Source: Microlunatus sp. Gsoil 973 (lineage in GTDB: Bacteria > Actinomycetota > Actinomycetes > Propionibacteriales > Propionibacteriaceae). From it: a stretch of DNA of 64,000 nucleotides. The DNA is taken from contig NZ_CP046122.1 of the NCBI RefSeq assembly GCF_009707365.1, positions 4,526,001 through 4,590,000 on the forward strand, in the 5' to 3' direction. The position numbers and the translations under genes were made by a program. Under the pieces are notes generated by a model that ran no database searches, was not told the DNA's origin, and worked only from the letters and a program-made list of their open reading frames with translations. The first letter of the stretch is position 1, and each line of letters opens with the position of its first letter. Positions 1-64,000 of the stretch are shown in pieces.

Positions 1-519
1 CATGGTGTCGTACGGCGGCCGCGGACCGTACGGCGTGTGCGGATCCCAGTAGTGCACGAACAGGAACGTCGGCCCGTCGCCCGCCTGGTTCGCCAGCCGC
101 AGCGCTCGATCGGTGAGGTCGGCGCTCTGCTCGCCGAACGGTTGGTAGACGAAGCCGGTGTAGAAGTCGTAGCCGCGGGCGAACCATGCTCCGCGTCCAC
201 CACCCTGTACGACCAGGTTGTCGCAGCCGATCGTGGTGTAGCCGGCCGCCTTGGCCAACTGCGGCAGCAAGCGCGTCGATCCGGCCAGATGCTGCCCCGG
301 GTGGGTCAGGACGCGATGCCGATAGGGATGCAACCCGGTGAGCATGGTGGTGAAGGACGGCGTGGTCGGTATCCCGGCAGCGAAGGCACGATCGAAGACA
401 AGCGACTCCTCGGCCAGCCGGTCGATGGCCGGCGAGGTCGGTCGGGCATAGCCGTAGCAGCCGAGATGATCCGGGCGCAGCGTGTCGACCGCGATCATGA
501 CGATGTTCGGACGCGTCAT
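1..519 (-). CDS. Sulfatase-fold hydrolase, N-terminal part (runs off window)
   Basis: Only the first 173 codons are in the window. The N-terminus shows the alkaline-phosphatase/sulfatase superfamily metal site (VDTLRPDHLGCYGY, Asp12). Where sulfatases carry C/S-x-P-x-R, this protein reads T52-T-P-S-F56, so the formylglycine-forming Cys/Ser is Thr and the Arg is Phe. That suggests a Thr-nucleophile phosphatase or phosphodiesterase-like enzyme, or an inactive homologue, rather than a classical sulfatase (inference). The ATG at 519 overlaps the stop of the upstream oxidoreductase as ATGA, so it is the distal known gene of the minus-strand operon starting at 4729. Family call is sure; substrate is not. 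Confidence 0.85.
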   Translation of the reverse strand, partial: MTRPNIVMIAVDTLRPDHLGCYGYARPTSPAIDRLAEESLVFDRAFAAGIPTTPSFTTMLTGLHPYRHRVLTHPGQHLAGSTRLLPQLAKAAGYTTIGCDNLVVQGGGRGAWFARGYDFYTGFVYQPFGEQSADLTDRALRLANQAGDGPTFLFVHYWDPHTPYGPRPPYDTM

Positions 520-1553
520 AGCGCGATGCGACGTCCTTCCTCGGCTGACCGGTAGGAGGCCAAGATCATTTCGACGCACACCCTGCCGTCGGCGGCCGTG
601 GCGATCGGTCCCCGCCTGCCGTGCAGGTAGTCGACGACCGGGCGGGCGACGGCAGCGATCCGGTCGCCCTGCTGGGTCTCGGCCGGAAGCCCGAGGTCGT
701 GCCAGCGTGGGTCGTCGGTGCGATAGATCTTGAGCGCGATGGGGCTGGGCGGCCGCGGCACGGACGAGGACGGCAGATCGCCGTAGTTCTGAATGATCAC
801 GCCCTGGTCGCCGTAGATCTCTGTTGTTGCCTCGGCGGCCAGCGTGGTCGAGGAGTTCTCCAGGATGCCGATCTCCTTGTCGGCGAAGCGGAACAGCGCG
901 ACACCGTTGTCATCGGGTGCGACGTCGGTGATCACGTTGTCGATCTCGGCCATAACGCTGACCGGTCGGCCGAGCATCCAGTAGAACCAGTCAGCGGCAT
1001 GTGACGCGTCGTCGGCGAACATGCCGAGGTTCGCGACGGGATCGATGTGCCAGTTGCCCGGCCGGGCGAAGGCGGGATCGAGCAGCATCGGTATGGCATG
1101 CCGTCGGCGTACGACGGCGATCTTGCCGACTGCACCGTCGTCGACCAGTTGCTTCATCCTCTGGTTCACCGGGTCACAGCGCATCTGGTAGCACATGCTG
1201 AATCCGACGCCGGAGCGCTGTACCGCGTCGACGATCAGGTCGCAGTCGGCAAGGGTCAGCGCCATCGGCTTCTGCAGCAGCACCGTCTTGCCCGCCTGCG
1301 CCGCGGCGACGGCATGTTCGGCATGCCGATTGGTCTGGCTGGTGACGAACACGGCGTCGATGTCGTCCCGAGCGAGCAGCATATCGAGCTCGGGCTCGAA
1401 GGCAAGCTGGTGTCGGTGACACGCCTGCCGGCCGCGTTCGGCATCGTCGTCCCAGCCGGCGACGGCAACCGCATCGTCCATCGCCGCGATGGCGTCGAGG
1501 TAGGCGTGTACGTGGGCGTGGGCGAAACTGACGACGCCGAGCCGAACCGCCAT
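516..1553 (-). CDS. Gfo/Idh/MocA family oxidoreductase
   Basis: 345-residue NAD(P)-dependent oxidoreductase of the Gfo/Idh/MocA family. The N-terminal Rossmann fold starts at MAVRLGVVSFAHAHVHAYL, and the usual E-K-P motif appears as Q-K-P (VLLQKPMA), keeping the catalytic Lys. Such enzymes oxidise or epimerise sugars, inositols and sugar acids in the cytoplasm. The start is the ATG at 1553 behind a GAAGGTGGTG ribosome site; an in-frame GTG lies three bases upstream. It lies between the two sulfatase-fold genes and overlaps the second by ATGA, so it should act in the same pathway. Substrate is unknown. Confidence 0.9.
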   Translation of the reverse strand: MAVRLGVVSFAHAHVHAYLDAIAAMDDAVAVAGWDDDAERGRQACHRHQLAFEPELDMLLARDDIDAVFVTSQTNRHAEHAVAAAQAGKTVLLQKPMALTLADCDLIVDAVQRSGVGFSMCYQMRCDPVNQRMKQLVDDGAVGKIAVVRRRHAIPMLLDPAFARPGNWHIDPVANLGMFADDASHAADWFYWMLGRPVSVMAEIDNVITDVAPDDNGVALFRFADKEIGILENSSTTLAAEATTEIYGDQGVIIQNYGDLPSSSVPRPPSPIALKIYRTDDPRWHDLGLPAETQQGDRIAAVARPVVDYLHGRRGPIATAADGRVCVEMILASYRSAEEGRRIAL

Positions 1554-1563
1554 CACACCACCT

Positions 1564-2964
1564 TCAGCACGTGCCGGCGTTCAGCTCGTTCGGATCGGGA
1601 ACGGTCGCCGCCCGGGACCCGACGCGTTCGTGCAGCGGCGTCGCGCCGGCGCCGACCGTCTCGCCGGGGATCGGTTCACCGATCTGCGTGGCACACAGTC
1701 CCTGCACTGCAACGGGATCGGCATCCCGGCCGGTCTCGACCAGCCGCCTGGCGAGCCAGGCGTCGAGCCGCTGCTCCAGATCGGCCACCACCTCCGGGCG
1801 CGCATCGGCAACGTTGTGCTGCTCGTCCGGGTCGGCCGCCAGGTCGAACAGCTCCTTCATCGGTCGTCCGTGCCGGTCCGGCTCGATGGAGCGGATCAGC
1901 TTCCACCGATCTGTTCGCATGCCGCGCTTGACCTGCCAGGTCGCCTCGGACAGGAAGACCTCGGAATAGTTGCCGTCGCGCGCGCCGTACAGGCACGGCA
2001 GCAACGACAGTCCCTCCATGCCCTCGCGTTGCGGGATTCCGGCAAGATCAAGAACGGTCTGAGCCAGATCGAGGTTCTGCACCATTCCGGGGACCCGTCG
2101 CCCGGCAGGCAGTGTGCCGGGCATGGACATGACCAACGGAATGCGCACCACCGCGTCGTACAGTCCGTGATGGTCGAAGTAGCCCAGTTGATCATTGAGC
2201 ACCTCACCGTGGTCGGCGGTGATGATCAACAACGTGTCCTCGCGCACCGGGCCGAGCCTGGCGAAGACCTCGGCCAGCTGCTGGTCCATATAGGTGATCT
2301 CGCCATCGAAGAGGTTGATCACGTAGTCGGCGTCGGTGACGCCGGGCATCCAGTCGTGGAAGTACCACTTGAACGGCTCCCAGGACCACGCCTCGTCCAG
2401 GCTGTGGTTGTCGACGTCGTACGGATCCCGATCCTCGGGGTAGTACAGGTCGCGGTAGCCGGGCGGCGGCAGCAACGGTGTGTGCGGGTCCCAGTAATGC
2501 AGGAAACAGAAGAACGGCCGAACGTCTGCGATCAGTTCGTCCAGCAGCGGAAGCGCCACGGCGTTGACCGTCTCGGCCTTGGCCAACACGGTAGGGTCCG
2601 AGCGATCCCACTCGTAGGTCCGGTACGTCTGGTAGCCGCGGCTGAAGTGTCGGCCGAGGTTGTCGACAGCACCGGTGGCGTACCCGTTCTCGGCCATGAT
2701 CTCCGGCAGCAGTCTGATGCCGTCGCGGATCGGAACGCCGCCGCCGATGTTGACGATGTCGTGGGTGATGGCCTCCTTGCCCGAGTACATCGTGGAGAAG
2801 CTGGGATGGGTCGGGATGTTGGGTGCGATGCAGTTCTCGAACAGCACGCCCTGACGGGCGATCGCGTCGATGTTGGGGCTGGTCGGCCGGTTGTAGCCGT
2901 AGCAGCCGAGGTGGTCGGCGCGCTGGGTGTCGAGCGCGATCAGCACGACGTTGGGCGGCTTCAC
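1564..2964 (-). CDS. Sulfatase-fold hydrolase
   Basis: Complete 466-residue sulfatase/alkaline-phosphatase superfamily hydrolase. It has Asp12 in LDTQRADHLGCYGY and the distal metal-site motif TADHGE near residue 250. As in the gene at the left edge, the modification motif is T52-H-P-S-F56 in place of C/S-x-P-x-R, at identical residue numbers. No signal peptide is seen, so it is likely cytoplasmic. The GTG start at 2964 overlaps the stop of the upstream oxidoreductase (GTGA). The context (isomerase plus two oxidoreductases) suggests hydrolysis of a substituted sugar. The Thr may be a direct nucleophile; whether it still cleaves sulfate esters cannot be told. Confidence 0.88.
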   Translation of the reverse strand: MKPPNVVLIALDTQRADHLGCYGYNRPTSPNIDAIARQGVLFENCIAPNIPTHPSFSTMYSGKEAITHDIVNIGGGVPIRDGIRLLPEIMAENGYATGAVDNLGRHFSRGYQTYRTYEWDRSDPTVLAKAETVNAVALPLLDELIADVRPFFCFLHYWDPHTPLLPPPGYRDLYYPEDRDPYDVDNHSLDEAWSWEPFKWYFHDWMPGVTDADYVINLFDGEITYMDQQLAEVFARLGPVREDTLLIITADHGEVLNDQLGYFDHHGLYDAVVRIPLVMSMPGTLPAGRRVPGMVQNLDLAQTVLDLAGIPQREGMEGLSLLPCLYGARDGNYSEVFLSEATWQVKRGMRTDRWKLIRSIEPDRHGRPMKELFDLAADPDEQHNVADARPEVVADLEQRLDAWLARRLVETGRDADPVAVQGLCATQIGEPIPGETVGAGATPLHERVGSRAATVPDPNELNAGTC

Positions 2965-3947
2965 CCGTTGACCTCCTCGATGGTGCCGTTCTCCCAGGAC
3001 CGGATCGCGCCCTCGATGACCTCCTGCGCCGCAAGGCCCTCGTCACCGGAGCCGTCGATCGGCCCACCGGCGGCGACCTGCGCGACGAAGGCATTGATGC
3101 GGTTGTCGAAGGTCTGGGAGAACGCCGTCATGCCGCCCATGATCGAACTGTCGACGACCAGCTTCTCGGGTGAGTTGCGCGGGAAGAATTCCAAGCGTTG
3201 GAAGACGTTCTCGATCACGAACCGGCCGCCGGACCCGCCGACCTCGCAGCGCTCGATCGGGTGCAGTCCGCTGGCGTCATAGGAGCCGGTGAGGTGGCCG
3301 ACCGCTCCGCTGGCGAATTGCACGTTGATCGACGCATTGGACCAGATCTGCCGGCCCGGACCCTTGTGGCAGAACGCCTGAACCTTGCGGATCGGCCCGC
3401 CGAAGTAGCGCATCACGTCGATCGAATGCGAGTGCAGCGCCCGCAGGTGGAACCACGGGGAACTCTCGTTGGGATTGTTGATCCACAGGTTCATGTTGAC
3501 GAAGAGCACGTCGCCCAACTCGCCGTCGGTCTGGAGTTTCTTCGCCCGCTCCGCAGCCGGGGTGAATCGGTGGTTGAGATCGACTCCGAGCAGCAGCCCG
3601 TGTTGTTTCGCCGCGGCGACCATCTCCCGGGCTCGTTCGATGTCGTTGGAGATCGGCTTCTCCACCAGCACGTGCTTTCCGGCCGACAGGAGTGTCATTG
3701 TCGGCTCGTAATGGTGGCCGCCGTTCTCCGGGCCGGCGGTGGCCACGCTGACGGCGTCGATCTGCTCGGACCGCAGCATCTCGTCGAGGTCGTGATAGGC
3801 GGGGACGCCGTACTCCTTCGCCACCGGGTCGACCCGTTCGGGCAGCAGGTCGCAGAGTGCGACGAGTTGGGCGTCGGGGTTTGCGTCGTAACAGCGGGTA
3901 TGTGTTCGGCCGATGCCTCCGAGGCCGACGACGGCGACGCGCAGCAT
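2961..3947 (-). CDS. Gfo/Idh/MocA family oxidoreductase
   Basis: 328-residue Gfo/Idh/MocA oxidoreductase with a textbook dinucleotide-binding start (MLRVAVVGLGGIGRTHTRCY) and the catalytic E-K-P motif (HVLVEKPIS). The ATG at 3947 follows AGGAGA, and the stop of the preceding isomerase gene is two bases upstream, so the genes are translationally linked. With the TIM-barrel isomerase/epimerase next to it, it resembles inositol- or keto-sugar-handling cassettes. The exact substrate is inference only. Confidence 0.92.
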   Translation of the reverse strand: MLRVAVVGLGGIGRTHTRCYDANPDAQLVALCDLLPERVDPVAKEYGVPAYHDLDEMLRSEQIDAVSVATAGPENGGHHYEPTMTLLSAGKHVLVEKPISNDIERAREMVAAAKQHGLLLGVDLNHRFTPAAERAKKLQTDGELGDVLFVNMNLWINNPNESSPWFHLRALHSHSIDVMRYFGGPIRKVQAFCHKGPGRQIWSNASINVQFASGAVGHLTGSYDASGLHPIERCEVGGSGGRFVIENVFQRLEFFPRNSPEKLVVDSSIMGGMTAFSQTFDNRINAFVAQVAAGGPIDGSGDEGLAAQEVIEGAIRSWENGTIEEVNG

Positions 3948-3949
3948 GA

Positions 3950-4729
3950 TCAGATCTCCTGTAGACAGCGATTGAGGTAGCCGCGGGCTTCGGCAGCCAC
4001 GCTGCTTGCCTGGGCGAGCGTGTAATCCCTGGCGCCGATGATCTCCAGGTTGAGCGGCCCGGTGTAGCCGACACTCTCCAGTGCGGCGAGCGTGGCAGGC
4101 AGGTCGACGATGCCTCGGCCCGGGATCTGGGTCGGTGGTGGGCCGACCTGGCGCTCGCGGGAGCCGCAGTCGCGGAAGTGCGAGGTGAGGATGCGTTCGC
4201 CCCAGCGGTGGGCGATCTCGGCCGGATCCTCATCGGCGCGGAAGAGGTGACTCGGGTCGAAGTTCAGCCCGAGAGCAGGTTCGCCGACCTCCTCCATCAG
4301 CCGCATACCGGTGGCGCCGTCATAGATCGCCTGGCCGACGTGCGGCTTGACCGCGAGCCGTACATCATGATCATCGGCCAACTTGGCCAGATCACGGATG
4401 TGCTCGACCGCAGCCTTGGTCGAGTCCTCGTCACCGGCCGTGCCGCCCGAGCCGATGTTGACGATCCGGATGTCCAGGTCTCGTGCCAGCCCGAAGATGC
4501 CGCGCAGCCGGTCGGTGTCGGTGCTGGCGGCCTCGATCGCGGTCGCCGTGAGCCCGCGACTGCTGATCAACTCCTTGATCCGCGGCGGATCACTGTCCAG
4601 TGACAAGTGCTCGCACATGCCGACGATGGCGGCCAGCTCCACGTACTGGTAACCGGCGAACGCGATCTGGTCCAGCGCGGTCTCCAGATCGACCGAGCCG
4701 AACAGGACGGTGTTGCATCCGAGCTTCAT
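3950..4729 (-). CDS. Sugar phosphate isomerase/epimerase (TIM barrel)
   Basis: 259-residue xylose-isomerase-like TIM-barrel protein (IolE/IolH/hydroxypyruvate-isomerase superfamily). Visible elements include MKLGCNTVLFG at the first strand, FDPSHLF with metal-ligand residues, SHFRDC, and LNLEIIGARDY near the end. The start chosen is ATG 4729, because the conserved first strand begins there; the open frame upstream to 4900 contains the promoter and operator instead. It is the first gene of the five-gene minus-strand operon and so directly under the LacI-type operator at 4760-4773. It probably isomerises or epimerises the ketose/inosose handled by the neighbouring oxidoreductases. Confidence 0.88.
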   Translation of the reverse strand: MKLGCNTVLFGSVDLETALDQIAFAGYQYVELAAIVGMCEHLSLDSDPPRIKELISSRGLTATAIEAASTDTDRLRGIFGLARDLDIRIVNIGSGGTAGDEDSTKAAVEHIRDLAKLADDHDVRLAVKPHVGQAIYDGATGMRLMEEVGEPALGLNFDPSHLFRADEDPAEIAHRWGERILTSHFRDCGSRERQVGPPPTQIPGRGIVDLPATLAALESVGYTGPLNLEIIGARDYTLAQASSVAAEARGYLNRCLQEI

Positions 4730-4759
4730 GCGTCCTCGCATTGGTTGCAGCGACATTGA

Positions 4760-4773
4760 TTGCAACGTTTCAA
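4760..4773 (-). promoter_or_regulatory. LacI-type operator
   Basis: TTGCAACGTTTCAA is a 14-bp near-perfect palindrome with a central CG, the usual form of LacI-family operators. It lies about 5-18 bases after the predicted start site of the promoter at 4785-4813, where a repressor would block transcription of the isomerase operon. The LacI gene inside this window (21526) has a different candidate box, so the cognate regulator is probably elsewhere. Confidence 0.65.
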
Positions 4774-4784
4774 AAGCTAAGCAG

Positions 4785-4813
4785 AACATACGGCATCCCG
4801 TACTGCGTGTCAA
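4785..4813 (-). promoter_or_regulatory. Sigma70-type promoter for the isomerase/oxidoreductase/sulfatase operon
   Basis: Read on the minus strand: TTGACA (4813-4808), 17-base spacer, TATGTT (4790-4785). Both hexamers and the spacing fit a housekeeping promoter. The operator at 4760-4773 and the ATG at 4729 follow. Confidence 0.6.
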
Positions 4814-4917
4814 TGAACTGCGCCGCCGGAATGATTCGCATTCGGAACGACAATGAGTCGACGACCGGATGGCGATGATCATGGCGAGAGGGGTGATCAT
4901 GGTGATAGGACGAACGG

Positions 4918-6057
4918 ATGAGTGCTCCGGCCGGAATCACCGTGGCTGTCGTCGGGCTCGGGTTCGGACAGGATTTTGTCCCGATCTACCTGTGTCACCC
5001 GGATGTGCAGCGAGTCGTTCTGGTGGAATCCGATGCGCAGCGTCGTCGCGAAGTGGCACACCGGTACGGCGTCGAAGAGGGGTATGACGACATCGGCCGG
5101 GTACTCGCCGACCAATCCGTCGACGCGGTTCACATCCTGACGCCGGTCTCCACCCACGCCGATCTGGTGGTTGCGGCACTGGGCGCCGGCAAACACGTGG
5201 CAAGTGCCGTACCGATGGCGACGACTCTTGATGATCTTGATCGGATCATCGCCGCGGAGCAGGCGTCCGGTGGAGGCTACATGATGATGGAGACCGCTGT
5301 CTTCGGTCGCGAATACCGCTACGTCGAGCGGCTGCACCGCGCGGGGGAGTTCGGACCGCTCACCCTGTACCGCGGCTTCCACGTCCAGAACCTCGACGGC
5401 TTCCCCGGCTACTGGCAGGGTTTCCCGCCGATGCATTACCTGACCCACGCGCTGGCGCCGGTGTTGGCCCTACTCGATACCGGAGTCGCGACGGTCACCG
5501 CCCGCGGCGCGGGTCGGCTGAGCGCGGAGCGGACTGGCGGAGGCTTCGACAACCCCTTCCCGGCCGAGGTCGGGTTGTTCGGGCTCCGCGACAGTGACGT
5601 ATTGGCCGACATCACGATGGCGTTCTTCCAGACCGGACGCAGTTACATCGAGGGCTTCGCCGTGTACGGCGAACGCCTCGGCGTCGAATGGCCCGACGAC
5701 AACCAGGGGCCGCTGACGATCCACCGGATGACCGGCCCACCGGAAGGCGGCCGCGGCAACCAGGTCAGCGTCCGGCAGATCGAACCGCCCGACGACGTCG
5801 AGTCGCTCCCGGAAGCGCTGCACCGCTTCGTCCGACCAACCCGGCTACGGCTGCCCGGTATGGCCGCCCCGGTGTCGATCGGAGCCGGCCACGGCGGATC
5901 GCATCCCTTCCTGGTCGACGAGTTCGTCCGCAGCATCGTCGAGGGGCGGGCATCGGCGATCAACGCCCGAATCGCCGCGCGCTGGACCGCGCCCGGCATC
6001 TGCGCGCATCAATCCGCGCTTGTGGGTGGCGCCGAGGTCACCGTTCCCGACTACTGA
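4918..6057 (+). CDS. Gfo/Idh/MocA family protein lacking the E-K-P lysine
   Basis: 379-residue protein with a Gfo/Idh/MocA Rossmann N-terminus (GITVAVVGLGFGQDF) and C-terminal alpha/beta domain. At the place of the family's E-K-P motif it reads A-V-P (residues 97-99), so the catalytic Lys is replaced. It may use a different mechanism or act as a non-catalytic binding protein (inference). The ATG at 4918 is preceded by AGGA with good spacing. It is divergent from the isomerase operon, sharing the 188-bp intergenic region, and is followed by the hairpin repeats rather than by another gene. Confidence 0.85.
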   Translation: MSAPAGITVAVVGLGFGQDFVPIYLCHPDVQRVVLVESDAQRRREVAHRYGVEEGYDDIGRVLADQSVDAVHILTPVSTHADLVVAALGAGKHVASAVPMATTLDDLDRIIAAEQASGGGYMMMETAVFGREYRYVERLHRAGEFGPLTLYRGFHVQNLDGFPGYWQGFPPMHYLTHALAPVLALLDTGVATVTARGAGRLSAERTGGGFDNPFPAEVGLFGLRDSDVLADITMAFFQTGRSYIEGFAVYGERLGVEWPDDNQGPLTIHRMTGPPEGGRGNQVSVRQIEPPDDVESLPEALHRFVRPTRLRLPGMAAPVSIGAGHGGSHPFLVDEFVRSIVEGRASAINARIAARWTAPGICAHQSALVGGAEVTVPDY

Positions 6058-6117
6058 TCGACATATCCGATGATCGACGCATCCGACGACCGCCGACGCC
6101 CGCCCCTCCTCGTACGC

Positions 6118-6186
6118 AAGGTCAAAGTTTGATCCCGGGGTCGTTGTCATCGGCGTGTCGGAGCCGCGGGATCAAACTTTGACCTT
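6118..6186. repeat. Long-hairpin repeat, copy 1
   Basis: An inverted repeat with 19-bp arms (6118-6136 and 6168-6186; arm core AAGGTCAAAGTTTGATCC) around a 31-bp loop. A second copy begins exactly 200 bp later. It may act as a bidirectional terminator after the oxidoreductase gene, or be a REP/MITE-like dispersed repeat. It encodes no protein. Confidence 0.8.
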
Positions 6187-6317
6187 CGTGGTTTGGGGGT
6201 TGGGCGGATCCGATCTTGCCGGCGGCTCGCGCAGCCAAGGAGTCACCGCCCGTCCGTATGCGAGGTCACCGTCGCTCCTCCTCGTACGCAAGGTCACCGT
6301 CGCTCCTCCTCGTACGC

Positions 6318-6386
6318 AAGGTCAAAATTTGATCCTGGGGTCGTTGTCATCGGCGTGTCGGAGCCGCTGGATCAAACTTTGACCTT
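6318..6386. repeat. Long-hairpin repeat, copy 2
   Basis: Second 69-bp copy of the hairpin at 6118-6186. The loop is identical except next to the arms, and the left arm has one change (AAAATTT for AAAGTTT). Both copies are preceded by CCTCCTCGTACGC. An extra partial unit, TCCTCGTACGCAAGGTCA followed by CCG, lies at about 6280-6300. Duplicated flanks suggest spread of a unit larger than the hairpin itself. Confidence 0.8.
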
Positions 6387-6390
6387 CGCG

Positions 6391-6556
6391 GTTGGGGCGG
6401 CGTGGTTGGGGCGGGGTGGTCTGGGGCGGGGTGGTTGGGGCGGGGTGGTCTGGGGTGGGGTTGGGACGGGGTGGGGTGGGGTGAGGTCTGGACGGCGTGG
6501 GGCGGCGGGCCGGCGCGTGGTTGGGGACGGGATTGGGGGGACGGGGCCGGGCCGGG
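6391..6556 (+). repeat. G-rich low-complexity tract
   Basis: The plus strand holds many runs of three to five G in irregular GGTTGGGGC / GGTCTGGGGC units, densest at 6391-6486. It could form G-quadruplexes. No credible gene lies here; the frames are Gly/Trp-only low complexity. It ends about 65 bases before the antiporter subunit gene at 6623, so it may sit in that operon's upstream region. Confidence 0.75.
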
Positions 6557-6622
6557 ATGCCGACGGCAGCTTGGAATGAACGGTTAGGGTCGGGTGGTTG
6601 CATAGTTGGAGGTGTTGGACCC

Positions 6623-7105
6623 ATGGAGGTCGAAGAGGTCAAGTTGCCGGGCGTTGGGTTGCGTCGGGATTTCCTCTGTCTGAGCGGGCAGCGCGTTGGT
6701 GTCCTGTCGAAGAAGACCGGTGAACGGCAGCTGATCGTCTACGACGACGCCGATCCGGATGCTGTGCTGGTGAGCGTCGAGATGGATGCCGAGGAGGCCA
6801 GTGTGCTGGCCGAGCTGCTGGGTGCGCCCCGGGTGATCGAGCGACTGGCGCGACTCAGGGAGCAGGTCGAGGGCCTGGCGACCGCCGGGATCCCGATCTC
6901 GCCCGAGTCGCCGTACGTCGAGCGGACGCTGGGCGATGCCGAGATCCGCACCCGGACCGGCGTGTCCATCGTCGCAGTCGCCCGTCGGGACGGCGTCGAG
7001 GTGTCGCCGCGGCCGAACTTCGTGTTCCAGGCCGGCGACAAGGTGATCGTGGTCGGCACCGACGACGGCGTGAAAGCCGTCGACGCAATCCTCAATCCGA
7101 GCTGA
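6623..7105 (+). CDS. khtT: KhtT-like TrkA-C regulatory subunit of K+/H+ antiporter
   Basis: 160-residue soluble protein. The C-terminal half (about residues 75-158) is a TrkA-C/RCK-C domain ending in FQAGDKVIVVGTDDGVKAV, which binds nucleotides and gates K+ transporters. Size and gene order match KhtT of the Bacillus KhtTU potassium/proton antiporter (about 165 residues) followed by KhtU. The start is ATG 6623 with GGAGG ten bases upstream; longer frames run into the G-rich tract. It probably regulates the next gene's transporter in response to pH or nucleotides. Symbol is by family resemblance. Confidence 0.75.
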   Translation: MEVEEVKLPGVGLRRDFLCLSGQRVGVLSKKTGERQLIVYDDADPDAVLVSVEMDAEEASVLAELLGAPRVIERLARLREQVEGLATAGIPISPESPYVERTLGDAEIRTRTGVSIVAVARRDGVEVSPRPNFVFQAGDKVIVVGTDDGVKAVDAILNPS

Positions 7106-7108
7106 CGC

Positions 7109-8296
7109 ATGGGTCATGGCAACCTGACCCAGCTCCTCCTTGAGATCGGTGCGGTCCTCTTCGCCCTGGGCATGCTCGCCCGGCTGGCCGGCAAGTTCGG
7201 ACTGTCCCCAATCCCGCTCTATCTGTTGGCCGGATTGGCCTTCGGCAGCGGTGGTTTCCTACCGATCAACGCGCCGACCGGATTCTTCGCCGCGGGTTCT
7301 GAGATCGGCGTCATCCTCCTGCTGCTGTTGATCGGTCTTGAGTACACCGCAGAGGACCTGGTCGCGAACCTCCGAACGCAGGCACCGGCGGGCCTGGTCG
7401 ACCTTCTGCTCAACGGTCTACCCGGGGTGGCCTTCGCCGTGATCATGGGCTGGGGCGTCACCGAGGTCGTGGCGATGTTCGGCATCACCGCCATCAGCTC
7501 GTCCGGGATCGTCTCCAAGGTGCTGGTCGATCTCGGTCGGCTCGGCAACCGGGAGACTCCGGCCCTGCTGAGCATCCTGGTGCTTGAGGATCTGGCGATG
7601 GCGGTCTATCTGCCGATCCTCACCGCCCTGGCCGCTTCGGCCGGTGGACTGCCGGCCGCCGTCTCGGTGGTCATCGCGCTGGCCGTGCTGGTGGTGGTCC
7701 TGATCGTCGCCCTGAAGTTCGGGCCGGTGGTGACGAAACTGGTCATCTCCCGGTCGAATGAGGTGATGCTGCTGCGGATGGTCGGGCTGGCGCTGCTGGT
7801 CGCCGGAGCCGCCGAAGCGGCGAACATCTCTGCGGCCGTCGGGGCGTTCCTGCTCGGGATCGCGTTGTCCTCCGACGTGGCCGAGCGGATCCACCGGATC
7901 CTCGAACCACTGCGTGACCTGTTCGCCGCGGTGTTCTTCGTCTTCTTCGGCCTGTCCACCGACCCCAGGCAACTGCCCAGCGTGCTGCTGCCCGCTCTCG
8001 TGCTGGCCGCGATCGGGATCGCCACCAAGTTCGGGTCCGGCTGGGTCGCCGGCCGTCGGGCCGGTATCCGCAAGCCCGGCCGGCTGCGTGCCGGCGCTGC
8101 GCTGGTGCCGCGAGGCGAGTTCTCGATCATCATCGCCGGACTGATCGGATCTGCCGCCGCGCCGGAGCTGGCCCCGTTGACGGCGGCGTACGTCTTGATC
8201 CTTGCCGTAGTCGGACCGTTGGCGCCACGCGTCGCCGAGCCGCTCATCAAGCGTTTTGCCACGACCCGGAGGCGGCCGTCCAGCCCGCGCCGATAG
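7109..8296 (+). CDS. khtU: KhtU-like CPA2 cation:proton antiporter
   Basis: 395-residue integral membrane protein with about 12 hydrophobic segments and the Na+/H+-exchanger (CPA2/KefB) fold; motifs include LYLLAGLAFG, GLEYT, SGIVSKVL and VFFVFFGLSTDP. It starts three bases after the KhtT-like gene, forming a two-gene operon. It is expected to exchange K+ (or Na+/NH4+) for protons at the plasma membrane, controlled by the TrkA-C subunit. It lacks the C-terminal RCK domain of KefB/KefC, consistent with a separate regulatory subunit. Confidence 0.82.
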   Translation: MGHGNLTQLLLEIGAVLFALGMLARLAGKFGLSPIPLYLLAGLAFGSGGFLPINAPTGFFAAGSEIGVILLLLLIGLEYTAEDLVANLRTQAPAGLVDLLLNGLPGVAFAVIMGWGVTEVVAMFGITAISSSGIVSKVLVDLGRLGNRETPALLSILVLEDLAMAVYLPILTALAASAGGLPAAVSVVIALAVLVVVLIVALKFGPVVTKLVISRSNEVMLLRMVGLALLVAGAAEAANISAAVGAFLLGIALSSDVAERIHRILEPLRDLFAAVFFVFFGLSTDPRQLPSVLLPALVLAAIGIATKFGSGWVAGRRAGIRKPGRLRAGAALVPRGEFSIIIAGLIGSAAAPELAPLTAAYVLILAVVGPLAPRVAEPLIKRFATTRRRPSSPRR

Positions 8297-8348
8297 CCGA
8301 GGAGCCGGTCGGTGCGGCGCTGAACGGCGACGCCTCACGCGCATCGGA

Positions 8349-9641
8349 TCACGCCAGAACGAAGTAGCGCAGCCAGACATACACCCAGGCCATGGCGATC
8401 GTCGCCGCAGTCACGACGATGCCGTACTTGGTGAATTGCCAGAAGCTGATCGGCTCACCCGCCTTGGCCGCGATGCCGAGGACCACGACGTTCGCGGCGG
8501 CGGCGACCGCGGTGGCATTGCCGGCCAGGTCCGCGCCGAAGACGAATGCCCACCACAGCGGGCTCGCCGCGCCGGTCACCCCGGTCGACGCGACCATCTC
8601 CTCCACGATCGGCACCATCGCGGCGGTGTACGGGATGTTGTCGACGAACGCGCCGATCACCGCGGACCCGACCAGCAGCACCGACGACCCGAGAAGTTGA
8701 TCACCGGCCATCAGGCCTGCCGCCAGCTGCCCGAGCCGGCCGATCACACCGACCTCGACCAGTGAACCGACCAGCACGAAGAGCGCCATGAAGAACGCCA
8801 GGGTCGGCCACTCGACGTCCGACAGGAATTCCTTGGGGCTGCTTCGCGCGGCCAGCACCATGGTGCCGGCGCCGAGCATCGCAACGATCGACGGATCGAA
8901 ATGTGTCGCCGTGTGCAGACTGAACGCCACCATCACCGCGCCGAGAACGATCAGGCATTTCACCAGCAGCCGCTTGTCGGGGATCGCGTCGGACGGCCTG
9001 CCGACACCCATCGCCAGCTCAATGTCCACCATGCCTTTCAGCTGGTTGCGGAAGAGCAGCCGCAACAGCAGGATCAGCCCGACCATCATGATCACGGTCA
9101 GCGGCAGCGCGTGGACCAGGAAGTCGTCGAAGGTCAGGCCGGCTCGACTCCCGATGATGATGTTGGGCGGATCGCCGATCAACGTCGAGGTGCCGCCGAT
9201 GTTCGATGCCAGGATCTGGCTGATCAGGAAGGGTGCCGACGGAAGACCCAGCCGCCGGCACACCGACAAGGTGATCGGAGCGATCAGCAGCACCGTCGTG
9301 ACGTTGTCCAGGATGGGTGAGAACACCGCAGTCACCATGACCAGCAACACCATCAACCGCGCCGGCCTGCCGCCGGAGGCTCGTGCCGCCCAGAGCGCCA
9401 TGAACTCGAAGAGACCGGTCCTGCGCAGTACGCTGACGATGATCATCATGCCGAACAGCAGGAAGATCACGTTCCAGTCGATGCCGGTCTCCTGGTCGAA
9501 GAAGGCGCTTTCGGCCGAGACCAGCCCGATCATGGTCATCGCTCCGACCCCGCCGAGGGCCGCCGCGACCCGGTGCACCTTCTCCGTGGCGATCAAGGCG
9601 TAGCTGATGAGGAAGATCACCACGGCGGCGGCGACGATCAT
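8349..9641 (-). CDS. SLC13/ArsB/NhaD-type permease
   Basis: 430-residue membrane protein of the ion-transporter superfamily (ArsB/NhaD/DASS). The paired signature motifs are visible: LDNVTTVLLIAP in the first half, NIGGTSTLIGDPPNIIIG after it, and in the second half VDNIPYTAAMVPIV and ADLAGNATAVAAA. These form the two re-entrant substrate/cation sites. Substrate could be Na+/H+, arsenite or a dicarboxylate; the sequence alone does not decide. The ATG at 9641 overlaps the upstream small SPFH-like gene by ATGA. It converges with the KhtU-like gene. Confidence 0.85.
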   Translation of the reverse strand: MIVAAAVVIFLISYALIATEKVHRVAAALGGVGAMTMIGLVSAESAFFDQETGIDWNVIFLLFGMMIIVSVLRRTGLFEFMALWAARASGGRPARLMVLLVMVTAVFSPILDNVTTVLLIAPITLSVCRRLGLPSAPFLISQILASNIGGTSTLIGDPPNIIIGSRAGLTFDDFLVHALPLTVIMMVGLILLLRLLFRNQLKGMVDIELAMGVGRPSDAIPDKRLLVKCLIVLGAVMVAFSLHTATHFDPSIVAMLGAGTMVLAARSSPKEFLSDVEWPTLAFFMALFVLVGSLVEVGVIGRLGQLAAGLMAGDQLLGSSVLLVGSAVIGAFVDNIPYTAAMVPIVEEMVASTGVTGAASPLWWAFVFGADLAGNATAVAAAANVVVLGIAAKAGEPISFWQFTKYGIVVTAATIAMAWVYVWLRYFVLA

Positions 9642-10195
9642 CGATCACCACCCGCCCGCTCGGGAAGGAGCAGGTTGATCTCCGCGATCTTGAACTCCGC
9701 CACGCGCACCAGACCGTCAGCGAATCTCCGGTCGATCAGGGCTGCGCGCAGCCCGCTGGTCGGATCCCGCAGGTCTGTCACCTCGCGACTGGCCGCCAGG
9801 CGGCTGACGGTCAGCCACAATTCGTCGGCCACCCTCGGGATCGGGTCACCGTGCGGCGAGCCGATCGGCGGGGGCGACAGGTCGAGCGTGACCTCGGCCA
9901 GCACACGGACCTCGGCGCCGTCGCGGGTGTGCGCGCGAACCTGAAGGCGTTCCTCCACCGGTCCGGTCGGCCACTCGACAACCCGTTCGACCAACGGAAG
10001 CCGCATCGCCGTCCGACCCGGCGGGAGGCGCCGTACCTGGTTCCCGCGGATCACCACCGGCCGGTGTCCTGGCGGAACCCGATGAGCCGTCGCCGTCAGG
10101 ACCACGACCACGACAATGGTGAGCATGAGCACGACAAACAGCGCATCCGACTGCGCCGGGGTGACTTCCATCGGTGCCAGGGCAGGGAACAACAC
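9638..10195 (-). CDS. Small SPFH/band-7-like membrane protein
   Basis: 185 residues: one N-terminal membrane segment (about 17-36, VLMLTIVVVVVLTA), then a segment like the start of SPFH/stomatin domains (HRVPPGHRPVVIRGNQVRRLPPG) and a core with V-E-E-R-L-Q-V and A-E-V-T-L. It is shorter than usual for the family. The GTG at 10195 follows a strong AGGAGG. It overlaps the permease gene, so it may be a membrane partner of that permease. Family call is moderate. Confidence 0.6.
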   Translation of the reverse strand: MLFPALAPMEVTPAQSDALFVVLMLTIVVVVVLTATAHRVPPGHRPVVIRGNQVRRLPPGRTAMRLPLVERVVEWPTGPVEERLQVRAHTRDGAEVRVLAEVTLDLSPPPIGSPHGDPIPRVADELWLTVSRLAASREVTDLRDPTSGLRAALIDRRFADGLVRVAEFKIAEINLLLPERAGGDR

Positions 10196-10280
10196 GTGAC
10201 CTCCTGAAGACGTGCACGGCCCGTTCGGGTCGGCATGGTTGGGGGCTTACCTGAAGTCAATGTCGAAGAGCGCCAAAAGC

Positions 10281-10302
10281 GAATGGGTGCTGCCACCCAT
10301 TC
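10281..10302. promoter_or_regulatory. 22-bp palindrome upstream of the NarL-type two-component genes
   Basis: GAATGGGTG (10281-10289), 4-base spacer, CACCCATTC (10294-10302): perfect 9-bp arms. It lies 32 bases before the kinase start at 10334 and 86 bases upstream of the divergent SPFH-like gene. The position fits a regulator-binding site, possibly the product of the adjacent response-regulator gene. Confidence 0.5.
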
Positions 10303-10333
10303 CGGGGTTGGCAGAGCGTGGGACGCTTGCGAC

Positions 10334-11323
10334 ATGGGAAGGCACCAGCTGTCGCTGTATTGGAAGGTCTGCCTGACCAACGGCGTGGTCTTCCTGGTCG
10401 GCACGTCGGCACTCGCGGTGGCGCCGATCGGGGTGTCGGAACAGGTCCTGGTCTCCGAGGCGGTCGTGCTGGCGATCGGCCTCGGGGTGATGTTCGGACT
10501 GAATGCGCTGCTGCTCCGTTTCAGTCTGGCGCCGGTCGACCGGGTCATCCGGGAAATGGATTCGGTCCGGGTTCCCGAACCCGGTCACCGACTGGCCGAC
10601 CCGGGCTCGGGCGCCGGCGCCCGGCTGGTGCACAGCTACAACGCGATGTTGGACCGGCTGGAAGCCGAGCGCAGCCGGAGCAACGCCCAGGCGTTGGCGG
10701 CTCAGGAGGCGGAGCGACACCGGATCGCCCAGGAACTGCACGACGAGATCGGCCAGAGCCTTACGGTGGTTCTGCTCGGGCTCAAGCAGTTGGAGACGAA
10801 GGCCCCCGATCAACTCTCCGAGGAGATCGATCTGATCCGTGAGTCGGCCCGGACCGGCCTGGACGACGTCCGACGAGTTGCCCGGCGACTGCGTCCGGGT
10901 GTTCTGGACGATCTCGGCCTGCACAGCGCCCTGGCTGCACTGTGCACCGATCTGTCCATGATCAACGCGGTGCATGTCCGGAGGATCTTCGGCCGTGGCA
11001 TACCGCCGTTGAACAAGGAGACGGAACTGGTGATCTACCGGGTCGCACAGGAGGCGCTCACCAACGTTGCCCGACATGCCGGTCCGGCCAACGTCACGCT
11101 GTCGTTGACCAAGATCGGGAACAACGCGGTCCTCGAGGTGATCGACGACGGCCGGGGCCAGGACACCATCGTCCCCGGCTCGGGGATCCTCGGCATGCGG
11201 GAACGCGCAGCGCTGGTCGGCGCCGAGCTGACCGTCACATCTGCGGCCCGCAGAGGGACGCGGGTGATGCTCAGCGTCCCGATCGATCCCGGCGAACAGA
11301 GCAGCGCGGAGCAGAGATCATGA
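10334..11323 (+). CDS. Sensor histidine kinase, NarL/UhpB type
   Basis: 329-residue membrane histidine kinase. There are two membrane segments (about residues 9-28 and 37-60), a HAMP-like linker, a HisKA_3 helix with the phosphoacceptor in AQELHDEIGQSL, and an HATPase domain with N-box EALTNVARHA, then DDGRG and GILGMRERA. The start at ATG 10334 is preferred over an in-frame GTG at 10235 because the 22-bp palindrome would otherwise be coding. It phosphorylates the regulator encoded next, with which it overlaps by ATGA. The short extracytoplasmic loop suggests it senses the membrane or an internal signal. Confidence 0.88.
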   Translation: MGRHQLSLYWKVCLTNGVVFLVGTSALAVAPIGVSEQVLVSEAVVLAIGLGVMFGLNALLLRFSLAPVDRVIREMDSVRVPEPGHRLADPGSGAGARLVHSYNAMLDRLEAERSRSNAQALAAQEAERHRIAQELHDEIGQSLTVVLLGLKQLETKAPDQLSEEIDLIRESARTGLDDVRRVARRLRPGVLDDLGLHSALAALCTDLSMINAVHVRRIFGRGIPPLNKETELVIYRVAQEALTNVARHAGPANVTLSLTKIGNNAVLEVIDDGRGQDTIVPGSGILGMRERAALVGAELTVTSAARRGTRVMLSVPIDPGEQSSAEQRS

Positions 11324-11994
11324 TCACGTCACACCGAACCCCGGGCGAGTCGATCCGGATCATTCTCGCCGATGATCATCAACTGGTGCGCCGCGGCATC
11401 CGCCTGATCCTGGAGTCCGAACCCGATCTCGAAGTCGTCGGCGAAGCATCCGACGGTGCCGAAGCCGTCGAGCTGATCCGGACCGTGGAATGCGATCTGG
11501 TGATCCTCGACGTCTCGATGCCACGGATGACGGGGCTGCAGGCCGCCCGGGAGATCGCCCGCCGCACCGGCGGCCCGCGGTTGTTGATGTTGTCGATGCA
11601 CGACAACGAGCAGTACTTCTTCTCTGCGTTGCAGGCCGGCGCCAGCGGCTATGTGCTCAAGTCGGTGGCCGACGAGGACCTGGTACGAGCCTGCCGCGCC
11701 GCGATGCGCGGTGAGGCCTTCGTCTATCCCGGTGCGATGCGCGCCCTGGTCCGGGACTACCTCGCCCGGTTGCGACGCGGCGAACAGGTGCCGACAACGC
11801 TGATGACGCCTCGCGAGGACGAGGTGCTGAAGTTGATCGCCGAGGGTTACTCCTCGAAGGAGATCGCCGAGACGCTGGTGATCAGCATCAAGACGGTCGA
11901 GCGGCACCGCGCCAACATCATGAGCAAACTCGGGATGCGCGATCGCACGCAGGTCACCAGGTACGCGATCCGTGCCGGTCTGATCGAACCGTGA
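11320..11994 (+). CDS. NarL/LuxR-family response regulator
   Basis: 224 residues. The receiver domain has the acidic pair in ILADDHQLV, the phosphoacceptor Asp in LVILDVSMPRMTG, and the conserved Lys in YVLKSV. A LuxR-type HTH follows (TPREDEVLKLIAEGYSSKEI, then SIKTVERHRANIM). It is the partner of the preceding kinase (ATGA overlap). Targets are unknown; the palindrome at 10281-10302 is a candidate for autoregulation. Transcription ends at the hairpin right after the stop. Confidence 0.92.
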   Translation: MITSHRTPGESIRIILADDHQLVRRGIRLILESEPDLEVVGEASDGAEAVELIRTVECDLVILDVSMPRMTGLQAAREIARRTGGPRLLMLSMHDNEQYFFSALQAGASGYVLKSVADEDLVRACRAAMRGEAFVYPGAMRALVRDYLARLRRGEQVPTTLMTPREDEVLKLIAEGYSSKEIAETLVISIKTVERHRANIMSKLGMRDRTQVTRYAIRAGLIEP

Positions 11995-12018
11995 AGCCGG
12001 CGGTTCAGACCGCCGGCT
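11995..12018. terminator. Bidirectional hairpin terminator
   Basis: AGCCGGCGGT (11995-12004), loop TCAG, ACCGCCGGCT (12009-12018): perfect 10-bp GC-rich stem. It starts one base after the response regulator stop and overlaps the last codons of the convergent gene, so it can serve both. No U-tract is seen, as is common in actinobacteria. Confidence 0.75.
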
Positions 12019-13837
12019 CATCCAGGATCCAGACCGGGTGATCATCGCCCGGCTGGTAGCTGCACTCGGCCCCGTTGTGGACCGACGACCGGAGATGTTC
12101 GGCCAACTCGGCATCCCGTTGCTCGATGCGGTCCAGGGCGACGCTGATCGCCTTGCTGACAGCGACGCGCGCTCTCTCGGCGGTGGAGCTGGTGGGCCGC
12201 AGCCTGCCGCCGATCCCGGTGGACTCCGCCACCTGATCGAGCAGAGCGGAACGCTCCTGACCGAGTGATTCCATGCGGGCAAGATCGGACCAGTCCTCGG
12301 CCTCGGCCAATTCCTCCTCGATGGCGGCCAGCCGGGCCCGGTACGCCGCCAGGGCCCGGCCGTCGATCACGGTGTCCACAGCGGGTTGTACGACAGTCCG
12401 GGTGCCGCCGCCGGCCAGGTCGACGGCCGGGATCCAGCTCCCCGGCCGGGACAGCAACATCCGCAGATACTGGAATCCGCGGAGCCCGCGGAACGGCCGG
12501 CCGTCGCCGGCTCCGATCAGCCAGAGGTCACCGGCGATCGGGTGCAGATGTACCGTCGTCGCCGGCGTGGTTGCCGGCGTGGTCACCGGCGCCGAACCGG
12601 GCGTTCGGCCGGGCGCCCAGGCCTGCAACCGGTCGTACCACCAGCGGGCGCCGAGCCGGATGTAACCGGTGAGCGCCCGGTCCCGCAACGCCTTGGCACG
12701 ATCAAGATCACCGGTGATCTCGGCTGCTCGCGCCAGCGTGTCGTCGGTGAGGCCGTGAAAGTTCACGGCGCCGGCATTGAAGACCGCGCGACCCTCGTAC
12801 GGGCCGAGCAGTCGCGCCGCCGTCTCCACCACCTCGCGTGATCCGGCGGCTAACGCCGCCTCCAGGGTCGCCTGCAGGGTGAGTAACCAGTTGACATCCC
12901 GGGGCAGTTCCTCCAGCACTCTGCCGCGAAGTGTGTCGACCAGTCGTTCGGCATGGTCAAGACGGTCGGCGCCGATCCACAGCCACGCCGCCTCTGCGCA
13001 GACCTCGGCGGCTCCCTCGGCCAGCGCGAACGCCTCGGCTTCAGCCGCGACCCGGGCACAGGTGTCGCGGTCACCGGCGATCACCGCTGCGTACCCTCTC
13101 ATCGCCAGCACCACCATCCAGGCGTCGGCCAGACCACTGGCCCCAGAACACGAGTCGGCGGTGTTGATCAACTGTTCGGCGGTGTCGGTGCGGCCGCAGA
13201 GCAGGTCGTACATCAGCCGCCGTGAGGCGGCGAAGAAACGGGCCCGCGGTGACTCGCTGCCCAGTCGTTCCAGCGCTCGCAGATGGCGATGCAGCGACTG
13301 GATGTTGAGGGTCTCGCAGGCGACCTGCAATCCCCACAGATGTGCTTGGAGACGGCTGTTCGGCGCCAGAACGTGCGCGGCCACCTCGTCCAACCGCGTG
13401 CCGAGCCGTGACCTGAGCTCAAGATCATCCGGTCCCCAGTGGCAGGCCAGCATCGCATCCAGTGCGTCCGCCACCAGTTCCGGGTCCGCCGACCGCTCGG
13501 CACGCTCGAGTGCCTCGGCCGCGAAGAGGGCAGCCCGGGAGGCCTGTCCGCCGTAGGTCCAGCAGTGGGCCAGAGCGGCCGCGACCCGCGAGCGATCGGC
13601 ATCCTCGGTGGTCCTGACCAGCAGGTCGTACAGCTGGGCCGGCAACCGCCCCGGGTCGGTGCCGAACACATGCAGCGACGCCGCGCCCAGGCACGCCCGG
13701 ATCCACAACTGGAGATCACCCGATGTCCGGGCGACCGCGATCGCCTCGTCATAGAGCGCGGCGGCATCGTCCTCCCGTCCGGCCGCGCGCTCGTGGTCGG
13801 CGCGGTCGAGCAGGTCGATCACCGCAGGTGCGCTCAT
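12005..13837 (-). CDS. TPR-repeat protein with regulator/cyclase-type C-terminal domain
   Basis: 610 residues, mostly alpha-helical. The N-terminal two-thirds resemble tetratricopeptide repeats (for example AAGREDDAAALYDEAIAVAR). The last 150 residues match the tail found in many actinobacterial adenylate-cyclase/AAA-type regulators: GFQYLRMLLSRPG, then AYRARLAAIEEELAEAEDW, then ERARVAVSKAISVALDRI. The usual NB-ARC/AAA ATPase and HTH parts are absent, so this looks like the sensor/scaffold half alone. Probably cytoplasmic signalling; role unknown. It converges with the two-component operon. Confidence 0.6.
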   Translation of the reverse strand: MSAPAVIDLLDRADHERAAGREDDAAALYDEAIAVARTSGDLQLWIRACLGAASLHVFGTDPGRLPAQLYDLLVRTTEDADRSRVAAALAHCWTYGGQASRAALFAAEALERAERSADPELVADALDAMLACHWGPDDLELRSRLGTRLDEVAAHVLAPNSRLQAHLWGLQVACETLNIQSLHRHLRALERLGSESPRARFFAASRRLMYDLLCGRTDTAEQLINTADSCSGASGLADAWMVVLAMRGYAAVIAGDRDTCARVAAEAEAFALAEGAAEVCAEAAWLWIGADRLDHAERLVDTLRGRVLEELPRDVNWLLTLQATLEAALAAGSREVVETAARLLGPYEGRAVFNAGAVNFHGLTDDTLARAAEITGDLDRAKALRDRALTGYIRLGARWWYDRLQAWAPGRTPGSAPVTTPATTPATTVHLHPIAGDLWLIGAGDGRPFRGLRGFQYLRMLLSRPGSWIPAVDLAGGGTRTVVQPAVDTVIDGRALAAYRARLAAIEEELAEAEDWSDLARMESLGQERSALLDQVAESTGIGGRLRPTSSTAERARVAVSKAISVALDRIEQRDAELAEHLRSSVHNGAECSYQPGDDHPVWILDEPAV

Positions 13838-13923
13838 CGGTGTTCCTGGCTGTCCTGATCGGGCGACGGACCGACATCGCCCAGAACTCCATTGTGACGC
13901 CGGTCCGTCGTTGTGAGCGCCGT

Positions 13924-14358
13924 TCAGGGCCGTTGCAGGGTGACCTCCTGCGCGTGTCGCTGCTGGGTGGCCTCGTCCCAGTCACCGGTGCAGGCGACCG
14001 CGAGTTCGACGATCCGACCGCCGCCGACGTCGGCCCGGAGCATCTCGCGGCAGTACCAGTGCTGTCCTGCGTACTGCCACCGCTCCTCGAAGGACATCAC
14101 GAAGCCGCGGTCGGTCTGCTCGACCCGTTCCACGCGGACCGAACCCGGTCCGTCGGTCGGGTGGTTGTCGGCGCGCACCGCGGCCAGACCTTCGCGGGAG
14201 TCGGTCTGCAGCCGCCACTGCGGCAGCGAGATGTCGGCGAAGCAGTCCGGGGCGAAGGTGCCCTCGGCACCCTCCGACGTCTCCAACCACCGCACCAGGT
14301 CGGCCACCGGGCGGGTGATGTCGATCCCGTCCGCCCGTGACGCTTGCGTGGTCGTCAT
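13924..14358 (-). CDS. NTF2-like (SnoaL-like) protein
   Basis: 144 residues with the pattern of the NTF2-like/SnoaL fold: N-terminal helices (VADLVRWLETSEGAEGTFAPDC), then strands rich in Trp/Arg (WQYAGQHWYCREMLRADV) and a final strand IVELAVACTGDWDEA. Such proteins are small enzymes or ligand-binding proteins. It abuts the upstream cupin gene (stop and start adjacent), so the two are expressed together. No specific ligand can be named. Confidence 0.6.
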   Translation of the reverse strand: MTTTQASRADGIDITRPVADLVRWLETSEGAEGTFAPDCFADISLPQWRLQTDSREGLAAVRADNHPTDGPGSVRVERVEQTDRGFVMSFEERWQYAGQHWYCREMLRADVGGGRIVELAVACTGDWDEATQQRHAQEVTLQRP

Positions 14359-14736
14359 TCAGATCACCGCCGCGTCGTGCAGGTTCTTCTCCAGAACCGA
14401 CATCAGTTCCGACAGCTCCTCGGTCGTGCTGAACTCGACGACGCTGGTGCCGGCCGTGACCAGCGGCAGGTGTCCGGGTGGTGCGTAGTACGCATCGCCC
14501 TCGGTGTAGGTCTCCATCCGGTCGGGCCACCGGAACGTGATCCGGCCCGCCGTCACGATTCCCCAATGTTCACAGGGACAACGATCGTCGGGCAGACCGC
14601 CGAAGTACGGTGCCGGATCGAGATCCTGTTTGTAGGTCTCGAAGCCGACGGTGAACTTCCCGAGATCGCGGTACCGGCCCTCGACGGGCGCGATGTCGAT
14701 GGCCACCTCGGTGGTCATCCTGTTTGCTGCGGGCAT
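14359..14736 (-). CDS. Cupin-domain protein
   Basis: 125-residue single-domain cupin. The core shows CEHWGIVTAGRITFRWP and EGDAYYAPPGHLPL, the two cupin motifs, with possible metal ligands. ATG 14736 is chosen for its strong AAGGAGG site; an in-frame ATG at 14799 lacks one. Together with the NTF2-like gene it makes a two-gene unit. It probably binds a small metabolite; function unknown. Confidence 0.7.
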   Translation of the reverse strand: MPAANRMTTEVAIDIAPVEGRYRDLGKFTVGFETYKQDLDPAPYFGGLPDDRCPCEHWGIVTAGRITFRWPDRMETYTEGDAYYAPPGHLPLVTAGTSVVEFSTTEELSELMSVLEKNLHDAAVI

Positions 14737-14865
14737 GGCTGCCTCCTTGGACTGGTGGTTCACAGTGCCCGACGAGTTCGATCCGAGCTCGTCGATCACC
14801 TGTGCTGCGTGACAGTCCGGGGAACACCCGTTCCCGCAGTGGTTACAGCGGCTGCCTCCGACGCT

Positions 14866-15927
14866 TCACTTGTCGAGGTGGCGGACGAGTTCGGCGAACA
14901 ACCGAAGATCGGAGACGAAGTCCTCCGGGCTCGTCTTCGGCTGTTCCCCGGCGACGACGCAGTGATGGAAGTATTCCCACTCGTAGGTGTAGGGATCCTT
15001 CAGGTGGGGACGTCGGACGGTCCGAGTGATCGCATCGCCGCTGGTCTGCTCGATCTCCAGGGTGGTCGCCAGATGCCGGACGTAGGGGGTGTCGTACTGG
15101 ACCCGGAAACTGGTCGTGTCGGTGAACACCTCGAGATGGGCGTCGAATCGCAACTGCTCGTCCACGCCGGTCTCGTAGGCCACAACGAAGTCGTCGTAGT
15201 CCAGCAGGGCGGTGATGTAGCCGCCATCGCGCCACTGTCGGGCGGCGTGCACACCGCGGGCCGGGCCGAGCAGTTCCCGCATCGCGGAGAGGTCGTGACT
15301 GCCGAGCCCGCACAGCAGCCGGTACGCGTTGGCAACCGCGGACGGAACGTCGCCGATGGCATCGGTCACCAGCGCCCGGGCCCGGGCGCTGCGGTCCTGC
15401 ATCGCCGACTGCGGCAGATCGCCGGGACGCACCACCGAGGAGGTCTGGTCGATGATCAACTGGTTGCGCCCGATGACGTCATGGACCCGGGCGAAGTTGA
15501 CCCGACCAAGGCCGGGCAACAGTTCCTTGGCCTCGAGGAAGGCGGGGGCGAAGCGGCGCATGTATCCGACCATCACGGTCACACCGCTCTGGTCCCGGGC
15601 GTTGATGATCTCCTCGGCCTCGCGCGGGGAGAGGCACATCGGCTTCTCGACCAGCACATGCAGCCCGTGCCGCGCAGCGTCGACAACCGCCTCGGCGTGG
15701 TACTCGTCGCTGCTCAGCACCAGGACGGCGTCGATGTCACCGGCCTCGATCAGTTCGGCGCTGGTGGCGTAGCGGTTCGGGATCCCGAACCGGTCGCCGA
15801 CGGTCTGCAGCAGCCGCGGGGAGAGATCGCACGCCGAGCGGACCTCGAACAGTTCTGGCAGCCCGGCCAGCAGCGGCAGGTGGACCACCTGGGCCACCTC
15901 GCCGAGGCCGATCACACCGAGTCTCAT
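14866..15927 (-). CDS. Gfo/Idh/MocA family oxidoreductase
   Basis: 353-residue oxidoreductase with Rossmann start MRLGVIGLGEVAQVVHLPLL and intact E-K-P motif (HVLVEKPMC). ATG 15927 follows GGGAGAG. A box sharing 12 bases with sites near the GH10 gene lies 28-43 bases upstream (15955-15970). It is divergent from the ABC sugar operon and likely processes the imported sugar or a derivative (inference from shared operators). Confidence 0.9.
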   Translation of the reverse strand: MRLGVIGLGEVAQVVHLPLLAGLPELFEVRSACDLSPRLLQTVGDRFGIPNRYATSAELIEAGDIDAVLVLSSDEYHAEAVVDAARHGLHVLVEKPMCLSPREAEEIINARDQSGVTVMVGYMRRFAPAFLEAKELLPGLGRVNFARVHDVIGRNQLIIDQTSSVVRPGDLPQSAMQDRSARARALVTDAIGDVPSAVANAYRLLCGLGSHDLSAMRELLGPARGVHAARQWRDGGYITALLDYDDFVVAYETGVDEQLRFDAHLEVFTDTTSFRVQYDTPYVRHLATTLEIEQTSGDAITRTVRRPHLKDPYTYEWEYFHHCVVAGEQPKTSPEDFVSDLRLFAELVRHLDK

Positions 15928-15954
15928 GATCTCTCCCTTCCCAGCACCATGATG

Positions 15955-15970
15955 TCCCAATCGATTTGGA
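15955..15970. promoter_or_regulatory. Candidate LacI-regulon operator (Gfo/Idh gene)
   Basis: Imperfect palindrome centred on TCGA. Its reverse complement contains CAAATCGATTGG, a 12-base word found again at 29720-29731 next to the PIG-L gene. It sits just upstream of the oxidoreductase start at 15927. Confidence 0.55.
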
Positions 15971-16094
15971 GCCTGTCCTGCGGGAGGTTAGCCCCTCGAC
16001 CGGCTTTTCGGAAGATGTCCGACGATCTCCGACGCGTGCGACAACGGACGGCGCTTCGCCGGATTGCTTGTCAGTAACGGACTCCGTCGACCCG

Positions 16095-16124
16095 TTGACA
16101 GTCCGGGCGGGGCTGACCTACGGT
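16095..16124 (+). promoter_or_regulatory. Promoter of the ABC sugar operon
   Basis: TTGACA (16095-16100), 18-base spacer, TACGGT (16119-16124). The -10 box touches the operator that follows. The layout is the same as at the GH10 promoter. Confidence 0.65.
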
Positions 16125-16143
16125 GTGCAAGTCGATTTGCACA
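16124..16143. promoter_or_regulatory. LacI-type operator of the ABC sugar operon
   Basis: 20-bp palindrome TGTGCAAGTCGATTTGCACA, 9 of 10 base pairs symmetric around TCGA. Its reverse complement shares the 14-mer TGCAAATCGACTTG with the site at 29601-29614. It overlaps the expected transcription start, so binding should repress. The LacI gene at 21526 inside the operon is the natural candidate regulator. Confidence 0.72.
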
Positions 16144-16229
16144 ACTTGGGGACGCCGGGGTCCCGATGCGACGGCCGGTGTGCCCGGGTCGTCAGCACAA
16201 GTTTCGACCGGTCAGGAAGAGGTCCTGAG

Positions 16230-17546
16230 ATGGTGACAAAGTCGTCTCGTCGGTTGGTCGCCGCTGCTGTCTCCGCATTGTCCCTGTGTACGGCTCTGGC
16301 GGCCTGTTCGGTCGGCACGAAGCCCGGGACAACTCCTGCGGGGAAAGCGACGCCGCACAAGGTTTCCACCCCGACCCAGAAGGTGACGATCAGCTTCGCA
16401 TCCTGGGTGGGGGATCAGCCCACGATGAAGAAGCTCTACGCCGGGTTCCACAAGAAGTATCCGAACATCACGGTGACGTTCAACAACATCCCCGCCGACT
16501 CGGAAGCGCAGAAGCTCGTCACCATGGTGGCCGGAGGGACGGCGCCCGATGTCGCCTACATGGACGGTGGAAGCGTCTCGGATTTCGCGTCCAAGGGCGC
16601 GCTGGTGAACCTGGAGAGCTACATCGCCGGCAGCACGGTGGTCAAGAAGGATGACTACGTCGCCAACTTCACCGAGAACGCGATCTACAACGGCTCGATG
16701 TACGGGTTGCCGTTCGACGCGGAGACCACCGGGCTGTTCTACCGGAAGGACCTGTTCGAGCAGGCCGGGATCGGCGGCCCGCCGAAGACCTTCGCCGAGA
16801 TGGAGGCCGATGCGAAGAAGCTGACCAACCCGTCCAAGAAGCAGTACGGCATCGCGATCTTCGGACCGGAGTCGGGCTACTACGTCCAACCGTTCGTCGC
16901 CTCCGCCGGTGGCCAGTTGCTCTCCGATGACGGGAAGAAGGCGATGATCGACTCGCCCGAGGCGATCCGCGGGGCGAGCTTCTACACCGGCCTGGCCAAG
17001 TACGCACCGCCGGCGTACCTGAACTCGAACTCCTACGACGGGCGGGTGGCCTTCGAGCACGGCGAGGCGGCGATGTACATCGCCGGCTCCTGGTTCGGTG
17101 GCTCGCTGATCGGTGAGGCACCGAAGATCAGGGACAAGTGGGCGACCGCGCCGCTGCCCCAGGACAAGGAGTGCGCTACCCAGGTCGCCGGTGACAGCCT
17201 GGTGATGTTCGACCAGTCCAAGAACAAGGATGCCGCGTGGCTGTGGCTGCAGTATCTGTCGAGCAAGGAGAGCCTGCGGACGTGGAACGTCGGTCAGGCC
17301 GACAGCACCGAACTGCCGCCGATCAAGTCCCTGTTGACCGATCCGAACAGCTTCAAGGGCAAGGAATGGCTGAAGTCCTTCGCGGACATGATGTCGTGCA
17401 AGATCATCACGACGAACAGCCCGCAGTGGGGGCAGATCCAGGACCGGCTGAACTCGAATCTGACCAAGGTGGTCTACGGGAAGATGACCGCTGAGGCGGC
17501 CATGCAGGACACGCAGAAGTACGCGACCAAGCTGATCGGCGGGTAA
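16230..17546 (+). CDS. Sugar ABC transporter substrate-binding lipoprotein
   Basis: 438-residue extracellular solute-binding protein (family 1, MalE/UgpB-like). There is a signal peptide with lipobox L-A-A-C (Cys26), then a mature domain starting VTISFASWVGDQPTMKK with GGTAPDVAYMDGG and GLPFDAETTGLFYRKDLF, typical of carbohydrate-binding members. It should capture an oligosaccharide at the outer face of the membrane and deliver it to the next two permeases. The start at ATG 16230 follows AGGAAGAGG and gives a proper signal peptide; an upstream in-frame ATG would include the operator. Confidence 0.93.
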   Translation: MVTKSSRRLVAAAVSALSLCTALAACSVGTKPGTTPAGKATPHKVSTPTQKVTISFASWVGDQPTMKKLYAGFHKKYPNITVTFNNIPADSEAQKLVTMVAGGTAPDVAYMDGGSVSDFASKGALVNLESYIAGSTVVKKDDYVANFTENAIYNGSMYGLPFDAETTGLFYRKDLFEQAGIGGPPKTFAEMEADAKKLTNPSKKQYGIAIFGPESGYYVQPFVASAGGQLLSDDGKKAMIDSPEAIRGASFYTGLAKYAPPAYLNSNSYDGRVAFEHGEAAMYIAGSWFGGSLIGEAPKIRDKWATAPLPQDKECATQVAGDSLVMFDQSKNKDAAWLWLQYLSSKESLRTWNVGQADSTELPPIKSLLTDPNSFKGKEWLKSFADMMSCKIITTNSPQWGQIQDRLNSNLTKVVYGKMTAEAAMQDTQKYATKLIGG

Positions 17547-17548
17547 CC

Positions 17549-18487
17549 GTGGCCGTACCTACCGCTGGGACCTCGGTGTCCAGGAGCCGGTCCAACCGGC
17601 TCCGGCACCAGGCCAGGCGGGAATGGAGTGCGTACGCCTTCCTGTCGCCCGGTCTGATCCTCTTCACGGTGTTCACCCTGTTCGCACTGGCATTCTCGTT
17701 CTACCTGAGCTTCCACTCCTGGTCGATCATCGAGCCGTACAAGCCTTTCGTCGGCTTCCAGAACTACCGGGATGCATTCGTCGATCCCGACCTCGGCCAG
17801 GCGGTGATCAACACCGCCTACTTCACCGTGGCGTCCATCCCGCTGACCATGGCGTCGGGGCTGTTGATCGCCCTGATGCTCAACGCCAGGATCTGGGGCC
17901 GCTCGATCTTCCGGGCGATCTTCTATCTGCCGGTGATCACGCCGATCGTCGTCTCGTCGATCGTCTGGAAGTTCATCTACAGCGGCGACTACGGGATCCT
18001 CAACTACTACCTGGAGCGCCTCCGGTTGATCGACCAATCGATCAACTGGCTGTCCGACCCGAACCTTGCCATGCCGGCGGTGATCATCATGGCGGTCTGG
18101 AACAATCTCGGGTTCGCCATGGTGATCTATCTGGCCGGGTTGCAGTCGATCCCGCAGCACTATTACGAGGCGGCTCGGGTGGACGGCGCCAACAGCCGGC
18201 AGCAATTGACCAGGATCACCATCCCGCTGCTCGCACCGTCGACACTCTTCCTGCTGGTCACGTCGGTGATCGGTTCCTTCCAGGTCTTCACCCAGATCTT
18301 CATCATGACCAACGGAGGCCCGATCGGCCGCACCAACACGATCGTGTACTTCATCTATCAGGCCGCGTTCCAGTTCTTCAAGATGGGCTACGCGTCGGCG
18401 CTATCGGTGTTGCTGATGCTGATGCTCGGCGTGTTCACCATCCTGCAACTGCGCTTCTACCGCACTGACACCGGAGGGAACGGCTGA
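17549..18487 (+). CDS. Sugar ABC transporter permease (MalF type)
   Basis: 312 residues, six predicted membrane helices, and the BPD-transporter EAA loop (YYEAARVDGANSRQQLTRIT) that contacts the ATPase. GTG start two bases after the binding-protein stop. Its stop overlaps the ATG of the second permease by one base. Forms the membrane channel with that partner. Confidence 0.95.
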   Translation: MAVPTAGTSVSRSRSNRLRHQARREWSAYAFLSPGLILFTVFTLFALAFSFYLSFHSWSIIEPYKPFVGFQNYRDAFVDPDLGQAVINTAYFTVASIPLTMASGLLIALMLNARIWGRSIFRAIFYLPVITPIVVSSIVWKFIYSGDYGILNYYLERLRLIDQSINWLSDPNLAMPAVIIMAVWNNLGFAMVIYLAGLQSIPQHYYEAARVDGANSRQQLTRITIPLLAPSTLFLLVTSVIGSFQVFTQIFIMTNGGPIGRTNTIVYFIYQAAFQFFKMGYASALSVLLMLMLGVFTILQLRFYRTDTGGNG

Positions 18488-19431
18488 TGGCGCTGACCCG
18501 ACCGAGGCCTGTGGTCGCCGCCCGACCCGGCACCCCGTCGGCGCATCGCCGGCACAAGAGGGTGACGCCCCAACAGGTCATCCTGCTCGTCGTCCGGTAT
18601 CTGATCCTCCTCGCTGGGGCGATCATCTGCATCGTGCCGTTCTTCTGGATGGTCAGCGCCTCGTTCCAGCATGAGGGAGACATCTTCAGCTGGCCGATCC
18701 AGTGGATCCCGAGGAACCCGACGTTGGGCAACTACAGATCCTTCTTCGGCACCGGCGGTCACATCGGCACCTGGCTGGCCAACACCACCCTCGTCGCGGT
18801 GGTGACCACGGTGGCCCAACTGTTCCTCGATTCGCTGATGGCCTACGCCTTCGCCAAACGACGGTTCCCCGGCCGTAAGTGGATCTTCGGTCTGTTCCTG
18901 GCCACCTTGCTGGTGCCCGGCCAGATGACGATCATCCCGAATTACCTGATCCTGAAGCACATTCCGTTCGCCGGTGGCAACGATGCGCTCGGCCAGGGCG
19001 GACACGGTTGGCTCGACTCCTACGCGGGGTTGATCGTCCCGGCGGTGGTGAGCGCGTTCGGTATCTTCCTGATCCGCCAGTACATGCTGAGTATTCCCGA
19101 TGAGTTGCTCGATGCCGCCAGGGTCGAGGGCGCCTCGGAGTTCCGGATCTTCTGGTCGATCGTCATGCCGTTGTGCAAACCGGTCCTGGCGGCCAGCGCG
19201 ATCTTCACCTTCGGCTACTTCTGGAACGACTTCTACTGGCCGCTGATCGTGATGAGCAGCCCGGAGCACTACACGTTGTCCCTCGGACTTGCGCTGTTCA
19301 TCGGCGCGCACAAAACGGCCTGGACACTGTTGATGGCAGGCTCGGTGATCGCGACGATCCCAGTGCTGATCGTGTTCCTGATCTTCCAGCGCTACTTCGT
19401 CAGCGGCATCGCGATGACCGGGATCAAGTGA
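18487..19431 (+). CDS. Sugar ABC transporter permease (MalG type)
   Basis: 314 residues, six membrane helices, and EAA motif LLDAARVEGASEFRIFWSI. It pairs with the MalF-type subunit. No ATP-binding subunit is encoded in this operon, as in many actinobacterial CUT1 systems that share a common MsiK-type ATPase encoded elsewhere (established for Streptomyces; inference here). Confidence 0.95.
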   Translation: MALTRPRPVVAARPGTPSAHRRHKRVTPQQVILLVVRYLILLAGAIICIVPFFWMVSASFQHEGDIFSWPIQWIPRNPTLGNYRSFFGTGGHIGTWLANTTLVAVVTTVAQLFLDSLMAYAFAKRRFPGRKWIFGLFLATLLVPGQMTIIPNYLILKHIPFAGGNDALGQGGHGWLDSYAGLIVPAVVSAFGIFLIRQYMLSIPDELLDAARVEGASEFRIFWSIVMPLCKPVLAASAIFTFGYFWNDFYWPLIVMSSPEHYTLSLGLALFIGAHKTAWTLLMAGSVIATIPVLIVFLIFQRYFVSGIAMTGIK

Positions 19432-19434
19432 GAG

Positions 19435-21516
19435 GTGACCGTGGAACGGGGAGTGTATTTCGACGGCTGGTTCCCGCGACAGCACTGCTATCACCCGAGT
19501 CTGCCTCCGCGGCGGCTGACCATGATCGACGACCTCAGCGCCTACCGGGCAACCATGTTGGTCTGGTCGGCGCTGGGCGGCGGCGTGGTGTCGCTTCCGT
19601 ATCTGGAGGAGGAGGCGCACGGCCAGGTGCCACCCAGGTTCCGGTTCTACGGCTTCCTCAACGATGCCGAGTTCATCGCCGAATGCAGCCGGCGGGGCAT
19701 CACCGTGTTCGGAGTCGTCTTCGAGCATGCCTGGGAATTCCCGGTAGAACTCAACGACGACGAGTCTGCTGTGCTGGCGATGAACGAGACCCGGGGTGCA
19801 GGCAAGCCGGGCTGGCTCGGCCTCAGGGAGTTCTGGCAGAACCGGTACCCCAAGATCTGGGCCTCCTTCGAGTCGTACTTCCCCGACGGGATCCGCGATG
19901 CCGACGGGCAGCCGGTGATCGATCCGTTGGAGGAGTGCGCCCAGCGCAACATCCACGGCGAGCCGCTGCACGCGCTCTGGATCGAGGTGCCGGGTGCGGA
20001 GCATTACAACATCATGATGGAACGCAACAACCCGGTCTGGCGTGAATACCTCAAGGGGGTGATCCGGACCCAGATCGACGCCGGGGTCGACGGCATACAG
20101 TTCGACGAGGCCGAGACCCCGATCACGTCCCTACAGTACGGCGGCTGCTTCTGTCACACCTGCATGAAGGGTTTCCGGACGTTCCTCCAGCAGTCGCCCG
20201 TCAGACCACCCGAACTCACCGATGAGGACCTGACGACCTTCCACTACGGCGAGTGGCTCTTGTCCCGAGGCTACGACTTCACCACCAATCGCGAACAGAC
20301 CCCGCTCTTCGATGCCTACATGAGCTTCCAGCGCCGCAACATCGTCACCTACTTCGGTGAGCTGGCCGACTACGCCCGGGAGTATGCACGCCAACAGGGT
20401 CGACAGATCAAGATCACCGGAAACTTCTTCAACCTCTTCGAGCACTACTACCCGATGCGTGAGAAGGTCGACGTGCTCGTCACCGAGATGCGCAACACCA
20501 CCCATCGGCAACCGGCCTGGTATCGGCACGCGGCCGGCTTCGGCGGCGAGAAGCCGGTGGTCGTCGTCGAGAATCCCTATGGTGGCGTCGTTCCGGATCT
20601 GTTGAAGGCGCTGCAGGCCGGACGCGAATTCGACCGGTTCCGGATGTCGATCTATGAGGCCGCAGCGCTGGGCGTGAACATGAGCCTGCCGTACGGGTCC
20701 TGGATGGGCAGCGAGATCGAGGACGCCTTCTACGCACCGGACGAACTGTGCATCGAGGCCGGCAACTTCCTCGCCGACCACGAAGACCTGTTCGCCACAA
20801 CAAGCTACTCCCGCCAGGCCGTGATCTTCAGCGCGGGCAGCGCCTTCCGTCGCGTCGCCCCGCCGGATCTGATGGGTGACACGGGTGACAACCGGGAGAA
20901 CCGGCAGATCGCCGATCGCGGCCCGTTCTGGACCGCGGCGGAGGCGTTGAGCGACGCCGGCCACGTCTACGACGTGGTCTATTTCCCCGACGACACCCTC
21001 GGCAATGATCACATCACCGCCGACGCCCTCGACCAGTACTCGACGGTCGTCCTTCCCGGCTGCAGCTATCTGACCGACGGCCAGACCGCAGCAGTCGTGC
21101 GGGCCCTGGATCGCGGAGCGCAGGTGATCGCAGCCGACGACCTGTGTTCCGACCGGCCGGAGATTACCGAGCATCCGGCCCTGCAGCGGGTCGCTCAGCC
21201 GGCCGACGTAGCGGAGGCGGTCGAGCGGCAGCTCATCGGTCCGGAGCTGAGCGAGGCGGCGTACACGATCGCCCGGCTTCCGGACGGAGATGCCGCCATC
21301 CACCTGATCCGCTACGACTACGACCCGGTGACCGATACTGTTCCGGTGCTCGATCACGCCCGGCTGGAGGTCACCCTGCCCGAAGGTTTCACCCGGGTCA
21401 CCGCCTTCAGCCCCGATGATGGTTTCCGTGCCGACCTGACCTCCGTGGACGGACAGACCTACCGGCTCAGACTGGACAACGTGCCGCTGTACGGCATTCT
21501 TCACCTGTCGAGGTAG
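19435..21516 (+). CDS. Glycosidase-like protein (GHL/beta-galactosidase-type barrel)
   Basis: 693-residue, probably cytoplasmic protein. The first 400 residues look like a TIM-barrel glycosidase of the uncharacterised glycosyl-hydrolase-like (GHL6/DUF) groups: GVDGIQFDEAETP, then a Cys pair C-F-C-H-T-C-M-K-G-F, then VLVTEMRNTTHRQPAWYR with a candidate acidic residue. The remaining part resembles beta-galactosidase trimerisation and small beta domains. GTG 19435 is used; GTG 19441 is equally possible. It lies between the permeases and the LacI gene, so it likely cleaves the imported oligosaccharide. Catalytic residues are not proven. Confidence 0.65.
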   Translation: MTVERGVYFDGWFPRQHCYHPSLPPRRLTMIDDLSAYRATMLVWSALGGGVVSLPYLEEEAHGQVPPRFRFYGFLNDAEFIAECSRRGITVFGVVFEHAWEFPVELNDDESAVLAMNETRGAGKPGWLGLREFWQNRYPKIWASFESYFPDGIRDADGQPVIDPLEECAQRNIHGEPLHALWIEVPGAEHYNIMMERNNPVWREYLKGVIRTQIDAGVDGIQFDEAETPITSLQYGGCFCHTCMKGFRTFLQQSPVRPPELTDEDLTTFHYGEWLLSRGYDFTTNREQTPLFDAYMSFQRRNIVTYFGELADYAREYARQQGRQIKITGNFFNLFEHYYPMREKVDVLVTEMRNTTHRQPAWYRHAAGFGGEKPVVVVENPYGGVVPDLLKALQAGREFDRFRMSIYEAAALGVNMSLPYGSWMGSEIEDAFYAPDELCIEAGNFLADHEDLFATTSYSRQAVIFSAGSAFRRVAPPDLMGDTGDNRENRQIADRGPFWTAAEALSDAGHVYDVVYFPDDTLGNDHITADALDQYSTVVLPGCSYLTDGQTAAVVRALDRGAQVIAADDLCSDRPEITEHPALQRVAQPADVAEAVERQLIGPELSEAAYTIARLPDGDAAIHLIRYDYDPVTDTVPVLDHARLEVTLPEGFTRVTAFSPDDGFRADLTSVDGQTYRLRLDNVPLYGILHLSR

Positions 21517-21525
21517 GAGCCGCGG

Positions 21526-22536
21526 ATGCCGACACAGCCACGAATGGCCCGAGTGACGATCAAGCAGGTCGCTGAACATGCCGGAGTCAGCGAGACCACC
21601 GTGTCACATGTGCTGACCGGCAACCGGCCGGTCGCCGAATCAACCCAGGAGCGGGTCCGGCGCGCCGTCAAGGAGGTGGGCTACCGGCCGAACAGCGTCG
21701 CCCGCAGCCTGCGCAGCCAACGATCCATGACGGTGTCCTTGATCATTCCTGACCTGATCAACCCGTTCTACACGGTATTGGCCCGAGGGCTCGCCGACGC
21801 ACTGGACGCCGACGGCTACCGGGTGATCATCTGCAACACCGACGGGTTGCGGGATCGTGAACAGGACTTCATCGACGATGCGCTGGACCGTCGGGTCGAC
21901 GGGATCGCGATGACCTCCTATCACCTGGCGACCTCGGAGGTGCAGCGGGTGATCGACCTCGGGGTGCCGATCGTCTGTATGGGCGAGAGCATCGACCATC
22001 CCAGCGTCGACCGGGTGATGACCGACGGTGAGCAGGGCGCGTGGGATGCGACCCGGCACCTGCTGTCCCGGGGCGCAAGCCGGATCGCCATGATCGCCGG
22101 CAGCAGGGACCTGAACAACGACCGGATCAAGGGCTACCGCAGCGCCCTGCGGTCGGTGGGCCGACGGGCATCGCGCAAGCTGGTCGGCTACGGCGATTGG
22201 ACCAGGGACGGTGGCCGGAATGCCATGCGGGGACTGATCGCCATCGACCCGAAGATCGACGGCGTCTTCTGCGGCAACGACCTGATGGCCATCGGTGCCA
22301 TGGACGCATTGGCCGAACTCGGGCGCTCGATACCCGAGGATGTCGCCCTGGTCGGCTTCGACGACATCGAGGCCGCCTCACTGGTCAGCCCGGCGCTGAC
22401 CACGATCGCCAACCCCGCCTACGATTCCGGCCGGATGACGGGACAGGTTCTGTTGAAGCGAATGCTCGGCGAGCGCACCGGCGCGCGGACGATCACCGTG
22501 CTGCCGTGTGACCTCCAGGTACGGGAGTCCGCATGA
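21526..22536 (+). CDS. LacI-family transcriptional regulator
   Basis: 336 residues. The N-terminal LacI HTH is clear (VTIKQVAEHAGVSETTVSHV, residues about 9-28), with hinge RPNSVARSLRSQRS, then a periplasmic-binding-protein-like effector domain (IIPDLINPFYTVLARGLADA; DGVFCGNDLMAIGAM; VGFDDIEAA). It lies in the operon it presumably controls. The best operator candidates are the CAAATCGA-type palindromes at 16124, 29601 and 15955. The effector is probably a sugar from the imported glycan. Confidence 0.93.
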   Translation: MPTQPRMARVTIKQVAEHAGVSETTVSHVLTGNRPVAESTQERVRRAVKEVGYRPNSVARSLRSQRSMTVSLIIPDLINPFYTVLARGLADALDADGYRVIICNTDGLRDREQDFIDDALDRRVDGIAMTSYHLATSEVQRVIDLGVPIVCMGESIDHPSVDRVMTDGEQGAWDATRHLLSRGASRIAMIAGSRDLNNDRIKGYRSALRSVGRRASRKLVGYGDWTRDGGRNAMRGLIAIDPKIDGVFCGNDLMAIGAMDALAELGRSIPEDVALVGFDDIEAASLVSPALTTIANPAYDSGRMTGQVLLKRMLGERTGARTITVLPCDLQVRESA

Positions 22537-23297
22537 GTCTTGACGAGAAGGTCTGCTTGGTCACCGGTGCGGCAACCGGGATCGGCGAGGCGATCGCCGA
22601 ACGGCTGGCCGCCCTGGGCGCGACGGTCTGCCTGGCCGACATCGACGGCGCCAAGGCCGGTGCCGTCGCAGAACGGATCGGCGGTCACGCCTGGACCGCC
22701 GACGTCTCCTGCAGCGCCGATGTGCAGCGGTTCGTCGACGAAGCAGCCGGCCGGTTCGGCCGGATTGACGCGATCGTCAACAACGCTGGGATCGCCGTCG
22801 GCGGGACCGTCGCGGACACCACGGAGGAGGACTGGCAGCGTGTGCTCGCCACCAACCTCACCGGTGTCTGGTTGGGCATGAAGTACGCCCTGCCCCACCT
22901 GCGACGCACCACGGGATGCATCGTCAACATGGCGAGTGTGCAGGCACTGGTAGGACTGCCGGGCTGGGCGGCGTACGCGGCGACCAAGGGCGCGATCATC
23001 GCGCTCACCCAACAGGCGGCGGTGGAATACGGGCCCGAAGGCATCCGGGTCAACTGCCTCGCTCCGGGAACGATCATGACGCCGATGAACGAACGCATCT
23101 TCGCCAGCGCCTCCGACCCGGATGCGCTGATCGAGAGCTGGAACTCCTCCCATGCGCTCGGCCGCTTCGGGCAACCGGGCGAGGTGGCGACCGCCGCCGC
23201 CTTCCTGGTCAGCGACGACGCATCCTTCATCACCGGAACCTGTCTGCGGGTGGACGGCGGGCTGACCATCCTGGGACCGACCGGACGGGCGGACTGA
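22533..23297 (+). CDS. SDR-family oxidoreductase
   Basis: 254-residue classical short-chain dehydrogenase. Cofactor motif TGAATGIGEA, structural NNAG motif (VNNAGIAVGG), and the catalytic triad Ser (NMASVQ), Tyr and Lys (YAATKG) are all present. The Asp in LADIDGAKA suggests NAD+ preference. ATGA overlap with the LacI gene. Probably oxidises a hydroxyl of a sugar-derived intermediate. Confidence 0.92.
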   Translation: MSLDEKVCLVTGAATGIGEAIAERLAALGATVCLADIDGAKAGAVAERIGGHAWTADVSCSADVQRFVDEAAGRFGRIDAIVNNAGIAVGGTVADTTEEDWQRVLATNLTGVWLGMKYALPHLRRTTGCIVNMASVQALVGLPGWAAYAATKGAIIALTQQAAVEYGPEGIRVNCLAPGTIMTPMNERIFASASDPDALIESWNSSHALGRFGQPGEVATAAAFLVSDDASFITGTCLRVDGGLTILGPTGRAD

Positions 23298-24493
23298 TGA
23301 CGACCGATGCTGATCACCGCCCTGCGGCACTCGAGGGAATCCGGGTGCTCGACTTCACCCAGATGATGTTGGGCCCGTTCGCCACCCAGATCCTCGCCGA
23401 CCTCGGCGCCGATGTGATCAAGATCGAACGGCCGGTCGTCGGCGAGTGGGAACGAAGCCTGGAATTCGCCGGCGAACTGGTCGACGGCGACTCCGCGGCG
23501 TTCGTCGCGATGAACCGCAACAAACGGTCGGTGGCCATCGACCTGAAGGCCGCCGGTGCACGCGAGGCACTGCTCAAGCTGGCAGCGACCTGTGACGTCG
23601 TGGTCGAGAACTTCCGACCCGGAGTGATGGATCGGCTGGGTCTGGGCTACGACGACTTCCGCGCGGTTCGCCCGGACATCGTCTACTGCTCCGGATCCGG
23701 CTGGGGGCAACGCACCAAGTACGCCGCGATGAACCGGCCCGGCCAGGACCTGTTGATCCAGGCGGCGACCGGCCTCGCCGCCAACACCGGCTCCGCCGCC
23801 GACCCGCCCACCGCGGCAGGCACGTCGATGTGTGACGCGACCGGGGCACTGACCCTGGCCAACGGCATTCTCGCGGCTCTGCTGGCCAGGGCACGGCACG
23901 GCATCGGGCAACGCGTCGAAGTCGATCTCTTCCATGCAACGATGGCGATCCTGTGCCAGGAGATCTCGGCGATGACGAACCTGGGCATCGACTTCAGCCG
24001 ATCCCCGGCCGGGGTCGGGCAGCCCTGGCTGTCCGCACCGTTCGGGATCTACCGCACGGCCGACGGCTGGATCGCCCTGGCCATGGGCGATATCGGCGTC
24101 GTCGCGGAGGTCTTCGATGATCGGCTGGTGGCGGGGATGGATCCCTGGCTGGACCGTGACGCGATCAAGCAGAGGCTGGACGCGGCCACGCCGACGCGTG
24201 CTACCGATGACTGGCTGCAGGCGATGCTGGCCGCCGGGCTATGGGCCGCACCGGTGCGTACCATGAAACAGGCGATGGACGAGTTGATCACCGACGAATC
24301 GGACCTCGTCGTCGAGGTCGAACATGCCGGCGGGCGCACCCTGCGTCTGCTGGGTTGCCCGATCACGCTGTCCGAAACCCCGTGGCGGCAACGATTGCGG
24401 CCGCCGACCGTTGGCGAACACACCCACGACATCCTGGCTGCCGTGCTCGACGACGCCGAGCTCACAGCCCTCCAGAAGGCCGGCGCGCTGTGA
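23297..24493 (+). CDS. CaiB/BaiF-family CoA transferase
   Basis: 398-residue family III CoA transferase. The N-terminus LEGIRVLDFTQMMLGPFATQ and DLGADVIKIERP are diagnostic, and Asp180 in TSMCDATGAL fits the catalytic aspartate. These enzymes move CoA between carboxylic acids. ATG 23297 overlaps the SDR stop by one base. Its presence with an enoyl-CoA hydratase means an acid is activated as CoA thioester within this otherwise sugar-type operon. Confidence 0.93.
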   Translation: MTTDADHRPAALEGIRVLDFTQMMLGPFATQILADLGADVIKIERPVVGEWERSLEFAGELVDGDSAAFVAMNRNKRSVAIDLKAAGAREALLKLAATCDVVVENFRPGVMDRLGLGYDDFRAVRPDIVYCSGSGWGQRTKYAAMNRPGQDLLIQAATGLAANTGSAADPPTAAGTSMCDATGALTLANGILAALLARARHGIGQRVEVDLFHATMAILCQEISAMTNLGIDFSRSPAGVGQPWLSAPFGIYRTADGWIALAMGDIGVVAEVFDDRLVAGMDPWLDRDAIKQRLDAATPTRATDDWLQAMLAAGLWAAPVRTMKQAMDELITDESDLVVEVEHAGGRTLRLLGCPITLSETPWRQRLRPPTVGEHTHDILAAVLDDAELTALQKAGAL

Positions 24494-25275
24494 CCCGGAT
24501 CCATGATCACCTGGTCGAGGAGCGACGCGATCAGCTTGCCGTGCTGCGGATCGACCGCGAAGCGGCACTCGGCGCTCTCTCCGGTGACCTCGTCCGGGCA
24601 CTCGGAGAGTACCTGGACGTGTTGCGCACCGACGAGCGGGTCCGCGTGTTCGTGCTCACCGGAACCGGGAAGGGTTTCATCGCCGGCGCGGACATCAGCG
24701 AGTATCACGGCGTCACGGCCGAAGAGTTCGCCGACTACCAGCAGCTCAGTCGTCGGGTGTTCGGTGCCCTGGAGTCCCTGCCGCAGCTGACCATCGCCGC
24801 CGTCAACGGCTACGCGCTGGGCGGTGGGTTCGAAATCGCCCTGTGTTGCGATCTCATCCTCGCCGCGGACCGGGCGCGCTTCGGTCTGCCCGAGGTGAAA
24901 CTCGGTCTGCTGCCCGGAGGCGGCGGAACGCAACGGCTGACCCGGGACGCGGGAGTCCGGTTCGCGACCGAGGCCGTCGTCACCGGCCGGTTCCTCGGCC
25001 CGGAGGAATTGCAGCAGCGCGGTGTCGTCTCCGCGATCCATCCCGCTGCCGACCTGCTGGACAAGGCGATCGAGCTCGCCGAGGACATCGCCGCGAAGCC
25101 GCCGCTGGCGGTCGCCGCCGCCAAGCAGTTGATCAGATCCGCGGTCGGGACGCCGCTGCAGGAGGGGCTGACGGCAGAACACCAGGTGCTCTTCGACCTC
25201 TTCGCGACCGCCGATGCGGCAGAGGGCATCAGCGCGTTCCTCGACAAGCGACAACCGCGGTTCGTCGGCAGATGA
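24490..25275 (+). CDS. Enoyl-CoA hydratase/isomerase family protein
   Basis: 261-residue crotonase. The oxyanion-hole motif AGADISEY, GYALGGGFEIALCCD (Glu equivalent to Glu144) and PEVKLGLLPGGGGTQRL (Glu equivalent to Glu164) are all kept, so hydratase activity is plausible. GTG 24490 overlaps the CoA transferase stop as GTGA; the ATG at 24503 is in another frame. It likely hydrates or dehydrates a CoA ester made by the preceding enzyme. Confidence 0.93.
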   Translation: MTRIHDHLVEERRDQLAVLRIDREAALGALSGDLVRALGEYLDVLRTDERVRVFVLTGTGKGFIAGADISEYHGVTAEEFADYQQLSRRVFGALESLPQLTIAAVNGYALGGGFEIALCCDLILAADRARFGLPEVKLGLLPGGGGTQRLTRDAGVRFATEAVVTGRFLGPEELQQRGVVSAIHPAADLLDKAIELAEDIAAKPPLAVAAAKQLIRSAVGTPLQEGLTAEHQVLFDLFATADAAEGISAFLDKRQPRFVGR

Positions 25276-25292
25276 CTGGGGGAGATGATCAC

Positions 25293-26138
25293 GTGCGCGT
25301 ATTCACCGACGGCATGATCACCGAACCGCGGCTGGCCCATCCCGAGGGATTGGCCGTCGATCGGGACGGCTTCGTCTGGTGCGGCGGAGAGCTGGGTCAG
25401 ATCTATCGCATCTCACCGGACGGGACTGAACGCGAGGTCGTCGCGTCCACCAACGGGTTCTGCCTGGGCATGGCCTTCGACGCGACCGGCGACCTGTTCA
25501 TCTGTGATCTTGCTCATGCGGCGGTGTACCGGCTGGAGGTCCGATCCGGGTCGCTGACCAGCTTCGCGACGGGCGTCCCGGGGCATCGGCTCCGGATCCC
25601 CAACTATCCCGCCTTCGACTCCTCCGGACTGCTCTACGTCTCCGACAGCTGGCAGATGCGCGAGCCCGGACCGGGCATCCTGCGCTTCCGACCGGACGGC
25701 TCGGGAGACCTGTGGCATGCCGGCCCCTTCGACTTCGCCAATGGGCTCGCGCTCGACCAGTCGGCCGGCCTGCTCTATGTCGCCGAGACCTTCGGCCAGC
25801 GGGTGTCGGCCATCGAGATCCGCGCCGACGGGTCGGCAGGGGAACGAACCGTGCTGGCCGAGCTGCCGGAGGACTATCCCGACGGGTTGGCCGTCGCGAC
25901 CGACGGATCGGTGTTCGTCGGCTGCTACCAGCCCAGTCGCATCCTGCGGATCGATCCGTCCGGCGCAGTGCGCACGGTGGCCGAGGACGTCAGTGCGCAT
26001 CTCCTGGCCCATCCCACCAACCTCGCCTTCACCACCGACGGCCTGCTCGCCGCCAACCACGGACGGTGGCACCTGACCCACCTGGAGACCAGCCACCGTG
26101 GCGTGCCCCTACCACCGACCCGACAGGAGAACCAGTGA
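25293..26138 (+). CDS. SMP-30/gluconolactonase-like protein
   Basis: 281-residue six-bladed beta-propeller of the SMP-30/gluconolactonase/LRE group. Repeated blades are seen, for example HPEGLAVDRDGFVWCGGELG, FANGLALDQSAGLLYVAE and YPDGLAVATDGSVFVG, with a Glu and Asn/Asp positioned as in the metal site. It would hydrolyse sugar lactones made by an upstream dehydrogenase. GTG 25293 is preferred for its GGGGGAG site; ATG 25272, which overlaps the previous stop, is an alternative. Confidence 0.82.
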   Translation: MRVFTDGMITEPRLAHPEGLAVDRDGFVWCGGELGQIYRISPDGTEREVVASTNGFCLGMAFDATGDLFICDLAHAAVYRLEVRSGSLTSFATGVPGHRLRIPNYPAFDSSGLLYVSDSWQMREPGPGILRFRPDGSGDLWHAGPFDFANGLALDQSAGLLYVAETFGQRVSAIEIRADGSAGERTVLAELPEDYPDGLAVATDGSVFVGCYQPSRILRIDPSGAVRTVAEDVSAHLLAHPTNLAFTTDGLLAANHGRWHLTHLETSHRGVPLPPTRQENQ

Positions 26139-27142
26139 CCGACAAGCCGTCCGTCCTCGTCGACCCGCACTTTCGCCGGATGGACGAGATCTTCTCGCCC
26201 GACGACCGGGAGCGACTCGACCGAACCGTTGAGGTGATCTGGGGCAGGGACGAGCCGATGCCCGTCCACGAGGCCACGGACGCGCTGTCGAGCGCCCGAG
26301 CCGTCATCTGCTCCGGGTGGCGCTACGGGCCCGTCCCGTCCGGGCTCCGGGCGATCATCGACGTCTCGGGAGCCTTCCCGTCCGGCCTGGACTACCAGAG
26401 CTGCTTCGCCCGCGGGATCCGGGTGCTGTCCGCAGCGCCGGCCTTCGGCCCCCAGGTGGCCGAGATGGCGCTCGGCCTGGCCCTTGCCGTCGGCAGGGAG
26501 ATCGTCGACGGCGATGCGGCGATGCGCGCCGGAGCCGAGAAGTGGCTGCATGCCGGCAACGAGACGACGGTCCAGCTGTACGAGCAACCGGTCGGCATGA
26601 TCGGATACGGCAGCCTCGCCAGGTCGCTGCGGCCGTTGTTGGCGCCGTTCCGGTGCTCGCTGTCGGCCTACGACCCCTGGCTCAGCGACGGCTTCCTGCG
26701 CAGTCAGGGCGTGCAACCGTTGACCCTGCCCGAGCTGCTCAACAGCTCGCAGGTGATCTTCGTCCTGGCGTCGCCGACGATGGAGAACGGTGCCCTCCTG
26801 TCCCGGGAGATGCTTGAGCAGATCCGGCCAGGATCGACACTGATTTTGATCAGCCGTGCCCATGTTGTCGATTTCGACGCACTGACCGACCTGTTGCTGT
26901 CCGGCCGGTTCCGGGCGGGCATCGACGTCTTTCCCGACGAGCCGCTGGCCGCCGATCATCCGATCCGCTCCGCGCCCGGCACCGTCCTGTCCGCGCACCG
27001 GGCGGGCTCGGTCAAGGAAGGACTGTGGGAGATAGGCCGGATGGTCATCGACGACCTCGAGGCGATCGCCGCCGATCTTCCACCACAGCGTCTGCAGCAG
27101 GCCCAGCCAGAGTTGATCAATCGGCTGGTGCAGCATCGTTGA
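26135..27142 (+). CDS. D-2-hydroxyacid dehydrogenase family protein
   Basis: 335 residues. The NAD-binding domain shows VGMIGYGSLARSLRPLL, and the catalytic set is visible as Arg in ISRAHVVD, Glu in FPDEPL and His in SAHRAG. Family members reduce or oxidise D-2-hydroxy/keto acids. GTG 26135 overlaps the propeller gene stop (GTGA) and has AGGAGA upstream. Likely handles a glycerate- or aldonate-like acid in this pathway. Confidence 0.88.
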   Translation: MTDKPSVLVDPHFRRMDEIFSPDDRERLDRTVEVIWGRDEPMPVHEATDALSSARAVICSGWRYGPVPSGLRAIIDVSGAFPSGLDYQSCFARGIRVLSAAPAFGPQVAEMALGLALAVGREIVDGDAAMRAGAEKWLHAGNETTVQLYEQPVGMIGYGSLARSLRPLLAPFRCSLSAYDPWLSDGFLRSQGVQPLTLPELLNSSQVIFVLASPTMENGALLSREMLEQIRPGSTLILISRAHVVDFDALTDLLLSGRFRAGIDVFPDEPLAADHPIRSAPGTVLSAHRAGSVKEGLWEIGRMVIDDLEAIAADLPPQRLQQAQPELINRLVQHR

Positions 27143-28317
27143 TCACTCTCCGAGGAATGGCCTGGGATCATCCGCGTGGTGTCGACCCGCTGCGGGCCGC
27201 CGCAGAGCACTTCGGCCGATCCGTCGGTCTCCGGGTCGAATGGGATGCCCGTCCGCTCCGGGAGTTCGAGAACACACCGATCGACGTGCTCGGCCGGCGG
27301 TACGACCTGATCACCGTTGATCATCCGTTGATCGGGGATTCCTGTCGGCCACGGCCGGCGCTGCGCGATCTGACCGGTCTGGTGTCCCCGGCGGCACTCG
27401 CCGACCGTCGACGCGGATCACTCGGTCCCAGCTACGCGAGCTACCGCTGGCAGGGACATCAGTACGCGCTCCCCGTCGACGCCGCCGCGCAGGTCTGCGC
27501 GTACCGGCCGGACCTGATCGGCTCGGACCTGCCGCGGACCTGGGACGAGCTGACCGCCTGGGCGGCACGATCGCCGGCCGGGCGGTCGATCGCCATAGCG
27601 GCGAACCCCACGCATCTCTATCTCAGCTGGCTCAGCCTGTGCCATCAGTACGCTCCCGACGACGTGTTGCAGCCCGACGGGCGACCAGCCTGGTGGACTG
27701 AGGACGGCATCGATCCGGTGGTCGGCGAGGCTGCGCTCGCAGCGACCTACCGGCTCCTTGAGCTTTGCGATGGCGAGTCGCTGTCGCTGGACCCGATCGG
27801 GCTGCTGGACCGTATGGTGACCGGCGACCGGATCGGCTATGCGCCGTTGGTCTTCGGTTACTGCACCTACGGCCGTCCGACGGTGCGCCATCGGTTGAGG
27901 TTCGCCGCACCGCCGACATCCGACGGACGTCTGATCGGCACGGTTCTCGGCGGCGTCGGCATCGCCGTGTCCGCCCGATCGGACCATGCCGAGGCGGCCG
28001 CAGATTTCCTACGACGGATAACCAGCACCAGCTACCAGAGCACCGACTACGCGATCACCGGCGGCCAGCCCGCCGCCGCCGACGCCTGGACTACACCCGA
28101 AGTCAACCGACTCACCAATGACTTCTTCCGCGACACCCGGGAAACGGTACGACGCGGATTCCTTCGTCCACGGTTACCCGGCTATCCCAGCTTCCAGGTC
28201 GCCGCCGGTCGGCTGGTTCACCAGGCGGCTGTCCAGCGGGCACCCGTCCGGCAGGTCGTCACTGCGGTCAACGCGGCCTGGACCGAATTCTGTGCGGACG
28301 AGGCGCGGGATCCGTAA
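27139..28317 (+). CDS. Solute-binding-protein-like protein without signal peptide
   Basis: 392-residue protein with the family-1 solute-binding fold but no signal sequence. The N-terminus ITLRGMAWDHPRGVDPL matches a group of signal-less binding proteins often found beside CoA-transferase and enoyl-CoA hydratase genes. Because that strand is conserved, the TTG at 27139 (TTGA overlap with the previous stop) is preferred over the ATG at 27157, whose purine-rich sequence is too close. Being cytoplasmic, it might sense or shuttle a substrate; transport is doubtful. Last gene of the operon. Confidence 0.62.
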   Translation: MITLRGMAWDHPRGVDPLRAAAEHFGRSVGLRVEWDARPLREFENTPIDVLGRRYDLITVDHPLIGDSCRPRPALRDLTGLVSPAALADRRRGSLGPSYASYRWQGHQYALPVDAAAQVCAYRPDLIGSDLPRTWDELTAWAARSPAGRSIAIAANPTHLYLSWLSLCHQYAPDDVLQPDGRPAWWTEDGIDPVVGEAALAATYRLLELCDGESLSLDPIGLLDRMVTGDRIGYAPLVFGYCTYGRPTVRHRLRFAAPPTSDGRLIGTVLGGVGIAVSARSDHAEAAADFLRRITSTSYQSTDYAITGGQPAAADAWTTPEVNRLTNDFFRDTRETVRRGFLRPRLPGYPSFQVAAGRLVHQAAVQRAPVRQVVTAVNAAWTEFCADEARDP

Positions 28318-28320
28318 CGG

Positions 28321-29556
28321 TCAGCGACCGAGCGGCCTCGGCGGCGCCCACTCCGGGCGGCGGTGCGGCGCCCGGGCCAAGGCGTTCCGGATGGCCGTGT
28401 AGGCCGGTTTCGGCTGCAGATCATCGTCGTACGGGCAGGGTCGCCGGAGGACGCCGTCGTCCCGCGGGTTGTCGTCGTTCTCCTCGGTCCAGCGATCGGA
28501 GAGCCCGTACTGGGTCACCGAGATCACCGCCTTCTCCTCCAGGACGGTGTCCAGGAAGCGCTGGTAGACATCGGCGACGCCGCGGTCGCGCGGCCCGATC
28601 GCTGCCGGCAGACCGTCATCGAGCACGTCCATCTCGGTGATCAGGATCTTCAGGCCCCGATCGGCCACTTCCCGCAGGAAGCGGCGGAATTCCTTGCGGT
28701 GGAAGCGATCGGCGAAGTCGGTGGCGAGCAGGTGCGCCTCGATCCCCAGGCCGTGCAGCGGCACCCGGTCGGCCAGCAACGTGTCAATCACCTCGAGCAA
28801 CGCTCGTTGCCGCGGCACCGGCTCATCACCGTACTGGTTGACTGTGTCGAGGCCGAACTCGTTGATCAGCAGCATGGCGTGCGGATCCTGCTGGTGTGCC
28901 CGATGGAAGGCCTCCGCCACGTAGCTCGGGCCGATGGTGTTGTACCACGGCACATCGGTGCGGAGCCCATGATCACCTTCGGGATCGGTCACCTCGTTGC
29001 AGACGATCCAGGCGGCGACCCGTCCGCGGTAGCGGTGCACCATGGCCTCGACCGTCGAATACAGCACCGTCTCGGCGTCGCTGGCGGACATGCCCCACAG
29101 GTCGTCGTCGGTCCAGCCGTCGCCGAAGCCCTCGTCCCAGACCAGACCGGGTGCGCCGATGATCAACTGCCGGTTCGCCTCGGCGAACTCGACGATCATG
29201 TCGGGGTAGGTGAAGTCCAGGCCGGACGTCGGTGACGGCCGCAGGTGGTACCAGAGGAAGTCATCCTCCGGCCAGAGCATCGCCACCTCGCGCCGGAACA
29301 GCGCGGCGTAGTCCGGATCGTCGGCGTACATCCAGGTGGAGATCGAACCGGCATAGACGATGCCGTTCTTCCATGCGACCTCCCACAACGGGCTCGTGCC
29401 GTGATGATGCTTGCGATGGTGGTCCGGGTCCCGACGGTGAACGGGCTTCTGATGGTGGGCGGCGGCTGTCGCCGGGCCGACGATGGTACCGGCAGCCAGA
29501 CCTGCCGCTCCGACGAGAACACCCCGGCGGGTCACAGTGCTGAGCTTGTCCGTCAT
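28321..29556 (-). CDS. GH10 endo-1,4-beta-xylanase, Tat-exported
   Basis: 411 residues. A twin-arginine signal is at the N-terminus (TRRGVLVGAAGLAAG, Arg10-Arg11), then a His-rich linker (residues 34-52), then a glycoside hydrolase family 10 barrel. The acid/base Glu188 (WIVCNEV) and nucleophile Glu308 (ILITEMD) are present. It should cut xylan or a similar beta-1,4-glycan outside the cell. ATG 29556 follows GGGGGA. The promoter and operator upstream match those of the ABC operon, so export, cleavage and uptake are probably co-regulated. Confidence 0.9.
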   Translation of the reverse strand: MTDKLSTVTRRGVLVGAAGLAAGTIVGPATAAAHHQKPVHRRDPDHHRKHHHGTSPLWEVAWKNGIVYAGSISTWMYADDPDYAALFRREVAMLWPEDDFLWYHLRPSPTSGLDFTYPDMIVEFAEANRQLIIGAPGLVWDEGFGDGWTDDDLWGMSASDAETVLYSTVEAMVHRYRGRVAAWIVCNEVTDPEGDHGLRTDVPWYNTIGPSYVAEAFHRAHQQDPHAMLLINEFGLDTVNQYGDEPVPRQRALLEVIDTLLADRVPLHGLGIEAHLLATDFADRFHRKEFRRFLREVADRGLKILITEMDVLDDGLPAAIGPRDRGVADVYQRFLDTVLEEKAVISVTQYGLSDRWTEENDDNPRDDGVLRRPCPYDDDLQPKPAYTAIRNALARAPHRRPEWAPPRPLGR

Positions 29557-29598
29557 GATCAGTTCCCCCAGGGGTCGTCCACGTTGACGTTCATCGGA

Positions 29599-29618
29599 CA
29601 TGCAAATCGACTTGGAAG
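29599..29618. promoter_or_regulatory. Candidate LacI operator of the GH10 gene
   Basis: Site centred on TCGA; bases 29601-29614 (TGCAAATCGACTTG) are identical to the reverse complement of the ABC-operon operator core. It lies directly after the -10 box of the GH10 promoter. Confidence 0.68.
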
Positions 29619-29620
29619 AG

Positions 29621-29649
29621 ACGGTAGGAGGCTGCTGCCGGTACGTCAA
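29621..29649 (-). promoter_or_regulatory. Promoter of the GH10 gene
   Basis: Minus strand: TTGACG (29649-29644), 17-base spacer, TACCGT (29626-29621), with the operator immediately downstream, as at 16095-16143. Confidence 0.6.
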
Positions 29650-29719
29650 GGGTCGGGTTGGATTGCGCCGATTCCGGGGACCGCGGAGGCGCAGCTGCTG
29701 TCCGATGGGTGCGATTTCA

Positions 29720-29804
29720 CAAATCGATTGGCATACAGGGTCGATTGGCAGACAGGTCGATTGGCAGACAGTTCGATTGGCAGACAGGTCGATTGGCATA
29801 CAGT
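29720..29804. repeat. Five 16-bp tandem repeats containing an operator-like word
   Basis: TCGATTGGCA(T/G)ACAG is repeated with starts at 29724, 29741, 29757, 29773 and 29789 (periods 17, 16, 16, 16). The first unit is preceded by CAAA, making CAAATCGATTGG, the same 12-mer as the box at 15955-15970. It lies between the divergent GH10 and PIG-L genes. It could be an array of half-operators or a simple repeat expansion of one site. Confidence 0.7.
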
Positions 29805-29905
29805 GATCACGGCTGTGCTCCGGGGACGACGCAGTGTGTAGGAGGAGAGCACCTTTGCGAGGAGATTGGTGCCCGCAAGGAGGCGGTGATCGCGAGGAGA
29901 CAGGG

Positions 29906-30631
29906 ATGTTGTTCACCGAGATCGGGTCTGCGCTGGTCGTGGTCGCTCATTGCGACGACGCCGAGTGGATGTTCGGCGGGGTGGTCGCCAAGCTGACGGA
30001 CCGAGGTGTTCCGGTGAGCTACCTGGTCGTCACCGACGGGGCCAGCGGTGGTGTCGATCTCTCGGTCACCGACGAACAGCTGGCGGCGGTCAGGGCCGAC
30101 GAGCAGCGGGCGGCTGCCGGCGTGCTCGGGGTGTCCGACGTGACGTTCCTCGGCTACCACAACGACGAGCTCGAGGTCAGTGTCGGGTTGAAGCGCGACA
30201 TCGTCCACCAGATCCGGCGAGTCCGGCCGGATCTGGTGCTGACCTGGATGCCCAGCCGTCACCCGGAGGCTCCGATCGACTGGCTGCACGGTGATCATCT
30301 TGCTGTCGGCGAGGCCACGATGCAGGCCATCTATCCGGAGGCACTGATGCCGCGGATCCATTCCGAACTCGGAAAGGAAGGCCTGGCTCCACATACCGTC
30401 GGTGAGGTTTGGTATCCGGCCATGTCGGATGCCGACTGCTACATAGACGTCAGTGAGGTCGTCGAGGTGAAGATGGATGCGATCTGGTGCCATCACAGCC
30501 AGAACGGCGAAGCCAACGGCGACCGTACCTGGCTGTTCGAACGGCGCGTCGCCCCACCGATGCGATCGGCGGGCCGGATGCTCGCGGTTGCCTACGCCGA
30601 GCGGTTCCGACGCGTCGCCATCACCGGATGA
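29906..30631 (+). CDS. PIG-L/LmbE-type deacetylase
   Basis: 241 residues. The zinc motif is A-H-C-D-D-A-E (His15, Asp18), with Cys replacing the usual Pro, and a third ligand His lies in WLHGDHLAVG. This family removes acetyl groups from N-acetylglucosaminyl compounds (MshB, Bca, PIG-L). ATG 29906 is supported by an upstream GAGGAGA. Divergent from GH10 with the tandem array between them; it may deacetylate a sugar from the same glycan. Confidence 0.85.
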   Translation: MLFTEIGSALVVVAHCDDAEWMFGGVVAKLTDRGVPVSYLVVTDGASGGVDLSVTDEQLAAVRADEQRAAAGVLGVSDVTFLGYHNDELEVSVGLKRDIVHQIRRVRPDLVLTWMPSRHPEAPIDWLHGDHLAVGEATMQAIYPEALMPRIHSELGKEGLAPHTVGEVWYPAMSDADCYIDVSEVVEVKMDAIWCHHSQNGEANGDRTWLFERRVAPPMRSAGRMLAVAYAERFRRVAITG

Positions 30632-30640
30632 CGCAACGGC

Positions 30641-31399
30641 CTATTCCAGCACGCCAAGCAGTTCCTGGGAGATGGCCTTGGCCTCCCGGTGCAGGAGTGG
30701 CACCGCCGCCTTGCCCAGTTCCTTGGTCATTCGGAACGCCGGACCCGACACGGAGATGGCCATTGAGATCGGGACGTCGGGAACCGCCACCGCGTAGCAG
30801 CAGACCCCGTTCTCCTGTTCGCCGTTGTCGGTGGCATATCCCGCACGCCGGATGCGATTCAATTCCGACCGCAACTTGCCCGCGTCGGTGATGGTGCGAT
30901 CGGTGGCCGGGGGCAAGCCCGCTCTCTGGACGATCCGCGCGACCTGATCATCGGGCAACTGCGCGAGGATCGCCTTGCCGACACCGGTCGAGTGGGTGTG
31001 CGCCCGGTGCCCTACCTCGGTGAACATCCGCATCGGGTGCGGTGAGGGCGATTGCGCGATGTAGACGACTCTGTCGCCATCGAGTACCGCGAGATTCGCC
31101 GATTCGCCGATCTCTTTGGCCAGGGTGTCCAGATGCGGCTTGGCGATGGGTCCGAACTGGGCATCGACCCGTCCGGCCAGTCGCACCAGTCCCAGCCCGA
31201 GACCGTAGCGCCGGTTCGACAGTTGGCGGACATAACCCAGCGAGACGAGAGTTTTGAGGAATCGGTGGGTGGTGGGCGCGGGGAGTTCGATGGAGGCCGA
31301 CAGCTCGGTCAGCGAGAGGTCCCCGTTGTCGGCGAGCAACTCCAGTAGGTAGAACGCACGCTCGACGGACTGGACGCCGCCCGAAACTCTTTCCACCAT
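30641..31399 (-). CDS. IclR-family transcriptional regulator
   Basis: 252 residues. Winged HTH near residues 10-70 (GGVQSVERAFYLLELLAD; PAPTTHRFLKTLVSLGYV) and IclR effector domain (STGVGKAILAQL; RRAGYATDNGEQENGVCCYA). It lies just downstream of the glycosidase-like gene on the same strand and may control it through the palindrome at 33861-33876, which has the TGGA-N8-TCCA form of IclR boxes. Confidence 0.93.
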   Translation of the reverse strand: MVERVSGGVQSVERAFYLLELLADNGDLSLTELSASIELPAPTTHRFLKTLVSLGYVRQLSNRRYGLGLGLVRLAGRVDAQFGPIAKPHLDTLAKEIGESANLAVLDGDRVVYIAQSPSPHPMRMFTEVGHRAHTHSTGVGKAILAQLPDDQVARIVQRAGLPPATDRTITDAGKLRSELNRIRRAGYATDNGEQENGVCCYAVAVPDVPISMAISVSGPAFRMTKELGKAAVPLLHREAKAISQELLGVLE

Positions 31400-31497
31400 C
31401 TCAACTCGCTATCTCTGTCTGTGCCTGTGGCCCGCACCGGCCCGCGTGGAAAGTAACACAGCCGGGTGCACCTGGGTTTATCGTGTACCGCACGCCA

Positions 31498-33690
31498 TCA
31501 CCGATCAGGGCGATCATCGATGATGATCACCTCATGGTCGACGAGCTGATCGATCTCGAAGACCAGGTACCCGTTCTCGACCTTCGTGGTCAATTCTGCG
31601 CCGGTGACCCTGGACGTGATGCGTGGTTCGGGGAATCCGCTTTTCACCCGTGCGCGGATCGGTCCGACCGGGACAAGATGTGCCTGTCGGCCGGGGATCT
31701 CCGACGTTGTGACCCGGTTGGTCAGATGCAGGATACGGCGGCCCGACTGTTCGTAAAGGGAGGCGCTGACCAGGCCGCTGGACTGGATCTCGAAACTCGG
31801 CTCGTCGCCGATGGCCCACCGGACGGCGTTGCCGATGATCACAGCATGGTCCGGTTGTTCATCGCGGGCATAGCACCGGTCCAGGTCGGCGAGCAGCCAG
31901 ACCAGCCGTGCACCGGACGGCAGCTCCCGCGCGATGATCGCCGGCACTTCGGTGCGCGGCTCACGCATCCAGGAGGTTTCCGGTGGGAAGATAGGGAAGT
32001 CTGGGACGAAGGTGGCCAGGACGTCACCGCTGCCGACTTCGGCGATCGGCAGGTAACCGCCGAAGGCGACCAGATCGGTCTCGTCCAGCTCCGCAAGGAC
32101 CGGATGGCGACTGCCGTTGGGCTCGGGTGCCGACACGTCGGTCGGCCCGTCGAAGCGTGCTCGAAGTTCCGGGGCTAGCCGCAGGTAGCTGTGCCGCTCG
32201 TGTGTCTCGATGTCGAAGTCGGCAAGGTTCTGGGCACCGTACGACCTTCCGCTCAGGCGCAGATCGAACAACTCGGCCAGGCCGGGAGCATCGCGGTGAA
32301 CGCCGTTCTCGTCAAGTACGCCCGCCTCGCCGGTGATGATCACCGAACCGCCTCGGTCGGCGAACGACCTGATGGCGGTCAGCTGATCATCGGTCAGAAC
32401 GGCGATGTTCGGGAGCACGATCACGCTGAACCGGTTGCGCGCCGAATCAAGATCATCAGCGTGCAGCGGCAGATAGCCGATGCCTGCGGTGTTCAGGGCG
32501 CGGACCACACCGCGGTAGGGGTCGAGCGTGCGTTCGGCCGGGTTCTTGCGGCCGGCAAGATCATGGTTCTCCTGGGACCAGACGATGCCGACGTCGGCGA
32601 TCGGAGTGCGGTCGACCAGGATGTCGGAGTTGTCCCGATGCCAACCGAAGAGCGGTGCTGCGGTCCGGTATTGGCGGCGGTCGTCGTGGCGGGAACCGAT
32701 GTGGTGCCACCAGGGCTGGATTCCGCCGGCGAATCCTGCGGTGGCCCAGAGCCGTACCTCGGCGACCGGCATCGCGGCGACCCGGAACGCCGGAACCCCG
32801 AGCTGATATTGCGGTGTGCTCTCCGGGATCAGCTTGTCCCAGCCGAGCAGCTCGTGCAGCCGCTTGCCGGCTTCGGTGTTCTGCTCGAATCCGTCCACCG
32901 GGTTCCGGTGCTGGTGATCGAGCATGATCAACTCTGACCGGGCAAGAATCTGTCGCAGATTGATGAATCGCCGCGAGTTGTTCAGGACATCGCCGCTGAG
33001 CATTCCGAACCAGAGGCAGTCCGAGCCTCCGGCCTGGGTGGTGACTCGGTTGTTGAGATCCCAGAGATCGGTGCGGCGCTGGTAGTTCCAGGCTACCCAT
33101 GCCCGGTAGTCCTCGGAGTCCCAGTCGTGATCACGCGGAAGATCGAAGCCGGTGACACGCCCGAACTGGTCGGTGCAGTGCCTGCAATAGCAGATCGACG
33201 TGCGAGGCAGACCGGCCCAGCTGTTATCGGCGAACCCGTCCGGATGGCTGCGATCGATGATCTCGGTGATCACCTGGGGCAGGTAGTCGCTGTAGTACGG
33301 GGAGTTGATGCAGGTCACCCATTTGTCGGCAGCGGTGATCGGTTCACCGTCGATGTTCCGGCAGACCCAGTCGGGATGGGCCCGGAAGAAGTCCTCGGCA
33401 ACCCGGTTCGAATCCATCCGGGCCACGACGGTCAGCCCCTCGTCGCGGGCCGACGCCACAATCTGACCGTACAGGTCACGATCGCCCAGTCTCTCGGCAC
33501 GGTGGTGCAGCTCGAACTTCGACGGGTAGTACGCCACGATGCCGCCGGCGTTGATGATCGCGCCCTGTACCGAGGTCTCGCGCCAGTGTTTCCGCCACCA
33601 CGCGTCGTCGTAGCGCTCGGGATCGATCTCGGTGAGATTCGTCTGGGCCCAGCGCAGGGTGGTTCGGTACCACGGGGCGACGGTCGTCAT
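31498..33690 (-). CDS. Glycosidase-like protein (GHL6-type barrel, trimerisation domain)
   Basis: 730-residue cytoplasmic protein. The N-terminal barrel resembles uncharacterised GHL6 proteins: WYRTTLRWAQTNLTEIDPER, DGFADNSWAG, and the cysteine cluster C-Y-C-R-H-C-T-D-Q-F. The middle (about 370-560) resembles a beta-galactosidase trimerisation domain (VGIVWSQENHD; DDQLTAIRSFADRGGSVIITGE). It is a distant relative of the 19435 gene product. ATG 33690 follows GGAAGG. Likely hydrolyses an unknown glycoside. Confidence 0.65.
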   Translation of the reverse strand: MTTVAPWYRTTLRWAQTNLTEIDPERYDDAWWRKHWRETSVQGAIINAGGIVAYYPSKFELHHRAERLGDRDLYGQIVASARDEGLTVVARMDSNRVAEDFFRAHPDWVCRNIDGEPITAADKWVTCINSPYYSDYLPQVITEIIDRSHPDGFADNSWAGLPRTSICYCRHCTDQFGRVTGFDLPRDHDWDSEDYRAWVAWNYQRRTDLWDLNNRVTTQAGGSDCLWFGMLSGDVLNNSRRFINLRQILARSELIMLDHQHRNPVDGFEQNTEAGKRLHELLGWDKLIPESTPQYQLGVPAFRVAAMPVAEVRLWATAGFAGGIQPWWHHIGSRHDDRRQYRTAAPLFGWHRDNSDILVDRTPIADVGIVWSQENHDLAGRKNPAERTLDPYRGVVRALNTAGIGYLPLHADDLDSARNRFSVIVLPNIAVLTDDQLTAIRSFADRGGSVIITGEAGVLDENGVHRDAPGLAELFDLRLSGRSYGAQNLADFDIETHERHSYLRLAPELRARFDGPTDVSAPEPNGSRHPVLAELDETDLVAFGGYLPIAEVGSGDVLATFVPDFPIFPPETSWMREPRTEVPAIIARELPSGARLVWLLADLDRCYARDEQPDHAVIIGNAVRWAIGDEPSFEIQSSGLVSASLYEQSGRRILHLTNRVTTSEIPGRQAHLVPVGPIRARVKSGFPEPRITSRVTGAELTTKVENGYLVFEIDQLVDHEVIIIDDRPDR

Positions 33691-33757
33691 GTCTGCTGCC
33701 TTCCGAGATGGGTCATTTCTTGAATCCAATATGCGAATCGCCAGATCCGTATCTCGG

Positions 33758-33786
33758 AATGTAACTGGGCTCGTGAGTTGTCACAA
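33758..33786 (-). promoter_or_regulatory. Promoter for the glycosidase-like gene
   Basis: Minus strand: TTGTGA (33786-33781), 17-base spacer, TACATT (33763-33758), about 68 bases before the ATG at 33690. Moderate match to the housekeeping consensus. Confidence 0.45.
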
Positions 33787-33860
33787 GGTCCGGTGCCGTC
33801 GGGCCGATCCCCCGAGCCCAGTTGACCGGCTGACCGTGCTGGATCTGTCCTTTCGTAACT

Positions 33861-33876
33861 TGGAGTGGTAACTCCA
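33861..33876. promoter_or_regulatory. IclR-type palindrome
   Basis: TGGAGT-N4-ACTCCA, within a larger inverted repeat TCCTTT (33848-33853) / AAAGGA (33878-33883). The TGGA...TCCA ends resemble known IclR operators. The rest of the 400-bp stretch 33691-34090 shows only the promoter at 33758 and the hairpin at 33997; no gene. Confidence 0.45.
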
Positions 33877-33996
33877 TAAAGGAAAGTCGAGTGCGGGCGG
33901 GTTGCGGTGCCAGCACGGCATGGGTCCACGCCGCCGACCGTCGCCACGCGCCGGTACGCCGACCAGGAGCGGCCGGCGTCGACTGCGTCAAACGAA

Positions 33997-34029
33997 GGGC
34001 CGGTGATGGCTGTTGCCACCATCCGGCCC
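33997..34029 (-). terminator. Hairpin terminator after the PepSY gene
   Basis: GGGCCGG plus ATGG pair with CCATCCGGCCC across a 9-base loop, with a 2-base bulge. On the minus strand it lies about 60 bases after the PepSY stop and is followed by a short T-rich stretch (CTTCGTTTG). Confidence 0.5.
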
Positions 34030-34090
34030 CTGTCCGGGGGTCTGAGTCGATCGCTCGGGTGATCGCTCAGGCGCTCAGTGAGCTGACCGT

Positions 34091-34513
34091 TCAGTCATCG
34101 TCTCCGTGATCGTCGTGGCGGTCGTGTCCCCGATCCTGGCCTCGATCATGCTTGTGATCATCGCCATGTTCATGGTGACGGTGCCGCCCATGGTGTCCGT
34201 CGTCGTCCCGGTCCCGGTGAGCGCTGACCACCTTGCCGGTCCTGGCGTTGATCAAGACCTCGTACTCCTTGTGATGCTTGACCAGTTCGACCTCGAAGAA
34301 CGTGCGGCCGTGCTCTCGTTCGACCTCGACCTCGGTCACCCTCGCGCCGGGAATGCGATGCTTGGCGATGGTGACCGCGCGGCTCTTGCTGATCTTGGTC
34401 GCACCGGTGTCGGTGGGTTGGTTGGGGGCGGCCAGTGCCGCGACGGTTGATCCACCGAGCAGGGCGAGGGTCGCTGCGCCGCTGATCACGGCGATCCGGA
34501 CAGGCTTCTGCAT
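34091..34513 (-). CDS. Secreted PepSY-domain protein with His/Asp-rich tail
   Basis: 140 residues: Sec signal peptide (about 1-29, ending AALAA), then one PepSY domain (ISKSRAVTIAKHRIPGARVT; EVELVKHHKEYEVLINARTG), then about 38 residues almost only of His, Asp, Arg and Gly. The tail looks like a metal-binding region. PepSY domains often modulate secreted or membrane enzymes and two-component sensors. It is the gene downstream of the kinase/regulator pair, with regulator-type repeats upstream, so it is probably their target. ATG 34513 follows GGAGAAGG. Confidence 0.8.
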   Translation of the reverse strand: MQKPVRIAVISGAATLALLGGSTVAALAAPNQPTDTGATKISKSRAVTIAKHRIPGARVTEVEVEREHGRTFFEVELVKHHKEYEVLINARTGKVVSAHRDRDDDGHHGRHRHHEHGDDHKHDRGQDRGHDRHDDHGDDD

Positions 34514-34570
34514 GGCCTTCTCCTTTGGAGTGATTGTGTTGGCTGGTAGGAGAAAGACTCACAGCTGGGC

Positions 34571-34609
34571 GCCTAACAGCGCGCTGCTGGATGGCTAACG
34601 CCTGGCTAA
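34571..34609 (-). promoter_or_regulatory. Direct repeats with 11-bp period (OmpR-type binding site)
   Basis: On the plus strand GGCTAA begins at 34604 and 34593, and GCCTAA at 34571: spacings of 11 and 22 bp. On the minus strand this reads TTAGCCAGGCG-TTAGCCATCCA. OmpR/PhoB-type regulators bind such direct repeats. The site is about 60-95 bases upstream of the PepSY start. A similar pair is at 36720-36741. Confidence 0.55.
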
Positions 34610-34641
34610 TAGCGTCCGGCCCGCTGCCAACTATGGCCTGG

Positions 34642-35952
34642 CTAGGTTTGCGGCTGCTCGGCATCGGCGACGAGCTCGCGGGTGGCGAATGTGAGCGTGA
34701 CCCGGGCCCCTCCGTCCGGCGCCGACTCGACCGCCAGGTCGCCGCCGCCGGCCCGTGCAGCCCGGCGGGCGATGTCCAGGCCGAGCCCGGTGGAGCCTCG
34801 ACCGCTCGCCCCGCGGGTGATCGCACTGCCGGCTCCCTGGCCGAACCCCGGGCCGTCATCGAACACCATCAGCCGGACTCCACCATCGGCTCCGGCGTGC
34901 AGCGTTACGGCGAAGGCGGTGCCGTCTGGTGTGTGCGCGAAGACGTTGCCCAACAGGGCATCGACGGCGGCGGCCAAGGTGTCGGCGGCGACAGCGACCG
35001 GTACCGGACCGCTGTCGATCTCGGCCCGGACCTCTCGGCCGGTGTCCTCGGCGAGGGCCGACCAGAAGTCGAGTCGATCATGGACCACCTGAGCCGCATC
35101 GGATTCGATCGCACCGTTGCCGGTCGGTCGGCGGGAGTCGGCGATCAGCTGGGACACGGCGCGTTCCAGGTTGTCGACGTCGGCTCTGATGCGCTCGGAA
35201 TCCTCGCCGTCGGGCAACGCCTCGGTGTCCAGCCTGAGCACTGTCAGTGGTGTACGGAGCCGATGGGACAGGTCCGCCGCAGCCTCCCGCTCCTCCCGCA
35301 TCAGGTCCCGGATCCGTCCGGCCAGATGATTCAGGGCGGCAGCAACATCCTGGATCTCCGGCGGACCGGACCGTGATGCCCGGGCGTCCAGATCGCCCCG
35401 CGCCAGCCGGAGCGAGACCGCCGACACCTCGGTGATCGGCCGCACCATGCTGCGTGCCAGGCGGTCCGCCACGACGATGCCGGCAGCCATCAGCAACACG
35501 CCGAGCAGCCCCAACATGAGCCACGCCCTGCCAACGCCCTGGCGCAACTCGGCGTCGTCGACAAAGGTTGCGATCACTGCCGGCGCTCCGGCCACTGTCT
35601 GTACGTAGACAAGTACCTGACGTCCGCCCGGCTCCTCCACACTGAGACTGCGCCCGCGCATCGCCAGCTCGACCGCGGCGCTACGTGTCATCGGTCGGCC
35701 GAGCTGCCGGCCGTCGTCGAAGAAGACGGTGACCCGGGCAGATCCGGACGCATTCACCTGGTCGACGGTGAGCGAGACCGTGGATCGGGGACTGGTCGCC
35801 ACGATCGAGACCAGCGACTGTGCCTGCAGGGTTGCTGCGTTCACCGCCCGATCCGCGGCCACCGTCTTGATGAGCAGGGCGAGCGGCACCAGGAAGGCGA
35901 TCAGCACCAGCGACGTGGTGGCCGCGACCAGCAACGCCAGGCGTCGACGCAC
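34642..35952 (-). CDS. Sensor histidine kinase (HisKA type)
   Basis: 436-residue membrane kinase: N-terminal membrane helix (about 7-30), extracytoplasmic sensor region, second helix (about 142-163), HAMP, HisKA box AADLSHRLRTPLTVL, and HATPase with N-box DALLGNVFAH and G-boxes DDGPGFG and STGLGLDIA. Transcribed after the regulator gene 22 bases upstream. The PepSY protein encoded next may be its target or ligand-binding modulator. Confidence 0.93.
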   Translation of the reverse strand: MRRRLALLVAATTSLVLIAFLVPLALLIKTVAADRAVNAATLQAQSLVSIVATSPRSTVSLTVDQVNASGSARVTVFFDDGRQLGRPMTRSAAVELAMRGRSLSVEEPGGRQVLVYVQTVAGAPAVIATFVDDAELRQGVGRAWLMLGLLGVLLMAAGIVVADRLARSMVRPITEVSAVSLRLARGDLDARASRSGPPEIQDVAAALNHLAGRIRDLMREEREAAADLSHRLRTPLTVLRLDTEALPDGEDSERIRADVDNLERAVSQLIADSRRPTGNGAIESDAAQVVHDRLDFWSALAEDTGREVRAEIDSGPVPVAVAADTLAAAVDALLGNVFAHTPDGTAFAVTLHAGADGGVRLMVFDDGPGFGQGAGSAITRGASGRGSTGLGLDIARRAARAGGGDLAVESAPDGGARVTLTFATRELVADAEQPQT

Positions 35953-35973
35953 AGTGGGAGCCTTTCGTTCCGG

Positions 35974-36657
35974 TCAGTCCAGCGGAGCTGTCAGTTTCAC
36001 GCCGACACCGCGAACCGTGTGGAGGTAGCGGGCGGTCGCCGCGGTCTCGCCGAGTTTGCGCCGTAGCCAGGCGAGATGGACATCGACCGTCTTGTCCGCG
36101 CCACCGTAAGGTACCTGCCACACGTCGACCAACAGGTCCCGCTTGCTGACCACGGTTCCTGCCCGGACCGCCAGATAGTGCAGCAGATCGAATTCACGCG
36201 GCGTCAGGTCGAGGGCCACGCCGTCGAGGGACGCCTCCCGCGCCCGTTGATCGACGCGCAGACCGCCGACAACGACGGTTTCGTCAGTGCTGTCCTCGGT
36301 CGCGCGGCGCAACACCGCTCGGATCCGGGCATCCAGCTGCGCGGCGCTGAACGGCTTGCTGACGTAGTCGTCGGCGCCCTGGTCCAGCAGCGCCACGATG
36401 TCGGCCTCGGTGTCCCTTGCGGTCGCCACGATCACCGGGACGGCGCTGACCGCCCGCAACATCCGCAGCATCTCCGCGCCGTCGACGTCCGGCAGCCCGA
36501 GATCGAGCACGACGAGATCGGGTCGGTTGGTCGTCGCCTGTTCCAGCCCGCTCATTGCGGTGGCAGCCGAGCCCACCGCATGGCCGCGATCGGTGAGCCC
36601 ACGGATGAGAGCCGTCCGGATGGTCGCGTCGTCCTCGACCAACAACACGTGCGCCAT
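35974..36657 (-). CDS. OmpR-family response regulator
   Basis: 227 residues. Receiver with LLVEDDATIR, phosphoacceptor Asp in VVLDLGLPDVDG and Lys in YVSKPF; C-terminal winged helix (LTPREFDLLHYLAVRAGTVV; VHLAWLRRKLG). First gene of the regulator-kinase pair. The 11-bp direct repeats in the divergent promoter region and before the PepSY gene are likely its sites. Confidence 0.94.
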   Translation of the reverse strand: MAHVLLVEDDATIRTALIRGLTDRGHAVGSAATAMSGLEQATTNRPDLVVLDLGLPDVDGAEMLRMLRAVSAVPVIVATARDTEADIVALLDQGADDYVSKPFSAAQLDARIRAVLRRATEDSTDETVVVGGLRVDQRAREASLDGVALDLTPREFDLLHYLAVRAGTVVSKRDLLVDVWQVPYGGADKTVDVHLAWLRRKLGETAATARYLHTVRGVGVKLTAPLD

Positions 36658-36719
36658 GCCCGGACCGTAGCCGACTATCGGAGGATTCCCACGCGATCTT
36701 CGATATCGATATCGCCGCT

Positions 36720-36741
36720 TTAGCGCAGTGTTAACGTCGCC
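36720..36741 (+). promoter_or_regulatory. Direct repeat, candidate site of the OmpR-type regulator
   Basis: TTAGCGCAGTG followed by TTAACGTCGCC: two TTA(G/A)CG units 11 bp apart, resembling TTAGCCAGGCG-TTAGCCATCCA before the PepSY gene. It lies in the 101-bp gap between the regulator gene and the divergent gene at 36759. Confidence 0.45.
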
Positions 36742-36758
36742 GGTGGCACAGTTCAGGC

Positions 36759-37280
36759 GTGCCTACCGTGAACCGAAAGCTGACCTCGAGCTCGCGGTCG
36801 CTGCTCACCATCGCCGGGTGGCTCGCGGCGACGGCGGCCGCGACGATGATCGGCGTACTCGCCGTCAGCGCGATCGGTTCCGGTATCGCGGGCACGACCG
36901 CGCGGCCGCTCAGTGCCGGCGAGGTCAGCCGGGCTCTGTCCACGGCAGGCGCGGTGGTCCCGTCGCCCACTGCCGACTCCACGGCGGGGTCAGCGACCGC
37001 CGGTCCGTCGACGACCGGGTCTCCCGCGGTCCCGGCCGGGACGAGCCGGGTTCTCGGTAGCAAGGGGGGAACCGTGGTGGCGCGGTGTGTAGCCGGTAAG
37101 GCCGAGCTGCTCTCCTGGAGCCCGGCCCAAGGATTCGAAGCCGACGACATCCGCCGTGGTCCGGCGCTGTCGGCCGGGCTGGAGTTCGAGAGCGACCGGA
37201 TCGAGATCAAGATCAGTGTCGATTGCCGTACCGCCGTACCCACGCCGCACATCGAGACCGAGAGACGCGGCCGCCACTGA
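36759..37280 (+). CDS. Membrane-anchored hypothetical protein
   Basis: 173 residues, not recognised. One membrane segment (about 15-42, TIAGWLAATAAATMIGVLAV), a Ser/Thr/Ala/Gly-rich linker (about 60-95), and a small C-terminal beta-like domain with two Cys (VARCVAGKAELLSWSP; KISVDCRTAVPTPH). GTG start at 36759. Divergent from the OmpR-type regulator and sharing its direct repeats, so it is probably a member of that regulon, perhaps an extracytoplasmic signal partner. Confidence 0.6.
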   Translation: MPTVNRKLTSSSRSLLTIAGWLAATAAATMIGVLAVSAIGSGIAGTTARPLSAGEVSRALSTAGAVVPSPTADSTAGSATAGPSTTGSPAVPAGTSRVLGSKGGTVVARCVAGKAELLSWSPAQGFEADDIRRGPALSAGLEFESDRIEIKISVDCRTAVPTPHIETERRGRH

Positions 37281-37287
37281 CAAACGG

Positions 37288-38397
37288 TCAGGTGGTCGGC
37301 AGGCGCACGGTGACCCTCAGGCCACCGGCCTCTCGTGGCGCCAGCGTGAGCGTTCCGTCATGGGCGGCGACGATGCTGCTGACGATCGCCAGCCCGAGGC
37401 CGACACCGGCATGATCGCTGCTGATCCGGGCTGTGCCGCGCTGGAACGGCTCGACCAGTGTTGACACCAGTTGCGGGGTGAGCGGCTCGCCGGTGTTCTC
37501 CACCGTCAGCTCAACAGTCTCGCGTCCGGGTCGGGTGGTCACCGTCACCGCGCCCTTCTCGGGCAGGTTGTGGACGATCGCGTTGTGCAGCAGATTCGTC
37601 GTCATCTGCAGCAGCAGGGCGTGAGAGCCGACCAAGGCGGAGACCTCCCCGCCGGTCTCGATCGTCACGCCGTGCCGTTCAGCCAGCGGCAGCAGTGTTT
37701 CGGTGGCTTCCTCCGCAACCAAGGACAGATCGACCGATTGCTTGGCGAACGCACGTTGATCCGTACGGGTGAGCAGCAGCAGAGCCTCGGTGAGATCGAT
37801 CGCCCGGGTGTTGACGTGTTGCAGGCGCTCGAGGAGTTCGTCGTCGCCCCGATCCGGATCGCCCTTGGCCACCTCGAGCAGCGTCTGTGTCACCGCCAAC
37901 GGCGTGCGCAGCTCGTGCGAGGCGTTGGCTGCGAACCGGCGCTGTTCGGCGACCTGCGCCTCGAGCCGTCGGAGCATCGTGTCGAACGCGTCGGCCAGTT
38001 CGCGGAACTCGTCCGTGCGGCCCTCCAGGGCGATCCGATGGGACAGCGAGCCGTCGCCGGCCAGCCGGGTGGCTCGGGTGATCTGGTTCAGTGGGGCCAG
38101 CATCCGGCCGGAGAGGATCCATCCTCCGACCAGTCCGAAGACCAGCAGGAACCCCATCGCCTCGGCCGCCCGCGGGGCGAAAGCCCGCCACAGGTCGGGC
38201 CGACTGGGATAGTTCCTGGACGGCCGGAAGTCGCCGGGCAGGCCGAGCATCGGAACCCGGTCCGGAACGTAGCGCAGCAGGAAGACCACCACCACGGAAA
38301 GCAACAGGGCACCCGCCAGCATCAGGAAACCCGCGTAACTGAAGGTGAGCTTGAGCCGGACACTCGGCCCGGGTTTCCTAGCCATCCGCGCTTCCAT
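37288..38397 (-). CDS. vanS: VanS-like sensor histidine kinase
   Basis: 369 residues. N-terminal VRLKLTFSYAGFLMLAGALL is very like actinobacterial VanS/CutS kinases. There are two membrane helices with a short outer loop, then HAMP, H-box ANASHELRTPLAVTQTLLEV, N-box TNLLHNAIVHN and G-box VGLGLAIVSSIV. It overlaps the regulator gene; ATG 38397 is used and ATG 38385 is possible. VanS kinases respond to glycopeptides or cell-wall stress; the ligand here is unproven and no vanHAX genes are in the window. Confidence 0.8.
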   Translation of the reverse strand: MEARMARKPGPSVRLKLTFSYAGFLMLAGALLLSVVVVFLLRYVPDRVPMLGLPGDFRPSRNYPSRPDLWRAFAPRAAEAMGFLLVFGLVGGWILSGRMLAPLNQITRATRLAGDGSLSHRIALEGRTDEFRELADAFDTMLRRLEAQVAEQRRFAANASHELRTPLAVTQTLLEVAKGDPDRGDDELLERLQHVNTRAIDLTEALLLLTRTDQRAFAKQSVDLSLVAEEATETLLPLAERHGVTIETGGEVSALVGSHALLLQMTTNLLHNAIVHNLPEKGAVTVTTRPGRETVELTVENTGEPLTPQLVSTLVEPFQRGTARISSDHAGVGLGLAIVSSIVAAHDGTLTLAPREAGGLRVTVRLPTT

Positions 38398-39097
38398 GAT
38401 CACCACCCGGATCGAGACCATGATCAACTCCGGAATCACCGGTGTCGACGCAATACCCCACACCGGGCACGGTGAGGATGACCCAGGGCTCGCCGAGCCG
38501 CTTCCGCAAGGCTGAGACCGTGATGCGTACGGCGTTGGTGAAGGGATCGGCATTCTCGTCCCAGGCCCGTTCCAGAAGCTCCTCCGCACTCACCACGCCA
38601 CCCTCGGCGGCGACCAGGACCTCGAGTACGGCGAACTGCTTGCGGGTCAGGCCGACATACCGGCCGTCACGGTAGACCTCCCGGCGGAACGGGTCGAGTC
38701 GTAATCCGGCGATCTCGCGTACCGGCGGCCGGTTGTGGGCCCGCCGGCGGTCGAGTGCCCTGAGCCGGAGCACGAGTTCCCTGAGCTCGAAGGGCTTGGT
38801 CAGGTAGTCGTCGGCGCCGAGTTCGAAGCCGGATGCCTTGTCGTCGAGGCGATCGGCCGCGGTGAGCATCAGGATCGGCATGCCGCTGCCGGACGCCACC
38901 ACCTGCTTGGCGATCTCGTCTCCGGACGGTCCCGGGATGTCGCGGTCGAGAACGGCGATGTCGTAAGCATTGACGGTCAACAGTTCCTGCGCCGTGTCAC
39001 CGTCACCGGCGATGTCGGCCGCGATCGCCTCCCGGCGCAACCCGTCCCGGATGGCCTCGGCCAGATAGAGCTGGTCCTCGACGATCAGTACGCGCAT
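38378..39097 (-). CDS. vanR: VanR-like response regulator
   Basis: 239 residues, OmpR-type, closely resembling actinobacterial VanR in recalled consensus: MRVLIVEDQLYLAEAIRDGL, AYDIAVLDRDIPGPSGDEIA with the phosphoacceptor Asp, and winged-helix region NAVRITVSALRKRLGEPW. ATG 39097 lacks a good ribosome site; TAGCAT ten bases upstream suggests a very short leader. Divergent from the VanY-like carboxypeptidase gene, its likely target. Confidence 0.82.
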   Translation of the reverse strand: MRVLIVEDQLYLAEAIRDGLRREAIAADIAGDGDTAQELLTVNAYDIAVLDRDIPGPSGDEIAKQVVASGSGMPILMLTAADRLDDKASGFELGADDYLTKPFELRELVLRLRALDRRRAHNRPPVREIAGLRLDPFRREVYRDGRYVGLTRKQFAVLEVLVAAEGGVVSAEELLERAWDENADPFTNAVRITVSALRKRLGEPWVILTVPGVGYCVDTGDSGVDHGLDPGGDHGSADG

Positions 39098-39187
39098 AAC
39101 GGTGTCGATGCTACGGGCCGGGACATATGGCCCGTGTATCGAAATCCGCATACGCAACGGCAACGTCACGATGGGTTCACTGCCGGT

Positions 39188-39775
39188 ATGAGCAAACGAG
39201 CGATCATCCGTGCCGCGCCGTTCATCCTCGGCGCCGCACTGGTGGGATTCTTCGGCTATCACTCGCTGGGCCACGTCGACACCTCGTCCCCGGTGCAGAC
39301 GTTCCGGAACCATTCCGGGTCGCTGGGCCCGGCCGACGGTGAGGTTCCCGACGGCGCGACCGTGTTCGACGACATACCGGCCGTGACCAACCTTCAGCCC
39401 GATCTGTTGGCCGCATTGCGGCGGGCCGCGACCAATGCTTCGCGGGAGGGGATCATCGTCGGGATCAACAGTGCCTGGAGATCACCCGCCTACCAGGAAC
39501 ACCTGCTGCAGCAGGCCATCGCGACCTACGGTTCGGCAGACGAGGCGGCGCGATGGGTGGCGACGCCCGACCGATCTGCTCACGTGTCGGGGGCGGCCGT
39601 CGACGTCGGCCGTTCCGACGCGACCAGGTGGCTGTCGAAGCACGAGGCGGCGTACGGGCTGTGCCAGATCTATCGCAACGAACCGTGGCACTACGAACTC
39701 CGTCCCGAGGCAGTTGATCACGGTTGCCCGCCGATGTATGCCGATGCTGCCCACGACCCGCGGCTGCGCCACTGA
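39188..39775 (+). CDS. VanY-like D-alanyl-D-alanine carboxypeptidase
   Basis: 195 residues. N-terminal membrane anchor (about 9-25), then a peptidase M15 domain: zinc/active-site motif S-A-H-V-S-G-A-A-V-D (His132, Asp139) and E-P-W-H-Y-E (Glu165, His168). It should trim the terminal D-Ala of peptidoglycan stem peptides outside the membrane. Divergent from the VanRS-like pair with 90 bp between starts. Acts in glycopeptide response or general wall remodelling. Confidence 0.85.
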   Translation: MSKRAIIRAAPFILGAALVGFFGYHSLGHVDTSSPVQTFRNHSGSLGPADGEVPDGATVFDDIPAVTNLQPDLLAALRRAATNASREGIIVGINSAWRSPAYQEHLLQQAIATYGSADEAARWVATPDRSAHVSGAAVDVGRSDATRWLSKHEAAYGLCQIYRNEPWHYELRPEAVDHGCPPMYADAAHDPRLRH

Positions 39776-39924
39776 CAGGGCGGTGCCCGCCCGGGCGGAA
39801 ACCGGTCGGGATTTCCCCGGGCAAACCTGGCCCAACTCGACCGCTGATCTGGGACAATTCCGCCAAGGCGCACAGTTGCGCGGACACCCCACGTCTGGAA
39901 GTTGCGCCGCGGAAGGCCGGGGGC

Positions 39925-41952
39925 ATGGGCACAGTCGTCTGTGGCGAATGCGGAGAACAGAACGACAGCAGCGCGACGTTCTGCACCAACTGTCACGCCT
40001 ATCTCCAGTGGGATGCGGGGAGTACCGCTGCAGCCGGTCCGGCGACCCGGCCGGTCGGTGCGCCGCCGGTGGCCGAGCCGAAGGTTCCCACAGTCGAGCA
40101 GGACGGTGCCGAGCAGAGTGCCGAGCGGAGTGTCGAGCAGGGTGTCGAGCAGGACACTGAGGCCACGCAGGTACGGCTCCGTCCCCAGCCCGATCCGCAA
40201 CAATCCGCGCCGACCAACACCGCCGACCCCGGATTCCGTGCCACCGCGACCACCCAGGCAGTCACCGTGCCGGCCACCGGCGAGCCGGTGTCGATCACCA
40301 TCGAGATCACCAACACGTCCAACATCGTCGACGGCTATCGGGTGGCGACGCCGGGCGCCCCGCAGTGGCTGACCGTGGAGTCCGGGCAGCTGCAGTTGCT
40401 GCCCGGAACCAGCGAGTCGCTGTCGGTGCACGTACGGATCACTTCGGCGTCACTGGTCCGCGCCCAACAAGTGCGCGCCTCGCTCCAGGTCCGATCGATG
40501 GTCCAGGACAGCGCAGCGGTCGAGCTCCCACTGGAGATCACCGTGCCTGTCGTGCAGGCACCGGTACTGTTGCGGGCCGAACCGCAACTGGTCCGGGTCC
40601 GCGATCAGAACAGTGCGAAGTGCTTGATCATCGCGGACAACGCCCGCAGCAACCGGCCGGTCACCCTTGCCTTCTCCGGCACGGATCCCGAGCTGGCGGT
40701 CCGCCTCGGGTTCCAGCCCGAGGTGCTGTTCGTCGGACCAGGGGCGTCGGCCGCCGTTGAGTTGGTGATGTCGGCAGCCGTCCCGGATCCCGGCCAGGAA
40801 GTCAGCCGGGCAGTGACCGTGGTCGCCACCGAGGGGGACCAGCGCGCCGAGACCCAGCTGACCTTCCAGCAGTCGGCAAGTGCCGCCGACCCGCCGGTGG
40901 CCGTCGAGGTGGTGCCGAGCCTGATCCGGCTCAACGACCTGGATTCCGCCGAGGCCCGGGTGGTCCTGGACAACCGGAAGGGTCGGTCCGGAGTCCGTCT
41001 GTGGCTGGGTGCCACCGACCCCGAACAAGCGCTCTCGTTCACCTTCTCACCACCGGTGGTCGATGTCGCGCCGGGACGCGTCCTGGCAGTTGATCTTCGG
41101 CTGGACGCACCGCGTCCGGCCGCCGGGCAGGAGGTCACCCGGCCGTTCAGCGTGACCGCCGGCGACGGACGGACAACGGTCCAGGCCGCCGCGTCCCTGG
41201 TGCAGTTCAGTTCGCGGGCGGCGATCGACACGTTGACCATCAGCCTCGACCCCAGCGTCCTGAATCTTGGCCATCGGCGCCGAGGCTGGTTGACCGCCGT
41301 CCTGGACAACCGGGCCGGTACGCAGCCTGCGAACGTCGCGCTGTACGGCGACGACCCGCGCAACGCCCTGCACTTCTCCTTCTCGCCCGCGACGCTCCTG
41401 GTTCCGGCCGGTCAGACGGCTGCGACCCGGGTCTCGATCCGGGCGCCTGGTCCGCAGAACGGCCGGGAGTCGACGTTGCCGTTCGACGTGATCGCCTCCG
41501 ATGGTCGATCGGAGGTCCGGTCCGGCGGCAGTGTCATCCAGGCAGCGGCCGATCGGCGTCCGCTGCTGCGCATCCTCTTCACCCTGCTCGGTGGTCTGGC
41601 GATGATCCTGGGAACCTACCTGCCGCTGCGGGCCGCGGAGTCCACCCGCGCCTGGGATCTGACAGCCGACAGGTTCGCCGGAATCTTCGGCGGCAGCGTC
41701 GATCTGGGCGGTGCCGCCTGGATCACGGTCGGGCACGTGATCATCGCTCTCGGCATCCTGGTGATGATCGGACTCGTCACCGCCAAGGGCGGGCTGAGTC
41801 GCCGGATGGCCGTGCTCGGCGTGATGGTTGTCGTCGGCACCCTGGTCACCTTCGCGGTCGCCGGGAACAGCCCGGTGCCCGGCGCCGGTGCGTTCCTGAT
41901 CATCCTGGGCTGCATCGCCGGCTTCATCGGCGGCCGGCTGGTCCGGCAGTGA
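39925..41952 (+). CDS. eCIS-associated zinc-ribbon membrane protein with beta-sandwich repeats
   Basis: 675 residues. The N-terminal zinc ribbon is C-G-E-C-G...F-C-T-N-C followed by a WD-ending motif, the same pattern as in the products at 44192 and 46140. After a linker come four immunoglobulin-like/COG1470-type repeats of about 100 residues (each with a strand such as SITIEITNTSNIVDGY or EARVVLDNRKG), and four C-terminal membrane helices (about 555-675). ATG 39925 gives the complete ribbon. Proteins of this kind are annotated in Streptomyces injection-system loci as hydrolytic proteins, without evidence for hydrolysis. It may place the system at the membrane (inference). Confidence 0.7.
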   Translation: MGTVVCGECGEQNDSSATFCTNCHAYLQWDAGSTAAAGPATRPVGAPPVAEPKVPTVEQDGAEQSAERSVEQGVEQDTEATQVRLRPQPDPQQSAPTNTADPGFRATATTQAVTVPATGEPVSITIEITNTSNIVDGYRVATPGAPQWLTVESGQLQLLPGTSESLSVHVRITSASLVRAQQVRASLQVRSMVQDSAAVELPLEITVPVVQAPVLLRAEPQLVRVRDQNSAKCLIIADNARSNRPVTLAFSGTDPELAVRLGFQPEVLFVGPGASAAVELVMSAAVPDPGQEVSRAVTVVATEGDQRAETQLTFQQSASAADPPVAVEVVPSLIRLNDLDSAEARVVLDNRKGRSGVRLWLGATDPEQALSFTFSPPVVDVAPGRVLAVDLRLDAPRPAAGQEVTRPFSVTAGDGRTTVQAAASLVQFSSRAAIDTLTISLDPSVLNLGHRRRGWLTAVLDNRAGTQPANVALYGDDPRNALHFSFSPATLLVPAGQTAATRVSIRAPGPQNGRESTLPFDVIASDGRSEVRSGGSVIQAAADRRPLLRILFTLLGGLAMILGTYLPLRAAESTRAWDLTADRFAGIFGGSVDLGGAAWITVGHVIIALGILVMIGLVTAKGGLSRRMAVLGVMVVVGTLVTFAVAGNSPVPGAGAFLIILGCIAGFIGGRLVRQ

Positions 41953-42065
41953 GCGGTGCCGCAGTACCGAACCGCGTTGAGGATTTGTTGAGCGACCGTT
42001 GATCAGGCTGTGAGCGACGCGCGGAAGCTGGTCCTGTCGGGTGTCCATCGGGGAAGGAAGAAGCG

Positions 42066-42692
42066 ATGACGGGGGCAGTCGGTGTGTACGTCCAGGGCAA
42101 GGATCCGATCTCTCAGGCGGGTGTGATCGCCCAGTTGCGGATGCGCCCCGAGGTGCGGGTCGTGGCCGAGACCGAACGAACCAATGCGACGGTCGGGGTG
42201 ATGGTGACCGACCAGATCGATGATCAGACCGTCCGGGGACTGCATGCGCTGCGTCGCAGCGGGCTGGTCCGGCTGGTGCTGATCGCGTCCGATGTCGACG
42301 ACGCCGCCCTGGTCGCCGCAGCCGAAGCCGGTGTCGGCGGGCTGTTGCGGCGCTGCGACGCCACCGCGGAGCTGCTGGTCCGCACCATCATCAGGGTGTC
42401 CCAGGGCGAGGGTGAGATTCCGGCCGATCTGCTGGGACGCCTGTTGGAGCAGGTGGGCCGGCTGCAACGGCAGGTGCTGGCACCGCGTGGGTTGACCTTC
42501 ACCGGGCTGACGCCACGGGAGACCGAGGTGCTGCGGATGGTGGCCGACGGCCACGACACCTCCGAGATCGCCCGAGAGCTGTCCTACAGCGAGCGGACGG
42601 TCAAGAACGTGTTGCACGACCTGACCACGCGGCTCCAGCTGCGCAACCGTTCGCATGCGGTGGCGTACGCGGTCCGCGAAGGGCTGATCTGA
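42066..42692 (+). CDS. LuxR-family regulator with degenerate receiver
   Basis: 208 residues. The receiver-like N-terminal half lacks the acidic pair (GVYVQGKDPIS) and the phosphoacceptor position reads V-M-V-T-D, so it is probably not phosphorylated normally. The C-terminal LuxR HTH is intact (LTPRETEVLRMVADGHDTSE; SERTVKNVLHDLTTRL). ATG 42066 follows GGAAGGAAG. It lies at the head of the injection-system locus, where Streptomyces loci also carry LuxR regulators, so it is the best candidate for cluster control. Confidence 0.8.
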   Translation: MTGAVGVYVQGKDPISQAGVIAQLRMRPEVRVVAETERTNATVGVMVTDQIDDQTVRGLHALRRSGLVRLVLIASDVDDAALVAAAEAGVGGLLRRCDATAELLVRTIIRVSQGEGEIPADLLGRLLEQVGRLQRQVLAPRGLTFTGLTPRETEVLRMVADGHDTSEIARELSYSERTVKNVLHDLTTRLQLRNRSHAVAYAVREGLI

Positions 42693-42702
42693 TCCGATCG
42701 GT

Positions 42703-44199
42703 TCACTGGTCGGCACGGTTGACCAGCCCCTCGAGGGTGCGTGACGCGGTTCGCGCTGCCTGCTGCACGGCGCGACTGGACAGCGGATGTTCGGCGGTAC
42801 GTCGCCACCGGGCCAGTTCGGTCAGGGCGGCCTGCCGTACGGCGTCCGGGTCCGCGTCCCGGTCGAGTCCCAGGCGCGACCACGGGTCGTGACCGCTGCC
42901 GCCCAACAGCCGGTCGAGTGCTGTCGCGAGCTCGGGTCTGAGATCGAGCGTGCCGGCACGGAGCGTGCCGAGCATGCGTATCTCCTCGAACTCGTGGGTG
43001 CCGGCCGCCAGTTCCTCGACCGCCGCGCGGAGTTCGGCGGCATCGGTGCAGCCGCCCCGGCGCAGCACGTCGGTGAGCACCGCCAGCGCCGACCGCGCCT
43101 TGAGGACTCGGCTGCGTGCGGTGAACTGCCGGGCCAGCACGTCACTGAACCGGGCCAGCCCGCTGCGTTTGACCAGCGCCGCGGCGAGCTCCTGCGAACT
43201 TCCGACGGTCCCGGTGCGGATCAGTTCCACCGACAACCGGACGCCGAACAAGCCCATCCGGTCCAGAAGATGTTCCCGTTCCAGCTCGGTGATCTCGGTC
43301 GCCAGCCGGGTCGCGAACCGGTCCGCGGTGAGCAGCAGTTCGGCGGTCACCTCCGGCGGCGCGGCGGCCAGCCGGGCAAGCATCTGGTATTCCGCCTGAC
43401 GGAAGGTGACGGCGGCGTTGGCCAGCAGACCGTCCACCGCGACGACGATCGGGCACAGCCGTCGCAGCCTGGGTTCGTACCGATAGCGACGGGCGATGCG
43501 GCCGGCGACCTCCATCGCGTCCAACCGGCAGGCGCCGATCTCGTCGGCCCGGGACAGCACCCCGATGGAGTTCATCACCGTCCCGTGGATCAGTTCGTCG
43601 TCGTGGAACGCTTCGAGGAATCGGATGTCACTGGCATGGGTGTGCCGCATCAGATAGACCACCGCATCGGCGACCGGGACTCGGTTGTCGTCGGCGGCCA
43701 TCACCCGATGGGTGCGCTCGGACACCTCGGCCGAGATCGATGCGATGCCCGGGGTGTCGATGATCGTCAGCTGGTCCAGACGACTGGTCGGCCAGCTCAC
43801 CTCGAGATGATCAACATCGGCAGCCGCGAATCCACCGAGATCAATCTCCAGAGCACCCTCGTCCCTGGACCACGGGCGGCGTTCGGGACCGCCGGTGATC
43901 GGATAGGCGATCACGCCCGCTTGCAGCCCGTTTCGGTACCAGGTGACGATCTTGGTGCACTCGCCGGCGTCGGTCGGTGCGAGTTCCTCGCCGAGCAGCG
44001 CGTTCAGCAGTGTCGATTTGCCGGCCTTCACCTTGCCGGCAATGGCGATCCGCAGGGGTCCGCCGAGCCGGTTCCTGGCTGCGCCGAGTCGATCGGCGAA
44101 TTCGGCGGACGCCGCCGAGTCGGCGGCCCGGGCCAGGAGGCGGTCGACCTGGATGACCAGGCCGGTTCCCGGCGTATCGACGGTCGTCGGATCAGGCAT
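42703..44199 (-). CDS. Dynamin-like GTPase
   Basis: 498 residues. G1 motif GKVKAGKSTLLNALLG near residue 55, G3 DTPG in TIIDTPGIAS, and a G4-like SRAD. Helical C-terminal half without clear membrane helices. Bacterial dynamin-like proteins bind and remodel membranes, often as pairs of unlike subunits. This gene overlaps the second GTPase gene by 8 bp, fitting such a pair. Located within the injection-system accessory block; a direct role there is inference. Confidence 0.82.
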   Translation of the reverse strand: MPDPTTVDTPGTGLVIQVDRLLARAADSAASAEFADRLGAARNRLGGPLRIAIAGKVKAGKSTLLNALLGEELAPTDAGECTKIVTWYRNGLQAGVIAYPITGGPERRPWSRDEGALEIDLGGFAAADVDHLEVSWPTSRLDQLTIIDTPGIASISAEVSERTHRVMAADDNRVPVADAVVYLMRHTHASDIRFLEAFHDDELIHGTVMNSIGVLSRADEIGACRLDAMEVAGRIARRYRYEPRLRRLCPIVVAVDGLLANAAVTFRQAEYQMLARLAAAPPEVTAELLLTADRFATRLATEITELEREHLLDRMGLFGVRLSVELIRTGTVGSSQELAAALVKRSGLARFSDVLARQFTARSRVLKARSALAVLTDVLRRGGCTDAAELRAAVEELAAGTHEFEEIRMLGTLRAGTLDLRPELATALDRLLGGSGHDPWSRLGLDRDADPDAVRQAALTELARWRRTAEHPLSSRAVQQAARTASRTLEGLVNRADQ

Positions 44200-46111
44200 G
44201 ATCGCCTGCCAGGGCCAGAACGGTCTCCCGTACGCTCTGCACCATCCGTTCCCGTTCGATCAACTCCTGGGTGCGGCTTTCCCTGCGCCCGGGATCGAGC
44301 TGCTGGGCCTGTTGCGCGCGCTGCAGTGCCTCGGTCGCCGACCGCTGCATCAGCAGGGCCCGTTCGCTGAAATTGTCCCGTAGTGCCCGCTGGGTTGTGC
44401 GCAGACCGTCCCGGGTCAGCTTGTTGAGAACGAATGCGACCTCGTCGACGAATTTGCGGACCGCTGCCACTGCCTGCTGCCTGCGATAGGTGCGCTGCCG
44501 GGTGCGCTCATCGGAAATGATCTTGCGACCGATGCCGGCGCCGAGTGCCGCGGACAGTCCGGCGATGGACAGATGGACGATCGGGCCGACTTCCAGCACC
44601 GCTGCCGCGACACCGCCGGCCATCATCGGTAGGTAGAAGCTGCTGCGGGCCGCCATCATCAACGGCGCCAATCTGCCGCCGGGCTGCTTCAGCGATTCGG
44701 CCGGCGCCAGACTGATCTCGTCGAGACTTGTGCCGGGGTCGCCCAGTCGTAGATCGACATCCCCGGCCTGGAGGTCGAACTGTTCTGCCACGTCCTGGGC
44801 CAGTTGCCGGGCTCGTTCGCTGAGCAGGTCTCGGTTGGCGACCGCCGCCATCGCCACCTGGCGCCGCAGCCAGACCTCGGTGTCGGTCCAGGTCTGCAGC
44901 GGATCGGTCCGGCCGATCAGTTCGTCGGCGCTCTGCAGCACCGTCCGCAGCCGCTGGGTGAGGTCGTGTTCGACGTCGGCAACCAGATCGGCGATGCCGT
45001 CGGACAGCATCTGCTGCCAGGTCGCAGTGGGCGATACCAACCGGGTGGCCCGCTCCCGAGCCTGGTCGAGCCGCTCGACCGCTTGGTCCGCAGCCGCGGG
45101 CTCGGACAGCACCGCGAGCTCTGCCCGCGACTGACCGGCCAGGTTTTCGGTGACGAAGTCCAACTCACCCGCCGCCGCGCGCGCCGACTCGGCCCGGCAC
45201 GCGGCGACCACATCACGTGCCAGGAACCTGACAAGATCGGCAAACCCGGATTCGGCGTTCAAGGCTGGATCTCTGGCCGCTCGCAGCCGAAGGAACGACG
45301 ACACGGTGATCACCGGCAGGTCGAGGCCGGCTCGTTCGAGGTGGCCGCGATCAAGATCGGCGATCCGACGCCACTCCCGGTACAGGTCCGTCTTGGTGAT
45401 CACCAAAGCCGTCCGAGGACAGCGGCTGACCGCCGTCTTGAGGAAGTCCAGTTCGGGTGCCGTCAGTTCCTGGGCCGCATCGGTGACGAAAAGCACCCCG
45501 CGGGCGTGCCGAAGTGTGCCGAGGGTGAGGAAGCCGTGCGCGGAATCGAGTCCGCCGACGCCCGGACTGTCGATCAGACGCAGACCGGTACGCAACATCC
45601 GATGCGGCAGTCCCACCTCGACGAACCGTTCCCGGCCCGGATCGCTGGGATCGGCCGGCTCGGTGACCAGCAGCTCGAGCTCCTCCAACGGCGCCGATCG
45701 TTCGACGAGTTCCTCACCATCGGATGATCGACTGTAGGCGGTCAGTCGCGGTGTCTTTGCCCAACGCACGGTGGTCGGCACCGCGGTGACGAGGTCGGCG
45801 TCCACCGGGCAGACCGCGCGCTGGAGGAGCGCGTTGACCAGCGTGCTCTTGCCACGTTTGAATTCCCCGGCCACGACGACCGGGATCGGCACCTGGTCCA
45901 GCTGTTCCCTGGTCGCCCGCAGATGCTGTTCAAGATCATCTCGACCCTCCTCGGCAGCCAGTCGCGCGGTGACCTCCAGCGCGGCTATCGTCGTGGCGAC
46001 CGGTTCAGCGGTCGGAGCCTCGGCGTCGTTCCAACCCAGGAATGTGTTGCAGGAATTGCAGAACTCTGTCGCCGAGGGGTTCTCCGCCCCACAATGAGTG
46101 CATCGAGTCAT
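44192..46111 (-). CDS. Dynamin-like GTPase with N-terminal zinc ribbon
   Basis: 639 residues. Starts with a zinc ribbon C-T-H-C-G...F-C-N-S-C and L-G-W-N-D, then a GTPase domain: G1 GEFKRGKSTLVNALL, G3 DSPGVGG, G4 TKTD. A hydrophobic stretch near residues 490-540 (FYLPMMAGGVAAAVLEVGP; LSIAGLSAALGAGIGRKI) may be a membrane paddle or hairpin. ATG 46111 with GGAG upstream is chosen because the ribbon begins there. Pair partner is the overlapping downstream GTPase. Ribbon shared with two neighbouring proteins suggests a common partner. Confidence 0.82.
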   Translation of the reverse strand: MTRCTHCGAENPSATEFCNSCNTFLGWNDAEAPTAEPVATTIAALEVTARLAAEEGRDDLEQHLRATREQLDQVPIPVVVAGEFKRGKSTLVNALLQRAVCPVDADLVTAVPTTVRWAKTPRLTAYSRSSDGEELVERSAPLEELELLVTEPADPSDPGRERFVEVGLPHRMLRTGLRLIDSPGVGGLDSAHGFLTLGTLRHARGVLFVTDAAQELTAPELDFLKTAVSRCPRTALVITKTDLYREWRRIADLDRGHLERAGLDLPVITVSSFLRLRAARDPALNAESGFADLVRFLARDVVAACRAESARAAAGELDFVTENLAGQSRAELAVLSEPAAADQAVERLDQARERATRLVSPTATWQQMLSDGIADLVADVEHDLTQRLRTVLQSADELIGRTDPLQTWTDTEVWLRRQVAMAAVANRDLLSERARQLAQDVAEQFDLQAGDVDLRLGDPGTSLDEISLAPAESLKQPGGRLAPLMMAARSSFYLPMMAGGVAAAVLEVGPIVHLSIAGLSAALGAGIGRKIISDERTRQRTYRRQQAVAAVRKFVDEVAFVLNKLTRDGLRTTQRALRDNFSERALLMQRSATEALQRAQQAQQLDPGRRESRTQELIERERMVQSVRETVLALAGDHA

Positions 46112-46139
46112 ACGATCACTCCGCCGGCCGAGGGGGTGT

Positions 46140-47234
46140 GTGTTGGACGTGATCTGCGAGTCCTGCGGAACGTTGAATCGCTCGGCGGGGGAGTTCTGCA
46201 CCGAATGCGGGGCCTTTCTTGCCTGGGACCAGGACGCCGGGAACACCACGGCCGTCCCGCAGGCAGCGAACAGCCAGCCAATCAGTCCGGCGAGCACACC
46301 GGCGAGCACCCCGACGATCCCACAGTCGATCACCTCGACAAGCGGTGCGAGCACTGCCGGGGCACCTCCATCGACGGGACCGGCGACGGCAGCACCGGTG
46401 ACGGCATCGACCGACAACGACCAGAAGACGACCGCGGTCCTGCCGGACACGCCGACCGGTCCGGTCTGCCCCGACTGCGGACGGATCAACGATCCGGGCC
46501 GGAGATTCTGTGCCAAGTGCGGACGGCAACTCGGGCAGACCCGGCAGCTGCAGACGGGGACAGCCGAGAGCCGGGCGGATAGCCGTCGTCGGGAGCGGGC
46601 CGACCGGCGTGCCTTCCGAGACAGCCTGCCGGCGATCTATCGCTGGCGACGGATCGGGTTGATCCCACTCGCCGTGGCGGTGCTCCTCGCCGGCGCCGTG
46701 ACCGTCGGGGCAGACCCGGTCGGCTGGGTCAAGGCCCGCTGGTACGACGTGAAGGGATCGGTCGTCAACGTCGCCGGTGTTCAGGCGACCGCCCTGACCG
46801 CCGGCCGTGACGCCGGCACACCTCGCGATGCCGCCGCGCTGGTCGACGGCACAACCGCAGACTGGCAGGTCCGGTGGACGGGGTCCGATCCGGCCCCGCA
46901 GTGTGCGGGCGGCCCCACAACGCCGACGATCGAACTGACCCTGCCCCAACCCGTCAGGATCCGTGCTGTCGACGTCTACCCGGGACTGGGACCGGACCAG
47001 CCGCAGCGCCCGCTGCAGTTCCGGCCGCGGAGCGTCGGGATCACTCCGATCGGGGCCGGTGGCTGTCAGGGGTTCCGACTCGCCGACTCCGGTGACCGCC
47101 AGCGGCTGGAGTTCGACAGCCGACAACCGGTCTCGGTGATCAGGATCAGCCTGAACACCGCCTATCCCGCCGCCGCGGACGGGCAACAGCGGCTCAGCAT
47201 CCGGGAGATCACGCTGCTGGCCCGGCCCCGGTGA
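46140..47234 (+). CDS. Double zinc-ribbon membrane protein with discoidin-like domain
   Basis: 364 residues. First ribbon C-E-S-C-G...F-C-T-E-C then L-A-W-D; Thr/Ala/Pro-rich linker; second ribbon C-P-D-C-G...F-C-A-K-C (about 115-135); one membrane helix (about 185-205); then an F5/8-type C-terminal domain (RDAAALVDGTTADWQVRW; PVRIRAVDVYPGL). GTG 46140 follows AGGGGG. Its start is only 28 bp from the divergent GTPase start. Looks like a bridge between a cytoplasmic complex and an outer ligand; function unknown. Confidence 0.65.
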   Translation: MLDVICESCGTLNRSAGEFCTECGAFLAWDQDAGNTTAVPQAANSQPISPASTPASTPTIPQSITSTSGASTAGAPPSTGPATAAPVTASTDNDQKTTAVLPDTPTGPVCPDCGRINDPGRRFCAKCGRQLGQTRQLQTGTAESRADSRRRERADRRAFRDSLPAIYRWRRIGLIPLAVAVLLAGAVTVGADPVGWVKARWYDVKGSVVNVAGVQATALTAGRDAGTPRDAAALVDGTTADWQVRWTGSDPAPQCAGGPTTPTIELTLPQPVRIRAVDVYPGLGPDQPQRPLQFRPRSVGITPIGAGGCQGFRLADSGDRQRLEFDSRQPVSVIRISLNTAYPAAADGQQRLSIREITLLARPR

Positions 47235-47251
47235 CGCGGTGATCCATCCGG

Positions 47252-48802
47252 TCATTGTTGTTGACCCGGCTGGAGAACCTGGCAGGTCTGATCGACCGGA
47301 GGCTGACCAGTCAGCAGCGGGTCGATCTTGGTGCAGGCCTCGGCTGCCTCGGCCGGACTGCCGAACGGGCCGACGTACGCGATCGGTCCCGGCCACTGGA
47401 ACGCCCCTCCACCGTCGATGATCATCTGCGGGTACCGGCTGCCGTCGAGCCAGGTCGCAGTCACCCCGTTCTGTGCCAGCACGGTGATCACACTGTCGAT
47501 GTCGCCCTGCGCCATCGAGAACCGTGCGGCGGCGATCCAGGAACCCGTCGGTGGCGCGGCCGAAGATCCCGCCGAGGCCGACTGGCTCTGCCCGGTCGAG
47601 GGGGACGTACCGCTTCTCGATGAACCGGATCCGGCACTCGCGGCGGAGGTCGGGGTCGATGTGGCGGCTGGCGCCGATGAGGCGGGTGGCGACGGCGCAC
47701 CTGAGACCGATGGAGACGCCGTCGCGGACGCGGCGGCGGTCTTCGCACAGGCAAGATCGGATCGGACGCTCAACAGCCTCGGTCGGACCGCCTGCAACTG
47801 ATAGCAATGCCGGGTCTCAGGCTTCAGGCCGCTCACCTGGAACTGGTCGAGATCAGGGCTGATCGTCTGCGATGCGGAGGTTCGTTTGGTCTGTGGATCG
47901 ACGGTGAACAGCGTGTATCCCTGGATCTGATCGATCTTCTTCCAGCTCAGCTGGACGGTATCCGGTCCCGACGCGGTGGCGGTGAGCTCCGGCCGTGGTG
48001 GCACGGAGTTCGGCAACTCCGCGTGGGCATCCTTGCGGGTGGCCAGGAACACGATGCCGGCTGCTGCGGCGGCCAGTACCAGGGCGCCGATGATCACAAC
48101 GGTCCTGGTCAGGATCGGCTTCTGGTTCAACGCGGCCTCGACCACCGGCCGACCGGGGTCGGCGTACGGCTGTACCGGCCCGGTCGGCGGGCCGGCGTCC
48201 TCGCGTTCACCGACGACCTGGAACGGTAGTCGTACCGGGTTGCCCCGCAGGAAGGGCTTGCGGGCGCGGACGGTGATCCTGGCCTTCGCAGACCCGCCGA
48301 GGGGTACATCGACCACGGGCGGCTTGATCAGGAAGCCGAGTGCCTCGTCGGGGTCGGTCGCGGTGACCTTCAACCGAGCGGTGGAGTTCCCCCAGTTGGT
48401 GAACCAGACGTTGTGATAACCGCGCCACCGGCCGGCCGAGGTCGCCGGGGTGATCTTGGCCTGCAGACCGATCACCTGACCGACATCAAGATCGCCCTCG
48501 GCGACTGTGGCGGCATCCGGATCGACGGTCGACCGGGCGCGTACGCCGAAGGCGAGCGAGCCACCCGACACAGCCGAACCGGCAGGCGGTGAGAAGACGA
48601 TCACCGCAGTCTCGGACTGTTGTGGATAGACCGAGACCTCGGACGGAGTGACCTCGCTCCAGGCCGCCGCCTCGCCGAGCACCTCGATCCGGTACCCCTC
48701 GACGATGGTCCCGGAGTTCGTCACCGTCACGGTGATCCGGGCCAGCCCGCCAGGGTCGACGGTGACCCGCGTCGGTTCGAGGGTCACAGACGGGTCGGCC
48801 AT
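47252..48802 (-). CDS. Membrane-anchored beta-sandwich/FN3 protein of the eCIS locus
   Basis: 516 residues. Two N-terminal immunoglobulin-like domains like those of the 39925 product (LARITVTVTNSGTIVEGYRI; STARLKVTATDPDEALGF), one membrane helix (about 233-255), an FN3-like domain (PELTATASGPDTVQLSWKKI), a Ser/Ala/Pro-rich stretch, and a C-terminal SPOR-like part (YVGPFGSPAEAAEAC). Such FN3 proteins flank actinobacterial injection-system operons. ATG 48802 lies six bases after a TAGTTT box, suggesting a leaderless message. Divergent from the structural operon. Confidence 0.65.
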   Translation of the reverse strand: MADPSVTLEPTRVTVDPGGLARITVTVTNSGTIVEGYRIEVLGEAAAWSEVTPSEVSVYPQQSETAVIVFSPPAGSAVSGGSLAFGVRARSTVDPDAATVAEGDLDVGQVIGLQAKITPATSAGRWRGYHNVWFTNWGNSTARLKVTATDPDEALGFLIKPPVVDVPLGGSAKARITVRARKPFLRGNPVRLPFQVVGEREDAGPPTGPVQPYADPGRPVVEAALNQKPILTRTVVIIGALVLAAAAAGIVFLATRKDAHAELPNSVPPRPELTATASGPDTVQLSWKKIDQIQGYTLFTVDPQTKRTSASQTISPDLDQFQVSGLKPETRHCYQLQAVRPRLLSVRSDLACAKTAAASATASPSVSGAPSPPASSAPAATSTPTSAASAGSGSSRSGTSPSTGQSQSASAGSSAAPPTGSWIAAARFSMAQGDIDSVITVLAQNGVTATWLDGSRYPQMIIDGGGAFQWPGPIAYVGPFGSPAEAAEACTKIDPLLTGQPPVDQTCQVLQPGQQQ

Positions 48803-48808
48803 TCCATC

Positions 48809-48832
48809 AAACTAGGTTGCGGCACACCTGCC
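48809..48832 (-). promoter_or_regulatory. Leaderless promoter candidate of the FN3 protein gene
   Basis: Minus strand: TAGTTT (48814-48809) ends six bases before the ATG, the distance expected when transcription starts at the start codon. CTGACG lies 18 bases further upstream (48838-48833) as a weak -35. Confidence 0.4.
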
Positions 48833-48899
48833 CGTCAGGTGGCCGGAGGGCAATCCGGGCCGCAGAGCCGGTTGCCCTTCGGGGCACAACGAGTTGCCC
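48825..48899. promoter_or_regulatory. Palindrome and TTGCCC boxes between divergent eCIS operons
   Basis: CACCTG-N5-CAGGTG (48825-48841), then GGGCAA at 48848-48853 and TTGCCC at 48872-48877 and 48894-48899 (22 bp apart). Such repeated boxes in the 153-bp divergent gap could bind the cluster regulator. Confidence 0.35.
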
Positions 48900-48955
48900 G
48901 ACCTGCTGGTCGGCGACCACTTATCGGCCCGCCGGGCATCGGGCAGGCTCGACCC

Positions 48956-49651
48956 GTGATCCACGAGGTGGATGCCGCGATGCGGGCACTGGTCGAGCAG
49001 CGCGCGATCGCCAATGACGAGGTCGAGGTGGTGTTCGACGCCCCGACCCGGGAGTGGTCCGGCCGCCGCAACTCACCGACGATCGACATCTATCTCTACG
49101 ACATCCGCGAGGACATGCGGCGTCGGGAACGCGGATTGCTCAACGAGTACGGCGATCCGGACAGTTCCGAGGCATCCCGGGTGATCGCCCGGCACCTACC
49201 GCCTCGGCATTTCAAGCTGTCATACCTGATCACTGCCTGGACACAACGCCCCGAGGACGAGCATCGGCTGTTGTCTGAGCTGCTCAGCTGCTTCCTTCGC
49301 TACGACGCACTGCCGCAGGAGTTGCTCGGCGGCGAACTGGCGGCGCTGCAACTTCCGGTTCCGGTCACCGTCGCGCTGCCGCCGCCGGAGGACCGGGCCT
49401 TCGCCGACGTCTGGTCGGCCCTGGGCGGGGAACTCAGACCATCGATCGACGTGGTCGTCAGCGCACCGGTCGACACCGGCCAGCACTGGGCCGCCGGAGC
49501 TCCGGTGCAGGAGCCCGCCCGGATCAACATCGCGGGCCGGAACGGTTGGCCGGCGCAGGAGTCATATGGCGGCAGCCGGCCACGATCTGAACCACCGAGG
49601 GACACCGCGCGGGTGTCGATGCGGCGTCGCCGTGGCAGGCGGAAACCGTGA
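48956..49651 (+). CDS. DUF4255 tail-completion protein (Pvc16/Afp16-like)
   Basis: 231 residues. The DUF4255 signature is clear: VIHEVDAAMRALVEQR, then SPTIDIYLYDIREDMRRR, and FKLSYLITAWTQRPEDEHRL. Homologues (Afp16/Pvc16) cap and terminate the contractile tail. First gene of the structural operon. GTG 48956 is used because the conserved N-terminal helix starts there. Basic tail (RRRRGRRKP). Confidence 0.85.
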   Translation: MIHEVDAAMRALVEQRAIANDEVEVVFDAPTREWSGRRNSPTIDIYLYDIREDMRRRERGLLNEYGDPDSSEASRVIARHLPPRHFKLSYLITAWTQRPEDEHRLLSELLSCFLRYDALPQELLGGELAALQLPVPVTVALPPPEDRAFADVWSALGGELRPSIDVVVSAPVDTGQHWAAGAPVQEPARINIAGRNGWPAQESYGGSRPRSEPPRDTARVSMRRRRGRRKP

Positions 49652-51750
49652 GCAGCGACCCGGACGGGCTGCGTTACCTGCTGGACCTGGCCGGTCTGAT
49701 CGAGGATCGGGTCCGCGCCCTGATCCGACTCCGGCGGGCCGGCGACCCGAATCCTGACGATCCGTTCCGCGGGCTGTATGTCAGTGACGAACTGGTCGAT
49801 CGGCTGTTGCAGCCGCCTCAGCATCTCGCCCAAGTTCCCCCCGAGCCTCCTGCCCGGCCTCGCGAACAGGATCCCGAGCAGCCGCCCGAGCAAGTTCTCC
49901 GTGCAGACATCGAGGCCGCAGCAGACCGCGCCGCGGCAGCGGGCGGGATGATCAGACTGCGGCAATTGGCGAGGGACGGAGGACTCGACGCGCTCGACGT
50001 GGAGCTGATGATCATCGCCATGCTGCCGGACCTCGACTCGAGGTTCGAACGCCTGTACGGCTATCTCAACGACGACGTCACCAGACGGCGGGCCACGGTC
50101 GGGCTGGCACTGCAGTTGGCCGGTCGATCCGCTTGGTCGGCGGCGGACAGGTCCCGGCTGGATGGTGGTGCACCGCTGAGTGCCCAGCGGTTGATCATGA
50201 TCGAGGACGTCGACCGTCCTTTCCTCACCCGGAGCCTGCGGGTTCCCGACCGGGTGGTGGCGCATCTGCTCGGTGACGATCGATCGGATCCGCTGTTGGA
50301 GCCGGTCCTGGACGAGGTCCGGCCATACCGTGCCCCGACCGCCGAGCGACTGGCGCGGGCACTGCGGGCAGGCAGCCGACTGGTCCACATCCGCGAGCGC
50401 TCCGCCCGAGGGACCGGCGCCGCGGTCGCCGCCTCCGCCCTGGCCGAGACCGGCCGCGGTGCCGTGGTGATTGACGCCACCAGGCTGGCCGGTCGGGCCG
50501 ACCCGGCGACCGTCGTACCGGTCGCCGTACGAGAGGCCCTGTTGCGCCGCGCCGGCCTGGTGATCACTGCGATCGAACAGCTCGCCGGAACCGCACCGGA
50601 GACCGTGCGCGGGCTGGTCGGTTGCCCGATCCCGGTGATCATGGTCGGCTCGGCCAGCTGGGAACCCCAGTGGACCGTCGAGCCGCCGCTGCCACTCGAG
50701 GCGCCGGCGCTCAACGGGCGGGATCGGCTGGCCATCTGGCGCCGCGAGTTCGGGACCGATCAGACCGACCTGGACCTCTCCCGGCTGGCCGCCCATCTGA
50801 ACCTCGGCCCTGACCAGATCGCCGGAGCCGTCCGGGCCGCCGAGTCCTCGGCAAGGCTGACCGGCGGGCCGATCACGGCAGCCGATCTTCGGCGCGGGGC
50901 CCGTACCCAGAATGCGGCCGGTCTGGAGCGATTGGCCCGGCGGATCGACCCGGAGGTCGGCTGGGACGATCTGGTGCTGACGCCTGCGGCGTTCCGGGCC
51001 CTTCGCGACCTCGCTGCCCGGGCCAGGCATCGCGATACCGTCCTCACCGAGTGGCGGATGCGTCGCGGCGGGGGGCGCGGTCACGGTGTGATCGCCCTGT
51101 TCGCGGGTGACTCCGGTACCGGGAAGACGATGTCCGCCGAGGTGATCGCGGCCGATCTGGGACTCGATCTGTACACGGTGAACCTGGCGACGGTGGTGGA
51201 CAAGTACGTCGGCGAGACCGAGAAGAATCTGGAACGGATCTTCGTGGAAGCCGCCGGAGTCAACGCCGTGTTGTTCTTCGACGAGGCTGATGCGATCTTC
51301 GGCAAGCGCAGCGACGTCCGCGATGCCCACGACCGCTACGCCAACATCGAGAGCGCCTATCTGCTGCAGCGGCTCGAGACCTTCGACGGGCTCGCCGTGC
51401 TGGCCACCAATCTTCGGGCCAACATCGATGACGCTTTCACCCGGCGGCTCGACGCGATCATCGACTTCGCTGCGCCGAACGCGGAACTGCGCAAGCAGCT
51501 GTGGCGGCACTGCCTCTCGGCGCCGCTTCCGGTGGACGACGGTCTTGACCTCGACTTCCTCGCTGAGGCGTTCGAGCTGGCCGGAGGGAACATCCGGTCG
51601 GCGGCGACGACCGCTGCCTACCTCGCCGCGGCAGCCGGATCACCGGTCACCATGGCCCAGGTGATCAGCGCCGTCGAGCAGGAATACCGCAAACTCGGCC
51701 GGCTCGTCCTCGAGCGCGAGTTCGGGCCCTATCTGGCCATGGTTCGTTGA
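49648..51750 (+). CDS. eCIS-associated AAA+ ATPase (Pvc15/Afp15-like)
   Basis: 700 residues. Long N-terminal helical region, then an AAA+ module at about 450-690: Walker A GDSGTGKT (487-494), Walker B AVLFFDEADAIFGKRS (about 538-553), sensor-1 VLATNLRANID and arginine-finger region FTRRLDAIIDF. Related ATPases are universal in these loci and are thought to help assemble or fold components. GTGA overlap with the DUF4255 gene. Confidence 0.9.
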   Translation: MSSDPDGLRYLLDLAGLIEDRVRALIRLRRAGDPNPDDPFRGLYVSDELVDRLLQPPQHLAQVPPEPPARPREQDPEQPPEQVLRADIEAAADRAAAAGGMIRLRQLARDGGLDALDVELMIIAMLPDLDSRFERLYGYLNDDVTRRRATVGLALQLAGRSAWSAADRSRLDGGAPLSAQRLIMIEDVDRPFLTRSLRVPDRVVAHLLGDDRSDPLLEPVLDEVRPYRAPTAERLARALRAGSRLVHIRERSARGTGAAVAASALAETGRGAVVIDATRLAGRADPATVVPVAVREALLRRAGLVITAIEQLAGTAPETVRGLVGCPIPVIMVGSASWEPQWTVEPPLPLEAPALNGRDRLAIWRREFGTDQTDLDLSRLAAHLNLGPDQIAGAVRAAESSARLTGGPITAADLRRGARTQNAAGLERLARRIDPEVGWDDLVLTPAAFRALRDLAARARHRDTVLTEWRMRRGGGRGHGVIALFAGDSGTGKTMSAEVIAADLGLDLYTVNLATVVDKYVGETEKNLERIFVEAAGVNAVLFFDEADAIFGKRSDVRDAHDRYANIESAYLLQRLETFDGLAVLATNLRANIDDAFTRRLDAIIDFAAPNAELRKQLWRHCLSAPLPVDDGLDLDFLAEAFELAGGNIRSAATTAAYLAAAAGSPVTMAQVISAVEQEYRKLGRLVLEREFGPYLAMVR

Positions 51751-51777
51751 TCGGAACATCAAGATCAGGAGAGCGAC

Positions 51778-52491
51778 ATGCATCAACATCACGGGCCGGA
51801 GGGCGAAGAGTCCCTGCGACCGAAATCCTCGCGGATCGACAACGAGCTGGGAAATCACCAGGCCACGGCGGCCGCTGCCGGGCGGCTCGACGCGCTGGAT
51901 GCCGAGGGCATTTTGGGGCTGCAGCGCGCGGTGGGCAACGGCGCAGTGAGTGAGCTCCTGGACGACGAGAGCAGGTCGCCCGTGCACGACGTGATCAACT
52001 CCTCCGGCAGGCCGCTGGACCCCGGCGTCCGGGACGACATGGAGACGCGGCTGGGCGCCGACTTCGGTGATGTCCGTATCCACGACGACACAGCGGCCCA
52101 CGCGTCGGCCACCGCGGTCAATGCGCACGCCTACACGGTCGGTTCGAACATCGTCTTCCAACGGGATCAGTACGATCCGTCATCGGAGCAGGGCCGGACG
52201 ACACTGGCCCATGAGTTGACCCACGTGATGCAGCAGCGTTCGGGTCCGGTCGACGGCACCGCCGCCCCGGGTGGGATCAAGATCAGCGACCCGAGCGATC
52301 GGTTCGAACGGGAGGCGTCGGCCAACGCCGAACGTGCGATGTCGACGCCAGTACAGACATCGGCGCTGTCGACGTCGGGTCCGGCTGTCCAGCGGCAGGA
52401 GGCCGAGGAGGAAGAACCCGAGGAGTCCGTCCAGGGTCTGTTCGTCCAGCGGGAGGCGGTTCCTGAGGAGGACGAGGAAATACCCATGTGA
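51778..52491 (+). CDS. DUF4157 (eCIS core) protein
   Basis: 237 residues. Central DUF4157 domain (about 80-155: METRLGADFGDVRIHDD; AHAYTVGSNIVFQRDQYDP) with an H-E-L-T-H metal motif (145-149). The tail is very acidic with VQR motifs (VQRQEAEEEEPEE, FVQREAVPEED). DUF4157 marks proteins carried by or linked to these injection systems; a toxin domain is absent here. The frame stays open for about 60 codons past the TGA, hinting at a once longer protein. Confidence 0.88.
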   Translation: MHQHHGPEGEESLRPKSSRIDNELGNHQATAAAAGRLDALDAEGILGLQRAVGNGAVSELLDDESRSPVHDVINSSGRPLDPGVRDDMETRLGADFGDVRIHDDTAAHASATAVNAHAYTVGSNIVFQRDQYDPSSEQGRTTLAHELTHVMQQRSGPVDGTAAPGGIKISDPSDRFEREASANAERAMSTPVQTSALSTSGPAVQRQEAEEEEPEESVQGLFVQREAVPEEDEEIPM

Positions 52492-52996
52492 GCATGGGCC
52501 AGCTTGCCAGAGACGCTCGCCCACGAATCCTGGTCGGATCCTCTTGATCTGCAGGGCCAGGTCGATGAGCTGACCGACGACACTGCCTTGAGCACCTTGA
52601 CCCTTGGGCGCGCCGATCCCTTGGATACCCCTGCTCCCGATGCGATGTGGCGTCATGTGTTGCCCGGATGACCGTGGGCTCTTGTGAAGTGACGCGGTCC
52701 TCGTCAATCCGAAGAAGTCCAGTCCGAACACGTCGCACGGGCGGGCTCGCCGCCTCCGCCGATCGGTCGCGCCCGTCTCCGGCACGTCGACCCGGATCAT
52801 CCATTCATGATCGTTTCCCGCCTGCAGACGACGCCGGTGACCTGCGTGCATCGGACCCCGCTGGTATCGCTGCCCCTCCGACTGCCTGCCCGGGCAACGA
52901 TCCGTGCCCTGCGCACCGTCCGGTAGTCCGTGTCGCCGGCGACGTCGTGGACGCACAGTTCACCTAGTTGTCCATGCACATCTGTCAGGAGTCGTC
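52492..52996 (+). other. 505-bp gap in the eCIS operon with possible relic coding
   Basis: No convincing gene. In the frame of the DUF4157 gene the codons after its TGA remain open to 52671 and read protein-like (L-P-E-T-L-A-H-E-S-W then DELTDDTALSTLTLG), with only a TTG (52504) as possible start. Another short frame ends at 52967. Could be a decayed C-terminal extension or a small lost gene. The sheath ribosome site AGGAG lies at the right edge. Confidence 0.4.
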
Positions 52997-54532
52997 ATGC
53001 CGTCGTATCTTTCGCCCGGCGTTTACGTCGAAGAGGTCCCGTCCGGCGCCCGGCCGCTGGAAGGAGTCGGGACAGCGGTCGCTGCGTTCGTCGGCCTCGC
53101 CGAAGCCGGTCCGCTGAACCAGCCGACCCTGGTCAGCAACTGGACGCAGTTCACCTCAACGTTCGGCGGCTTCCTGGACGGCACGTACCTCGCGCAAGCG
53201 GTGTACGGCTACTTCCAGAACGGCGGCGGGAACTGCTACGTCGTACGGATCGGTGAGGGCGAGTCGAATGGGAACGGTCAGACGCCCAAGGCGATCAGCA
53301 CCGGTCCGACCGCAGAGATCGGCCGACTGCGCATCCAGGCACTCGACCCGTCCGTCCCACCCGGAGACATCAGCGTCGAGGTCACCGACCCCGGCGAGGG
53401 CGCCCCCGACGACTCGTTCCGACTGTTGATCAAGCGCGGCGGCGAGGTGGTCGAGGAATACGACCGGGCCAGCTTCTCCCGCGGCAAGCAGAACGTCGTG
53501 ACCATGGTCAACGGCCAGTCAAAGCTGATCCAGATCGAGGACCTCGGCGCGGCGCTGGAACGGCCACCGGTCGGCGAGACGGCATTGGCCACCATGCCGC
53601 CGCCCTCCGCCGCGCCCCAACAGCTGACCAGCGACGACTACGTCGGCGACGTCGCCGAGCGGACCGGCTTCGCCAGCCTCGAGGCGGTGGACGAGGTCAC
53701 CATGCTGTGCGTTCCGGATCTGATGAGCGCCTACCAGCAGGGAGCGATCGACCTGGACACCGTCCAAGCGGTCCAGACGGCGATGATCGCCCACTGCGAG
53801 CTGATGGGGGACCGGATCGCGGTCCTCGATTCGCCGCCCGGGCTGAATGCCCAGCAGATCAAGGAATGGCGGGTCGACAAGGCTCGGTACGACTCCATGT
53901 ACGCCGCGCTGTACTGGCCCTGGGTCAAGACGATGAACCCTGCCACCGGCCGGTTGAGCTTCCTGCCGCCGTCGGGTCATGTCGCCGGCATCTGGGGTCG
54001 CAACGACGACAGCCGTGGGGTGCACAAGGCCCCGGCCAACGAGATCGTCCGCGGTGCCGTCGACCTGGAGGTCCAGATCACCCGCAACGAGCACGATCTG
54101 CTCAATCCGGTCGGCATCAACTGCATCCGCGCCTTCCCCGGCAGGGGGATCCGGGTGTGGGGAGCCCGGACGCTGTCGTCGGATCCGGCCTGGCGCTATC
54201 TGAACATCCGCCGGCTCTTCAACTTCCTCGAGGAGAGCATTCTCAGCGGCACCGACTGGGTCGTCTTCGAACCCAATGATCAAGCACTGTGGGCCAAGAT
54301 CAGGAGGACCATTGCCGCGTTCCTGGTCATGCAATGGCGGGCAGGGGCGTTGTTCGGGTCGACTCCGGACGAGGCGTTCTACGTCAAGTGTGACGGCGAG
54401 ACCAACAGCGCCGAATCCATCGATGCCGGACAGGTGGTCTGTGAGATCGGTGTCGCACCGGTCAAGCCGGCCGAGTTCGTCATCTTCCGACTGGCGCAGT
54501 TCTCCGGCGGCACCAGCCTGGTCAGCGAGTAG
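52997..54532 (+). CDS. Contractile tail sheath protein
   Basis: 511 residues. Sheath N-terminus PSYLSPGVYVEEVPSGARPLE and C-terminal sheath domain (WRYLNIRRLFNFLEESILSG; WAKIRRTIAAFLVMQWRAGA) are typical of eCIS/phage contractile sheaths. Forms the outer tube that shortens to drive the inner tube. ATG 52997 with AGGAG eleven bases upstream. Confidence 0.96.
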   Translation: MPSYLSPGVYVEEVPSGARPLEGVGTAVAAFVGLAEAGPLNQPTLVSNWTQFTSTFGGFLDGTYLAQAVYGYFQNGGGNCYVVRIGEGESNGNGQTPKAISTGPTAEIGRLRIQALDPSVPPGDISVEVTDPGEGAPDDSFRLLIKRGGEVVEEYDRASFSRGKQNVVTMVNGQSKLIQIEDLGAALERPPVGETALATMPPPSAAPQQLTSDDYVGDVAERTGFASLEAVDEVTMLCVPDLMSAYQQGAIDLDTVQAVQTAMIAHCELMGDRIAVLDSPPGLNAQQIKEWRVDKARYDSMYAALYWPWVKTMNPATGRLSFLPPSGHVAGIWGRNDDSRGVHKAPANEIVRGAVDLEVQITRNEHDLLNPVGINCIRAFPGRGIRVWGARTLSSDPAWRYLNIRRLFNFLEESILSGTDWVVFEPNDQALWAKIRRTIAAFLVMQWRAGALFGSTPDEAFYVKCDGETNSAESIDAGQVVCEIGVAPVKPAEFVIFRLAQFSGGTSLVSE

Positions 54533-54582
54533 CCGGACCCAACCATCTGATCATCAGCGGCTAGAAGAGAGAGGTTCCCGCC

Positions 54583-55026
54583 ATGGCCCTGCCAACCGGC
54601 AACAGCGGCGTCGCCCACTCGTTCGGACTCGAGTTCGACGGCATCACGATCAAGAGCATCACCGAGGTGTCAGGGCTCAAGATCGAACAGGACGTCGTCC
54701 AGTACAAGGAGAACGGTCCGGACGGCAAGTACCGGATCATCAACCAGCCGGGTCGACCCAAGGCACCCGACATCACCCTGACCCGGGGATTGAGTGAGGA
54801 CACCAGCTTCGAGAGCTGGGTCAAGGACTCCCGCTTCGGCAAGATGTCCGACGTCCGCAAGGGCGGGGCGATCATCGTTTACGACTACGAGGGCAACCCG
54901 ATCAAGCGGTACAAGCTGGAGAACGCCTGGCCCAAGAGCCTGGAGATCGGATCAATGAAGGCCGGCGACACCTCCTATCTGCAGGAGAAGCTGGTCCTGA
55001 CCTGTGAGTCGATCGAGGTCGAGTGA
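54583..55026 (+). CDS. Inner tube protein (T4 gp19-like)
   Basis: 147 residues of the T4-gp19/Pvc1-type tube family: HSFGLEFDGITIKSITEVSG, then PDITLTRGLSEDTSFESWVK and IKRYKLENAWPKSLEIGSMK. Hexamers stack into the inner tube within the sheath. Directly follows the sheath gene, as in other systems. Confidence 0.94.
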   Translation: MALPTGNSGVAHSFGLEFDGITIKSITEVSGLKIEQDVVQYKENGPDGKYRIINQPGRPKAPDITLTRGLSEDTSFESWVKDSRFGKMSDVRKGGAIIVYDYEGNPIKRYKLENAWPKSLEIGSMKAGDTSYLQEKLVLTCESIEVE

Positions 55027-55478
55027 TGCGACGCGGCCCACTACCGGTTCCTGAGCCGAGCGTCGATGATCAGATCGAATCGGCGGTTGATCAGCATCGG
55101 CCGGAGCCGCTTCGCACGGAGTTTCCGTTCCTGCTGCCCCGTGGCTACGTCGACGCCTCAGGAACCGTGCACCGGGACGGGGTGATGCGGCTCGCCACGG
55201 CGCGCGACGAACTGGTGCCGCTCCGGGACGACAGGGTCCGGGAGAATCCGGCGTACCTCACTGTGGTGCTGTTGGCCCGGGTGATCACCCGGCTGGGCAG
55301 CATCACCGACGTCCACGCCGGGATCATGGAGGACCTCTTCGCCACCGATCTTGCCTTCCTGCAGGATCTCTACCGGCGGGTGAACACCGAGGGTCACACC
55401 AGGGCGATGGTCAGCTGCCCCGCCTGCGAACACCAGTTCGCCGTCGACGTCGCCGGCAGCCGCCTGGGGGAATCATGA
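55026..55478 (+). CDS. Small eCIS assembly protein with C-terminal CxxC
   Basis: 150 residues. The middle part (FPFLLPRGYVDASGTVHRDG; YLTVVLLARVITRLGSI; TDLAFLQDLYRRVN) is like phage tail-assembly proteins that follow the tube gene and may be chaperones for the tape measure. One C-P-A-C motif near residues 131-134 could be half of a zinc site. The ATG overlaps the tube stop by one base; an in-frame GTG begins at 55023. Confidence 0.75.
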   Translation: MRRGPLPVPEPSVDDQIESAVDQHRPEPLRTEFPFLLPRGYVDASGTVHRDGVMRLATARDELVPLRDDRVRENPAYLTVVLLARVITRLGSITDVHAGIMEDLFATDLAFLQDLYRRVNTEGHTRAMVSCPACEHQFAVDVAGSRLGES

Positions 55479-55630
55479 CGTACGCGACCGACCGGCTGTA
55501 TTCCGAGATCGCGTACGTCGCCTACTACCTGCATTGGTCGTACGACACGATCCTCGATCTGGAGCATGCCGAGCGTCGCCGCTACGTGGCGGAGGTCGGC
55601 GCGCTGAACAACCGCATCCGGCGCGGCTGA
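55475..55630 (+). CDS. DUF6760-like small eCIS protein
   Basis: 51-residue protein: MTYATDRLYSEIAYVAYYLH at the N-terminus and LEHAERRRYVAEVGALNNRI near the C-terminus. It matches the small DUF6760 proteins that come after the tube and assembly genes in injection systems and phage-like loci (recognised from memory). ATGA overlap with the previous gene supports translation. The IS110 element begins soon after its stop. Confidence 0.8.
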   Translation: MTYATDRLYSEIAYVAYYLHWSYDTILDLEHAERRRYVAEVGALNNRIRRG

Positions 55631-55659
55631 GCCGGCGCCGAGGAGTCTCAATGACGAAG

Positions 55660-56871
55660 TCAAGCTGCGTTGATGGCTTTTGTTGGGCTGGTGGGAGTCC
55701 AGGTGCGGTTGTCGCGGAGCAGTGCCCACAGTACGTTGACGCGGCGTCTGGCCAGGGCGATGAGGGCTTGGATGTGTCTGAGGCCTTCGGCTCGTTTCTT
55801 GAGGTAGAAGTCCCGATTGGGGCCGTCGCGGATGATGCTGGATTGAGCCGAGAGGTAGAAGACCCGGCGCAGTCGGCGGCTGTATCGGTTGGGTCGGTGC
55901 AGGTTGTTGGTGCGGCGCCCGGAGTCACGTGGAACGGGTACCAGTCCGGCAGCGGATGCGAGGTGGCCGGCGTCGGGGTAGGCGTTGAGGTCTCCAGCGG
56001 CAACGACGAACTCAGCGGCCAGCATCGGTCCGATGCCGGGCATCGAGGTGATGATCGCGGTTTGGGGATGGGCAGCCATCGTGGTCTTGATCTGTCCCTC
56101 GAGTCGACCCAGTCGGTCATCGAGGTTCAGCAGTTGGGTGGCGAGGTCGGCGATGATCTGGGCGGCGATGTCTTGTCCGGGCAGGGTGGTGTGTTGGGCT
56201 GCGGCCGCCGCCAGTGCAGTCTGGGCGACTTGGGCGGCATTGCGGACACCGCGCTTGCTGAGCCAGGATTCCAGCCTGTTTTGTCCACGGCGCCGCAGTG
56301 CGTCGGGGATTTGGTAACCGGTCAGCAAGACCACAGCACCTTGGTGCGAGGAATAGTCGAAGGCCCGTTCCAGTGCGGGGAAGACGCCGGTCAACACATC
56401 GCGCAGCCGGTTGACCAAACGGACACGGTCAGCGACCAGGTCGTTGCGATGGGCGGTCAGCAAGCGGAGCTCGGCGACCAGTTGCGCGTTGACCTGGACT
56501 GGGGCGAAGTCGTGCCGCAGCCGGGAGGTCTCAGCGATCACGAACGCGTCGCGGGCGTCGGTCTTGGCTTCACCGCGGTAGCCGGCTGTCATCGCGTTGA
56601 CCGTGCGGCCGGGCACGTAGACCGTCTCTTGGCCATGAGCCGCCAACAGCGCCAGCAGCAGCGTCGAAGAGGTGCCGCTGATGTCGACGGCCCACGACAC
56701 CCGCTCAGCCAGCTCCAGCGCTGTCGCGATCGCATCAAGAATCGCTGTCTCGTCGTTGACGATCTTGGCCGACCACACCTGCGTGCCGCTCTCATCCACA
56801 GCAGCGGCCCAGTGGTGAGCCTTGCCCACGTCGACGCCGACCCACACTCGAAGTCTTCTTGCTTCCAACAT
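55660..56871 (-). CDS. IS110-family transposase
   Basis: 403 residues. RuvC-like DEDD domain: Asp14 (VWVGVDVGKAHHW), Asp63 (VSWAVDISG), Asp105 and Asp108 (KTDARDAF). The C-terminal transposase_20 domain has MPGIGPMLAAEF and the likely catalytic Ser317 in PRDSGRRTNN. It looks complete. Elements of this family use an RNA-guided (bridge RNA) recombinase mechanism; the RNA would come from the noncoding end upstream of this gene. Confidence 0.95.
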   Translation of the reverse strand: MLEARRLRVWVGVDVGKAHHWAAAVDESGTQVWSAKIVNDETAILDAIATALELAERVSWAVDISGTSSTLLLALLAAHGQETVYVPGRTVNAMTAGYRGEAKTDARDAFVIAETSRLRHDFAPVQVNAQLVAELRLLTAHRNDLVADRVRLVNRLRDVLTGVFPALERAFDYSSHQGAVVLLTGYQIPDALRRRGQNRLESWLSKRGVRNAAQVAQTALAAAAAQHTTLPGQDIAAQIIADLATQLLNLDDRLGRLEGQIKTTMAAHPQTAIITSMPGIGPMLAAEFVVAAGDLNAYPDAGHLASAAGLVPVPRDSGRRTNNLHRPNRYSRRLRRVFYLSAQSSIIRDGPNRDFYLKKRAEGLRHIQALIALARRRVNVLWALLRDNRTWTPTSPTKAINAA

Positions 56872-57062
56872 GTGCTCCTACTGATCGGTCCTGGTGGTGA
56901 CACGGCCCGTGGAACACCCCGCCGACATCTCCGTAACCAGCGACCTACCCGCACGTCTCAATCAGCAGTCAGGGTGCCCCGCGGAGCCGGGCGGCCACTC
57001 CTCGGGAACGAACGAGCGCAAGAACTGATCAGCCACACCCGGCACCACAGGGCCACCTATCA
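56872..57062 (-). ncRNA. Candidate bridge RNA region of the IS110 element
   Basis: About 190 noncoding bases upstream of the transposase start, the position of the bridge RNA in IS110-group elements. I see GC-rich self-complementary parts (for example GCGGAGCCGGGCGGCC near 56980) but did not fold it. Assignment is by position only. Confidence 0.35.
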
Positions 57063-57080
57063 ACTTACGGAGAACTGATC

Positions 57081-59537
57081 ATGAAGTGGCGTTGGTGGCC
57101 GTTGCGCGACGCGCGCCCCGACCCGGTCGCGGTGTCCCGGTCGGCCCCGGCCGTTGATCATCTCTCGGGCGCCACCCCCGAGCCGGCTTGGTCCCGGTTG
57201 CCGACCCTGCAACGCGCGGTACCGCTGCAGTTGCAACCGGTCGCACCGCTGGACCGATTCACGTCCGGCCTGACCGCCTATCGGAACCCCAGCATGTTGG
57301 GTGATCTCGGGCATCTGGTCGATCACAGCGAGCCGTCGGGATCGGTCAGTGGGCTCGCCGTGCCCAGGCGGTCACCCGTCCTACCGTCCGGATCCGGCGA
57401 CGGGGAAGAGCACATCGCAGAGACGACACCGCCCAACGGTGGCTTCACGGTGCAACGCCAGGAGGTGGTTGCGGACTCGTTCAGCGCCGTGCCGCGCGAG
57501 GCGGCACGCGATGACAGCCCGGACGAGCGCCAAATCCCTCGCACCCCTGATGATCACGCGGCCACGGAAGATCATCCGCCGGTGAGCCGGTCCGACCCGA
57601 TGCGCGCCCTTCAGCGCACCATCGAGTCGTCGGTGCCCGCAGGCCAACCGCCCACACCGCCAACCGTTCCGCAACCGATCCCCGCCGGGCCGGACATCGT
57701 GGCCCCCGGTCGACCGGACGCCGACCCGACTCCAGCGCCTGCCACGGAGCCCGATGGAACGGCGCCGCTCAGCGGATTCGCAGCAGCGATCATGGCGATC
57801 ACCGCCGACGAGTCGGTTTCCCTGGACGCTGTGCGCCGGCCGGCGATCCCGGAAGTCCCTCCGGCCGTCCAACGGTCGACCCTGGCCCCGGCGAGGGCCT
57901 CAACGCCGGTCTCGACATCGGCGCCGGCACCGCCGTTGCCGTCCACGCCACAGTTGACACCACGACCGACACCACGGCCGACACCGCGACCAACGCCGCG
58001 GCCTCCGTCGGTCGTCTCTGCGACCTCCCCTGCGGTCCCGCTCGAACCGGCGCCACCGTTGGGCTCGGAGCCCGTCGTGGGGGGATCGACCGCGGATGGG
58101 GCTCAGGCAGTATCCGACTCGGCAGCGGTGCCGCTACGGCCGATCCCGGTCCAGCGCATGCCCGCCGGCAGCAGGGGTGGCACAGTCGACGGTGGTGATC
58201 AGCTCGACCATGATCTCCTCGACCATGATCAACCTGTCCATGATCTCCTCGACCATGATCTCCTCGACCATGATCAACTCGATCACGCTGAACTCGATCA
58301 CGCTGAACCCGACCGGCATCATTCCGATCGCCATCACTCCGATCGCCAGCACTCGGCCTCGGAACAGCCCGACCGGGATCGCGTCGTCGGCGGCCAACAG
58401 CCCGTCACGCAGCCCGTCGTGGCGCGCCTCTGGTCGCAGACCCCACCGTTGCTGCCCGAGTCCCGATCGCTGCTGCGTGGTTCAGCGCCTTCGAATCTGC
58501 CGGCTCCCGCCGCGCAGCGGATCAGCTATCGGCAGGACCAGGTCGCCGCCGGCCGTCGCAGTGATCATCCCGATCACGGACGCCCGGTGCCAAGTCCCGA
58601 CCATCCGATGCGAATGGGCGACGCGTTGAGCGGATCCGGGCCATTGGCCACGCCACTGTCGATCATCCCGCCGGTCCAGCGGTGGACGCCACAGAGTCCA
58701 CCAGCGGCAGCCGCATCGGTCATGAACCGGTCGTCCGACCCGCTGCAGGTCGACCCGATGCCGATCGAGCACATCCCGATCGAGCCCATCCCGATGGACC
58801 TCATCGCCGAGGAGCCAGTGTCCGCCGAAGTCATGCCCGTTGCACCGGACCCTGACGACGGCGCGATCGGCGGGAGCTACACACCGCTCACCTCGACGAG
58901 CTTCGAGATGCCGTTGCCGATGATCACCCCGGGTGCCAACGGCCCGGCGATAGGCAACTCCTTGGCGCAGCAGACCGGCCGGCACACATCGGGCCCGACG
59001 ACACCACACCTGCAACGCAGCTGGGCACCGAACCCGACGCCGTCCCGGCCGATCAGCCCCGGCCCGAGTGCCGTGCAGCAGGCCGGCCCTCATCCGGGCG
59101 AAGGTCCGGACAATCTGCTGACCGATCCGATCCGGGTCGTTCGACCGAAGCCGGTGGAGGTCGCCCCTCCGGCGCCGGTGCAGCGCAGCGGACCGATGTC
59201 CTTCGACACCATGTTCGGCAGCTACGCATCGGGACCCCGACAGCCGGACCTGCCGGTGCAACGCGCCACCGAGGTCTCCCGGACCGACGAATCCACCACG
59301 GCACCAGGCTCCGGGGCTCCGCGATCGGCGACCGACGAGTCGGCCTCCCAACCGGCGCCGATCTCCGCACCACCCACTCCCGGTCTGCCGGCTTCTGCAC
59401 CGCCCGCGGCGGCAGGCACGACCGAAAGCGTCGACGAACTGGCCCGGCGGCTCTTCGAACCGCTGTCCGCCCGGATCAAGGCCGAGTTGTGGCTGGACCG
59501 GGAGCGCGCCGGCCTGATCACCGACGTCCGATCATGA
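57081..59537 (+). CDS. Long disordered eCIS protein with VQR motifs
   Basis: 818 residues, rich in Pro, Ser, Ala and Asp and probably largely unfolded. About ten short (V/L/A)QR motifs are spread along it. There is a TPRP repeat (about 295-310) and eleven pentapeptide units of D-(Q/L)-L-D-H type (373-427). Only the C-terminal 40 residues look folded: SVDELARRLFEPLSARIKAE then LWLDRERAG, a helix kept in related loci. ATG 57081 has GGAG ten bases upstream. It may be a scaffold or tape-measure-like component; the VQR motifs are shared with the DUF4157 protein. Confidence 0.65.
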   Translation: MKWRWWPLRDARPDPVAVSRSAPAVDHLSGATPEPAWSRLPTLQRAVPLQLQPVAPLDRFTSGLTAYRNPSMLGDLGHLVDHSEPSGSVSGLAVPRRSPVLPSGSGDGEEHIAETTPPNGGFTVQRQEVVADSFSAVPREAARDDSPDERQIPRTPDDHAATEDHPPVSRSDPMRALQRTIESSVPAGQPPTPPTVPQPIPAGPDIVAPGRPDADPTPAPATEPDGTAPLSGFAAAIMAITADESVSLDAVRRPAIPEVPPAVQRSTLAPARASTPVSTSAPAPPLPSTPQLTPRPTPRPTPRPTPRPPSVVSATSPAVPLEPAPPLGSEPVVGGSTADGAQAVSDSAAVPLRPIPVQRMPAGSRGGTVDGGDQLDHDLLDHDQPVHDLLDHDLLDHDQLDHAELDHAEPDRHHSDRHHSDRQHSASEQPDRDRVVGGQQPVTQPVVARLWSQTPPLLPESRSLLRGSAPSNLPAPAAQRISYRQDQVAAGRRSDHPDHGRPVPSPDHPMRMGDALSGSGPLATPLSIIPPVQRWTPQSPPAAAASVMNRSSDPLQVDPMPIEHIPIEPIPMDLIAEEPVSAEVMPVAPDPDDGAIGGSYTPLTSTSFEMPLPMITPGANGPAIGNSLAQQTGRHTSGPTTPHLQRSWAPNPTPSRPISPGPSAVQQAGPHPGEGPDNLLTDPIRVVRPKPVEVAPPAPVQRSGPMSFDTMFGSYASGPRQPDLPVQRATEVSRTDESTTAPGSGAPRSATDESASQPAPISAPPTPGLPASAPPAAAGTTESVDELARRLFEPLSARIKAELWLDRERAGLITDVRS
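58197..58361 (+). repeat. 15-bp tandem repeat inside the disordered eCIS gene
   Basis: Eleven in-frame 15-bp units (GATCTCCTCGACCAT type), first strongly alike, later degenerating to CATCACTCCGATCGC. They encode the D-(Q/L)-L-D-H units. Likely variable in copy number between strains. Confidence 0.85.
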
Positions 59538-59579
59538 TCATCGATTCGGCCACAGCCACGAGCAGAGCAGGGAGGGACC

Positions 59580-60014
59580 GTGACGACGAGCAACGCTGAT
59601 CCCGCAGTGAGCGTGTGTTTCACCGTCAGGATCGACGACGACGATCTTGGCTACTTCAACAGCTGTGACGGGCTGGGCTGCGAGGTGGTGATCGAGCAGC
59701 GCGAGGAGGGCGGCAACAACGGCTTCGTCTGGCAGCTGCCAACCCGGATCAAGTACTCCACGATCAAACTCTCCCGCCCGGTGGGCGAGGACAGCGACAA
59801 ACTCACCGCCTGGCTCGCCGGCTTCGCCAACGGTGTCAGCCGGAAGACCGCCACGATCGAGGCACGCCGCGCGGACAAGTCGGTGGTCGCCACTTGGCAC
59901 CTCGACGGCGTCATCCCGGTGCGGTGGAGCGGACCGAGCCTGAGCCCCGAATCGCCCAAGATCGCCACCGAGACGATCGAACTCGCCCACCACGGTTTCC
60001 TTCCGGGGGCATGA
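59580..60014 (+). CDS. Second tube protein (T4 gp19-like)
   Basis: 144 residues, paralogue of the tube at 54583: VCFTVRIDDDDLGYFNSCDG, then VVIEQREEGGNNGFVWQLP and KLSRPVGEDSDKLTAW. In Afp/PVC-type systems such additional tube proteins form the layer joining tube and spike. GTG 59580 follows GGAGGG. Confidence 0.93.
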   Translation: MTTSNADPAVSVCFTVRIDDDDLGYFNSCDGLGCEVVIEQREEGGNNGFVWQLPTRIKYSTIKLSRPVGEDSDKLTAWLAGFANGVSRKTATIEARRADKSVVATWHLDGVIPVRWSGPSLSPESPKIATETIELAHHGFLPGA

Positions 60015-60015
60015 G

Positions 60016-60807
60016 ATGAACCAACCGATCGCCTTGATGACCGGCGCCGGCGGATCGCTCCCCAAGCCCGGCGACCAGGGTGCGAACGGCCAGTCGTCGA
60101 AGGATTCCTCCTCGATGCAGCGCGCCAATCTGACCCTGTACGACGCCAAGGGTGCCGCGGACGGCGGTGGCAAGCCTGGTGCCGAACGCGGCAAGGTTCC
60201 CTTCCAGTTCAACCCGAAGGAAGTCACCATCACCAAGACGGCCAAATGGGAACGCAAGACCGCCAAGGGCGCGAAGACCGCCGGCCCGCCGGAGTTCTCG
60301 GGATCCGAACCCTGCAAGCTCAACGTAGAGATGTTCTTCGATGCGACGAACAATCCCAACGGCTCGGTCGTCGCCGCCGTGGAGCAACTGCTCTCCTGCC
60401 TGGTGCCGACCGAGGAGAGCGCCGGGCAGAAGAAGCCGTCGCCGCCGTTGGTGGTGCTGCACTGGGGCGCCATCTCCAGCTTCCCCGCGTTCGTCACCTC
60501 GGTCACCGCGAAGTACACGCTGTTCAGCAGCAACGGCACACCGATCCGGGCCAGCTGCGCGGTACAGATGGAGGAGATGCCCGGAGCGCCCTGGCGGCAG
60601 AATCCGACCTCCGGCAGCCACGACGTCCGCCGGGTGCACCGCACGATCGCCGGTGACTCCCTGGCCTCGATCGCCTACACCGAATACGGCGACCCGACCC
60701 GCTGGCGCGCACTGGCGCGCTACAACGACATCGATGACCCGATGCGGGTCCCCAGCGGTAGCACCCTGCTGCTGCCCACCCCCGAAGAACTGGCGGCCGT
60801 CGAATGA
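60016..60807 (+). CDS. LysM-containing tube-spike adaptor (Pvc7/Afp7-like)
   Basis: 263 residues. N-terminal CIS-tube domain: VPFQFNPKEVTITKTAKWER and GSEPCKLNVEMFFDA. C-terminal LysM (about 210-258): RTIAGDSLASIAYTEYGDPT and MRVPSGSTLLLPTPEEL. Homologues (gp53/Afp7) link the spike to tube and baseplate. Start one base after the tube stop; ATGA overlap with the spike gene. Confidence 0.92.
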   Translation: MNQPIALMTGAGGSLPKPGDQGANGQSSKDSSSMQRANLTLYDAKGAADGGGKPGAERGKVPFQFNPKEVTITKTAKWERKTAKGAKTAGPPEFSGSEPCKLNVEMFFDATNNPNGSVVAAVEQLLSCLVPTEESAGQKKPSPPLVVLHWGAISSFPAFVTSVTAKYTLFSSNGTPIRASCAVQMEEMPGAPWRQNPTSGSHDVRRVHRTIAGDSLASIAYTEYGDPTRWRALARYNDIDDPMRVPSGSTLLLPTPEELAAVE

Positions 60808-62591
60808 GCATCAGCAGCACCTTCCTGGTGGAGATCGACGGGCAGCCGCTGCCCGAGGATGTGACGCCGCTACTCACTGCGGCCGTCGTCGACGACAGTC
60901 AACGGCTGCCCGACCTGTTCTTGCTGCGGTTCCGTGACCCCGGGCGGGTGGTGATCAGCAAATCCGGTGCCAAGGTCGGCTCCAAGGCCAAGATCAGCGT
61001 GCTGACCGCCGATTCGCAGACTCCGGCGGAGTTGATCAACGGTGAGATCACCGCGCTGGAGGCCGAGTTCGACAGCACCGGGACCTTCACGGTGATCAGA
61101 GGCTACGACCCGGCGCACCGGCTGTTCCGCGGCCGGCGGACGGTCAGCTACGTCCAGGCCACCGCCTCCGACATCGCCACCACCATCGCGCGACGGGCCG
61201 GTCTCGCCGTGGGCGAGGTGACCTCGACGACCACCGTCTACCCGCAGCTCAGCCAGGCCGGCGAGACCGACTGGGAGGTGCTCGAGCGGCTGGCCCGCGA
61301 CACCGGGTTCGAGGTCGCGGTCAGGGACCAGAAGTTCACCTTCGGCCCGCCGACGCAGGCAGTCGCCGCGCCGGGCGCATCGGCCGACGCCGCCCGCAAT
61401 CCGCTGGTCCTCCAACTGGGCAAGGATCTGCTGAGTTTCCGATCGGTGATCAGTTCGGCCGAACAGGTCAAGGAGGTCGAGGTCCGGGGCTGGGACATCG
61501 CCACCAAGAAGGCGCTGAAGGCGAACGCACCGGCGCAGACCACCAGCGCCGAGCTGACCGCGGTCAGCCCGGCCGACCTGGCCAATGCCTTCGGCGATCC
61601 CACCCATGTCGCCGCGTCGGTGCCCTACCGCAGCCAGGCCGAGGTGGACACCGCAGCCAAGGCGCTGGCCGAGGAGATCGCCGGGACGTTCGCGGAGTTC
61701 GAGGCCACGGCGCGCGGCAATCCGCAACTGCGGGCCGGGGCGGCGATCCGGATCGACCAACTCGGGGACCCGTTCGACGGCAAGTACGTCCTGACCCGAT
61801 CCCGGCACCAGTTCGACCCGACCACCGGCTACACCACGGCCTTCACGGTCAGCGGCCGTCAGGACCGCAGCCTGCTCGGCCTGACCGGAGGCAGGAGTCG
61901 CGTGCCACAGGCTCCGCCCGGCGTCGTGGTCGGCGTGGTCAGCGACATCCAGGATCCGGAGAACGCCGCCCGGGTCCGGCTCACCTTCCCGTGGCTGTCC
62001 GACGACTACGTCAGCGACTGGGCACGGACCGTTCAGCCCTCGGCCGGTGCGGACCGCGGCTGGACGGTGCTGCCGGAGGTCGGCGACGAGGTCCTGGTCA
62101 GCTTCGAACAGGGCGATTTCGGACGGCCGTACATGATCGGCGGCCTGTTCAACGGTCTCGACACACCACCCTCCGGGCCGGTCGACCTGGTCGACTCCGG
62201 AAGCGGAGCGGTCAACCGGCGCTCGATGGTGTCCCGGAAAGGGCACCGGCTGGATCTCCTGGACTCCGACCGCTCCGAAGGCATCCGGATGGCCACCTCG
62301 GACGACAAATTGTTGATCTTCCTGGACAGCACCCAGACCACGATCACCGTGCACGCCGATGGCAAGGTGGCGATCGAAGGCAGCAAGGGCATCAGCATCG
62401 ACGCGGCCACCTCCTCACTCGAACTCAAGGGCGGCGACATCTCGGTCAAGGCGACGAACGGCGTGAGCATCGACGGCGGCCCGTCGCTGAAGCTGACCGG
62501 GGTCAGTTCGAAACTCGAGGGCAGTGCCACCACCGAGATCAAGGGTGGCTCGTTGTGCTCGGTGTCCGCCGCAATGGTGAAGATCAACTGA
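60804..62591 (+). CDS. VgrG-like central spike protein (Pvc8/Afp8-like)
   Basis: 595 residues. Phage late-control-D-like part (1 to about 345), gp5 OB-fold (about 372-455: GVVVGVVSDIQDPENAARVR; VLPEVGDEVLVSFEQGDFGR), and a C-terminal beta-helix-like region (TITVHADGKVAIEGSKG; GVSIDGGPSLKLTG). Trimeric spike at the tube tip, carrying the PAAR protein encoded next. Confidence 0.95.
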   Translation: MSISSTFLVEIDGQPLPEDVTPLLTAAVVDDSQRLPDLFLLRFRDPGRVVISKSGAKVGSKAKISVLTADSQTPAELINGEITALEAEFDSTGTFTVIRGYDPAHRLFRGRRTVSYVQATASDIATTIARRAGLAVGEVTSTTTVYPQLSQAGETDWEVLERLARDTGFEVAVRDQKFTFGPPTQAVAAPGASADAARNPLVLQLGKDLLSFRSVISSAEQVKEVEVRGWDIATKKALKANAPAQTTSAELTAVSPADLANAFGDPTHVAASVPYRSQAEVDTAAKALAEEIAGTFAEFEATARGNPQLRAGAAIRIDQLGDPFDGKYVLTRSRHQFDPTTGYTTAFTVSGRQDRSLLGLTGGRSRVPQAPPGVVVGVVSDIQDPENAARVRLTFPWLSDDYVSDWARTVQPSAGADRGWTVLPEVGDEVLVSFEQGDFGRPYMIGGLFNGLDTPPSGPVDLVDSGSGAVNRRSMVSRKGHRLDLLDSDRSEGIRMATSDDKLLIFLDSTQTTITVHADGKVAIEGSKGISIDAATSSLELKGGDISVKATNGVSIDGGPSLKLTGVSSKLEGSATTEIKGGSLCSVSAAMVKIN

Positions 62592-62637
62592 GGCTCGCAG
62601 CAGACAGTGATCACCGAACGCGAGGAAGGAGATGATC

Positions 62638-62919
62638 ATGCCGATGGCAGCACGGGTCGGTGACCCGACCGGGCATCCCGGGGTGATCGGCCCACCGGGC
62701 GTGCCGACGGTACTGATCGGCGGAATGCCCGCGGCAACGGTCGGCACTCCGCACATCTGTTCCTTCCCGCCACCGGCGGTGCACCCGCCGTCGACGATCG
62801 TTCCGCCGGGATGCCCGACCGTCCTGATCGGTGGCCTGCCGGCCGCCCGGATGGGCGACATGGCAGGCTGCGGTGCCCCCATCGTGATGGGGTGCCCGAC
62901 GGTGATGATCGGAGGTTGA
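62638..62919 (+). CDS. PAAR-domain spike tip protein
   Basis: 93 residues, PAAR fold: MPMAARVGDPTGHPGVIGPP, PTVLIGGMPAATVGTPHICS, PTVLIGGLPAARMGDMAGCG. His and Cys residues would hold the metal at the needle tip. ATG 62638 is chosen because AGGAAGGAG ends six bases upstream; ATG 62632 is too close to it. Confidence 0.92.
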   Translation: MPMAARVGDPTGHPGVIGPPGVPTVLIGGMPAATVGTPHICSFPPPAVHPPSTIVPPGCPTVLIGGLPAARMGDMAGCGAPIVMGCPTVMIGG

Positions 62920-62921
62920 TG

Positions 62922-63356
62922 ATGGACGTCGACTTCGTCGGCGCGGGATGGTCGTTCCCGCTTGGCACCGACGCGACCAACGGCGTCGGCCTGGTCAGAG
63001 GAGAACGAGAGATCGAACAGGCGATCCGGCTGATCCTCGGCACGGCCTGCGGGGAGCGTCCGATGCGTCCGGAGTTCGGCTGCCGGATCCATGATCACGT
63101 CTTCGGTCCGGCGACCAGCGCAACGGCCGGCCAGATCGCCTACGACGTGCGGATCGCCTTGGAACGGTGGGAGCCGCGGATCGAACTGCTGGACGTCTCG
63201 GTCAGCTTCGAGGCCCTGGAGTCGGGAACCGTGTACGTCGACGTCGGCTATCGGGTTCGCGGCTCCAATGATCCCCGAAACCTGGTCTTCCCGTTCTACG
63301 TCATCCCCGACGAGCGTGCCGCCGATGACAAGCTTGCGATCACGAAAGGCACCTGA
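62922..63356 (+). CDS. Baseplate wedge protein (gp25/Afp9-like)
   Basis: 144 residues of the GPW/gp25 family: GWSFPLGTDATNGVGLVRGE and REIEQAIRLILGTACGERPM, then RPEFGCRIHDHVFGPATS. This lysozyme-like fold starts sheath assembly on the baseplate. GGAGG lies six bases before ATG 62922; an ATG directly before it is also in frame. Confidence 0.95.
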   Translation: MDVDFVGAGWSFPLGTDATNGVGLVRGEREIEQAIRLILGTACGERPMRPEFGCRIHDHVFGPATSATAGQIAYDVRIALERWEPRIELLDVSVSFEALESGTVYVDVGYRVRGSNDPRNLVFPFYVIPDERAADDKLAITKGT

Positions 63357-63358
63357 TC

Positions 63359-64000
63359 ATGTTGCCCGCCCCGAACCTCGACGACCGCCGGTTCCAGGAT
63401 CTCGTCGACGACGCCAAGCGCCTGGTCCAGCAACGCTGCCCGTCGTGGACCGATCACAACGTCTCCGATCCCGGGGTGACGCTGATCGAGGCGTTCGCCC
63501 AGATGGTCGACCAGTTGATCTACCGGCTGAACCGGGTCCCGGATCTGCACTACATCAAGTTCCTGGAACTGATCGGCGTCGAGCTGCGGCCGCCGGCTGC
63601 CGCCCGGGGCACGGTCACCTTCTGGTTGGCCGCGCCGCAGCCGCAGCCGGTGCTTGTCCGGGCCGAGACCCAGGTCGCCACCGCCCGGACCGACGTCAGC
63701 GAGCCGGTGGTCTTCTGCACCAGCCGCGACCTGAACATCCTGCCCTGTTCCTTCGCGCAGGCGGCGGCACAGACCAACGGTGCGGCTCCGGTGAACACCA
63801 CGTCCGCGCTGGCCGGGCCGGCCGGGTTCCGCTGCTTCTCCGACACGCCGAGGCCGGGCGATGCGCTGCTGATCGGACTGGACAACGCCGTACCCAGCTG
63901 CGCGGTCACACTACGGATGGAATGCGTGGTGTCGGGACGCGGCGTCGATCCGAAACGGCCACCGCTGGTGTGGGAGGCGTGGACAGACGACGGATGGACC
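63359..64000 (+). CDS. Baseplate protein J-like (partial)
   Basis: First 214 residues only; continues beyond the window. N-terminus LPAPNLDDRRFQDLVDDAKR and WTDHNVSDPGVTLIEAFAQM, then LIYRLNRVPDLHYIKFLELI, are typical of the putative baseplate assembly protein (gp6/Afp11-like) of these systems. It forms baseplate wedges. More baseplate genes are expected to the right. Confidence 0.92.
   Translation, partial: MLPAPNLDDRRFQDLVDDAKRLVQQRCPSWTDHNVSDPGVTLIEAFAQMVDQLIYRLNRVPDLHYIKFLELIGVELRPPAAARGTVTFWLAAPQPQPVLVRAETQVATARTDVSEPVVFCTSRDLNILPCSFAQAAAQTNGAAPVNTTSALAGPAGFRCFSDTPRPGDALLIGLDNAVPSCAVTLRMECVVSGRGVDPKRPPLVWEAWTDDGWT

Follow-up and report, generated by a model that had tools for sequence, protein, structure and literature searches.

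A putative cytoplasmic-type contractile injection locus of Microlunatus sp. Gsoil 973 with an adjoining dynamin pair and a recurrent zinc ribbon

The 64,000-nucleotide stretch of Microlunatus sp. Gsoil 973 DNA analysed here (the window) carries a contractile injection system (CIS) locus at positions 48956-64000, extending past the window to 65899, which its genes suggest to be of the cytoplasmic (IId-like) kind found in Streptomyces coelicolor. A conserved membrane-and-wall module accompanies it, and it is quite possible, if short of probable, that a zinc ribbon recurring in the module recruits particles by docking and that a tandem pair of dynamin-like GTPases acts at the firing site. The report on the membrane adaptor CisA (PMC12237407) describes the contact made by CisA as unproven and the way in which a cytoplasmic particle reaches the membrane and fires as open; a zinc-finger tag shared by three membrane-linked proteins may be how the machine finds its target membrane.

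The gene set was compiled from open reading frames and family matches, because a simple gene caller missed several genes. A full set of core structural genes is present within one locus, as judged from Pfam matches and the regions past the window, and the eCIS gene set listed by the initial annotation is thereby confirmed, with PAAR identified by its conserved place and baseplate J starting in the window; the core extends past the window. On the plus strand lie, in order, a Cis16-like cap/terminator gene (48956-49651; Pvc16_N, DUF4255, E 6.1e-43), a WHD and AAA+ ATPase (49648-51750; Pfam), an eCIS_core (DUF4157) protein (51778-52491; E 3.8e-33), the sheath (52997-54532; Pfam, and PDB 8bky/9gtp at E 5e-207) and inner tube 1 (54583-55026; Phage_T4_gp19, E 4.6e-28). 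These are followed by a 151-aa protein with a C-terminal CxxC (55023-55478), which matches neither Pfam nor NCBIfam and is 64-84% identical where found in other CIS loci, a 51-aa protein (55475-55630; 47-79% identity where found in such loci) and an 818-aa low-complexity protein (57081-59537), the C-terminal end of which is conserved and the N-terminal part present in some relatives. Inner tube 2 (59580-60014; Phage_T4_gp19, E 1.7e-28), a CIS_tube and LysM adaptor (60016-60807; Pfam), a VgrG-like spike (60804-62591; Pfam, and PDB 9gtr at E 6.8e-123), a PAAR-like tip (62632-62919), a gp25 baseplate wedge (62919-63356; Pfam E 2.2e-24) and baseplate J (63359-64000, continuing to 65308) complete the series in the window. 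The PAAR-like gene occurs at the same place, with 73-94% identity, in seven of the 11 other CIS loci mapped at the baseplate; Motilibacter has a 52% match elsewhere within its locus, and none was seen in the mapped baseplate regions of G012, G507, G425 and G634. Beyond the window are the remainder of baseplate J and a P2_I gene, and just past the core end at 65899 come a BTAD/STAND-type regulator, an SLT_3/NlpC hydrolase and an Hsp70-propeller protein. A tRNA scan found none.

The closest solved particle for both sheath and spike is the S. coelicolor CIS (PDB 9gtp, 9gtr). With that type IId system (SCO4242-4263) the locus shares cap, AAA+ ATPase, two tubes, sheath, LysM adaptor, spike, gp25, baseplate J and P2_I, as well as a CisA-like adaptor and an Ig/TM effector-like protein. 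It differs in the placing of the CisA-like gene, which is found at the cap end, divergent from the larger dynamin gene, and not after the baseplate, and in the addition of the dynamin pair, the SLT_3/NlpC hydrolase and a four-Ig membrane protein (ZnIg4TM). The copy in this strain is possibly damaged. An IS110-family transposase gene (55660-56871, minus strand; DEDD_Tnp_IS110, E 1.7e-47) lies inside the operon between the 51-aa and 818-aa genes and, used as a query, had no match in the mapped regions of other CIS loci. Two frame changes, near 64108 and 64520, for which an assembly error is possible, interrupt the reading frame of baseplate J as assembled, so that the core genes of this strain are not all single open frames; given the insertion and the frame changes, this copy may not work.

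The accessory block, which the initial annotation had called unusual, recurs in relatives and across several orders and is thus not peculiar to this window. It divides in two: the products of 46140-47234 and 47252-48802 appear to be of known kinds, and for the tandem dynamin pair (42703-46111) beside a cap gene the literature searches found no published description. The order Dyn2-Dyn1-CisA-Ig/TM-cap-AAA is kept in six mapped relatives, two of which (G012 and G002) have insertions; the neighbourhood is therefore not due to chance. The gene at 46140-47234 (plus strand) encodes an LxW ribbon, a second ribbon, one membrane helix and an F5/8-type-C (CBM32-like) C-terminal domain, and its product looks like CisA, for which the published description gives a Cys-rich stretch, then one membrane helix, and an outer C-terminal part with similarity to carbohydrate or solute-binding domains. 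The Cys-rich region, the single helix and the glycan-binding-like C-terminal domain are all found here (whole-model mean pLDDT 56); the protein is shorter than CisA (SCO4242; 364 residues versus 468) and differently placed in the locus. CisA is required for firing and has a cytosolic N terminus (PMC12237407). Genes for homologues with 24-27% identity stand among the baseplate genes, or follow them, in G634, G461, G417, G618, G381 and the second locus of G046, and in G615 the alignment is limited to the ribbon.

Two membrane-anchored beta-sandwich proteins adjoin the core, as had been noted. One, encoded at 47252-48802 (minus strand), has Ig-like domains, one membrane helix, an fn3 domain and a C-terminal part, and is a candidate effector of the Sco4256 type. 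Its N-terminal part is 29-38% identical to proteins inside other CIS loci, and in this shared part, the one membrane helix and a variable C terminus it may resemble Sco4256-4258, from which its fn3 domain and its C-terminal part would set it apart. The other, ZnIg4TM (39925-41952, plus strand), carries an LxW ribbon at its N terminus, ahead of a disordered stretch of about 70 residues and four Ig-like beta-sandwich domains, and ends in four membrane helices; the ribbon and Ig-like parts have Pfam matches, and the AlphaFold model has a mean pLDDT of 80. Its best fold matches are Ig repeats of the ciliary central apparatus, at low whole-chain TM-scores, and full-length homologues occur in six further genomes, all of them CIS-positive. 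PDB profile searches with the CisA-like and ZnIg4TM alignments returned weak matches, mostly to ribbon-type proteins.

Both GTPases reported beside the eCIS genes match Dynamin_N. Dyn1 (44192-46111, minus strand) contains the GTPase motifs and, behind an N-terminal LxW zinc ribbon, matches mycobacterial IniA (PDB 6j72) nearly full-length (residues 43-632, E 2.1e-85). Dyn2 (42703-44199, minus strand; Dynamin_N E 7.5e-12) is probably IniC-like, judging by its size and tandem place, and its PDB matches are confined to the GTPase part of dynamins. The tandem recurs in the mapped loci and in most of a further set, and resembles mycobacterial IniA/IniC (PDB 6j72, 6j73) in pairing an IniA-like protein with a smaller second GTPase; the ribbon and the location in a CIS locus set it apart. 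IniA is a lipid-binding protein whose cutting of membranes depends on GTP (PMC6715688). The cell-division dynamins of the DynA type were rejected as relatives, the NCBIfam DynA matches being weak (E 5.5e-5 and 0.0035) against the strong match to IniA.

The GTPase and ribbon genes belong to the locus. Linkage of the GTPases to CIS genes, the criterion by which the initial annotation had let its inference stand or fall, holds for part of the family. In the order sample, all seven genomes with a GTPase match of at least 55% identity have a cap gene about 3-11 kb away, and in the named scan a cap gene lies 2.1-9.6 kb from the dynamin in 31 of the best 80 loci, from seven actinobacterial orders, the proximity being kept at 32-57% identity. 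For the family as a whole that criterion goes against the annotation: in the class sample, 7 of 70 genomes with an IniA-like match have a cap gene on the same contig no more than 40 kb away (drafts may hide some), and most IniA-like genes lie elsewhere, mostly as tandem IniA/IniC-like pairs; dynamins are also absent from the CIS loci of G461, G634, G615, G618 and G381. Trees were built from the matches listed with their loci (at most 30 per search) and the best 80 named-scan loci. With 52 rows, from which nine weak partial Dyn1 matches were omitted, all 13 linked rows fall on one side of a branch with support of 82; with 113 rows, from which seven duplicate loci, ten weak or distant ones and two short frames were also omitted, the 39 linked rows require nine changes versus 32.6 in shuffles. 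A single clade of CIS-linked GTPases, true of the smaller tree, thus fails in the larger, and the linked Dyn1 copies cluster within part of the IniA tree, Dyn1 itself falling outside the branch with most unlinked rows, including family f7 genus g40 (presumably Mycobacterium). In the larger tree 'unlinked' denotes loci with no core gene except AAA+ within the fetched stretch, and Motilibacter was scored as linked by hand (35 kb, same contig); the label is conservative, since 16 of 26 searched genomes of such loci (25 unlinked, one linked) have a cap gene somewhere, at whatever distance.

A zinc ribbon ending in LxW is N-terminal in the CisA-like protein, Dyn1 and ZnIg4TM; the first has a second ribbon besides, the others have the one. 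Of the three zinc-ribbon proteins announced earlier, the third is thus the larger GTPase itself and not a separate protein. The Dyn1 ribbon is known from Propionibacteriales and Motilibacter, and all eight aligned rows have the same Cys, Leu and Trp residues in it; one Kribbella has a protein with two ribbons. Counting as full-length only listed matches that reach model position 24 (the Trp), the class sample yielded, among the matches listed, 35 such ribbons in 27 of 394 genomes, of which 26 have a cap gene and the 27th has other CIS genes, against a background of 60 cap-bearing genomes in 394. The model was built from rows of CIS loci, and four of the 27 genomes contributed to it; of the remaining 23 with a listed full-length match, 22 have a cap gene. 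At most 21 candidates per genome were scored and matches listed down to E 7.4e-6, and full-length ribbons are missing among the listed matches in 34 of the 60 cap-bearing genomes, which may be due to CIS of other types, to the E cut-off or to the limit of 21 scored candidates. The model matches 134 genomes in all, the other 107 having shorter matches or none reaching the Trp among those listed, and the view that all zinc ribbons are alike was accordingly rejected; two Frankiaceae (G507 and G425) have a CisA ribbon without the full LxW form. In a chosen genome set, 11 of the 13 CIS-positive members had a full-length ribbon match and none of the 17 cap-less ones did; among Dyn1 rows, 10 of the 39 linked carry the ribbon and none of the 74 unlinked.

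A lysozyme/NlpC wall hydrolase (SLT_3/NlpC) is present in 26 of the 31 cap-linked dynamin loci of the named scan and in none of six CIS loci without dynamins, over the 35-40 kb read of each; five Frankiaceae-type loci place it between dynamins and cap. Neither a hydrophobic signal nor a membrane segment was seen in it. A membrane coupling of the GTPase and ribbon proteins, as first suggested, would seem the natural reading, and the ribbon that CisA has in common with other membrane factors offers a concrete candidate for the contact between particle and membrane. It would act as a docking tag for a single common partner, most likely the baseplate, because the literature predicts that the cytosolic part of CisA contacts Cis11. 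Particles would be recruited through it to membrane sites holding CisA and ZnIg4TM, and firing would carry cargo, the hydrolase perhaps included, through the membrane of the cell itself and on to the wall; Dyn1 and Dyn2, brought by the ribbon, would pinch off or reshape the pierced membrane, giving controlled release or repair. That the machine is accompanied by a wall hydrolase and a GTPase pair of the membrane-fission kind suggests a coupling of firing with the remodelling of membrane and wall, and the two could be used as marker genes for finding such systems. More tentatively, the LxW ribbon may serve the cytoplasmic CIS of actinobacteria as a dedicated address tag. Its bearers would dock on one particle or adaptor surface and so bring membrane anchors, along with a membrane-cutting GTPase, to the place of firing, and the shot would be an act of cut-and-reseal rather than simple self-killing.

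That the dynamins form an anti-phage module like LeoABC, likewise a dynamin-like pair, is most improbable: the PADLOC LeoA model matches Dyn2 (E 5e-11) and LeoBC matches Dyn1 (E 1e-13), but both matches are best over the GTPase part and neither is full-length, IniA covers nearly all of Dyn1 (E 2e-85) and is far closer to it, and none of the six proteins scanned matched a further PADLOC defence model. The pair might instead, though this is somewhat unlikely, limit damage by repairing or excising membrane that particles of the same cell have pierced, a form of immunity and not a part of firing. The IniA authors propose membrane maintenance through fission of compromised areas (PMC6715688), the tandem pair is also found far from CIS genes, which argues for a self-standing function that was brought in, and the ribbon is missing in 29 of the 39 linked Dyn1 copies, so that the tag is not required for gene linkage. 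A pure repair enzyme would nevertheless have no need of a ribbon in common with CisA, and a wall hydrolase travels with the pair.

The same hydrolase, between dynamins and cap or elsewhere in the linked loci, could with the GTPases constitute a unit for egress or vesicle release of whole particles or cargo, for which both a wall hydrolase and a membrane-cutting pair would be needed; the loci would then stand closer to released eCIS than to the Streptomyces cell-death CIS. This is unlikely; CisA, a factor of cytoplasmic firing, is retained. A released system needs tail-fibre genes, and a tail-fibre gene was named by none of the family searches run, all of them general. Very unlikely, too, is mere neighbourhood, in which an envelope-stress dynamin operon lies beside the CIS under a shared regulator and the products make no contact. 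It would accommodate the 63 of 70 class-sample genomes that have an IniA-like match and no cap gene within 40 kb, and a Couchioplanes locus from an otherwise unlinked part of the tree that is also near CIS genes, but not readily the cap proximity kept over seven orders, nor a shared ribbon that is full-length, among the matches listed in the samples, solely in CIS-positive genomes. A point against the favoured reading of docking and action at the firing site is that Dyn1 might act away from that site, as a stress gene under a shared regulator. A LuxR/NarL-type regulator is encoded at 42066-42692 (plus strand; GerE, E 9.4e-15), and homologues of it are found in part of the named-scan loci and in or beside most of the mapped CIS loci.

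Family searches bear out the parts that the initial annotation had named for this locus, a contractile injection system (CIS) with sheath, two tubes, LysM adaptor, spike, PAAR, gp25, baseplate J, AAA+, DUF4255 and DUF4157 proteins beside two dynamin-like GTPases, three zinc-ribbon proteins and membrane-anchored beta-sandwich proteins. The genome comprises one contig of 4.91 Mb, of which the window represents bases 4526001-4590000, and the CIS core extends from the cap gene (Pvc16_N; 48956-49651, + strand), followed by the AAA+ gene (49648-51750, +), to the P2_I gene at 65899, past the window end. Among solved structures, the sheath is closest to 8bky and 9gtp (E 5e-207) and the spike to 9gtr (E 6.8e-123); 9gtp and 9gtr belong to the S. 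coelicolor CIS (PMC12237407), and 8bky stems from PMC10066040. Since the best matches of sheath and spike are to the S. coelicolor CIS, the locus is classed, by sequence kinship, as a cytoplasmic-type IId CIS.

Upstream of the cap gene lies the dynamin pair. Dyn1 (44192-46111, -) resembles IniA across residues 43-632 (6j72, E 2.1e-85), and the adjoining Dyn2 (42703-44199, -) matches solved dynamins in its GTPase part only. In a sample of 293 genomes from the order, 26 carry a match to Dyn1 with an E-value no higher than 1e-10; those at 55% identity or above, seven in number, all have a cap gene about 3-11 kb away, and the remaining 19 show none nearby, G292 having one on another contig. The gene order Dyn2, Dyn1, CisA-like gene, Ig/TM gene, cap gene and AAA+ gene is kept in six relatives, with an Hsp70-like insertion in two of them (G012, of the same genus, and G002), and a LuxR gene adjoins Dyn2 in five of the six; in G012 it is found some 3 kb beyond. 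Among 394 genomes sampled from the class, Dyn1 matches were found in 70 and cap genes in 60, the two lying within 40 kb of each other in seven: G000, G367 (Motilibacter deserti), G507, G600 (Parafrankia), G425 (Parafrankia), G460 (Frankia) and G346. A scan in which each species was represented by one genome confirmed 493 Dyn1 loci, of which the best 80 were kept; a cap gene was located 2.1-9.6 kb from Dyn1 in 31 of these 80, distributed over Propionibacteriales, Micromonosporales, Pseudonocardiales, Frankiales, Catenulisporales, Micrococcales (Cellulomonas) and Kitasatosporales. A Rhodococcus rhodnii contig (L238) is almost identical to Kibdelosporangium loci and likely represents contamination.

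Linked Dyn1 copies cluster in trees. In a 52-row tree, a branch with support 82 divides the 13 linked rows from all the others. In a 113-row tree, a single branch sets a group of 56 rows (38 linked) apart from the other 57, of which one is linked, and the linkage label requires 9 changes, vs 32.6 in shuffles (0/500 as low).

Dyn1 shares an N-terminal start with two further products of the block, the CisA-like protein (46140-47234, +) and ZnIg4TM (39925-41952, +), namely the zinc ribbon C-x2-C-G-x8-F-C-x2-C-x3-L-x-W, into which one ZnIg4TM row inserts two additional residues; ordinary ribbons, such as the second ribbon of the CisA-like protein, lack the L-x-W. A model built from 13 LxW ribbons was run on 30 chosen genomes and then on the class sample, a match being counted as full-length if it reached the Trp. 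Among the 30, full-length ribbons were detected in 11 of 13 CIS-positive genomes (absent in G507 and the Parafrankia genome G425) and in 0/17 cap-less genomes. In the class sample, where at most 21 candidates were scored per genome and matches were listed to E 7.4e-6, there are 35 full-length ribbons among those listed, in 27 genomes. A cap gene is present in 26 of the 27, against a background of 60/394 (Fisher p 5e-23, uncorrected for relatedness), and in 22 of 23 once the four genomes that supplied model rows are removed (p 9e-20, likewise uncorrected); in the 27th, G417, the ribbon site holds genes for baseplate, spike and CisA. No full-length ribbon is among the matches listed for 34 of the 60 cap-bearing genomes. 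Twenty-six of the 35 ribbons lie within 40 kb of a cap gene, and the other nine comprise three full-length ZnIg4TM homologues elsewhere in CIS-positive genomes, that of G417 and five on separate draft contigs. Among the Dyn1 rows, 10 of the 39 linked ones, from Propionibacteriales and Motilibacter, bear the ribbon, and none of the 74 unlinked ones does.

In its model (mean pLDDT 80), ZnIg4TM has a ribbon, then a loose linker, four domains of Ig-like fold and four helices. Compared domain by domain, it comes nearest to Ig repeats from the ciliary central apparatus, whole-chain scores being low. In G550 and G638 its gene adjoins those for AAA+ and cap; in G012 it lies away from CIS genes. A Kribbella protein encoded away from CIS genes (L154:10008-11204, in a locus fetched from that relative) has two LxW-like ribbons, the second ending YRGW, and N- and C-terminal hydrophobic stretches.

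The CisA-like protein has two ribbons, a single membrane helix and, at its C terminus, a domain whose model matches F5/8-type-C/CBM32 folds (mean pLDDT 56 over the whole chain, 75-87 in much of this domain); an NCBIfam NADase-type glycan-binding domain matches the protein weakly, under its cut-off. Homologues at 24-27% identity follow the P2_I gene in G634, G417, G618 and G381, and lie past P2_I and the regulator in G461. In the second CIS locus (L155-L156) of the Kribbella genome G046, a locus with CisA among its baseplate genes and without dynamins, the homologue has baseplate J on one side and P2_I on the other. The published cisA directly follows the baseplate genes. According to PMC12237407 its product is required for firing and spans the membrane with one helix, the N terminus being cytosolic and another domain lying outside, and its contact with Cis11 is a prediction only; PMC10020575 describes a Cys-rich, possibly Zn-binding stretch ahead of the helix. 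The neighbouring Ig/TM protein (47252-48802, -) has one helix, and its N-terminal half recurs in other CIS loci at 29-38% identity. PMC10066040 describes such traits for the effectors Sco4256-4258, and by that description the protein is a candidate Sco4256-type effector.

Just past the window end, a hydrolase gene (68607-70922, -) encodes SLT_3, NlpC/P60 and TSP3 repeats. Of the 31 cap-linked dynamin loci among the best 80, 26 hold a relative. The Motilibacter relative showed the SLT part only. The five loci without one are from three Kribbella and two Nocardioides, where the 10 kb fetched on each side stops before the far end of the locus; wider regions of two of these Kribbella, G046 and G099, hold the hydrolase, and that of the third, G087, ends short. 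Over 35-40 kb, no hydrolase was found in six dynamin-less CIS loci (G461, G634, G615, G618, G381 and the second locus of G046). A hydrophobicity scan, as distinct from a signal-peptide predictor, detected no stretch over its cut-off in the hydrolase, and such a protein without an evident export signal would fit cargo of the injection machine.

The observed genes, homologies, linkage and common ribbon can be accommodated in a scheme in which the LxW ribbon would serve as a docking tag, with the particle baseplate as its likeliest partner, while Dyn1 and Dyn2 may work on the membrane at the firing site and the hydrolase on the wall. IniA binds lipid and cuts membranes in a GTP-dependent manner according to PMC6715688, whose authors suggest a role in membrane repair and help from IniC, and repair remains a rival function for the dynamin pair here. 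Release, by the dynamin pair together with the hydrolase, remains another, as does mere neighbourhood with the CIS genes. Within the available text of PMC12402492, contractile injection and dynamin meet in the reference list alone, and the other paper mentioning both, PMC12994072, concerns mitochondrial proteases in the part available. The eCIS survey PMC8213781 contains no GTPase, dynamin, zinc ribbon or NlpC in its main text, the accessible part of PMC13277306 no GTPase or NlpC, and that of PMC11126660 GTPase once, for a different effector, and NlpC nowhere. Contractile injection and zinc ribbon were found together in none of the literature searched, outside which lie most subscription papers and supplements, and within the same reach these negatives indicate that the association of CIS with the dynamins and the ribbon is unreported.

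The copy in Microlunatus sp. Gsoil 973 shows two irregularities. An IS110-family transposase gene (55660-56871, -) lies inside the CIS operon, on the opposite strand, between two genes that in five of six mapped relatives stand no more than about 250 bp apart (in the sixth, no match covers where the second gene starts), and it has no match in the other CIS regions mapped. Baseplate J (63359-64000, continuing at 1-1308 of L004, the DNA directly past the window end) has two frame changes, near 64108 and 64520, and is in a single frame throughout in four relatives; the changes jointly restore the frame, and the middle part is still 55-58% identical to three close relatives. The insertion and the frame changes point either to decay of the locus or to assembly errors.

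The 151-aa protein at 55023-55478, with a C-terminal CxxC, is without a family match and among the most conserved of the locus, at 64-84% identity where found. Two histidine kinases (34642-35952 and 37288-38589) and an OmpR-type response regulator (38378-39313) are encoded immediately ahead of the block. One protein beside the CIS (L004:7097-9778) combines an Hsp70-like domain, a membrane helix and a WD40-like propeller; Hsp70-like genes recur in CIS loci, yet also near many unlinked dynamins. At the locus end is a 904-aa STAND/BTAD-type regulator (L004:1871-4585), and regulators of this type follow the baseplate genes in the mapped close relatives and in several other CIS loci.
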